Assembly (NCBI GenBank): GCA_018712725.1
Contig: DVGN01000071.1
Span: forward strand, 1-39,189
Reading direction: 5' to 3'
DNA length: 39,189 nt
Source of the DNA: Candidatus Scatosoma pullicola
GTDB lineage: Bacteria > Bacillota > Clostridia > Christensenellales > Borkfalkiaceae
Below the pieces are notes generated by a model. That model was not told the origin of the DNA. It did not search any database and saw only the letters and a list, made by a program, of their open reading frames with translations. Position numbers and translations under genes: made by a program. This document shows, piece by piece, positions 1-39,189 of this stretch; within the stretch, counting starts at the first letter, position 1, and each line of letters begins with the position of its first letter.

Positions 1-1448
1 GCGGCGGAGAGGAGGAGGCGCTCGCGGACGTCTACGGCGCGGCGACTTTGAAAAACTGCTATAAGATCGCGGCGGAAAAACACGGCGTGCGCATCCGCGG
101 CTATATCGGCAACCAGAATTTCTTCAAGCCCAACAAGACCTATCAGAGCGTCTTTCTCAACGGCAGATACATCGTCAATCAGACGATTTCCGCGGCGGTG
201 GGCAACGCCTATGCCGGCTATCTCATGAAGCGGCAGTATCCCTTCTATGTGCTGTACATCGACGTTTCGCCCGAAATCGTGGACGTGAACGTCCACCCCA
301 ATAAGGCGGACGTGCGATTTGCCGATAACCAGACCATTTACGGCTGTATTTATTCGGTGATCTCCGCCGTATTGGACGGCAATTCCCGCGCGCTCGATTA
401 CGTCGTCTCCGACTCGTCGGCGATTCCGCCCGAACCCGCCGAACCCGTTTCCGCACAGCCGGCAAAAGGGGCGGAGAAGAGGACGGCGTTTGCCGGTTCC
501 GCGGGATTTGCGGCGAGATCTTCCCCCAATCCCGCGCCCTTTGCGGGGGATGGTACCAAAGTACTCTCTCTGACATACGAAGAGGCGAAAAAGGAGCTGG
601 AAAAGGCTGCGCCCGTAATCTCGTCCGGAACTGCGTCCAAAACTTCGCCCGAAGAGGAACTTCCCTTCGACGTCCCGTCCGAAAAACGGGAAAAGGCGGA
701 GAGAAAAAATGCGCAGAAGGCGTATGCCGACCTGTTCTTTGAAAAGAACGTCCTCGAAGTCAATGCCTCCGAGCCCGCGATTTCTTCGTCTGCGGCGGAG
801 CCGGATGCCTTTCTCGAAAACAAGCGCTTTCTCGAAGAGCGGGACAAAAAGGCAAAGCAGAACCGCATCGACATCTCTTCCTGCGTGTATGCGGGGAAGC
901 TGTTCAATACCTATCTCCTCTACGAGCGCGGAGACGAATTTTACATTATCGACCAGCACGCCGCGCACGAGCGGCTGATCTTCGACCGCCTCAAAGAGCG
1001 GATGAAAAACAGGCAGATCTTGCAGCAGCCCATGCTGATTCCGTATATGCTCAATCTCAACGCCTTTGAAAGCGCGTTTATCCGCGAAAATCTCGACAAT
1101 ATCCGCGACATGGGATTCGACATCGAAGAATTCGGAGACAATTCCTTCAAGGTGTCCGCCGTTCCGCTCGATCTGCAATCCATCGATCTCGGCGTGTTTT
1201 TCAACGAAATTTTGGGAGACGTGAGCGGATTCCGCTCGATAAAACTCGAAGACATCCTGAAAGACAAGCTCGCCACGGCGGCGTGTAAAGCGGCGGTCAA
1301 GGGGGGCATGGATTTGACGAAAGAGGAAGTCGGGGAACTTTTCCGCCTCATGGACGGGGATATGGGGCTGAAATGTCCGCACGGTCGTCCCGTCGTCGTG
1401 CGCATGACTAAAACGGAACTCGAAAAGATGTTCAAGAGGATCGTCTGA
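1..1448 (+). CDS. mutL: DNA mismatch repair protein MutL, C-terminal part (5' end outside window)
   Basis: Frame is open to the window edge (..GGEEEALADVYGAATLKNC..), so the TTG at 48 is not the true start. Contains MutL motifs FLNGRYI, VDVNVHPNKADVRF and the C-terminal DQHAAHERLIF, ACKAAVKGG, CPHGRPVVVRM; followed by miaA. Confidence 0.95.
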   Translation, partial: GGEEEALADVYGAATLKNCYKIAAEKHGVRIRGYIGNQNFFKPNKTYQSVFLNGRYIVNQTISAAVGNAYAGYLMKRQYPFYVLYIDVSPEIVDVNVHPNKADVRFADNQTIYGCIYSVISAVLDGNSRALDYVVSDSSAIPPEPAEPVSAQPAKGAEKRTAFAGSAGFAARSSPNPAPFAGDGTKVLSLTYEEAKKELEKAAPVISSGTASKTSPEEELPFDVPSEKREKAERKNAQKAYADLFFEKNVLEVNASEPAISSSAAEPDAFLENKRFLEERDKKAKQNRIDISSCVYAGKLFNTYLLYERGDEFYIIDQHAAHERLIFDRLKERMKNRQILQQPMLIPYMLNLNAFESAFIRENLDNIRDMGFDIEEFGDNSFKVSAVPLDLQSIDLGVFFNEILGDVSGFRSIKLEDILKDKLATAACKAAVKGGMDLTKEEVGELFRLMDGDMGLKCPHGRPVVVRMTKTELEKMFKRIV

Positions 1449-2341
1449 TGAAGGTCCTCGTCGTCTGCGGTCCCACGGCGTCCGGAAAGACGGCGCTCGC
1501 CGTCGACTGCGCCCGCGCCCTCCGCTCGGAGGTTATTTCCGCCGATTCCATGCTCGTCTACAAGGGGCTGGACATCGGCACGGCAAAGCCGACAAAGGAA
1601 GAGATGGGCGGAATCCGGCATCATCTCATCGACGTCGCCGGACCGATGCAGAGCTTTTCCGTAAGCGATTATGAGGCGTTGGCGCTCCCCGTGCTCGAAA
1701 GGCTGCTGTCCGAAGGTAAAACGCCCGTCGTCTGCGGGGGGACGGGATTTTATATCCGCGCCCTTCTCTATAAAAGCGGCTTCGGTCATGCGGGCGGAAG
1801 CGCGGAGATCCGCGCAAAGTATGCGAAATTTCTCGAAGAGAACGGGAAGGAAGCGCTGCACGACCTCTTGAAGAAAAAAGATCCCGCGTCGGCGGAGATT
1901 CTGCACCCGAACGACGTGAAGCGGGTCGTCCGCGCATTGGAGATTTTCGACCTGACGGGAAAGCGGAAATCCGAGCAGAACGACCTGCCCCTGCCCCGTT
2001 TCGATTTTACCGCCGTCTGCATCAGCTATCCGCGGGAAGAACTGTACGCGCGCATCGACCGTCGGGTGGAGAAAATGGTGGAGGCAGGACTTTTCCGGGA
2101 GGTGGAAGAACTTTTGGAAAAAGGCGTTCCGCAAACCGCGCAATGTATGCAGGGGATCGGCTATAAAGAGGTCGCGGAAGGGCTGCGCCTTCGTCTGTCC
2201 GCGGATGAGATTGCGGAAAACATCAAAAAGAACACCCGCAATTACGCGAAACGGCAGATCACCTTTTTCAAACGAATGCCCGATCTCACCGTGCTGCCGC
2301 CCGAAGAAAGCTGTGCGGCAAAGGTGCTGGAATTGTTATAA
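1448..2341 (+). CDS. miaA: tRNA dimethylallyltransferase
   Basis: P-loop GPTASGKTALAVD, SADSMLVYKGLDIGTAKPT, GGTGFYIRALL, QGIGYKE; overlaps the mutL stop. Confidence 0.96.
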   Translation: MKVLVVCGPTASGKTALAVDCARALRSEVISADSMLVYKGLDIGTAKPTKEEMGGIRHHLIDVAGPMQSFSVSDYEALALPVLERLLSEGKTPVVCGGTGFYIRALLYKSGFGHAGGSAEIRAKYAKFLEENGKEALHDLLKKKDPASAEILHPNDVKRVVRALEIFDLTGKRKSEQNDLPLPRFDFTAVCISYPREELYARIDRRVEKMVEAGLFREVEELLEKGVPQTAQCMQGIGYKEVAEGLRLRLSADEIAENIKKNTRNYAKRQITFFKRMPDLTVLPPEESCAAKVLELL

Positions 2342-2343
2342 AC

Positions 2344-2376
2344 CTATGTCAGACGTAATATATATGTCTGACATAA
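2344..2376. repeat. 33-bp paired palindromic element, copy A
   Basis: C-TATGTCAGACGTA-ATATA-TATGTCTGACATA-A; unit centres 2351 and 2369 (18 bp apart); arms complementary apart from one G.T pair and the outermost base. Confidence 0.8.
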
Positions 2377-2404
2377 TACGAAAGGAAGATAAAAAGGAGT
2401 TATT

Positions 2405-3649
2405 ATGACGGCAGAAGAACTGATCGAAGAGAGCGAACGGGCGCTCGCGCCCCGGTTCAGGGCGGTGGAAAGAATTGCGGAACACAACCAGGAAAAGGTT
2501 TTGAAGGCGTTTCAGGCATGCCGGGTGGCGCTTCGGCACTTCAATCCCTCCACGGGCTACGGCTACGGCGATGAAGGCAGATTTACGTTAGGCGAAGTAT
2601 TCGCCCTGTCGATGGGCGCGGAGGCGGGCATCGTGTCGCCCGCGATGCTCTCGGGAACCCATGCGTTGAGCGTGGCGCTGTTCGGCATTCTCCGCCCCGG
2701 CGACAAGGTGCTTTCCCTGTCGGGAATGCCCTACGATACCCTGCGCGGTGTCATCTGCGGGGAGGGGAACGGCTCTCTCAAAGATTTCGGGATTTCCTTC
2801 GAATGTCTCGATCTTTCTGAGGACGGGAAATTCGATATGCGCAAAGCGGCGGAGCGGATAAAGGCGCTCGGAAAGGATCTGCGCATGATTTATATCCAGC
2901 GTTCCCGCGGGTACGAACTGCGGGACGCCTTCACCGCGGACGAGATCGGGGAAGCGTGCTCCCGCGTGCGCGCGCTGGGCTTTGACGGGTGCATCTTCGT
3001 GGACAACTGTTATGGGGAATTTGTGGAGGAGAAGGAGCCCTGCGACGTGGGGGCGGACTTGGCGGTCGGCTCTCTCATCAAAAATCCGGGCGGGGGGCTC
3101 GCGCCGACGGGCGGGTACGTCGTCGGCAAAAAAGAATATGTGGAACAGATCGGGAAACGCCTGACGGCGCCTTCCGTCGGCAACGAAGTCGGGTCTTACG
3201 CCTACGGCTACCGCGCCTTTTACCAGGGGCTGTTTCTCGCCCCTCACGTCGTCGGACAGGCGGTGAAGGGAAGCCTTCTCATCGGCAAGTGCATGGACGC
3301 GCTGGGGTATGAAAATTTCCCCGCGATCGACAAGACGCCGGCGGACATCACCCGCGCGATCCGCTTCGATACGGAAAAACAGCTCTGCGATTTCATCCGT
3401 TCCGTGCAGGAGGCGTCTCCCGTGGACAGCTATGTGACGCCCGAACCCTGGGACATGCCGGGTTACGACAGCAAGGTCATCATGGCGGCAGGCTGTTTCG
3501 TGGACGGGGCGTCCATCGAACTTTCCGCCGACGCGCCCGTAAAACCGCCTTATACCGCCTATTTCCAGGGCGGGCTTACCTACGAACACTGCAAATACGC
3601 CCTGAAAAAAATCCTCGGCAAACTCATGCCCGCAAGAACGGCAGAGTGA
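2405..3649 (+). CDS. methionine gamma-lyase family / YnbB (aluminium resistance)-like PLP enzyme
   Basis: FNPSTGYGYGDEGR, SGTHALSVALFGILRPGD, PLP-lysine context GSLIKNPGGGLAPTGGY; located after miaA as in other Firmicutes. Confidence 0.88.
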   Translation: MTAEELIEESERALAPRFRAVERIAEHNQEKVLKAFQACRVALRHFNPSTGYGYGDEGRFTLGEVFALSMGAEAGIVSPAMLSGTHALSVALFGILRPGDKVLSLSGMPYDTLRGVICGEGNGSLKDFGISFECLDLSEDGKFDMRKAAERIKALGKDLRMIYIQRSRGYELRDAFTADEIGEACSRVRALGFDGCIFVDNCYGEFVEEKEPCDVGADLAVGSLIKNPGGGLAPTGGYVVGKKEYVEQIGKRLTAPSVGNEVGSYAYGYRAFYQGLFLAPHVVGQAVKGSLLIGKCMDALGYENFPAIDKTPADITRAIRFDTEKQLCDFIRSVQEASPVDSYVTPEPWDMPGYDSKVIMAAGCFVDGASIELSADAPVKPPYTAYFQGGLTYEHCKYALKKILGKLMPARTAE

Positions 3650-3660
3650 GGAGAACGGGT

Positions 3661-4155
3661 ATGGTAAACAACGGAACGGAATGCGCCGTCGACAGGATTA
3701 TACGGGCGACCGAACGCGAAATTCCCGGCATCGGCAGGCTGCTCGTGCAGGTCAACGACGTCCACGCCGCCGTCCGCCCCGACCTCTTTTGCAAAGGGGG
3801 CAGAAAGTATGCGGACGAGCAGCTCGAAAGCATATTGCAAGATTCCGGAACGCCGGTGTTTGTCGCATTGGACAAGGAGGGCGGGGTACTCGGCTATATC
3901 TTCTGCGCTTTCGAGCGGCGGACATACGGGGAGGGGGAGATCGTCACGCTGTATATAGACGATCTCTGCGTGGACGAAAGGGCGCGCGGATCGCATGTCG
4001 GAAGCGCGCTGCTGCAATACGCGGAGGACTTCGCCCGTTCGGCGGGGTGCTATAACGTCACTCTGAACGTCTGGGAGGGAAATGATGCGGCGCGGCGTTT
4101 TTATGAGGACAGGGGATTGATGAAACAAAAAACCGGGCTGGAAAAAATCCTTTGA
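3661..4155 (+). CDS. GNAT family N-acetyltransferase
   Basis: DDLCVDERARGSHVGSALLQYAEDFA acetyl-CoA binding motif and C-terminal NDAARRFYEDRGL; start chosen at the ATG after GAGGAGAACGGGT. Confidence 0.88.
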   Translation: MVNNGTECAVDRIIRATEREIPGIGRLLVQVNDVHAAVRPDLFCKGGRKYADEQLESILQDSGTPVFVALDKEGGVLGYIFCAFERRTYGEGEIVTLYIDDLCVDERARGSHVGSALLQYAEDFARSAGCYNVTLNVWEGNDAARRFYEDRGLMKQKTGLEKIL

Positions 4156-4179
4156 AACGCCCGTGGAAGGGGAAATGAT

Positions 4180-4770
4180 ATGAGATATTGCAAGAACTGC
4201 TATTTCGCTTTCGATCCGGCGTCTGAGCGCTGCCCCGTCTGCGGCAGCAAGGATTTCCGGGAAGCCGAAGCGGACGATTTTTGCCTTTTGCGGGAAGCGC
4301 GTCAGGCGGAAGCGGATGTTCTGGCGGATACTTTCGAAAGGATGGGGATCGCGTGTACGCTCATGCCGTACGGAAACGGATTGCGTCCCTATTTTGCCCT
4401 GCCGTCGGAATATTTCCGGATCTATGTGCCGTTTGCCTTTCTGGAAGAGGCGAAAAAAGTGCTGCGCGACAGGGAGAATGCCGAAACGGAAAGTCTGAGA
4501 AGCGTTTTGTCGGAAAACGCGGGGAAATTCCACGTCGGAACGCCGAAGGCGGAAAAGAAGATCCGGAAAAAGTGCAGACTTCCGAAAGAGATTGACCTTG
4601 CGGCGTTTTGCGCGCAAATCGCCGAAAACTCCGAAAAGATCATAGACGGCGGACCGATCACCACCTGGGAGGGCGGCAAATACCTCTTTTGCTTTTCGGG
4701 AGAATGGCGGCTGGCGGTCAACTCGGTAACGTTTGAAATTTTGTCCCTGACGCGGGAAAAGCAGAAATAA
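4180..4770 (+). CDS. hypothetical protein with N-terminal zinc ribbon
   Basis: MRYCKNCYFAFDPASERCPVCGSKDF has two CxxC pairs; followed by a terminator hairpin. Confidence 0.7.
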   Translation: MRYCKNCYFAFDPASERCPVCGSKDFREAEADDFCLLREARQAEADVLADTFERMGIACTLMPYGNGLRPYFALPSEYFRIYVPFAFLEEAKKVLRDRENAETESLRSVLSENAGKFHVGTPKAEKKIRKKCRLPKEIDLAAFCAQIAENSEKIIDGGPITTWEGGKYLFCFSGEWRLAVNSVTFEILSLTREKQK

Positions 4771-4811
4771 GGGAAAAGCGCCGAAAGGGGAAGCGCGCGT
4801 TCGGCTAAGAT

Positions 4812-4846
4812 AAAGGCTCCCGGATATTGATTCCGGGAGCCTTTTA
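4812..4846 (+). terminator. intrinsic terminator
   Basis: GGCTCCCGGA-N7-TCCGGGAGCC followed by TTTTA. Confidence 0.75.
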
Positions 4847-4884
4847 CTGCCACGTGAAACGAATTATTTTGCCGATTTTTCTTT

Positions 4885-5494
4885 TCAAAACAACGCCGCA
4901 ATGCGCTCTTTAATCCGGACAAATCCTTGCATGAAACGGCTTCTTTTCGGAAACAGCGCGGCACAATTTTCGTCAATTCCCCGCAAGACTCCTTACCCGA
5001 ACAATAAAACTCCAAAGAACGGGGCTTTAACGTGATCGCGTACTCCGCATCCGCGCGATCGCCGAGAATCATAAATTTCCCGGCGGTATAATGAATAAAG
5101 CCACGGGCGCAGACATCGTGTTCGGCGAATACCTCTTTAACGGTTTCGTCCGTTTGCACATATTCGCGGTACTCCCATTTTTTGCCGTAGGGCATCCGGT
5201 TGAGGATAAAAAAGACCATCGCCTCATCGTTATAATTTTTCTCATATAAGTTATAGCCGAGGACTTTGCCGTTTGCCGCCCACAGATAACCGTAATAAGA
5301 ATGGACGTAAGCGGGTGCTCCGAGTATCCGGCACGCCTTTTCGAATAAGGTTGAAAACCGTTCTTCCGTGACTTTCGCTTTCAGCGCGATCGCCTTTCCT
5401 TTGACAAAGTGACAAAGCTGAAAATCCCACTCAACGAAGACGTTTCGGTTTCATAGCCTTCTATGATTTCGCCTACCGTTTCCGCCGAAGTCAT
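4885..5494 (-). pseudogene. hypothetical protein gene disrupted by two frameshifts
   Basis: RBS (GGAGGG) and ATG at 5494 (MTSAETVGEIIEGYETE..), frame change near 5435-5450 into ..VFVEWDFQLCHFVKGKAIALKAK..LEFYCSGKE.., then near 4985-5000 into ..VLRGIDENCAALFPKRSRFMQGFVRIKERIAALF*, stop at 4885-4887, just short of the shared terminator hairpin. Confidence 0.65.
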
Positions 5495-5596
5495 TTTGCC
5501 TTTTCCCTCCGAAAGATACCGTTTTTCTGTATAAGGGCGAAAACAGACAAAAGGCGTGGGATGAAACCACGCCTTTTGTGTCTGTACCTTTTTCAA

Positions 5597-7231
<1,635 letters not shown>

Positions 7232-7272
7232 TTATCTCCTTAAATTGCCGAATTTATTTTCCGCCCGGGAAC

Positions 7273-7560
7273 TCAGTCCTCGACGACGGCGAGAATGTCG
7301 CTTTGCTTGATGATGGTGAATTCCTTTCCGTCCACTTTGAAATCGGAACCCGCGTACTTGGAGCAGAGGACTTTGTCTCCCACCTTCACCTGCATCTGCA
7401 CTTCTTTTCCGTCGATGATCCCGCCGGGACCGACGGCGACGACGATGCACGTCTGCGGTTTTTCCTGTGCCGAAGAGGGAAGGAAGAAGCCGCTCTTGGT
7501 CTTTTCTTCCACCGTCACGCTTTCCACGACAACTTTGTCGAACAACGGTTTGATGTTCAT
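7273..7560 (-). CDS. groES: co-chaperonin GroES
   Basis: MNIKPLFDKVVVE..KTKSGFFLPSSAQEKPQ..VGDKVLCSKYAGSDFKVDGKEFTIIKQSDILAVVE. Confidence 0.98.
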   Translation of the reverse strand: MNIKPLFDKVVVESVTVEEKTKSGFFLPSSAQEKPQTCIVVAVGPGGIIDGKEVQMQVKVGDKVLCSKYAGSDFKVDGKEFTIIKQSDILAVVED

Positions 7561-7644
7561 AATTGAAACCTCCGAAAGATTTTGTCCGCCCCCGCGGCAT
7601 AAGAGAGGCGCCGGGAAACGGGTCTGTTAATTTTTACCGTTATT

Positions 7645-7672
7645 ATTATAAACACCCGTCCCCGCTCCTCAA
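7645..7672 (-). promoter_or_regulatory. putative sigma-A promoter of groESL
   Basis: Minus strand TTGAGG-16 bp-TATAAT upstream of groES. Confidence 0.6.
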
Positions 7673-7743
7673 ACAGGGAAAAACAAAAATTGCGGGGAAA
7701 AGTTTATTTTTTCTTCCGGCGCTCCGTTTTCCCGCCCGAAAAG

Positions 7744-7772
7744 ATTGCGTTTTCGGAAAAAATATGATACAA
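7744..7772 (+). promoter_or_regulatory. putative sigma-A promoter of the dCMP deaminase gene
   Basis: TTGCGT-17 bp-TACAAT upstream of the 7797 start. Confidence 0.6.
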
Positions 7773-7796
7773 TGAGAATTCAGACGGGAGGATGTT

Positions 7797-8291
7797 ATGG
7801 CGGAAAACTCGGAAAAAAGATCGGACAGACGATCGGAAAAATGGGACAGGCGTTTTATGGAGCTGACGGAGACGGTCGCGGGCTGGTCGAGCTGTTTTCA
7901 GCCCAACCGGCACGTGGGCGCCATCATCGTCCGGGACAAGCGGGTGATGACGACGGGGTACAACGGCGCGCCCGCCGGCGTGAAGAGCTGTGAGGAAAAG
8001 GGGGAGTGCCTGCGGCGCAAACTCAACATCCCCAGCGGAACCCAGCAGGAACTGTGCTTTGCCGTCCACGCCGAGCAGAACGCCATCATCCAGGCGGCGA
8101 AATACGGCATTAACGTCAACGGCGCCACGCTGTACTGCACCCACCAGCCCTGCGTCATCTGCGCAAAGATGATCATAAATGCGGGGATTTCCCGGGTCGT
8201 GTACAAAAACGGTTACCCCGACGATTTTTCCCTGCGGCTCTTTGAAGAGGCGGGCGTCCGGGTGGAAAAGTACGGCGCCGGCGAGCCGTAA
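7797..8291 (+). CDS. deoxycytidylate (dCMP) deaminase, ComEB-like
   Basis: [21 protein letters not shown], zinc motifs VHAEQNAI and [13 protein letters not shown]. Confidence 0.94.
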
Positions 8292-8346
8292 AGCGAGGCA
8301 AAGACCTTCCGGAGACCGGAGGGAAAAGCATAAGGAGAATAAGATC

Positions 8347-8866
8347 ATGAATCCCATCGTAACTTTTGAAATGGAAGACGGCAAGACGTTCAAGGCGGAA
8401 TTGTATCCGGACAAGGCGCCCAATACCGTCAACAACTTTTTGTCTCTCGTGAAGAAAGGATTTTATGACGGACTCATCTTTCACCGCGTCATCTCCGGCT
8501 TTATGATTCAGGGCGGGGATCCGAACGGCACGGGAACGGGCGGCCCCGGCTACCGCATCAGGGGGGGAATTTTCGGGGAACGGCTTCAAAAAGAACGACA
8601 TTTCCCATAAGCGGGGCGTCCTGTCCATGGCGCGCGCGCAGAACCCCGATTCGGCGGGGTCGCAGTTTTTCGTGATGCACGCGGACGCCGACTATCTCGA
8701 CGGGGAATATGCGGCGTTCGGCGCCGTCGTCGAAGGGATGGACACAGTGGACGGTATCGCGTCCGTCAGGACGGATTGGGGCGACCGCCCTTATGAGGAA
8801 CAGAAAATCAAAAAGGCGACGGCGGAGACGTTCGGGCAGGAATATCCCGAACCGGAGACGCTGTAA
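8347..8866 (+). pseudogene. peptidyl-prolyl cis-trans isomerase (PpiB-type cyclophilin) with a single-base frameshift
   Basis: First half [72 protein letters not shown]; second half in another frame (..[35 protein letters not shown]..). The shift coincides with G7 at 8561-8567; G6 restores a canonical cyclophilin. Confidence 0.85.
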
Positions 8867-8910
8867 CCGCTAAAATCGCACCCATAATCCATAAACAATA
8901 CAGGAGAGAA

Positions 8911-10353
8911 ATGCAGATGGCAGATCATTCTATTTATCAGAATCCGCTTTGCACCCGTTATGCGAGCGCGGAGATGCAGCGGGCGTTTTCCGACGAAAAG
9001 CGCTTCAAGCTGTGGCGGAAGCTCTGGATCGCGCTCGCGGAGTCGGAGATGGAACTCGGGCTCAACATTACGCCCGAACAGGTCGCGGAGATGAAAAAGT
9101 ACGCCGACGACATCGATTACGATCTGGCGGATGCGTACGAAAAGGAAGTGCGCCACGACGTCATGGCGCACGTCAGGGCGTTCGGCGCGCAGGCGAAGAG
9201 CGCGATGCCCATCATCCATCTGGGGGCGACGAGCTGTTTCGTCAACTGCAATTCCGAAATCATCATGATCGACGAAGCGCTGGACATCGTTAAGCGCAAG
9301 CTCGTCAACGTCATGGACAAACTGAAAAAATTCGCCTTGAAATACAAGGATCTGCCCACGCTCGGATTCACCCACCTGCAGCCCGCCCAACTCACGACGG
9401 TCGGCAAGCGCGCGACGCTGTGGCTGCAAGATCTCGAAATGGACTATCTCGATCTGTGCGATCTGAAATCCCATGTAAAGCTGCGCGGCGTCAAGGGCAC
9501 GACGGGCACGCAGGCGAGCTTTATGGATCTTTTCGACGGGGACGAAGAAAAGGTCAGGGCGCTCGAAAAGAAGGTCGTCGAAAAGATGGGCTACGAAAAG
9601 GTGTACGGCGTCACGGGGCAGACGTATCCCCGCAAATTCGACTACAACGTCCTCTGCGTTCTGTCCCAGATCGCGCAGAGCGCCTATAAATTCTCCAACG
9701 ACATCCGCCTTTTGCAAAATATGAAGGAGATCGAAGAACCGTTCGAAAAGAATCAGATCGGCTCTTCGGCGATGGCGTACAAGCGCAATCCCATGCGCTG
9801 CGAACGCATCGGCTCGCTGGCGAGATACGTCCTGTCCCTGCCCGTCAACAGTGCGGTGACTGCTTCCACGCAGTGGCTGGAACGGACGCTCGACGATTCG
9901 GCAAACCGCCGCATCGTCAACGCGCAGGCATTTCTCGGCGTAGACGCGATCCTCAACATCTATATGAACGTCGCCGAAAATCTCGTCGTGTACGATAAGG
10001 TCATCACCAAACATATCCGCGCGGAACTCCCGTTTATGGCGACGGAAAACATCATCATGGAATGTGTCAAGGCGGGCGGAAGCAGACAGGAACTCCACGA
10101 ACGCATCCGCGTTCTTTCCATGCAGGCGGGGAAAAACGTCAAGGAAGAGGGGGGCGAAAACAACCTCATCGAACTCATCCTGAAAGACGAAATGTTCCGC
10201 TCCGTATGGGATAAAATGGACGAAATTATCGACGCGGATAAATTCATCGGCAGGGCGCCTTCCCAGACGGTCGAATTCATCCGGAACGAAGTCGATCCCA
10301 TTCTCGACGCCAACCGCGATTTGCTCGGCGAACGGGGAGACGTGCGCGTCTGA
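8911..10353 (+). CDS. purB: adenylosuccinate lyase
   Basis: Fumarase/ASL signature GSSAMAYKRNPMRCE, plus GFTHLQPAQLTTVGKR and VKGTTGTQASF. Confidence 0.96.
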   Translation: MQMADHSIYQNPLCTRYASAEMQRAFSDEKRFKLWRKLWIALAESEMELGLNITPEQVAEMKKYADDIDYDLADAYEKEVRHDVMAHVRAFGAQAKSAMPIIHLGATSCFVNCNSEIIMIDEALDIVKRKLVNVMDKLKKFALKYKDLPTLGFTHLQPAQLTTVGKRATLWLQDLEMDYLDLCDLKSHVKLRGVKGTTGTQASFMDLFDGDEEKVRALEKKVVEKMGYEKVYGVTGQTYPRKFDYNVLCVLSQIAQSAYKFSNDIRLLQNMKEIEEPFEKNQIGSSAMAYKRNPMRCERIGSLARYVLSLPVNSAVTASTQWLERTLDDSANRRIVNAQAFLGVDAILNIYMNVAENLVVYDKVITKHIRAELPFMATENIIMECVKAGGSRQELHERIRVLSMQAGKNVKEEGGENNLIELILKDEMFRSVWDKMDEIIDADKFIGRAPSQTVEFIRNEVDPILDANRDLLGERGDVRV

Positions 10354-10396
10354 CGCCGAGTTGTAAAATTTCATTCGATAAGAAGAAACTGTTTTC

Positions 10397-10440
10397 AAAT
10401 CAAAAAAGTCCTCTGTCGACGCAGGGGACTTTTTTGATTT
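10397..10440. terminator. bidirectional intrinsic terminator after purB
   Basis: AAATCAAAAAAGTCC ... GGACTTTTTTGATTT inverted repeat. Confidence 0.8.
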
Positions 10441-10485
10441 CTTTTGGAATGAATCCTGTGAAACTTATTTCGTGAAACACATACA

Positions 10486-10518
10486 CTATGTCACGCATAA
10501 TATATATGTCTATCATAC
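10486..10518. repeat. 33-bp paired palindromic element, copy B
   Basis: C-TATGTCACGCATA-ATATA-TATGTCTATCATA-C; unit centres 10493 and 10511 (18 bp). Confidence 0.7.
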
Positions 10519-10527
10519 ATATTTTAG

Positions 10528-10627
10528 TATCTCAGACATAATTTAGATGATGATAGCGTGAAAAACTACAACCTGTGTGACATAATAAAATTAATATTTT
10601 AGACATAATAATATTATTTCAGGCATA
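10528..10627. repeat. cluster of degenerate single units of the TATGTCnGACATA family
   Basis: TATCTCAGACATA (10528-10540), CCTGTGTGACATA (10572-10584), TATTTTAGACATA (10595-10607), TATTTCAGGCATA (10615-10627) in an AT-rich intergenic stretch. Confidence 0.55.
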
Positions 10628-10629
10628 GT

Positions 10630-11733
10630 TCACGGGAGGGGGATAGGACGGATGGTTTCATAGACGCTTTCGGGCGGGAAAAAGCGGTCGAGATGGTGTG
10701 CCCGCAGGGAGATTCCGTCCATGGCGCAGCGATCCTGAAACAGGACTTTTTCCCCGTTTCCGCCGAGGGGCATGCGGGTGTAAAAGGGCTTGTTGCCGAC
10801 GCCGAAAAACACGCGGAATCCCGCATTTATCAGGCATTGCTGCCGTTTGTCCGAACAATTTTCCCCCAGCGTCCATTCGCCGTAAGGATAGGCGTAAAGG
10901 CAGGTTTTTCCGACGAGGGGTTCCACTTCGTCTTTCCATTTCCGCGCGTCCGAACGCATCTTTTCTTCGGAATACCCGTTCATATGTCCATGTGCGTAGG
11001 AGTGACACCCGAATATCCAGCCCCTTTCTCTGAGGGCGGAAACGACCTTTTCCGCCCGCTCGCATTCGGCGGTCCGGTCGGGGGAATCCCGCTGGGTGCG
11101 GTATCCTAAAATCCCGTCGAATCCCGTCAGAAAGAGGATGCCGCGGGCGCCCCGGAAGGAGAAATCGGGGTGTTCGGCGATGAAATCCTCCAAAATGGGG
11201 AGGAATTCTTCCCGGTGGATTTCGGGGGCGCGGTTTTTCGTATAGGCGGCGATTTCGCCGGAGTCGGTGAGGACGAGTTTGTCCGCCATTCCCTTGCCCC
11301 GATTGGCGGTCGCATATACGACGTCGTCGAAGGACAGGATGAGGGGCTTTTTGTCGGCGGGGAAGGAAAAGGGGATGCGTTCGGCTTTGTCTCCCTCCGT
11401 CCGGAAGGTGGAGCGGACATCGACGAGCGCATATCCGTCCTCGCGGAGGGCGGAGAGGATTTTGCGGAATTCGCCGGGGGTGAGGCAGTCCTCATCCAGA
11501 TGTCTGCCGTATTCGTTTCCGGGGGCAAAGGCGACGTCCGGGTGGGCGATGAGGCAGTGCGTGAACAGGTGTTCGACGATTTCGCCCTTTCCCACCGTCC
11601 GCAGCGTTTCTCCCTTTGCGGCGTAAATTCCCGCGGGACGGAGAAAAAAGGAGAGGGCGAAGAAAAACAGCGCGGCGGCTTGCGCAACGGCTTTTGCGGC
11701 GGCGCGCCGGAAGGTATGTTTTCGGGATTTCAT
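10630..11733 (-). CDS. polysaccharide deacetylase (NodB homology) family protein, probably exported
   Basis: ILSFDDVVYA, WIFGCHSYAHGHMN, YAYPYGEW; N-terminal MKSRKHTFRRAAAKAVAQAAALFFFALSFFLRPAGIYA looks like a signal peptide. Start chosen at 11733 inside a longer ORF. Confidence 0.85.
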   Translation of the reverse strand: MKSRKHTFRRAAAKAVAQAAALFFFALSFFLRPAGIYAAKGETLRTVGKGEIVEHLFTHCLIAHPDVAFAPGNEYGRHLDEDCLTPGEFRKILSALREDGYALVDVRSTFRTEGDKAERIPFSFPADKKPLILSFDDVVYATANRGKGMADKLVLTDSGEIAAYTKNRAPEIHREEFLPILEDFIAEHPDFSFRGARGILFLTGFDGILGYRTQRDSPDRTAECERAEKVVSALRERGWIFGCHSYAHGHMNGYSEEKMRSDARKWKDEVEPLVGKTCLYAYPYGEWTLGENCSDKRQQCLINAGFRVFFGVGNKPFYTRMPLGGNGEKVLFQDRCAMDGISLRAHHLDRFFPPESVYETIRPIPLP

Positions 11734-11816
11734 GTCCGCAGTATATCGCAATCGGCGTTTTTTATGCCCGTTTTGTGAAGATACGGGAAAATTTTCCGTC
11801 CGGATTTGCGGGGAGG

Positions 11817-11845
11817 TTGACTTTTTTCCCGATTTGCGATATACT
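11817..11845 (+). promoter_or_regulatory. putative sigma-A promoter of citrate synthase
   Basis: TTGACT-17 bp-TATACT. Confidence 0.7.
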
Positions 11846-11915
11846 GACTTTATCACATTCGCGCGGCTTCTTTCGAAAGTGCCGCCGTTTGCAAAAAACG
11901 CCGGGAGGTGAAAAC

Positions 11916-13349
11916 ATGTCTGTTCAGAAGAAAAATCAAGTGCCGGAATTCATTCCGCCGGAAGAGGGGAACAAGTATTCCCGCGTCACTCCGTACATAC
12001 GGAAGATGGCGGAGCTGTCCGCCCAAAACAACGGTATCCGTCCGGAGATGTACGCGGAATATAAGGTCAACCGCGGGCTTCGCGATCTTCAGGGAAAGGG
12101 GGTCGTGACGGGTCTGACGGAAATATCCTCCATCAAAGCGAAGGAGGTGGCGCCGGACGGGAGCGAAATTCCCTGTCGGGGGGAGCTCCGCTATCGCGGC
12201 ATCGACGTGCGGGAACTCGTGCAGGGCTTTCTCAAAGACCGCCGTCTCGGATTTGAAGAGACGGTCTATCTCCTGCTCTTTTCCGAACTTCCCGACACCG
12301 CTCAGCTCTCGCGCTTCTGCGAGACCCTTTCCGGCTATCGCAGTCTGCCAACCTCTTTCGTGCGGGACATGATTCTGAAAGCGCCCGGAAAGGACATGAT
12401 GAACGTCCTTTCCCGCAGCGTGCTGGCGTTGTACGCCTACGACGACAATCCGGACGATATTTCCGTCCCCAACGTCCTGCGGCAGTGCCTGCAGCTGATC
12501 GCGCTCTTTCCCATGCTCTCCGTGTACGGCTATCAGTCCTTCCAGCATTACCACAAGGGCAAGAGCCTGTTTATCCACCTCCCCAAACCGGGCATGTCCA
12601 CGGCGGAATGTCTGTTGCAGATCCTGCGCGAAAACGGCGAATATTCCGCATTGGAGGCGAAAATTCTCGATCTCGCGCTCGTTTTGCACGCGGAACACGG
12701 CGGGGGCAACAATTCCACGTTTACCGTACACGTCGTGACTTCTTCGGGAACGGATACCTATTCGGCGATCGCGGCGGCGCTCGGCTCGCTGAAAGGTCCC
12801 CGGCACGGCGGCGCGAATATCAAAGTCGTGCAGATGTTCGACGACATGATGCAGAATATAGACGTGGAAGACGACGGGCAGGTAAGGGACTATCTCGGCA
12901 GACTGCTCGACGGAAAGGCGTTTGACGGCAAGGGACTGATCTACGGAATGGGGCATGCGGTGTATTCGCTGTCCGATCCGCGCGCGGATATCCTCATGAA
13001 CTGCGCCCGCGATCTGTCGGTGGAAAAGGGGTACGAAAAAGAGTATGCGCTCTACGAGCGGGTCGCCCGTCTCGCGCCCGAAATCATCGCGGAAAAGCGC
13101 CGGATCTATAAAGGGGTCAGCCCCAACGTCGATTTTTATTCGGGGCTGGTGTACAGGATGCTCGAACTTCCCTGCGAGCTGTTTACGCCCATCTTTGCCG
13201 TGGCGCGCATCGCGGGCTGGAGCGCCCATCGCATAGAGGAATTGCAGAACGCGGGCAAGATCATCCGTCCCGCCTATGTCGGGGTGAAGAAGACCGCGGA
13301 ATACGTGCCTCTTTCCGAAAGGAGACACGAGTCGAAAAAACATGGATAA
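11916..13349 (+). CDS. citrate synthase (citrate/2-methylcitrate synthase family)
   Basis: ELRYRGIDVRELVQ, LVLHAEHGGGNNSTFTVHVVTSSGTDTYSAIAAALGSLKGPRHGGAN, YGMGHAVYSLSDPRADIL; RBS GGGAGGTG before ATG 11916. Confidence 0.93.
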   Translation: MSVQKKNQVPEFIPPEEGNKYSRVTPYIRKMAELSAQNNGIRPEMYAEYKVNRGLRDLQGKGVVTGLTEISSIKAKEVAPDGSEIPCRGELRYRGIDVRELVQGFLKDRRLGFEETVYLLLFSELPDTAQLSRFCETLSGYRSLPTSFVRDMILKAPGKDMMNVLSRSVLALYAYDDNPDDISVPNVLRQCLQLIALFPMLSVYGYQSFQHYHKGKSLFIHLPKPGMSTAECLLQILRENGEYSALEAKILDLALVLHAEHGGGNNSTFTVHVVTSSGTDTYSAIAAALGSLKGPRHGGANIKVVQMFDDMMQNIDVEDDGQVRDYLGRLLDGKAFDGKGLIYGMGHAVYSLSDPRADILMNCARDLSVEKGYEKEYALYERVARLAPEIIAEKRRIYKGVSPNVDFYSGLVYRMLELPCELFTPIFAVARIAGWSAHRIEELQNAGKIIRPAYVGVKKTAEYVPLSERRHESKKHG

Positions 13350-14433
13350 AGCGAAGAAAAAAATTCTGATAACCCGCATTTTGCGGGTTTGCATTCTCGC
13401 GGCGGCAGCCGTCGCGCTGTTTCTGCTCGGAAAGATTCCGGAGGTCGCCGAATACTTTTTCGCGCGCGGGCTCACCCGCGGCGCCGGCCGCATCATCGGA
13501 TTTCTGACCGGACTTCTGCCCGTATCCTTTTACGAATGGACGGCGGTCTTTCTCATCGTCGGCGGCGTCGCTCTGTTCGTATGGCTGATCGTCACCCTCT
13601 GCCGTCGGCGTTTTACCTGCGTCGGGCGGGCGGTGTACCGTTTGGGGGTGGCGGTGCTCTGCGTCCTGATCGCCTACGGCGCACTGTACGCGCCCCTGTA
13701 TCAGCGGGCGTCCGCCGTTTCCGCGCTCGGGCTGACGGAGACGGAAGTGACGGAAGAGGAGGTCTATGCCGCCGCAGAATACTATGTGGAGGCGTTGAAT
13801 CGGACGGCGGAGGCGTTGGAGCGGGACGAAGAGGGGAACGTGGTCTCCCCGCATTCCTTTTCGGAGACCGCCGACCTCATCAACGCGGAATTTGCAAAGA
13901 TCGATGCGGACGGTTATTTTGCCCCGTATGACGTGCGCCCCAAGCGGGTGGTGCTGTCCGTCCCCATGAGCTATTTAGGCATTACGGGCATTTATTTTCC
14001 CTTTTATGCCGAAGCGAACGTCAACGTAAATATTCCCTCTTACGAAATTCCCAACACGATGGCGCACGAAATGGCGCACGCCAAGGGGGTATCGCGGGAA
14101 AACGAAGCGAACATCGTCTCTTACGTCCTGTGCATCCGTTCGGAGGACGCCTATCTGCGTTACAGCGGCCTTATGCGCGCGGCGTCCGTCATGCTCGGCA
14201 ATCTGGACGGGGAGGAATCTGCTCAGCTGCGCGCCCGTCTCGCGCCCGAAATATTGCGGGAGTATGCAAACGGGAGCGCGCATTATGCGAAATACGAAGG
14301 CCCCATCGATCGGATCTCCGCCTTTTTCAACGACCTTTTCCTGAAAGCAAACGGGATCGGGAGCGGGACGAGAAGCTACGGGGAGACGGCGCGCAGTCTC
14401 GTGGCGCTGTACAAAACGCTGGAAGCGGAATAA
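13342..14433 (+). CDS. DUF3810-like membrane protein with HExxH-type motif
   Basis: N-terminal transmembrane segments, then IPNTMAHEMAHAKGVSRENEANIVSYVLC. Confidence 0.75.
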   Translation: MDKAKKKILITRILRVCILAAAAVALFLLGKIPEVAEYFFARGLTRGAGRIIGFLTGLLPVSFYEWTAVFLIVGGVALFVWLIVTLCRRRFTCVGRAVYRLGVAVLCVLIAYGALYAPLYQRASAVSALGLTETEVTEEEVYAAAEYYVEALNRTAEALERDEEGNVVSPHSFSETADLINAEFAKIDADGYFAPYDVRPKRVVLSVPMSYLGITGIYFPFYAEANVNVNIPSYEIPNTMAHEMAHAKGVSRENEANIVSYVLCIRSEDAYLRYSGLMRAASVMLGNLDGEESAQLRARLAPEILREYANGSAHYAKYEGPIDRISAFFNDLFLKANGIGSGTRSYGETARSLVALYKTLEAE

Positions 14434-14446
14434 CGGGAGGAACAAG

Positions 14447-15463
14447 ATGAAAATTTTCATGATCGGCGGAACGGGGCTGCTCGGCAGCGCGGCGGCGTCT
14501 CAGCTCATTGCCCGGGGACACGAAGTTTCGACCCTTTCCCTGCCTCCTCTGCCCGAAGGAGCGGTCATTCCGCCCGAGATGAAGATTGAATACGGCAATT
14601 ATCTCGAACTGCCCGACGAGTTTTTCCGCCGCGCTTTCGAAGGGTGCGAAGGATTCGTGTTTGCTGCGGGGGTGGACGAGCGGGTGGAAGCCGGGCCGCC
14701 CGTTTACGAGTTGTATCGGAAATACAACATCGATCCGCTGAAACGCCTTTTGCGGCTGGCGAAGGAGAGCGGCGTAAAGCGCGCCGCGGTCTGCGGCTCG
14801 TATTTTTCCTATTTTGCCAAGACCCGACCGGAATTGGAACTTGAAAAGAATCATCCCTATATCCGCAGCCGCATGGAGCAGGAAAGGCTGGCGATGTCCT
14901 TTGCGGACGAAAATTTTTCCGTTTCCGTGCTCGAATTGCCGTATATTTTCGGGGCGCAGCCGGGGCGCAGACCCGTTTGGGTGTTTCTCGTCGAAATGCT
15001 GCGGAAGATGAAGCCGGTTGCGTTCTGGTGCAGGGGCGGCACCGCCATGGTCACCGTCCGCCAGGCGGGAGAGGCAATCGCGGGCGCGCTGGAAAGGACG
15101 GAAGGGGGCAAGTGCTGGCCCGTGGGGTATTTCAACATGAAATGGAAGGACATGCTCCGCATCTTCCATAAATACATGGGCTGTCCCCGCAAGAAGATTT
15201 TGACCGTGCCCGATTGGATGTTCTCCGTCGGCGTCCGGGCGATGAAGCGGAAGCAGGAAAAACGGGGGATCGAAGGGGGACTTGATCTGCCGAAATTCGT
15301 AAAATTGCAGTGCAGCGACCAGTTTATAGACAGCACGCTCGGCTGCGATCCGCTCGGCGTGCAGCCGGACGACATCGAGCGGGCGATCGGCGAATCCGTC
15401 CGCCTGTCCGCGGAAATTCTCGACGGAAAAGCGGGAAATATCGTCGCCATGAAAGGGGAATGA
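14447..15463 (+). CDS. NAD-dependent epimerase/dehydratase-like protein (extended SDR)
   Basis: N-terminal MKIFMIGGTGLLGSAAASQLIARGHEV (GxxGxxG). Confidence 0.82.
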   Translation: MKIFMIGGTGLLGSAAASQLIARGHEVSTLSLPPLPEGAVIPPEMKIEYGNYLELPDEFFRRAFEGCEGFVFAAGVDERVEAGPPVYELYRKYNIDPLKRLLRLAKESGVKRAAVCGSYFSYFAKTRPELELEKNHPYIRSRMEQERLAMSFADENFSVSVLELPYIFGAQPGRRPVWVFLVEMLRKMKPVAFWCRGGTAMVTVRQAGEAIAGALERTEGGKCWPVGYFNMKWKDMLRIFHKYMGCPRKKILTVPDWMFSVGVRAMKRKQEKRGIEGGLDLPKFVKLQCSDQFIDSTLGCDPLGVQPDDIERAIGESVRLSAEILDGKAGNIVAMKGE

Positions 15464-15483
15464 CTTCGCCGGACAGCAAATTA

Positions 15484-15516
15484 CTATGCCGCGCATAACT
15501 ATTATGCGCGGCATAG
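15484..15516. repeat. 33-bp paired palindromic element, copy C (perfect 15-bp arms)
   Basis: CTATGCCGCGCATAA-CTA-TTATGCGCGGCATAG followed by TTTTT; unit centres 15491 and 15509 (18 bp). Confidence 0.85.
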
Positions 15517-15597
15517 TTTTTCGGAGGAGAAAAATTCGCAAAATGCGGAATTGCAGGGCGGTTTTGCGGCATACTGTATTGTGCAAGGAGGAATATT

Positions 15598-16623
15598 ATG
15601 CAAAGAATCAGAGTGGTACAATACGGATGCGGCAAGATGGCGAAATATATTTTGCGCTATCTGCACGAAAAGGGCGCGGAAATCGTCGGGGCGATCGACA
15701 TCAATCCGGACGTTTTGGGCATGGACGTGGGCGATTTTGCAGATCTCGGCATCAAGACGGGAGTGCGCATTTCCGACGACGCCGACAAGGTGTTGGACGA
15801 ATGCGACGCCGACGTCGCCGTAGTGACCCTGTTCAGCTTTTTGGGGGACATTTACGAACAGGTGGAAAAGTGCGTGCGGCGGGGGATCAACGTCATCACG
15901 ACTTGCGAAGAGGCGATCTATCCCCGGACGACGGCGGCGAAGCTCACCAATAAGCTGGACGCGCTCGCCAAGGAACACGGCTGCACCGTCACGGGCAGCG
16001 GGATGCAGGATATTTTCTGGATCAATATGGTCGCGCTCGTCGCGGCGGGCTGTCATAAAATCGAAAAAATCAAGGGTGCATACAGCTATAACGTGGAGGA
16101 TTACGGGCTTGCGCTCGCCAAGGCGCACGGCTGCGATCTGACGAAAGAGGAATTCGAAAAGGAACTCGCGCACCCGACGGAAATCGTGCCCTCTTATGCC
16201 TGGAACGCCGCGGAGGCGATCTGCAACAAGCTGGGGCTGACCGTGAAGTCTATTTCGCAGAAAAACGTCCCGTATATCATAGATAAGGACATTTACAGCG
16301 CTACGCTCGGCAAGAAGATCAAGGCGGGCAGATGCATCGGCATGTCCGCGGTCGTCACGATTGAGACGATGCAGGGGATTGCGGTCGAAGAGGAGACGAT
16401 CGGCAAGGTATACGGGCCGGACGACGGCGACCTTTGCGATTGGGAGATCAAAGGGGAACCGAACGCTGCTTTCCGCGCGGATAAGCCGGCGACGGTGGAG
16501 CATACCTGCGCGACGATCGTCAATCGGATACCCTCTCTGCTGCGGGCGCCTTCCGGCTACGTCACGGCGGACGAACTCGACGAGATCCGCTATCTGACTT
16601 ATCCGATGCACTGCGAATTCTGA
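15598..16623 (+). CDS. 2,4-diaminopentanoate dehydrogenase-like / dihydrodipicolinate reductase N-terminal-domain protein
   Basis: [46 protein letters not shown] Rossmann start, [34 protein letters not shown]. Confidence 0.75.
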
Positions 16624-16640
16624 GAGGGGCAAAAAGAGAA

Positions 16641-16678
16641 ATGCCTGCCGCAACGTCGGTTTGCGGCGGGCATTTTGC
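16641..16678 (+). terminator. intrinsic terminator
   Basis: ATGCCTGCCGCAA-N7-TTGCGGCGGGCAT followed by TTTT. Confidence 0.75.
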
Positions 16679-16712
16679 CTGTTGTTCTTTTGGTGGAATA
16701 AGGGTAATTCAT

Positions 16713-16741
16713 TTGACATTTCTTTTCTGTTGCGTTAAAAT
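16713..16741 (+). promoter_or_regulatory. strong sigma-A-like promoter with no evident downstream ORF
   Basis: TTGACA-17 bp-TAAAAT; the next plus-strand gene (rnhA) starts about 500 bp downstream. Confidence 0.6.
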
Positions 16742-16784
16742 ATGACTATAAGTCGCTCGCTCGGATTTCTGCATTGAACTGAAA

Positions 16785-16983
16785 CCGTAAAGAACGGAAC
16801 GGGAACTGCAAAACAGCGGATTTGACTGAGATAAGGCGGTTTGTAAGGGATAAAACCGCAATGGCGTAATCTGACGAAAGACTTCGTCGGAAAAAAGGAA
16901 AAGATAATCTTTTCAGGCAGTCGTTTGGCAGGGGAGACAGTGAGTCGTAAGGAACGGAATAGCGATTGCAAGGCAATCGCGTC
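16785..16983. repeat. three degenerate repeats in the tRNA-Trp-proximal interval
   Basis: GTAAAGAACGGAACGGGAACTGCAAAACAGCGG (from ~16787), GTAAGGGATAAAACCGCAATGGCGTAATC (from ~16844), GTAAGGAACGGAATAGCGATTGCAAGGCAATCGCG (from ~16947). Confidence 0.5.
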
Positions 16984-17005
16984 ACATGCAACCTAAGGAA
17001 ACCTA

Positions 17006-17045
17006 AGGAAAAATAAAAGAACCGATTGCTTTTACGCAATCGGTT
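17006..17045 (-). terminator. intrinsic terminator of tRNA-Trp
   Basis: Minus strand AACCGATTGC-GTAAAA-GCAATCGGTT followed by CTTTTATTTTT. Confidence 0.8.
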
Positions 17046-17046
17046 T

Positions 17047-17121
17047 TGGCAGGGGAGACGCGATTCGAACACGCAACCTACGGTTTTGGAGACCGCTACT
17101 CTACCGTTGAGCCACTCCCCT
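17047..17121 (-). tRNA. tRNA-Trp (anticodon CCA)
   Basis: Minus strand AGGGGAGTGGCTCAACGGTAGAGTAGCGGTCTCCAAAACCGTAGGTTGCGTGTTCGAATCGCGTCTCCCCTGCCA: 7-bp acceptor stem, anticodon loop CTCCAAA, GTTCGAATC T-loop, encoded CCA. Confidence 0.95.
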
Positions 17122-17134
17122 ATAAGCAGAAGTT

Positions 17135-17163
17135 ATTATATAATAAAAAAAACTTTTTGTCAA
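17135..17163 (-). promoter_or_regulatory. consensus sigma-A promoter of tRNA-Trp
   Basis: Minus strand TTGACA-17 bp-TATAAT immediately upstream of the tRNA. Confidence 0.85.
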
Positions 17164-17237
17164 ATATTTTTCGGCGGTATTATGAGGGTTTTCCCGATTT
17201 TTGCGAAAAAAATTTCCCGCCGACGCAAAGGAAGGAC

Positions 17238-17741
17238 ATGAAAAAACAGATCATACTGTACACGGACGGCGCCTGTTCGGGAAATCCCGGGATCGGCGGG
17301 TACGCGGGCATCCTCATCTACAAAGACGTGCGCCGGGAATACAGCGGCGGGGAACTGTCCACGACCAACAACCGCATGGAGGTGCGGGCGGTGATCGAGG
17401 GATTGCAGAAACTGAAATATCCCTGTGCGGTGGACGTTTACAGCGATTCGGCGTACACGGTCAACGCGTTCGCGAACAGGTGGATTTACGGCTGGAAGAA
17501 GAACGGCTGGAAAAAGGCGGACGGCAAAGCCGTCTTAAACGTCGATTTATGGGAACGGTTATACGAACTGACGAGAGTGCACGAAGTGACCTTTCACAAG
17601 GTGGCGGGGCATGCGGACGACGATCTGAACAACCGCTGCGACGAACTTGCGCGACAGGCGATTTCTTCCCTTCGGGATTCCCTTCCGGAACAGGCCGAAG
17701 AAGGGGAGAGCGCGGAGGTTTCCGGCAGCGAAACGAATTGA
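17238..17741 (+). CDS. rnhA: ribonuclease HI
   Basis: YTDGACSGNPGIGGYAGIL, TNNRMEVRAVIEGL, YSDSAYTVNAF, KVAGHADDDLNNRCDELA. Confidence 0.95.
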   Translation: MKKQIILYTDGACSGNPGIGGYAGILIYKDVRREYSGGELSTTNNRMEVRAVIEGLQKLKYPCAVDVYSDSAYTVNAFANRWIYGWKKNGWKKADGKAVLNVDLWERLYELTRVHEVTFHKVAGHADDDLNNRCDELARQAISSLRDSLPEQAEEGESAEVSGSETN

Positions 17742-17842
17742 AATGCTCGGATTTTTAACCCGTTTATTATATTTCCGTCATACAGGCGCTATAATATAAT
17801 ATTCGGAAGAGGACGCCTTCAAAAAGAGACAGGGAGAACGGG

Positions 17843-18826
17843 ATGGGAGAACAGAAAAAAAATCCGGATACGGCTTTCGGCAGAAAGAGTACGATTTTCG
17901 GCATACTTGCCGTCATCGCTCTGGCAGCCGCCTGCGTCGTTTTCGAAGTATTATGTCTGAAATATTTCAAGACGGGATTTATCGCCCGGCATACGGGGGC
18001 GCTCATCGTGGTCGCCTGCGCTTTTACGGCCGTCTGCTGCGCCGTCGCGATCGTCTTGGCTGCCCGGGGGAAACAGACCGCCTTCAAAATTTTTATCAGC
18101 GGCTTTGTCCTGGTGCTGTTTTTTCTCGTGCTGTTGTTCGTATTGCAAAAGACGGGGTTCCTGGAAATTTTCCGCGATCCCGAGCTGTATGCGGAGTATC
18201 TCGAACGGGCGGGGATCTGGATGCCTCTTCTGTATATCGTCCTGCAATATCTGCAGGTGGTGATTCTGCCCATTCCCGGATTTGTCAGTACGGCGGCGGG
18301 CGTGGCGCTGTTCGGACCCACGAAGGCGTTTTTGTGCAGTCTCGTGGGTGTCATTCTCGGATCGATCACCGCCTTTCTCATCGGCAGGAAAGTGGGGTAC
18401 AAAGCGGTCGCCTGGATCGTGGGAAAAGAAGATCTGGACAAATGGCTGAAAAAGATGAAGGGGAAGGACAATTTCATCCTGACGGCGATGTTCGTCCTGC
18501 CCCTTTTCCCGGACGACATCCTCTGTTTCATTGCGGGGCTCTCGTCCATGTCCTGGCAGTATTTTGTCGCCATGACCGTGATCGCCCGGGCGCTCGGCAT
18601 CGCGGGGACTTGTTATTCCCTCAATTTCATTCCCTTCAATACCTGGTGGGGGATTCTGATCTGGATCGTCCTGTTTGCGCTCGTCATCGCGGCGTTCGTC
18701 CTTCTTTACAAGCGCATGGACGCTGTCAGCGCCTGGTTTTCCAAAAAGTTCCGGAAGGGGCGTTCCCGCAAACGGGAGGAAAAAGGCGAAGAGAAAAAGG
18801 AAGAGGACGACGGAACTGAACGATAG
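17843..18826 (+). CDS. TVP38/TMEM64 family (DedA/SNARE-associated) membrane protein
   Basis: Multiple TM segments and the motif ILGSITAFLIGRKVGYKAVAWIVG..FPDDILCFIAGLSSMSWQYF. Confidence 0.85.
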   Translation: MGEQKKNPDTAFGRKSTIFGILAVIALAAACVVFEVLCLKYFKTGFIARHTGALIVVACAFTAVCCAVAIVLAARGKQTAFKIFISGFVLVLFFLVLLFVLQKTGFLEIFRDPELYAEYLERAGIWMPLLYIVLQYLQVVILPIPGFVSTAAGVALFGPTKAFLCSLVGVILGSITAFLIGRKVGYKAVAWIVGKEDLDKWLKKMKGKDNFILTAMFVLPLFPDDILCFIAGLSSMSWQYFVAMTVIARALGIAGTCYSLNFIPFNTWWGILIWIVLFALVIAAFVLLYKRMDAVSAWFSKKFRKGRSRKREEKGEEKKEEDDGTER

Positions 18827-18855
18827 GTTTTTCAAAATACGGCGCGGTGTAAAAT

Positions 18856-18902
18856 CGGCAAAACGAATGGGAAAGTTTCCCGAAATCGTTTTGCCGTTTT
18901 TT
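18856..18902 (+). terminator. intrinsic terminator
   Basis: CGGCAAAACGA ... TCGTTTTGCCG followed by TTTTTTG. Confidence 0.8.
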
Positions 18903-18948
18903 GTGCAAAATAGTTGAAAAAATCCGAAAGAAATTTGGCAGATAGGGG

Positions 18949-18976
18949 TTGACTTTTTTAAGATTTGTAGTATAAT
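18949..18976 (+). promoter_or_regulatory. putative sigma-A promoter of the decarboxylase operon
   Basis: TTGACT-16 bp-TATAAT upstream of 19050. Confidence 0.75.
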
Positions 18977-19049
18977 GGTATTTGTAGAAATTTGGCAAAA
19001 AAATCAGACGACCGAGTTTTTTACACCGATATTTCTTGGAGGAAACATT

Positions 19050-20426
19050 ATGGACAAAATCAGATTGCTGCAAGAAAGAAAGGCGAAAATCGAGGAAGCC
19101 GGCAAAGAAATACGGGGAGACATCGCCTCCCTTGTCGATGAAGACAGCTTTGTGGAGCTTTCCGCATTCAGCTTTTCCCGGAACGAGTTTTACGGGGAGG
19201 ACGCCGAAGGCGAAGGGGTCGTGACCGGCTTCGCGACGGTGGACGGCTACCCGTATTATATCGTGGCGCAGAATTTCAAAGTGCTTTCCGGCGGCGTTTC
19301 CAAGGCGAATTGCGACAAGATCGCCAAGTGCCTGGACGAAGCGGAAAAGAATCTGACGCCCGTCATCTATCTGCTTAGCACGCACGGCGTTCAGGTGGGC
19401 GAAGGGATCCCCGTTCTCGAAGGATTGGGCAAGCTCCTCCGCCGCAGCACCCAGCTCAAAGGGGTGGTTCCCCAGTTTGCCGTCGTGAACGGCGAAGTGT
19501 ACGGTTCGGCGGCGATGCTCGCGGCGATCGCGGACTTCTCCTTCTTCATCGAAAAGAAGAGCGTTCTCGCCATCAACAGTCCCTTCGTCCTCTCCGCGAA
19601 GGCGGGCAAAAATCTGTCCAAGGAAGAAGTCGGCGGGGCGGAAGCCCTGAAAAACAGCGGACTTCCGAGCTTTACGGTCGGCGGACTTTCCGAAGTGCGG
19701 GAAAAGATCGCGGCGATTGCCTCTCTCGTCAATATCTCCGAGACGGACATGCCGGAAGGGGGGCTGAACGCAGCCATTCCCGCCCTCAACGAAAGGGCGA
19801 CGGCGGAAAACATCCTGGCCGCGTTCGAGAGCGCCGTAGAGATCGGCGCGGGATATGAAGGGGACGTAAAGACGATCCTCGGCCGGATCGGCGGCATTTC
19901 CGTGGCGGCGGTCGTGTTCGCCGGCAGCGAAGAGGGCGTGGAGCTCACGGCGGGAAAGTTCGCGAAGATCAAGGATTTTGCGGAACTCGCCTGCTGCCGG
20001 CAGCTTCCCTTCGTCGTGTTCGCCAATGTCAGGGGCATCGAGCCGACGATGGCGGCAAACGACAGCCGGGTCATGAAGGAAGCGGCGGAATATCTCGATA
20101 TGCTCGACACCATCGATACGGCGAAGATCGCCGTCGTGTACGGAAAGGCGGTCGGTCTGGGATATTCGCTGTTCGCGGCGAAGTCGGCGGGCTTTGACTA
20201 TACCTGCGCCTTTGCCACGGCGAAGATCGCCCTTTTCGACAGCGCGCAGGGCGCCGTCGTGGAACTCGGCAAGGGAAAAGAAGGGGGCGAAAAGCTCGAA
20301 CAGAGATACGCAGACGAAAATTCCGATCCCATCAACGCGGCAAAGGACGGCTATATCGACGCCGTGATCGAACCGCAGTACGTCCGTCAGTACCTCATCG
20401 CATCCTTGCAGATGCTCTCCAAATAA
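19050..20426 (+). CDS. divergent carboxyltransferase (MmdA/PccB/12S-like) subunit
   Basis: VDEDSFVELSAF, GEGVVTGFATVDGYPYYIVAQNFKVLSGGVSKANCDKIAKCLDEA, RGIEPTMAANDSRVMKEAAEYLDMLDTIDTAKIAVVYGKAVGLGY; GGAGG RBS before ATG 19050. Confidence 0.85.
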   Translation: MDKIRLLQERKAKIEEAGKEIRGDIASLVDEDSFVELSAFSFSRNEFYGEDAEGEGVVTGFATVDGYPYYIVAQNFKVLSGGVSKANCDKIAKCLDEAEKNLTPVIYLLSTHGVQVGEGIPVLEGLGKLLRRSTQLKGVVPQFAVVNGEVYGSAAMLAAIADFSFFIEKKSVLAINSPFVLSAKAGKNLSKEEVGGAEALKNSGLPSFTVGGLSEVREKIAAIASLVNISETDMPEGGLNAAIPALNERATAENILAAFESAVEIGAGYEGDVKTILGRIGGISVAAVVFAGSEEGVELTAGKFAKIKDFAELACCRQLPFVVFANVRGIEPTMAANDSRVMKEAAEYLDMLDTIDTAKIAVVYGKAVGLGYSLFAAKSAGFDYTCAFATAKIALFDSAQGAVVELGKGKEGGEKLEQRYADENSDPINAAKDGYIDAVIEPQYVRQYLIASLQMLSK

Positions 20427-20438
20427 GGCGGTGGCAGT

Positions 20439-20807
20439 ATGTGGAATCTTTTAGCGGATACGACTTCCCTCCCCGAGGGATACCAGGATCCCGGAATCGG
20501 AACGGTGGCGCTGTACGCGCTGTTGGGATTTATCGTCGTCTTTATCGGGATCGCCTTTCTGGTGTTTGTGATCTGGATTATCGGCTCCGTCGCGCATAAG
20601 CTGTCCGGGAAGCCGGCGGAAAAGCATGCTTCTTCCGCGGTTGCCGCCGGAAAGGAGGCGCAGACGCAGCCGGCAGCGGCATATGCCGCCGACGCGGAAG
20701 CGCTGTCGGAAGAGACGGTCGCGGTCATCACCGCCGCGATCATGGCGTATTACGCCAAGGAAAAACCGGGCTGCGGTTTTACGGTGAAAAGAATCAGGAA
20801 AATTTAA
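20439..20807 (+). CDS. sodium pump decarboxylase gamma subunit (OadG family)
   Basis: Small protein with one N-terminal TM (GTVALYALLGFIVVFIGIAFLVFVIWIIG) and a polar/Ala-rich tail, in operon context. Confidence 0.78.
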   Translation: MWNLLADTTSLPEGYQDPGIGTVALYALLGFIVVFIGIAFLVFVIWIIGSVAHKLSGKPAEKHASSAVAAGKEAQTQPAAAYAADAEALSEETVAVITAAIMAYYAKEKPGCGFTVKRIRKI

Positions 20808-20819
20808 GGAGAAATCATC

Positions 20820-21245
20820 ATGCGCAATTTTGTCATCACTGTCAACGGAAAAAGTTATCAGGTAGCCGTCGAAGAAGTGGGGGCGGTCGCCTCCGCGCCC
20901 GTTCAGCCCGTTTCCATGCCCGCTCCCGCTGCGGTTCCCGCAGCGCCCCAGGCGGCTCCCGCACCTGCGGCTCAGCCCGCACCCGCACCCGCACCCGTTG
21001 CGGCTCCTGCGGCGCCCAAGGCGACGCCTGCGAACGGCGAGAAAGTGCTGTCTCCCTTCCCCGGGCTCATCAAGGAATTGCTCGTGGCGGAAGGCGCGGC
21101 GGTCAAAAAGGATCAGCCCGTACTCGTTCTCGAAGCCATGAAGATGGACAACGACATCACCGCGCCCTGCGACGGTACGGTTTCTTTCTGCGTGGATAAG
21201 GGCGCCAATGTCGAATCCGACACCGTCCTCTGCGTGATCTCCTGA
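20820..21245 (+). CDS. biotin carboxyl carrier protein (1.3S/GcdC-like)
   Basis: Pro/Ala-rich linker followed by the biotinylation motif VLEAMKMDNDI. Confidence 0.93.
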   Translation: MRNFVITVNGKSYQVAVEEVGAVASAPVQPVSMPAPAAVPAAPQAAPAPAAQPAPAPAPVAAPAAPKATPANGEKVLSPFPGLIKELLVAEGAAVKKDQPVLVLEAMKMDNDITAPCDGTVSFCVDKGANVESDTVLCVIS

Positions 21246-21265
21246 TCGGAAAAGGAGCGGTATCC

Positions 21266-22465
21266 ATGATGCAGAATTTACTCGTCAGCATCGGAGAGAT
21301 GCTGAAGGGGCTGTGGGAGTCGTCGGGGCTGAACGCGGGAACGTGGCAGAATTATGTCATGCTCCTCATCTCCTTCGTGTTGTTTTATCTCGCGATCGTC
21401 AGAAAGTTCGAGCCGCTGCTCCTCTTGCCCATCGCGTTCGGCATGTTCCTCATCAACCTGCCGGGGGCTTATAATATCCTTTGGGGCAGATACGCGGAAG
21501 GGGTGGAACACACCTATGACAACGTCCTTCCCGAATCCCGCGGACTTTTGTGGTATCTCTTCTACGGGGTGGAAAACGTCATCTATCCGCCTCTCATCTT
21601 CCTGGGCATCGGCGCGATGACCGATTTCGGCCCCCTGATCGCCAACCCCAAGAGCATGTTCATGGGCGCGGGGGCGCAGCTGGGCATTTTCCTGGCGCTC
21701 ATTTTCGCGTCGGTGTGCGGCTTCGATCTCGCGGCGGCTTGCTCGATCGCGATCATCGGCGGCGCGGACGGCCCCACGGCGATTTACACGACGCAGTTCA
21801 TGTCGCAGTTCACGCCCGACGATCTGCTTTCGGCAATCGCGATCGCGGCGTATTCGTACATGGCGCTCATTCCCATGATCCAGAAGCCGTTGATGCGCTG
21901 GATCGTCCCCAAGAAGGAAAGGGCGATCCGCATGAAGCAGCTCCGCAAGGTCAGCAAGCTGGAAAAGATCGTGTTCCCGATCGTGGTCACGCTGGTCGTG
22001 GGGCTTCTGCTCCCCGACGCCGTGCCCCTGCTCGGCATGCTCATGCTCGGCAACCTGCTCCGCGAATCGGGTGCGACCGAACGCCTTTCTTCCCAGGCGC
22101 AGAACGGGCTGATGAATACGATCACCATTTTTCTCGGTGTGGCTGTGGGCTGCAAGGCGTACGGCGAAGTGTTCCTCACCCTCAATACCATTATAATCAT
22201 TTTCCTCGGCGTGTTCGCCTTCGGGTTCGGCACGGTGGGAGGGCTTCTGATCGGCCGCCTTATGTGCAAGCTGTCCCACGGGCAGATCAATCCGCTTATC
22301 GGCAGCGCGGGCGTTTCGGCGGTGCCCATGGCGGCGCGCGTTTCCGAAGACGTCGGGCGGGAGACCGATCCCAACAACCATTTGCTGATGCACGCGATGG
22401 GACCCAACGTGGCGGGCGTCATCGGCTCGGCGATCGCGGCAGGATTCCTGATTTCCCTGTTCTGA
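21266..22465 (+). CDS. Na+-translocating decarboxylase beta subunit (OadB/GcdB/MmdB family)
   Basis: GIGAMTDFGPLIANPKSMFMGAGAQLGIF, IIGGADGPTAIYTT, GNLLRESGATERLS, NPLIGSAGVSAVPMAARV. Confidence 0.95.
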   Translation: MMQNLLVSIGEMLKGLWESSGLNAGTWQNYVMLLISFVLFYLAIVRKFEPLLLLPIAFGMFLINLPGAYNILWGRYAEGVEHTYDNVLPESRGLLWYLFYGVENVIYPPLIFLGIGAMTDFGPLIANPKSMFMGAGAQLGIFLALIFASVCGFDLAAACSIAIIGGADGPTAIYTTQFMSQFTPDDLLSAIAIAAYSYMALIPMIQKPLMRWIVPKKERAIRMKQLRKVSKLEKIVFPIVVTLVVGLLLPDAVPLLGMLMLGNLLRESGATERLSSQAQNGLMNTITIFLGVAVGCKAYGEVFLTLNTIIIIFLGVFAFGFGTVGGLLIGRLMCKLSHGQINPLIGSAGVSAVPMAARVSEDVGRETDPNNHLLMHAMGPNVAGVIGSAIAAGFLISLF

Positions 22466-22505
22466 AAATTGCCGCGGGGATAAAAATCGAGAGGTAAATA
22501 CAACT

Positions 22506-23927
22506 ATGGAAATAAAGACGCAAAACAAGAAAATCATGATCACGGAGACCATTCTGCGCGACGCGCACCAGTCGCAGGCGGCGACGAGAATGCGTCTCGA
22601 CGAGATGCTCCCCGTACTCGAACAGCTGGACGACATCGGCTATTATTCCCTTGAAGCGTGGGGGGGCGCGACGTTCGATTCCTGTCTCCGCTATCTCAAC
22701 GAAGATCCCTGGGAGAGGCTGCGCACCCTGAAAGCGCACCTGAAAAAGACGCCCATCCAGATGCTCTTGCGCGGGCAGAACCTGTTGGGCTATCGCCATT
22801 ATGCGGACGATCTCGTGGAGAAATTCGTCGAGAAGTCCATCGAGAACGGCGTGGGCGTCGTCCGCGTGTTCGACGCGCTCAACGATCCGAGAAATCTCGA
22901 AACGTCGATGAAGGCGATCAAGAAGTACGGCGGCGTCTGCGAAGCGACCATCTGCTATACGACCGGCCCCGTCTACACCAAGGAATATTTCGTGCACCTG
23001 GGCAAACAGCTGGAGGACATGGGCGCGGACAATATCTGCCTCAAAGACATGGCAAATCTGCTGCTGCCGTTTGAGACCTACGAACTCGTCAAAGCGCTCA
23101 AAGAGGCGCTTCGCCCCGAGACCAAACTCCACCTGCACACCCACAACACGACGGGCACGGGGGACATGGACTATCTCATGGCGATCCTCGGCGGCGTGGA
23201 CATCGTGGATACGGCGCTTTCGCCCCTCGGCAACGGCACGTCGCAGCCCGCGACCGAGCCTCTCGTCGCCACCCTCAACGGGACGGGATACGACACGGGC
23301 ATCAGGATCGAGAAGCTGCTGCCCCTCGTCGAACACTTCAAGAAGGTGGAAAAGAGGCTGAAAGACGACGGCATTCTCACCGAAAAGGTCAAGGGAATCG
23401 ACGTCAACACCCTCATTTACCAGGTGCCCGGCGGCATGCTCTCCAACCTCATCAGCCAGCTGAAAAAAGCGGGCAAGGAAAACAAGCTCATGGAGTGCCT
23501 CGCCGAAGTGCCCAACGTCCGTAAGGACTGCGGCTATCCGCCTCTCGTGACCCCTTCTTCGCAGATCGTCGGCACGCAGGCGGTGCTCAACGTCATCATG
23601 GGCGAGCGGTATAAGATGGTCACCAAGGAGACCAAGGATCTGTTTGCCGGCAAATACGGCAAGCTGCCCATGCCCGTGAACGAAGAAGTGGCGAAAAAGG
23701 TGCTCGGCGACGCCAAGCGGATCGATTACCGCCCCGCCGACGACCTCAAGCCCGAATACGAAGAGACCAAGCAGAAACTCATCGATCTCGGCTATTACGA
23801 GAAAGAGGAGGACGTGCTTTCCTATGCGGTGTTCGAACAGGTCGCCGAAAACTTCTTCAAGTGGAGAGAGGCGCAGAAAAAGGGCGTAGACAGAGATCTG
23901 GCAAAGGGCGAAGTCTATCCCGTCTGA
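22506..23927 (+). CDS. oxaloacetate decarboxylase alpha / transcarboxylase 5S-type subunit without a C-terminal biotin domain
   Basis: ITETILRDAHQSQAATRMR, EAWGGATFDSCLRYLNEDPWERL, MLLRGQNLLGYRHYADD, LHTHNTTGTGDMDYL; ends at residue 473 without a biotinyl domain. Confidence 0.94.
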   Translation: MEIKTQNKKIMITETILRDAHQSQAATRMRLDEMLPVLEQLDDIGYYSLEAWGGATFDSCLRYLNEDPWERLRTLKAHLKKTPIQMLLRGQNLLGYRHYADDLVEKFVEKSIENGVGVVRVFDALNDPRNLETSMKAIKKYGGVCEATICYTTGPVYTKEYFVHLGKQLEDMGADNICLKDMANLLLPFETYELVKALKEALRPETKLHLHTHNTTGTGDMDYLMAILGGVDIVDTALSPLGNGTSQPATEPLVATLNGTGYDTGIRIEKLLPLVEHFKKVEKRLKDDGILTEKVKGIDVNTLIYQVPGGMLSNLISQLKKAGKENKLMECLAEVPNVRKDCGYPPLVTPSSQIVGTQAVLNVIMGERYKMVTKETKDLFAGKYGKLPMPVNEEVAKKVLGDAKRIDYRPADDLKPEYEETKQKLIDLGYYEKEEDVLSYAVFEQVAENFFKWREAQKKGVDRDLAKGEVYPV

Positions 23928-23952
23928 ACGGACAATCGATGAATTTTCCGAC

Positions 23953-23983
23953 AATTCCGGCGCAGAACGCGCCGGAATTTCTT
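23953..23983 (+). terminator. intrinsic terminator
   Basis: AATTCCGGCGC-agaac-GCGCCGGAATT followed by TCTT. Confidence 0.65.
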
Positions 23984-24030
23984 ACGGCTCCTGAAAAGAA
24001 AAGGGAGACGGGCACGGGTGCGGAGGCGGT

Positions 24031-25278
24031 ATGAAAAGAGTGTGCGTGATCGGGGGCGGGGCGTCCGGATTGATGGCGGCGTATGCCGCCGCGAAAAACG
24101 GAAACGATGTGCTCCTGCTCGAAAAAAACGAAAAACTCGGCAAAAAGATCTATATCACGGGAAAGGGACGGTGCAATCTGACCAACGACACGACGCCCGA
24201 CTCCTTTTTCGAAAACGTCGTCCGCGGGGGGAAATTCCTCCGCGGTGCGATCTATGCCTTTCCGCCCCGCGAGACCATGCGCTTTTTTTCCGAACGGGGG
24301 CTCTCTCTGAAAACGGAGAGGGGAAACCGCGTCTTTCCCTCCTCCGATCACGCCAGCGACGTCACTAAAACGCTGGAAAAAGCCTGTCGGGAGGCGGGCG
24401 TCCGCATTCACCTCAACGAGACCGTTCTCCGGCTCTCTCAGCAATGTCCTATGTCAGACATAATTACTATGCCTCACATAGTCGGTGTGGTGACGGATAA
24501 AGAAACTTATGACTGCGACGCGGCGATTGTGTGTACGGGCGGATTGAGTTATCCCTCCACCGGCTCCACGGGGGACGGCTATCGCTTTGCGGCGGAAGCC
24601 GGGCATTCTCTCGTCGATCGGGTGCCGGCGCTGTGCGGCGTCGAACTCGAAGGGGATTTCTATAAAGACTTGCAGGGGCTGACGCTGAAAAACGTCGCTC
24701 TGAGCGCAAAGCGGGGGGATAAGTCCGTCTACGAAGGATTCGGAGAACTGCTCTTCACCCATTTCGGCATCTCCGGACCGCTGGCGCTGACCCTTTCTTC
24801 TCTCATCAACCGGATTCCCGCGCGGGAGCTGTCGCTGCGGCTGGATTTCAAGCCCGCGCTCGGCGAAGAGACGCTGGACAGGCGGATCCTGCGCGATTTC
24901 GAAAAGTACAAGAACAAGCGGCTTTGCAACGCGCTCGCCGATCTGCTGCCCGGAAAACTCATTCCGGCGGTGCTTGCCGCGGGCGGGTCGGACGGGATGA
25001 AGAGCGTGCATTCGGTCACGAGGGAAGAGCGGCGGAAACTGCTCGGCGCCCTGAAAGGATTTCCCATGCGGGTAAAGGGATTGCGGGGCTTTTCGGAAGC
25101 GGTGGTGACGTCGGGGGGCGTCAGTCTGTCGGAGATCAATCCCAAAACGATGGAGTCGAAAAGGGTAAAGGGGCTGTATTTTTGCGGCGAAGTGCTGGAT
25201 GCGGATGCGTTTACGGGCGGATTCAATCTGCAGATCGCCTTCGCGACGGGATACGCGGCGGGCAGCGGCATAAAATAA
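24031..25278 (+). CDS. NAD(P)/FAD-dependent oxidoreductase, HI0933 family
   Basis: VIGGGASGLMAAYAAAKNGNDVLLLEKNEKLGKKIYITGKGRCNLTND, CTGGLSYPSTGSTGDGYRFA, GGVSLSEINPKTMESKRVKGLYFCGEVLDADAFTGGFNLQIAFATG. Confidence 0.93.
   Translation: MKRVCVIGGGASGLMAAYAAAKNGNDVLLLEKNEKLGKKIYITGKGRCNLTNDTTPDSFFENVVRGGKFLRGAIYAFPPRETMRFFSERGLSLKTERGNRVFPSSDHASDVTKTLEKACREAGVRIHLNETVLRLSQQCPMSDIITMPHIVGVVTDKETYDCDAAIVCTGGLSYPSTGSTGDGYRFAAEAGHSLVDRVPALCGVELEGDFYKDLQGLTLKNVALSAKRGDKSVYEGFGELLFTHFGISGPLALTLSSLINRIPARELSLRLDFKPALGEETLDRRILRDFEKYKNKRLCNALADLLPGKLIPAVLAAGGSDGMKSVHSVTREERRKLLGALKGFPMRVKGLRGFSEAVVTSGGVSLSEINPKTMESKRVKGLYFCGEVLDADAFTGGFNLQIAFATGYAAGSGIK
24449..24481. repeat. 33-bp paired palindromic element, copy D, inside the HI0933-family CDS
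   Basis: C-TATGTCAGACATA-ATTAC-TATGCCTCACATA-G; unit centres 24456 and 24474 (18 bp); encodes ..PMSDIITMPHIV... Confidence 0.8.
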
Positions 25279-25312
25279 AGCGGAACCCGTGCAAAATGCC
25301 GTCGGAAATCGC

Positions 25313-25342
25313 TTGACGGAACCGCCGGTTTGTGTGTATAAT
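25313..25342 (+). promoter_or_regulatory. putative sigma-A promoter
   Basis: TTGACG-18 bp-TATAAT upstream of the aroH-cmk fusion. Confidence 0.65.
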
Positions 25343-25431
25343 GAAGTGTATGATTACGGATGTTCCGCCTGTGTGCGGGGCCCGGAAAATACGGCGGAAA
25401 AATTTCGGAGTATGACGGGAGAGGACATCGG

Positions 25432-26439
25432 ATGACGATTATTCGCGGCGCCACGACGGCGGAACGGGACAGCGGAGAAGAAATTGCGGGCGCGGTCAAA
25501 GAGCTTCTGGACGAAATCTTCGCGCGCAACGCCCTGAAAAGGGAGGAGGTGAAAGGCTTTCTCTTTTCGCTGACTTCCGATCTGCATTCCAGACATCCCG
25601 CCAAGGCGGCGAGGGAGAGCGGATACGATTTCGCGCCGCTGTTCGCCTGCGTCGAGCCGGATATAGACGGGGGACTTCCCCGCTGTATCCGCGTCATGCT
25701 CTTTACCGAACGGGCGGGCGGCGCCGTCCACGTCTATCTGAGAGGTGCAAAGGCCTTGCGAAAGGATATTTCTGAAATTTACAACATCGCGCTGGACGGC
25801 CCCGCGGGGAGCGGGAAAAGCACGGTGGCAAAGCGGATAGCCGACGACTATCACATCCTCCATCTCGATACGGGCGCGATGTACCGCGCCTGCGCGCTGG
25901 CGGCTCTTCGCCGCGGGATAGATCCCGGGGACGCGGAAGAGGTAGAGAAGATGCTGAACACGCTCGGGCTGGAAATCCGCTATGAAGGGGGCAGGCAGCA
26001 TACGGTGCTGGACGGAGAGGACGTCTCGGAGGAGATCCGCAAGAACGAAGTCTCTCTGGCGGCGTCGGACATTTCCGCCCATCCCGCCGTGCGGAAGAAG
26101 ATGGTGGAGATGCAGCGGAAGATCGCTGCGGGCACTTCCTGCGTGCTCGACGGGCGGGACATCGGCTCCGCCGTGCTCCCGGACGCCAGGTTCAAATTTT
26201 TCCTGACCGCCGACAGCGGCGTGCGCGCCCTGCGCCGGCAGAAAGAGCTGGCGGAAAAGGGGCAGAACGTCGATTTCGAAAGGCTGAAAGAAGAGATCGA
26301 AAAACGGGACAAACAGGACTCCGAACGGGAATTTTCCCCCCTGAAAAGGGCGGAGGACGCCGTCATCGTCGACACGTCGGACATGGATATAGAAGAGGTC
26401 GTGGCGAAGGTCAAATCGCTGATCCAGTCGAAAATCTGA
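25432..26439 (+). CDS. fusion: AroH-class chorismate mutase (N-terminal) + (d)CMP kinase (C-terminal)
   Basis: N-terminal TIIRGATTAERDSGEEIAGAVKELLDEIFARNALKREEVKGFLFSLTSDLHSRHPAKAARESGYDFAPLFACVEPDIDGGLPRCIRVMLF..VHVYLRGAKALRKD (AroH); C-terminal IALDGPAGSGKSTVAKRIADDY..HLDTGAMYRACAL..VLDGRDIGSAVLPDARFKFFLTA (Cmk). Confidence 0.92.
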   Translation: MTIIRGATTAERDSGEEIAGAVKELLDEIFARNALKREEVKGFLFSLTSDLHSRHPAKAARESGYDFAPLFACVEPDIDGGLPRCIRVMLFTERAGGAVHVYLRGAKALRKDISEIYNIALDGPAGSGKSTVAKRIADDYHILHLDTGAMYRACALAALRRGIDPGDAEEVEKMLNTLGLEIRYEGGRQHTVLDGEDVSEEIRKNEVSLAASDISAHPAVRKKMVEMQRKIAAGTSCVLDGRDIGSAVLPDARFKFFLTADSGVRALRRQKELAEKGQNVDFERLKEEIEKRDKQDSEREFSPLKRAEDAVIVDTSDMDIEEVVAKVKSLIQSKI

Positions 26440-26483
26440 CCGGTCAACAGAAAAATAAAAAAACGGACGGGAGAGGAAAGGAT

Positions 26484-27212
26484 ATGGAAGAGAAAAAAGC
26501 GGAACAGAGCGACAAAAAAGCGGCAAAGGCAAAGGCGCGGACGATCACCGTCGCCGCCGATAAAAAGGGCAGGCACGTGATGCCGCTGCTGAATTTTCTG
26601 CGCGCGATCGTCATTCCCGTGTTCTGGCTCTGCCTGCCTTTCCGCTTTTACGGAAACAGGAAGGTGAAGGACGGCGCGTGCGTGTACGTGTGCAATCACT
26701 ACCGCATCTGGGACGTCATCTATCCCGCCGCCACCACCTCCGAAGGCATTCATTTCGTATCCAAGAAGTCGGTGACGACCAACTGGTTCATGAAGGGTTT
26801 CTGCAAGAGGCTCAAAGTCATCGAAGTCAATCGGGACGGATCGGACGTGCGCGCCGTGATGGATTCCCTCAAATGCCTGCGCAACGGGGAGAAAATCTCC
26901 CTCTTCCCCGAAGGGACGCGCAACAAGACGGGTACGGAGGAGATGCTTCCCTTCAAGGGGGGCGCCGCCGTGATGGCGATCAAGGCGAAAGCGCCCGTCG
27001 TGCCCATGATGATCTACAAAAAGCCCAGGCCTTTCCGGCTCAATCATATCCTGATCGGCGAGCCGTTCGAACTTTCGGAATATTACGACAGGAAGCTGAC
27101 GGAGGAGGATATAAAGGAGGCGGACGACAAACTCCGGGAAAAACTCGTTTCCCTCAGGGAGGAACACAGACAGTTTCTCGCCGCGAAAAAGGCGGGAAAG
27201 AAGGGGAAATAA
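26484..27212 (+). CDS. plsC: 1-acyl-sn-glycerol-3-phosphate acyltransferase (PlsC family)
   Basis: Acyltransferase motifs CNHYRIWDVIYP and FPEGTRNKTGTEEMLPFKGGAAVMAIKAKAPVVPM. Confidence 0.92.
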   Translation: MEEKKAEQSDKKAAKAKARTITVAADKKGRHVMPLLNFLRAIVIPVFWLCLPFRFYGNRKVKDGACVYVCNHYRIWDVIYPAATTSEGIHFVSKKSVTTNWFMKGFCKRLKVIEVNRDGSDVRAVMDSLKCLRNGEKISLFPEGTRNKTGTEEMLPFKGGAAVMAIKAKAPVVPMMIYKKPRPFRLNHILIGEPFELSEYYDRKLTEEDIKEADDKLREKLVSLREEHRQFLAAKKAGKKGK

Positions 27213-27217
27213 CGGGC

Positions 27218-29374
27218 GTGGAAGTTCTGGTGGCAAAGAGCGGCGGATTTTGCCGCGGCGTAAAAAAGGCGGTGGATACGGCGTTTTCCGTCGATCCGGA
27301 GAACACATATATTTTCGGCGAGATCATCCACAACAAAGAGGTGGTTGACGCCATCACGAAGCGCGGGATCGTCACGGCGGAAAGCCTTTCGGAAGTGCCC
27401 GACGGCGCGACCCTCATCATCCGTTCGCACGGCGCCGGAAAAGCGGTGTACGACGAATGCGCCGCGCGCGGGATCAAAGTGGTGGACTGCACCTGCGAAT
27501 TCGTCCGCCGGACGCAGAAGATCGTAAAGGAACAGCACGAAGCCGGGAACGCGATCGTCATCGTGGGGGAGAGGACGCATCCCGAAGTGGTCGGGCTGAA
27601 CGGCTGGTGCGAAAACAGCGCCTGTATTTTTTCCTCCGAAGAGGACGATTTTTCCGTTTTGCCCGAAAAAAAGTGCTGTGTGGTCGCCCAAACGACCTAT
27701 TCCCGCGAAAAATTTGAAAAAATTATTAAAATTATTAAAGATAGACGTGGAAAAACAGTTGAAGTTTTCCAAACAATTTGCTATACTACTATAGGACGCC
27801 AGAACGAAGCGGAGAAACTCGCACGGCAGTGCGACGCGATGTTGGTCATCGGCGGTCTGAACAGCAGCAATACGGGAAAACTTTACGAGATATGCAAAAA
27901 GTACTGTAAACACGTTTTCCGCATGCGCAATTCGGACGATCTCGATTACGCGGCGCTCAAAGGATTCGGAAAGGTAGGTATCGTCACGGGTGCAAGCACC
28001 CCTGACGCGCAAACTCAGGAGGTTCTCTTAAAAATGGAAATGGAAACAGAAGCGAAAGCGACGATGGAACAGGACGTTGCGAACATTGACAACCCCGCGC
28101 CGGCTGCCGAACAGCCCGCCGCAAGCGTTGACAATCAAGCGACGATGGAAGAAGTCGTTGCGAACATGGACAGTCAGCCGAAGTTCAAGAAAGGTCAGCT
28201 GATCACTGCCACGATCTCCGTCGCGGACGACGCCGGAATTGCCGTGCTCCTTCCCAACACCAAAAAGGAAGTGCTGCTCGACAAGGACGAAGTGGACTGC
28301 GAAGTCTACAACAAGGAAGACTATGCGTCCAAGGTCGGCGAAGAGATCGAACTTATGGTGATGTCCGTGAATCCCGTCAAGCTCTCTCAGAAGATGATCA
28401 AGAAGGTCAAGGAAGAGGAAGCCATGATTGCCGACATCGAAGAGGGCAAGGAATTTTCGATCGTCTGCACGGGATACAATAAGGGCGGTCTGACGGGCGA
28501 GCTCGGTTCCTATACGGTGTTTGTCCCCGCGCGGGAAATCCGGTCGGGCTACGTCAAGGAGCTGGAGAAGTACGTCGGCAAAAAGCTCCGGCTCAGAAAG
28601 ATCGAGATCAAGCGCGATCGCAGAGTGCCCGAGATCATCGCTTCGCAGCGCGTCATCATCGAAGAGGAAAAAGCCGCCAGAGAAGCCGCCAAAGCGGCGA
28701 AAGAAGCGGAGTTCTTCGCGAACATTCACGTCGGCGACATCGTCGAAGGCAAGGTGGAAAGGGTCACCGGCTTCGGCGCGTTCGTCTCCGTGAACGGTTT
28801 TGACTGCCTCGCGCACATTTCCGACCTCTCCTGGACGGGGGTGAAAGCGGTTACCGACGTGCTTGAAATCGGCAAGAAGTACCAGTTCAAGGTGCTGAAA
28901 GTGGACGAGGAGAACAAGAAGGTCTCCATCGGCTACAAACAGCTTCAGCCTCAGCCTTGGGATCTTGCGGCGGAGAAATATGCGGAAGGCGACGTCATTC
29001 ACGGCAAGGTCGTCCGCATCGTTCCCTTCGGCGCTTTCGTCGAAGTGGAAAAGGGAATCGACGGGCTCGTTCACGTTTCCCAGATCTCCCACGAATATCT
29101 CGAAAATCCGACGACCGCGCTGAGCATCGGCGAAGAGATCGACGCGAAAATCCTTCGTCTCGACTGCGCGGAAAAGAAGATGAATCTTTCCATCAAAGCG
29201 CTGGAACCCAAGCCCGAAAACGTCGGCAGCCGCAGGGCGCCGAGAGGAGAGGGCGAAGAGGGCAAAGTCCGCACGCGCAGAGCGGGCAAGGACAGACCCG
29301 AAGACGAGTACACCGAATGGAACGAAGACGGCGTCGGCGGCGCTTCCATCGCCGAGATGCTCAAAAACTCCTGA
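27218..29374 (+). CDS. bifunctional 4-hydroxy-3-methylbut-2-enyl diphosphate reductase / S1 RNA-binding (30S ribosomal protein S1-like) protein
   Basis: IspH: VLVAKSGGFCRGVKKAVDTA, IRSHGAGKAVYDECAARGIKVVDCTCEFV, GLNSSNTGKLYEICK, TGASTPD. Then S1 domains (GDIVEGKVERVTGFGAFVSVNGFDCLAHISDLSW; GDVIHGKVVRIVPFGAFVEVEKGIDGLVHVSQIS). GTG start at 27218. Confidence 0.95.
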   Translation: MEVLVAKSGGFCRGVKKAVDTAFSVDPENTYIFGEIIHNKEVVDAITKRGIVTAESLSEVPDGATLIIRSHGAGKAVYDECAARGIKVVDCTCEFVRRTQKIVKEQHEAGNAIVIVGERTHPEVVGLNGWCENSACIFSSEEDDFSVLPEKKCCVVAQTTYSREKFEKIIKIIKDRRGKTVEVFQTICYTTIGRQNEAEKLARQCDAMLVIGGLNSSNTGKLYEICKKYCKHVFRMRNSDDLDYAALKGFGKVGIVTGASTPDAQTQEVLLKMEMETEAKATMEQDVANIDNPAPAAEQPAASVDNQATMEEVVANMDSQPKFKKGQLITATISVADDAGIAVLLPNTKKEVLLDKDEVDCEVYNKEDYASKVGEEIELMVMSVNPVKLSQKMIKKVKEEEAMIADIEEGKEFSIVCTGYNKGGLTGELGSYTVFVPAREIRSGYVKELEKYVGKKLRLRKIEIKRDRRVPEIIASQRVIIEEEKAAREAAKAAKEAEFFANIHVGDIVEGKVERVTGFGAFVSVNGFDCLAHISDLSWTGVKAVTDVLEIGKKYQFKVLKVDEENKKVSIGYKQLQPQPWDLAAEKYAEGDVIHGKVVRIVPFGAFVEVEKGIDGLVHVSQISHEYLENPTTALSIGEEIDAKILRLDCAEKKMNLSIKALEPKPENVGSRRAPRGEGEEGKVRTRRAGKDRPEDEYTEWNEDGVGGASIAEMLKNS
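27759..27787 (+). promoter_or_regulatory. possible internal promoter within the ispH part of the fusion
   Basis: TTGAAG-17 bp-TATACT in a locally AT-rich stretch. Confidence 0.4.
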
Positions 29375-29402
29375 GAACAGCAAAAAGGTCAGATCAGATA
29401 CA

Positions 29403-29440
29403 AAAAGTCCGCTTTTACCGATTAAAAGCGGGCTTTTTCG
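29403..29440 (+). terminator. intrinsic terminator
   Basis: AAAAGTCCGCTTTTA-N-TAAAAGCGGGCTTTTT. Confidence 0.75.
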
Positions 29441-29490
29441 TTTATATATAACTGTTGAAAATTTGGTCAACAGAAGGAGTCAATACAAAC

Positions 29491-31419
29491 ATGATGGAAG
29501 AAAAACAGGGCAACATAAAAATTTCCAGCGAAAACATGATGCCGATCATCAAGAAATGGCTGTATTCGGACAAGGATATTTTCCTGCGCGAAATCGTCGC
29601 CAACGGCGTGGACGCCATCACCAAGTTCAAAAAGCTCGTCGATATGGGGGAAGCGTCCATGGCGCCGGGAGAAGAATACCGGATCAACGTCTATACCGAC
29701 GAAAAGGCAAAGACGCTGACGGTGGAGGACAACGGTCTGGGCATGACCGCCGAAGAGGTGGAGAAATACATCACGCAGATCGCTTTTTCGGGCGCGGAGG
29801 ACTTCTTGCAGAAATATGAAAATGCGTCGGGGGACGGGATCATCGGCCATTTCGGTCTGGGATTCTATTCGGCGTACATGGTCTCTTCCGACGTGGAAAT
29901 CTTCACGAAGAGCTATAAGGACGAACCCGCCGTGCATTGGGAATCGGACGGCAATTCCACCTATACCATATCGGAAACGGACAAGTCCGACCGCGGCACG
30001 AAGATCGTCATGCACCTCGCGGAGGGAGAGGAGGAGTTCCTCAAAGAATACCGCATCCGCGAGCTTCTGCGCAAATACTGCTCGTTCATGCCCTATAACA
30101 TCTATCTGAACCCGAAGAATCCGAAGGGGATCGCTGAGGAAAAAGCCGCGGAAGAAGAGGCGAAGGACGCCGCGGAAGGGGAAGGCAAAGAGGAGAACAA
30201 GAAGGAGACGAAGGTTGAAGACAAGCCGATCAACAACACGTCGCCCCTTTATCTCAAAGATCCGAAGGACTGCACGGAGGAGGAATATAAGGATTTCTAC
30301 CGCGATACCTTCATGGACTACAACGAGCCGCTGTTCTGGATTCATCTGAACATGGATTATCCCTTCCGCCTAAAAGGCATTCTGTATTTTCCGAAGGTGA
30401 AGAAACAGCAGGTGCAGCTGGAAAAGGGACAGGTCAAGCTGTATTGCAATCAGGTATTCATCGCGGACAACATCAAGGAAGTCATTCCCGAATTCCTGAT
30501 GCTCCTGAACGGCGTCATCGACTGCCCGGACATCCCCTTGAACGTCTCGCGCAGTTTCTTGCAGAACGACAGGCAGGTGCAGAAGATATCCAAGCACATC
30601 ACCAAGAAGGTCGCCGACAAGCTGAACGCCCTCTTCAAAAACGACAGAACGAAATACGAAGAATGCTGGAAGGATATTTCGACGTTCATCAAATTCGGCT
30701 GCATCAAGGACGAAGAATTTTACGACAAGGTAAAGGACATCGTCATCTTCCGCAATCTGGCGGGCGAATACAAGCCGCTGTCCGACTGTTTCGGCGAAGA
30801 GGTGAGCGACGAAGACGCCGGAAAGGGGGTACAGCCCAAAGCCGTCTATTACGTCTCCGACGAAGCGCAGCAGGCGCAGTATATCAGGATGTTCAAGGAG
30901 GCGGGGCTGGACGCGATCGTCTGCGACGCCTTCATCGATCCGCACTTCATCAGTTTCGTGGAGTATAAAAATCCCCGCCGCTGCCGTTTCGTGCGCATCG
31001 ACGCGGACGTGGACGGCGCTTTGAAGAGCGATGAAGAGGTCAAGGCGGACGATCACAAAGACCTTATCGACCTCTTCAAAAAGGAACTCGTCAATAAGGA
31101 CATCGCGGTGAAGGCGGAAAAGTTCAAGAGCGACAAATTGCCCGCCGTCGTGAACGTCGAAGAATTCATGCGCCGGATGTCCGAAATGAATACCTTCTAC
31201 GGCATGGACGAATCGGACGTCATGAAGAACGCGACGCTCGTGCTCAATCTGTCCAATCCGATCGTGGCGGGAATCCTCTCCCAGCCGGAGGAAAAACAGA
31301 AGGTCATCGTCAATCAGATCTATTATCTGGCGATGCTCTCCTACAAAAAGCTCACGCCGGACGAGCTGTCCGCTTTCGTGGAAGAAAGCACCCGGCTTCT
31401 CGAAGATTATACCAAGTAA
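29491..31419 (+). CDS. htpG: molecular chaperone HtpG (Hsp90)
   Basis: DIFLREIVANGVDAITKFKKL, VEDNGLGMTAEEVEKYI, GHFGLGFYSAYMVS, DCPDIPLNVSRSFLQNDRQVQKI. Confidence 0.96.
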   Translation: MMEEKQGNIKISSENMMPIIKKWLYSDKDIFLREIVANGVDAITKFKKLVDMGEASMAPGEEYRINVYTDEKAKTLTVEDNGLGMTAEEVEKYITQIAFSGAEDFLQKYENASGDGIIGHFGLGFYSAYMVSSDVEIFTKSYKDEPAVHWESDGNSTYTISETDKSDRGTKIVMHLAEGEEEFLKEYRIRELLRKYCSFMPYNIYLNPKNPKGIAEEKAAEEEAKDAAEGEGKEENKKETKVEDKPINNTSPLYLKDPKDCTEEEYKDFYRDTFMDYNEPLFWIHLNMDYPFRLKGILYFPKVKKQQVQLEKGQVKLYCNQVFIADNIKEVIPEFLMLLNGVIDCPDIPLNVSRSFLQNDRQVQKISKHITKKVADKLNALFKNDRTKYEECWKDISTFIKFGCIKDEEFYDKVKDIVIFRNLAGEYKPLSDCFGEEVSDEDAGKGVQPKAVYYVSDEAQQAQYIRMFKEAGLDAIVCDAFIDPHFISFVEYKNPRRCRFVRIDADVDGALKSDEEVKADDHKDLIDLFKKELVNKDIAVKAEKFKSDKLPAVVNVEEFMRRMSEMNTFYGMDESDVMKNATLVLNLSNPIVAGILSQPEEKQKVIVNQIYYLAMLSYKKLTPDELSAFVEESTRLLEDYTK

Positions 31420-31444
31420 TGTAATTTTGACTGCATTTCCTCTG

Positions 31445-31481
31445 AAAGACGCTTTCCCTTGCGGGAGGGCGTCTTTTTTGT
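31445..31481 (+). terminator. intrinsic terminator after htpG
   Basis: AAAGACGC ... GCGTCTTTTTT. Confidence 0.7.
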
Positions 31482-31526
31482 ATCTTGCGGGCTTGCGGGA
31501 GCGGATTGAAAACCGAGCGGACAATC

Positions 31527-31943
31527 CCTCAGTCATGCTCCGCATGCCAGCTCCCTTTGCACAAGGGAGCCAAATATAGAGCCTCCCCTTATGGTAAGGG
31601 GAGGTGTCGAGCGGAGCGAGACGGAGGGGATAAGAAGGTCGGCTTTCGATAGTGCAAATTTGAAACGCTGAGATAAATCTGCAAAAAGGGTATCACTTGT
31701 TATGCTCTTTTTGCCCTTACGAAATGCGGAGCATGAGCAGGAAAGGAAGGGAACTTTGCCCCAACGGGGCAAAGAGGGAGGCGCGATATAGCGGAGCAGC
31801 GCTCCGCGCGCACGCGGTTGTCTCTCCGTTAAATCTTTTCTGCAGATTCTCGTACCATTTTTCCGCGAAAAAATGGTACGAAACAAAATGTAAGGGGAGG
31901 TGTCGAGCGGAGCGAGACGGAGGGGATAAGAAGGTCGGCTTTC
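31527..31943. repeat. composite intergenic repeat region flanked by a 54-bp exact direct repeat
   Basis: GTAAGGGGAGGTGTCGAGCGGAGCGAGACGGAGGGGATAAGAAGGTCGGCTTTC at 31594-31647 and 31890-31943. Internal hairpins AGCTCCCTTTGCACAAGGGAGC, CCTCCCCTTATGGTAAGGGGAGG, CTTTGCCCCAACGGGGCAAAG and TCGTACCATTTTTCCGCGAAAAAATGGTACGA. Confidence 0.85.
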
Positions 31944-32052
31944 AATGGCGTAAAACGAAATCCCTACATCAATCCGTCAAAAGGTATTGAAGGGAAAAAA
32001 CAACGAAAAAGATTTTGCGCGGAAGTTCTATTCGGACAAGCACGGGCATATA

Positions 32053-32916
32053 ATGATACAAATGCTGGGATTTCTTCCGAACAGAATCCGGGAGGCGCTC
32101 AGGCGCCTGAACGCCCGCAAGGTATATGAGATCCGCCTGCGCGCGGGAAAGCCCGTCCGTATCAATTACGAGGGGAAATACCGGTATCTGGGCGAATACG
32201 GCGTGACGGACAAGTCCTCCTCCGCGCTCACCGTGTCCCTTGCCGAGATCGGCGACGTCGTGTTTTCCGCCGGAAAATTTTCCGTCTATTCGGTGGAAGA
32301 GCAGCTCCGGCAGGGCTTTCTGACCGCGGACTGCGGGGAGCGGATAGGGCTCGCGGGGCAATATGTGTCCGAAAAGGGAAAGCCGCTCGCCATGCGGGAT
32401 TTTACCTCCCTCTGCATCCGGGTCCCGCACGAAATAGAGGGCTGCGGCGACGAAATTTACGACGAATGCCTGCAAGGCGGTCTGCGCAGCGTCCTCGTCA
32501 TGTCTCCGCCGGGCATCGGCAAGACGACGATTTTGCGGGATCTGAGCCGCCGTCTCAGCCGGGAGACGGAAAAAAACATTCTCGTCTGCGACGAACGCGG
32601 AGAAATATCCGCGGGGGACACGGGAGATACGAGCGACGTTTTGCTGTTCGCGGACAAGGCGACCGCGTTTGAAGCGGGAATCCGCGCGATGCGGCCGGAC
32701 GTCATGATCACGGACGAGCTGTCCGACGCGGATTGCGCCGCCGTCCGGCGGGCGATCGACGGCGGCGTGAAAGTCATCGCCTCCGCGCATTTCGGCGGGA
32801 TGGAGGAATTGCGGCCGCCCTTCGTCGGACTTTTTGAAAGGTATGCTCTGTTGGACGTCCGGTCGGTCGGAAAACTTTCGGGCATTTACGACGAACGGGG
32901 GCGGAAACTGCGGTGA
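32053..32916 (+). CDS. spoIIIAA: stage III sporulation protein AA (start codon uncertain; frame open from 31987)
   Basis: GFLPNRIREALRRLNARKVYEIRLRAGKPVRI, Walker A SPPGIGKTTILRDLSRRLS, CDERGEISAG, MRPDVMITDEL; followed by the spoIIIAB-AH array. Confidence 0.93.
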   Translation: MIQMLGFLPNRIREALRRLNARKVYEIRLRAGKPVRINYEGKYRYLGEYGVTDKSSSALTVSLAEIGDVVFSAGKFSVYSVEEQLRQGFLTADCGERIGLAGQYVSEKGKPLAMRDFTSLCIRVPHEIEGCGDEIYDECLQGGLRSVLVMSPPGIGKTTILRDLSRRLSRETEKNILVCDERGEISAGDTGDTSDVLLFADKATAFEAGIRAMRPDVMITDELSDADCAAVRRAIDGGVKVIASAHFGGMEELRPPFVGLFERYALLDVRSVGKLSGIYDERGRKLR

Positions 32917-32923
32917 AAGGGCC

Positions 32924-33403
32924 ATGATCAAATTTATTCTCGGCGCGGCGATCGTCTGTTTTACGAGTTTTTGCGGATATGTATTCGCGAAGAAATACCG
33001 CCGCCGCAAAAATTTTTTCGCACAGATGAACGAATTCAACGAGCGCTTTTTAAGCGAAATCGCCTATTACCGCCGCCCGGTGGAAGAATTCGCGGGCAGA
33101 TACGAATACAAGGGAGATTTCGAAATTCTTCTTTCCTCTTTTCTCGATTCTCTGGGGGAGGAAGACGCCGGTCCGCTTCCGGTTTTTTCCTTCCTGACGG
33201 CGGACGAAACGGGGTTCGTGAAAGACTATTTTCTCATGGTCGGCAAAGGGGACAGCGCGTCGCAGAGCGCCTATTTCACCTCCGTGAAGGGGACGCTCGG
33301 CGAATATCGGAAAAAGAGCGCCGACGAATGCAGGCGATACGGGGATCTGTATCTGAAACTCGGATTTCTGTTCGGATTGATGATCCTCGTACTCATCGTA
33401 TAG
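32924..33403 (+). CDS. spoIIIAB: stage III sporulation protein AB
   Basis: Position in the spoIIIA operon, N-terminal TM, size and conserved GDSASQSAYF..Y..LGFLFGLMILVLIV tail. Confidence 0.88.
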   Translation: MIKFILGAAIVCFTSFCGYVFAKKYRRRKNFFAQMNEFNERFLSEIAYYRRPVEEFAGRYEYKGDFEILLSSFLDSLGEEDAGPLPVFSFLTADETGFVKDYFLMVGKGDSASQSAYFTSVKGTLGEYRKKSADECRRYGDLYLKLGFLFGLMILVLIV

Positions 33404-33406
33404 ATT

Positions 33407-33604
33407 ATGGATATTTCGATACTTTTCAAAATCGCCGCCGTCGGCATCATCGTCACCGTGATTTGCCAGATCCTCAAAAAATCCGATCGGGACGACATCG
33501 CCACCGTCGTGAGCATCGTCGGTCTTCTTCTCGTTCTCGGCATCGTCGTCAGCATGGTGGGAGATCTGTTCGGTCAGATACGGGACATTTTCGGTCTTAC
33601 GTAG
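33407..33604 (+). CDS. spoIIIAC: stage III sporulation protein AC
   Basis: 65 aa, two TM segments, ILFKIAAVGIIVTVICQILKKSDRDDIA. Confidence 0.92.
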   Translation: MDISILFKIAAVGIIVTVICQILKKSDRDDIATVVSIVGLLLVLGIVVSMVGDLFGQIRDIFGLT

Positions 33605-33643
33605 CAATGCCGTGAAATTGCGGGACAAGCAGAGGAGTTTACC

Positions 33644-34036
33644 ATGGAAATTTTCAGAATCATAGGGGTGGCGTTCGTCACCGCGGTCGCGGCGATCGTG
33701 CTGAAATGCAGCAAGCCCGAACTTTCTTTTGCCGTCACCGTCACGGGCGTCGTCATCATCCTCATCTTCGTGGCGGACATGCTGCAAAATACCGTCAACA
33801 TCATCTCATCGATCGCCGGGATGACGGGGATCGAAAACGGACTCATCAAGATCCTTTTGAAGATCGTGGGGATCGGGTATCTCACCGAATTCAGCGCCGG
33901 GCTTTTAAACGACTTCGGAAGCAATGCGGTCGCGGATAAAGTCACGCTCGCGGGGAAGCTCACCATTCTGGTTTTATCCCTCCCCGTCATCGAAAGCGTT
34001 CTGGGACTCATCCGCGGATTTTTGGAACTCGTATGA
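33644..34036 (+). CDS. spoIIIAD: stage III sporulation protein AD
   Basis: VTGVVIILIFVADML..LLKIVGIGYLTEFSAGLLNDFGSNAVADKVTLAGKLTILVLSLPVIESVL. Confidence 0.93.
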   Translation: MEIFRIIGVAFVTAVAAIVLKCSKPELSFAVTVTGVVIILIFVADMLQNTVNIISSIAGMTGIENGLIKILLKIVGIGYLTEFSAGLLNDFGSNAVADKVTLAGKLTILVLSLPVIESVLGLIRGFLELV

Positions 34037-34044
34037 CAGACATA
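34032..34044. repeat. single unit of the palindromic family at the spoIIIAD/spoIIIAE junction
   Basis: TATGACAGACATA, spanning the spoIIIAE start codon; only a weak partner follows at +17. Confidence 0.45.
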
Positions 34045-35265
34045 GTTTCATGTTTGCCCGTATGGGGGCGCAAGAGGAAAAAAAGAGGGCGGAAAAAGGC
34101 TTTTTTCATCCTGGCCGGCATATTTGTCTGCTTATTTCTGTTGCTGAATATGACAGGCATAGTATTCCCTTCCGCGGAGGAGACGGACGGGCGGGAGGAA
34201 CTCAACGAAAGCATTCTCGAACAGATCGGAGAGCTGGATATAGAAGCCTTGCAGGAATACGTGGATTCGCTGGAAGGTTTTTCGGACGAGAGCGTGGCGG
34301 ACAGGCTATATGATTACATCAAGGGGGAAGCGTTCGACTACGGAAGTTTTGCTTCGCAGATGCTGGATGTCTTTTTCGGCGACATAAAGCAGATGCTTCC
34401 GGCGTTTGCGTGTATCTGCGCCGTCTCCCTCCTGTGCGGGCTGCTGTCGTCGGTGAAGAGCGGCTTTACCGATCCTTCTTCGGCGGACATGATCTTTCTC
34501 ATCTGCTATGCGGCGGCGCTCATCCCCGTCCTTTCGGTGCTTACGGAGTGTTTTTCGAAAGCGGGGGAATGCGTGGACTCGATGCGGGAACAGATGCAGA
34601 TCGTCTATCCGCTCCTTCTGACGCTGATGGCGGCGGGGGGCGGGAGCGTTTCCGCCGCGATTTACCGGCCGGCGGTGAGTTTTCTGAGTACGGCGCTCGT
34701 CTCCCTCGTCTCGGGTGTCGTGCTGCCGCTCACGATTGCGATCATCGCCTTTTCGATGGCGGGGAATTTTACGTCGGAACTCAGACTCAACAAGTTTTCC
34801 GCCTTTTTCAAGAGCATCAACAAATGGATCATGGGCGCGGGGATCTCCGTTTTCGGCCTCTTTCTCACGGTGCAGGGGCTGACATCCGCGACGTACGACG
34901 GAATCGTGCGGCAGGCGGCGAAATACGCGATCGGAACGGGAGTGCCCATCGTGGGCGGCTTTCTGTCGGGCGGGTTCGATCTCGCCGTGGCGGGGAGCAT
35001 CCTCATCAAAAATTCGCTCGGCAGCCTGAGTATCTTTCTCCTGGTCGCCGTGTTGTTCGAGCCGCTCGTGCTGCTCATCGCCGCCAATCTCTTTCTCCGC
35101 CTGACGGCAGCCGTCACGCAGCCGTTCGGGGAGAGCCGCATTTCCGATTTTTTGGGGGAGACGGCGGACAATCTCAACTATTGCACGGCGGGGCTGCTGT
35201 TTGTCGGGTTTTTGTATTTCATCAGCATCGTTCTCATCATCTGTTCTTCGGAGGTGCTGTTTTGA
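34033..35265 (+). CDS. spoIIIAE: stage III sporulation protein AE
   Basis: Multi-TM protein with GVVLPLTIAIIAFSMAGNF, KSINKWIMGAGISVFGLFLTVQGLTSATYDGIVRQAAKYAIGTGVPIVGGFLSGGFD. Confidence 0.94.
   Translation: MTDIVSCLPVWGRKRKKRGRKKAFFILAGIFVCLFLLLNMTGIVFPSAEETDGREELNESILEQIGELDIEALQEYVDSLEGFSDESVADRLYDYIKGEAFDYGSFASQMLDVFFGDIKQMLPAFACICAVSLLCGLLSSVKSGFTDPSSADMIFLICYAAALIPVLSVLTECFSKAGECVDSMREQMQIVYPLLLTLMAAGGGSVSAAIYRPAVSFLSTALVSLVSGVVLPLTIAIIAFSMAGNFTSELRLNKFSAFFKSINKWIMGAGISVFGLFLTVQGLTSATYDGIVRQAAKYAIGTGVPIVGGFLSGGFDLAVAGSILIKNSLGSLSIFLLVAVLFEPLVLLIAANLFLRLTAAVTQPFGESRISDFLGETADNLNYCTAGLLFVGFLYFISIVLIICSSEVLF
34149..34161. repeat. second single unit in spoIIIAE
   Basis: TATGACAGGCATA, 117 bp (39 codons) downstream of the 34032 unit and in the same codon phase. 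Confidence 0.4.
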
Positions 35266-35771
35266 GCGGGTATCTGCTTTCGATCGCGGGGATCGTGCTG
35301 CTCTCCGCCATCCTCTCCGTCGCACTGCCCGGCGGAAAGACGGCGAAACTCATCAAGGGGACCGCAAAACTCGCCTGCCTTTTTGTCATCCTCGCGCCCG
35401 TATTGCGCTTTTTCAAAGAGGGGGCGGAGGGCGGGGAGGGAAATTTCCCGTTTTTTTCGGGCGAAACAGTCATAGAGACGGACGGCGGTTTCATAGACTA
35501 TTGCAGCACGAAAAGAATAGAGAGCGCGGAAAAAGCGCTCGGAGAAAAACTGTCGGAGGTATTTTCCTTCCGGGCGGAAGTGACGCTCGAATGGGAATAC
35601 CGCGGTTCGCTGACGGGCGAAGATTATCAGTCTGCCTATGAAGGCAGGGAAATCCTGATCACGAAGGCGGTCGTCCGGGACCCGGACGGCGTGATCGGAG
35701 AGGAGGTGAAAAGGGAAGTGACGGAATATGTCGCCGAAGAATATGGCTGTGAAGCGGAATTCGCCGGATGA
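35262..35771 (+). CDS. spoIIIAF: stage III sporulation protein AF (TTG start overlapping the spoIIIAE stop)
   Basis: Two N-terminal TM segments (YLLSIAGIVLLSAILSVALPGGKTAKLIKGTAKLACLFVILAPVLRFF), operon position. Confidence 0.86.
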   Translation: MSGYLLSIAGIVLLSAILSVALPGGKTAKLIKGTAKLACLFVILAPVLRFFKEGAEGGEGNFPFFSGETVIETDGGFIDYCSTKRIESAEKALGEKLSEVFSFRAEVTLEWEYRGSLTGEDYQSAYEGREILITKAVVRDPDGVIGEEVKREVTEYVAEEYGCEAEFAG

Positions 35772-36138
35772 CCGGCGGGAGCGCGCCGCAAAACGCGGGG
35801 ACGCGGGCGGGCGGATACGGGACGTCCTGCTGCTCTCCGCCCTTGCGCTGCTCCTCCTGTTCGCGGTCTGGCAGATATTTTACGGGGATAAAGAGGAATC
35901 GCAGACTTATGCGGTCGGAAGCGAAAGCGAACAGAGGCTGTGCGCACTGCTTTCCGAAATCGATGGCGTGGGAGAGGTGCGGGTGATGATCTGCGAAGAC
36001 GAAAACGGCGCAGAGAGCGTCGTGGTGGTATGCGAGGGCGCCAACGACCTGCGGGTGAACATGGATATCCGCGAAGCGGTTTCCGCGGCGCTCGGGACGG
36101 ACGAAAAGTCCGTAAAGATCTATTTGATGAAAGAATAA
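35728..36138 (+). CDS. spoIIIAG: stage III sporulation protein AG
   Basis: N-terminal TM, SESEQRLCALLSEIDGVGEVRVMI..VVVVCEGANDLRVNMDIREAVSAALGTDEKSVKIYLMKE. Confidence 0.9.
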   Translation: MSPKNMAVKRNSPDDRRERAAKRGDAGGRIRDVLLLSALALLLLFAVWQIFYGDKEESQTYAVGSESEQRLCALLSEIDGVGEVRVMICEDENGAESVVVVCEGANDLRVNMDIREAVSAALGTDEKSVKIYLMKE

Positions 36139-36153
36139 AAAGGAGATAAAGCT

Positions 36154-36642
36154 ATGTCAAACAAAAAGAAAATTATTGTCATGTCGGCATTGGTCCTTCT
36201 GCTCGCGGTGACGGCAGTGTTCAATTTCGTCCTCGCGAACACGAACGCGCTGGCGTCCGCCGAAGGCGGGGTGACCACGGCAAACTACTTCACGACCTAT
36301 CGGACGGAGCGCTCGACGACGCGCAGCGAAGAGCTGGTGCAGCTCGACAGCGTGATCGCCCTCTACGAAGAAGGGGACGCGAAGTATGAGGAAGCGACGC
36401 AGATGAAGATGGAGATCGTCGCGGCGATGGAAAAGGAACTCGTTCTCGAAAATCTCGTCAAATCCCTGGGATTTTCCGACGCCGTCGTATCCGTTTCCAG
36501 CGATTCGGACAACATCAACGTGTTCATCAATTCCTCCGAACTCACCTACGACACGGCGCTTTCCATCTACAACATGCTCAAAAACGAGACGGGCGTGGTG
36601 TCCGGAAACATCGTGATCATGCCCGTTTATTCGGAAAGTTGA
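36154..36642 (+). CDS. spoIIIAH: stage III sporulation protein AH
   Basis: N-terminal TM, YFTTYRTERSTTRSEELVQLDSVIA, LVKSLGFSDAVVSVSSDSDNINVFINSSELT. Confidence 0.92.
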   Translation: MSNKKKIIVMSALVLLLAVTAVFNFVLANTNALASAEGGVTTANYFTTYRTERSTTRSEELVQLDSVIALYEEGDAKYEEATQMKMEIVAAMEKELVLENLVKSLGFSDAVVSVSSDSDNINVFINSSELTYDTALSIYNMLKNETGVVSGNIVIMPVYSES

Positions 36643-36732
36643 AAAAACAATCGGGAATTGCCGCAAAACAGTGGAATTATTCGGAAAGATGTGCTATAAT
36701 AGACGAGGAAGCTATTAAGGAGATCTTTTTGA

Positions 36733-37113
36733 ATGTCCAATTTCAAGTTTAATCCGAACGACAAACAGAACGGAAAGGTCGTCTATAATGCCGGCATCGT
36801 GAACGGGATCGTCGCGCTCGCGGTGGAGGAAGTGGAGGGCACCACCCTCGTTTCCGGCAAGCGCAGGGGCATCAGCCTCTTCATCGAAAAGGACGGCATT
36901 TATGCGGACGTTTCCGTCATCGTCCGGTACGGCTATAACGTGCCCGAACTCGCTTACCGCATTCAGCAGTCGGTAAAGCAGAACGTCGAGACCATGACCC
37001 GCTATCGGGTGGCGAAAGTGGACGTCCACATCCAGGACGTCGTATTCCCCGCGGCGCCTCCGACGGCGCCCGAAACGTCCGAGGACGAAGAGTCCGATTC
37101 GGCGGAAGTCTGA
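36733..37113 (+). CDS. Asp23/Gls24 family envelope stress response protein
   Basis: GIVNGIVALAVEEVEGTTLVSG..VSVIVRYGYNVPELAYRIQQSVKQNVETMTRYRVAKVDVHIQDVVF. Confidence 0.92.
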   Translation: MSNFKFNPNDKQNGKVVYNAGIVNGIVALAVEEVEGTTLVSGKRRGISLFIEKDGIYADVSVIVRYGYNVPELAYRIQQSVKQNVETMTRYRVAKVDVHIQDVVFPAAPPTAPETSEDEESDSAEV

Positions 37114-37120
37114 CCCCGGA

Positions 37121-37153
37121 AAAATCCCTTTCGGATTCCGAAAAGGGATTTTC
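37121..37153 (+). terminator. intrinsic terminator
   Basis: AAAATCCCTTT ... AAAGGGATTTT. Confidence 0.65.
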
Positions 37154-37176
37154 GGCTTTTACGGAGAAATTACCGG

Positions 37177-37572
37177 ATGAGAAGCAATGCGAGAGAAGCG
37201 GCGCTGAATATTATTTTCGCGCGCCAGTTTAACGACGAATGTACGGACGGATTCAAAAAGGGCGTCTATAAAAAATTCGGGCTGGAAAAGGACGAAGATC
37301 TCCTGTTTGCGGCCGATCTTGTCGCCGCCGTCGAAGAACATCGGGAGGAGCTCATTTCCAAAATCGAAGAGGCGAGCCATCACTATCTCGCCAACCGCAT
37401 CAACCCCACGGACAAGAGCATCCTTCTGATCGCGATGGCGGAGATATGCTATTTCGACGACATCCCTCCCGTCGTTTCCGTTTCGGAAGCGGCGGGTCTG
37501 GCGCGCAAATATTCTTCGGAAACGAGCGCGGATTTCGTCAACGGCGTCCTGGCGGGCGTCATCAATAAATAA
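37177..37572 (+). CDS. nusB: transcription antitermination factor NusB
   Basis: [70 protein letters not shown]. Confidence 0.94.
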
Positions 37573-37603
37573 TTTTTCGGGAATACATTCTTGGGAGGTC
37601 GGG

Positions 37604-38434
37604 ATGAAGATCATCGACGGAAAGGCGGTCGCCGCCGATATCCGCGCACAGCTGAAAGACCGGATCGGGCGTTCGGGAAAGGAAGTCGGTCTCGCCGTGG
37701 TCATGGTCGGGGACAATCCCGCCTCCCGCGTCTATGTGCGCAATAAGGAAAAGGCATGCCGGGAGACGGGCATCCTTTCCCGGACGTACGAATTGCCCGA
37801 AGGGGTCTCCCAGCCGGAGCTGGAAGCGTTGATCGTATCGCTGGCGGCGGACGAAAGGGTGCACGGCATCCTCTTGCAGCTTCCTCTGCCGGAGGGGCTG
37901 GACGCCGGATCCGCGCTCGCGAAGATTCCGCCCTCCAAAGACGTGGACGGGTTTTCCGCCGAAAATCTCGGAAAGCTCGTGCGCGGGGAAAGGGCGCTTG
38001 TCGCCTGCACGCCGCTCGGCGTCATGAAACTGCTCGAAAGCGCGGGGATTTCCCCGGCGGGAAAGCGCGCCGTCGTATTGGGCAGGAGCGAAACGGTGGG
38101 TAAGCCGCTGGCGCTTCTCTTTCTCAACGCCGACGCGACGGTCACCGTCTGCCACAGCCGCACGGAAAATCTCAAAGAGATATGCCGGGAGGCGGACATT
38201 CTCGTTTCGGCGGTGGGAAAGCCCGGGTTCGTGACGGAAGATATGGTCAAAGAGGGCGCCGTCGTCATCGACGTCGGCATCAACCGGGGGGCGGACGGCA
38301 AGTTGTGCGGAGACGTCGATTTCGAAAGGGTCGCCCCCAGGACGTCGTATATCACCCCCGTTCCCGGCGGAGTGGGACCGATGACCGTCGCCATGCTTCT
38401 CTGCAATACGGCTGCGGCGGCAATGGAGGAATAA
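37604..38434 (+). CDS. folD: bifunctional methylenetetrahydrofolate dehydrogenase/cyclohydrolase
   Basis: [112 protein letters not shown]. Confidence 0.97.
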
Positions 38435-38440
38435 AGCAAA

Positions 38441-39189
38441 TTGAGTACCTTTGACGACCGGTATCGGAAATACCTGAATACCTTCGAACGGCGGATCGGG
38501 GAATATTGCGCGCAGCTTTCTACGAAGCCGGAAGTGCTCGGCGAGAGCATGAAATACAGCCTTCTGGCGGGCGGGAAGCGCATCCGTCCCGTTCTGATGC
38601 TCGCCGCGGCGGATGTTTTGGGCGTGCCCGAAGAGGAAGTCCTGCCGTATGCGCTGGCGCTGGAAATGATTCACACCTATTCGCTCATCCACGACGATCT
38701 GCCCGCGATGGACAACGACGATTTCCGGCGGGGCAGGCCCTCCAACCATAAGGTCTTCGGGGAGGCGAACGCCATTCTCGCGGGGGACGGACTGCTCAAT
38801 ACGGCGTATTCGATCTGTTTCGACGAGTGCATGAAGGGGGAAAAATACGCGCTGGCGGCGAAATTTCTCTCCGAATGTGCGGGAATTTCCGGAATGATCG
38901 CCGGGCAGTCCGCCGATCTGTATTTTTCCGAAGAGGGCAGGGAGGTCTCCGAAAAAGATCTCTCCTATATCTACGAACAGAAAACGGGCAAACTCCTGCT
39001 CGCGCCCGTGGCGATCGCGAGCATTCTGGCGGGAAATAAGTACTATTTCGAATTGGAACAATTCGGAAAAAGTCTGGGGACGCTCTTTCAGGTCACCGAC
39101 GACATTCTTGACGTAACGGGGGATTCCGCGGCGCTCGGAAAGACGGCGGGAAAGGACGAAGAGGAAAACAAGCTCACGTGCGTCCGCCT
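38441..39189 (+). CDS. ispA: polyprenyl synthetase (IspA-type farnesyl/geranyl diphosphate synthase), 3' truncated by the window
   Basis: Not in the supplied ORF list but open to the window end: LAGGKRIRPVLMLAAADVLG, first Asp motif HDDLPAMDNDDFRRGRPSNH, second Asp motif FQVTDDILDVTGD; TTG start at 38441. Confidence 0.92.
   Translation, partial: MSTFDDRYRKYLNTFERRIGEYCAQLSTKPEVLGESMKYSLLAGGKRIRPVLMLAAADVLGVPEEEVLPYALALEMIHTYSLIHDDLPAMDNDDFRRGRPSNHKVFGEANAILAGDGLLNTAYSICFDECMKGEKYALAAKFLSECAGISGMIAGQSADLYFSEEGREVSEKDLSYIYEQKTGKLLLAPVAIASILAGNKYYFELEQFGKSLGTLFQVTDDILDVTGDSAALGKTAGKDEEENKLTCVR

Follow-up and report, generated by a model that had tools for sequence, protein, structure and literature searches.

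A family of paired 13-bp dyads recurs in a 39,189-nucleotide stretch of DNA from Candidatus Scatosoma pullicola (the window), and we put at roughly 0.6 the probability that these dyads serve a membrane-anchored DNA-binding protein as its specific binding sites, and that this protein marks the region of the replication terminus and tethers it. This reading draws on sequence comparisons across related genomes. A preliminary description of the window had proposed either a mobile or dispersed palindromic element or paired operators for a dimeric regulator. The second proposal stands as regards the mode of binding: the dyads are of the protein-binding kind, and a PadR-family dimer is the likely binder. 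The preliminary description had no means of seeing the links to the terminus, dif/xer, and this protein.

Paired dyads in the window and in related genomes

The four paired dyads listed in the preliminary description were checked directly in the window, and all coordinates and letters were correct. Each has two 13-bp dyads (TATGYCnGRCATA) with centres 18 bp apart, an arrangement for which the chance expectation is 0. Searching the window with TATGYCNGRCATAN5TATGYCNGRCATA at up to three mismatches returned these four copies and no others, and the same paired pattern had 0 matches in 100 dinucleotide shuffles of the window. A genome-wide pattern search, which had been suggested as a check, found 12 places in the genome of the same organism (a Clostridia MAG of 1.99 Mb) at up to three mismatches, against 0 for the reversed-pattern control. 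Within the genus, 35 of 41 genomes had matches (9/9 among those of good quality) and controls gave about zero. When a 31-bp weight matrix was run over 630 kb of a congener (G038), every match scored 29 or more and scores from 12 to 29 were empty. The patterns of the genus scan favour TATGTC on one side and letter frequencies taken from it are therefore biased; a separate unbiased pattern was also used.

Copy A (2344..2376) lies between miaA (stop at 2341) and the methionine gamma-lyase gene mgl (start at 2405), and about a dozen other species have an orthologous site between miaA and mgl. Copy B (10486..10518) is in the AT-rich gap 3' of purB (8911-10353), with a single extra half-site adjoining it (TATCTCAGACATA, 10528..10540) and another nearby (TATTTCAGGCATA, 10615..10627). 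Copy C (15484..15516) is 5' of a 2,4-diaminopentanoate dehydrogenase-like gene (15598-16623). It is a perfect 33-bp inverted repeat and has the lowest weight-matrix score of the four window copies (26.7). The genes next to copy C were absent near the terminus of the three congeners examined, and thus this copy looks local. Copy D (24449..24481) is intragenic, as had been claimed, and lies in frame within a HI0933/BaiN-like flavoprotein gene (24031-25278). It falls in a variable protein loop that is about 7-9 residues longer than in solved homologues, and the identical in-gene position is occupied in at least four congeners. Two single half-sites, one overlapping the spoIIIAE start codon (TATGACAGACATA, 34032..34044) and one within spoIIIAE (TATGACAGGCATA, 34149..34161), may be due to chance.

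Two structural claims needed revision. The fixed 18-bp spacing holds for the four window copies, but relatives have other arrangements: rows of three to four dyads at an 18-bp period were found in the genus scan, and in genus g5 there are, in addition, single dyads as well as pairs spaced at 15 and 19 bp. The pair had also been described as a larger inverted repeat, which is perfect in some copies only, such as copy C. In a test of half-to-half co-variation the outer-arm match was 3.03, compared with 2.95 +/- 0.08 after shuffling. The halves thus vary independently, and the larger inverted repeat is no conserved property. A hairpin or RNA element was ruled out by the same result.

A mobile or dispersed element of the REP, BOX or RPE type would explain a repeated palindrome, and copy D, being in frame and within a protein loop, is placed in the fashion of Rickettsia palindromic elements. 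However, comparison of orthologous loci, another check that had been suggested, placed the dyads at orthologous positions across species, with seven position classes common to different species, and sites are retained where the flanks differ. The dyads are mostly confined to the terminus, their halves vary freely with no sign of hairpin pairing, and the gene of a DNA-binding protein has the same dyad in its promoter. We regard a mobile element as extremely improbable.

Position of the dyads around dif

In three congeners with long contigs (G038, G034, and G036), the GC-skew flip (+ to -), a dif-like site, and an XerS-like gene are found amid the dyad cluster. Between the cumulative skew maximum and the dif-like site adjoining xer lie 0.1-3.6 kb, and the dyad sites span about -63 to +110 kb around the skew maximum and dif, apart from one site class (G038 C6, G034 C12, G036 C8) that is on a separate contig. 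Such clustering is expected by chance with a probability per genome of 3e-5 to 1e-4; these three genomes are not independent of each other. Among other genera, G138 has its skew maximum at 101197, dif at 101421, and the nearest dyad site at 101225, and all six exact dyads are within 92 kb of dif. All four exact dyads of G210 are on the dif contig. Confinement of short palindromes to the terminus, the mark of MatP/matS, was thus found in G034, G036, G038, G138, and G210. The exception is G066 (g2), with many dyads over nine contigs; the dyad set of some species is thus not obviously terminus-only. Of the sites in G066 and G248, a part was placed.

A scan of the family found pairs in 47 of 57 g1 genomes, 33 of 103 g5 genomes, and 7 of 93 g4 genomes. 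The g4 and g5 genomes with a match have one pair each, between GH13 or glgP and xer. LexA, encoded near xer, was considered as a possible binder. A glycogen-gene regulon (glgA, glgP, and GH13 are near sites) was rejected, as these genes merely flank dif.

The g4/g5 pair is 5' of xer and a few hundred bp from dif, as might be expected if the dyads were accessory or recombination sites bound by Xer. A dif/Xer site has two recombinase arms of about 11 bp, a core of 6-8 bp, and an adjoining xer gene. Made up of 13-bp palindromes separated by a 5-bp gap, the dyads were rejected as the dif/Xer site itself; a distinct, conserved dif-like site in the same gap fits instead. Furthermore, the GH13-xer gap of g1 has no dyad pair, and if g1 had several recombination sites spaced 100 kb apart, its terminus would be deleted or inverted. 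Binding by Xer is very improbable.

Terminus location would also suit a polar replication-fork trap of the Tus/Ter or RTP/Ter kind, and the two adjoining dyads per site resemble the A and B sites of RTP. Against this, the sites have no polarity towards dif: the spacer orientations are 10:7, the better half-site is distal in 10 cases and proximal in 13, and spacer orientation varies at one and the same orthologous place. Sites that blocked forks from either side, placed at several points on the flanks, would leave forks trapped. RTP (PF02334) was found in 0/9 genomes, with a positive B. subtilis control. A fork trap is very improbable.

A candidate binding protein and the genes near the dyads

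The DNA-binding protein that the preliminary description had suggested looking for has a good candidate, a protein with an N-terminal PadR-type winged helix (PF03551), a long variable coiled coil, and four predicted C-terminal transmembrane helices. Its length is about 390-1200 aa. The transmembrane profiles are incomplete for loci cut at their ends, and the profiles of G036, L296, L302, L312, and L314 had frame errors and were left out. In the protein of this organism the PadR domain covers about residues 40-150. The winged helix scored 70.8 and 58 bits against PF03551, above the curated cut-off of 27, and is a clear member of the family (E 1e-16 to 1e-19; PadR chains in the PDB gave about 1e-26). 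The gene is present in one copy in 27/30 genomes and is encoded mostly near the terminus. In 23 of 24 g4/g5 genomes a dyad is in its promoter, just 5' of the -35; such promoter dyads were also found in some g1, g2, g9, g11, and g15 genomes, while some g1 and g2 promoters have degenerate dyads only. The operators of PadR regulators are ATGT/ACAT inverted repeats, and autoregulation can occur (PMC5050560).

The recognition helix is of the (Q/E)(P/A)(T/S)LYS type in genera with dyads. It is QGTFYS or QSSFYS in g7, g8, g13, and g16, where dyads are absent. Genus g12 has an LYS-type helix, yet no dyad of the TATGYCnGRCATA form. Small ORFs adjoining the sigma/pyk site were rejected as the binder since they are not conserved. 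Judged from these sequence features, the dyads are likely to be bound by the PadR-coiled-coil protein, a previously undescribed member of the family, as a dimer.

The same protein could instead act as a transcription factor that is bound to the membrane and controls a small regulon; it would sense a membrane signal and use the dyads as ordinary operators, the clustering reflecting only where its target genes are. PadR proteins are classically repressors, the gene has a dyad in its own promoter, and several sites are 15-150 bp 5' of genes (mgl, a dacF-like gene, coaE, and a sigma factor). But many sites are intragenic (in HI0933 and argS, at 71488, 86279, and 113135 of G138, and at 46562 of G231), and others are between convergent genes or at 3' ends, which argues for a structural role. 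Moreover, the flanking genes are unrelated and differ among genera, whereas the link to dif persists. We consider such a regulon unlikely, though the sites adjoining mgl, coaE, the sigma factor, and the dacF-like gene could also regulate these genes.

In the tether that we favour, a dimer of the PadR domain would bind TATGTCnGACATA, and paired or arrayed sites would take up two such dimers or several in a row. The PadR domain should likewise recognise the dyad TATGTCAGACATA. The protein may tune its own gene, and its coiled coil would hold the terminus against the inner face of the membrane. The terminus might thereby be organised, or placed at the division site, so that FtsK/SpoIIIE and Xer/dif can act. 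This would resemble the way MatP/matS ties terminus sites to the division site, with a direct membrane anchor replacing the ZapB-ZapA bridge and with no relation to it in sequence.

Comparison with known systems

The link between terminus organisation and the division site is known in enterics (MatP) and partly in Caulobacter (ZapT), and is open for most bacteria (PMC7188993). Our literature searches found no description of a terminus system made of such a dyad and a PadR-coiled-coil protein. The chances are about even that this is a new class of terminus tether, found widely across an order of uncultured Clostridia, in which a transmembrane PadR-coiled-coil protein with its own palindromes around dif replaces the MatP-ZapB-ZapA bridge. 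If so, a PadR regulator became a chromosome anchor through an added coiled coil and membrane domain, and it is in this way that a group of gut bacteria not yet in culture fastens its chromosome end to the membrane. With the site defined in sequence and the candidate protein named for a large order of Clostridia, the question becomes directly testable outside Proteobacteria, and hundreds of genomes are available for studying site-protein co-evolution.

There is a likeness to MatP/matS of the E. coli Ter macrodomain, which also has repeated 13-bp palindromes on both sides of dif, no polarity, and one dedicated protein (PMC3330122, PMC7188993). MatP (PF06303) was found in 0/9 genomes tested, with a positive E. 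coli control, and the candidate here differs from it in being a PadR-coiled-coil protein with four transmembrane helices as its own membrane anchor. The dyads are often paired or in rows at 18 bp, and the matS sequence, GTGAC..GTCAC, is unlike them. In Caulobacter crescentus, ZapT/ZauP is likewise a terminus-preferring DNA-binding protein outside enterics, with a proposed coupling of terminus and division site; ZapT yielded no consensus DNA site (PMC7188993, PMC7858052).

The PadR family (PF03551; LmrR, cdPadR1, PDB 1xma, 9qbc) shares the winged helix, the ATGT/ACAT-containing dyad, and the sign of autoregulation. In published PadR operators 8-10 bp separate ATGT from ACAT, compared with 3 bp in the dyads here (PMC5050560). 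Solved members are small soluble regulators of about 100-190 aa, far from the coiled-coil and membrane-spanning architecture of the candidate.

RTP/Ter of Bacillus subtilis also has paired winged-helix sites at the terminus and a gene near its own sites; in the nine genomes tested here RTP is absent, and the dyad sites have no polarity. Among the DNA-membrane linkers of Firmicutes, RacA, Noc, and RocS similarly join a DNA-binding domain to a coiled coil or membrane-binding part. The action of these proteins is at the origin or across the nucleoid, not at the terminus.

Paired dyads in the source genome and its relatives

The preliminary description had located four paired palindromes in the window, and all four were found exactly at 2344-2376, 10486-10518, 15484-15516 and 24449-24481 (copies A to D). 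The pair pattern matched only these copies in the window and nothing in 100 shuffles. In the source genome, a Clostridia metagenome-assembled genome of 1.99 Mb in 112 contigs (the window is contig C40), the pair occurs at 12 places and the reversed pattern, used as a control, at none. When 84,980 species genomes were scanned, 76 stretches were obtained, from uncultured Clostridia nearly throughout; the exceptions came from one Prochlorococcus and, on two contigs, from a Patescibacteria assembly. That assembly (REEB237) has TATGTCCGACATA-N5-TATGTCGGACATA pairs at L111:2007-2037 and L133:3073-3103, where the neighbouring genes are not homologous. One congener locus (L041 of genome G009) is contained in contig DVMZ01000027.1 of Candidatus Scatosoma pullistercoris, which belongs to the same genus as the source genome.

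The basic unit, TATGYCnGRCATA, is a dyad of 13 bp, and TA(C/T) is favoured at its outer flanks. In the window's genus (g1), dyads are paired at 18 bp between centres, occasional rows contain three or four, and pairs are frequently doubled with about 40-85 bp between them. Because the halves of a pair vary independently (arm-to-arm identity 3.03 of 5 versus 2.95 +/- 0.08 when shuffled), the element, judged from its sequence, is two protein-binding dyads and not a hairpin. A weight-matrix scan of 630 kb of congener G038 found the sites to be all-or-none, with no score between 12 and 29. After copy B, several degenerate half-sites (window 10528-10627) lie within an AT-rich gap. A U32-peptidase-like gene of the source genome has two degenerate pairs across its start (contig C10, 19736-19818), and G009 has a similar arrangement (contig C52, 1231-1318); MSD/MSE start codons (ATGTCTGA) explain this in part.

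Pair places recur between species. Those common to several species are intragenic in argS and in a gene for an HI0933-like flavoprotein (copy D), follow spoIVB or lie upstream of coaE; the others separate miaA from a methionine gamma-lyase gene (copy A), a sigma-factor gene from pyk, and an Rce1-like gene from the gene of a solute-binding protein. Copy D falls in a protein loop that is about 7-9 residues shorter in the solved homologues 2i0z and 4cnj, and thus the gene has accommodated it in frame.

Sites around the replication terminus

Three congeners with long contigs (G034, G036 and G038) have a plus-to-minus GC-skew switch on the site-bearing contig. The cumulative skew maximum is at 191,865 (G038, contig C5), 42,737 (G034, C10) and 92,346 (G036, C7). 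The corresponding dif-like palindromes, TTCGTAAAA-N6-TTTTACGAA, are at 195,450, 42,619 and 95,964, each adjoining a XerS-like recombinase gene. Relative to dif, the sites are at about -30, -11, +9, +72, +79 and +108 kb in G038, -32, -13, +11, +71 and +98 kb in G034, and -63, -29, -11, +9 and +62 kb in G036. Under random locus placement, the chance of such site numbers within that distance is 3e-5 to 1e-4 per genome, values that are not independent since the genomes share ancestry. The dnaA genes are on contigs other than the site-bearing ones. The conserved genes of the window mostly have congener orthologues about 80 kb or less from dif, and the source genome has a dif-like site at 19,068 of contig C37. 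The XerS-like single tyrosine recombinase (G038:C5:194069-195474, L090:3560-4996 and other loci) scored 203 bits against NF003462, below the cut-off of 267, and a conserved dif-like site, ACTATTCGTAAAA-N6-TTTTACGAATAGT, lies alongside its genes. At several loci of genus g5, an additional dif half-site overlaps the xer promoter.

A family-wide scan of 398 genomes found pairs in 47/57 genomes of g1, 33/103 of g5 and 7/93 of g4, with a single pair per genome in the latter two. In these two genera the pair occupies the gap from the end of a GH13 or glycogen phosphorylase gene to xer, a few hundred bp or less from dif; in genomes lacking the 18-bp pair, the same gap often contains one dyad, or a 15- or 19-bp pair. 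For G138 (g4), the positions are 101,421 for dif, 101,197 for the skew maximum and 101,225 for the pair, and every exact dyad is within 92 kb of dif. The corresponding positions in G210 (g5) are 93,559 for dif and 93,704 for the skew maximum, and 4/4 exact dyads are on that contig. Dyads of both genera are frequently intragenic or between convergent genes. G066 (g2) has far more dyads, dense on contigs C7 and C2 (loci L385-L390; C7 has about 15 within 80 kb) and spread over nine contigs, and therefore the dyad set is not obviously terminus-only everywhere.

A PadR-type protein as candidate binder

The candidate binder is encoded at 17,838-21,284 of contig C20 of the source genome, which also carries that genome's sigma/pyk site. 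It has a PadR winged helix, a long coiled coil and four C-terminal hydrophobic helices. Orthologues of it are encoded within the terminus region in G034, G036 and G038. The gene is single-copy in 27 of 30 genomes tested, is 39-125 kb away from the site or xer when a contig carries both, and adjoins xer in genera g7, g8, g11, g13, g15, g16 and g18. PF03551 matches reached 70.8 and 58 bits (cut-off 27), and solved PadR structures matched at about 1e-26. The coil is variable while both ends are kept, and complete proteins have about 390-1200 residues. Relatives occur in 162 of 246 good-quality genomes from the order, part of the matches being short ordinary PadR proteins. By its domain the protein is a PadR-family member, the remainder of it is unlike described members, and no description of it was found in the literature searched.

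A dyad is present in the promoter of this gene in 13/14 g5, 10/10 g4, 6/11 g1 and 1/3 g2 cases and in the one example each from g9, g11 and g15, usually directly upstream of the -35 box; the background rate of such dyads is about 1 per 300 kb (G038, contig C6). Genera whose recognition helix is of the (Q/E)(P/A)(T/S)LYS type contain dyads, whereas g7, g8, g13 and g16 have QGTFYS or QSSFYS and no dyads; g12, with an LYS helix and no dyad, is the exception. PadR regulators bind ATGT/ACAT repeats and their own promoters, although those repeats are 8-10 bp apart (PMC5050560). Because of the promoter dyads, the helix types and these known operators, we infer, with a probability of about 0.85, binding of the dyad by the PadR domain. 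In another family (f32), the PadR-type gene promoters of L341 and L346 carry a related dyad, TACTATGCC..AAATAGTA instead of TATGTCnGACATA, possibly by operator co-evolution.

Possible role of the dyads and comparison with known systems

Several features point to a structural role at the membrane for the dyads and their candidate binder: the clustering at the terminus, the single sites adjoining dif, the sites within genes and at 3' ends, and the binder's membrane anchor. The PadR-type protein would hold or organise the terminus there via the dyads, the step from binding to tethering being a proposal taken from the protein architecture. The main rival, in which the protein is a transcription factor at the membrane with a local regulon, appears rather unlikely. 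The sites showed no polarity towards dif, and this counts against a fork trap. MatP and RTP were both absent from the nine genomes searched, with positive controls that matched. MatP has been described as limited to enterics, and ZapT is the Caulobacter counterpart, for which a consensus site is not known (PMC7188993). As a structural system at the terminus, the dyads and the proposed PadR-type binder would work in the same way as matS and MatP.
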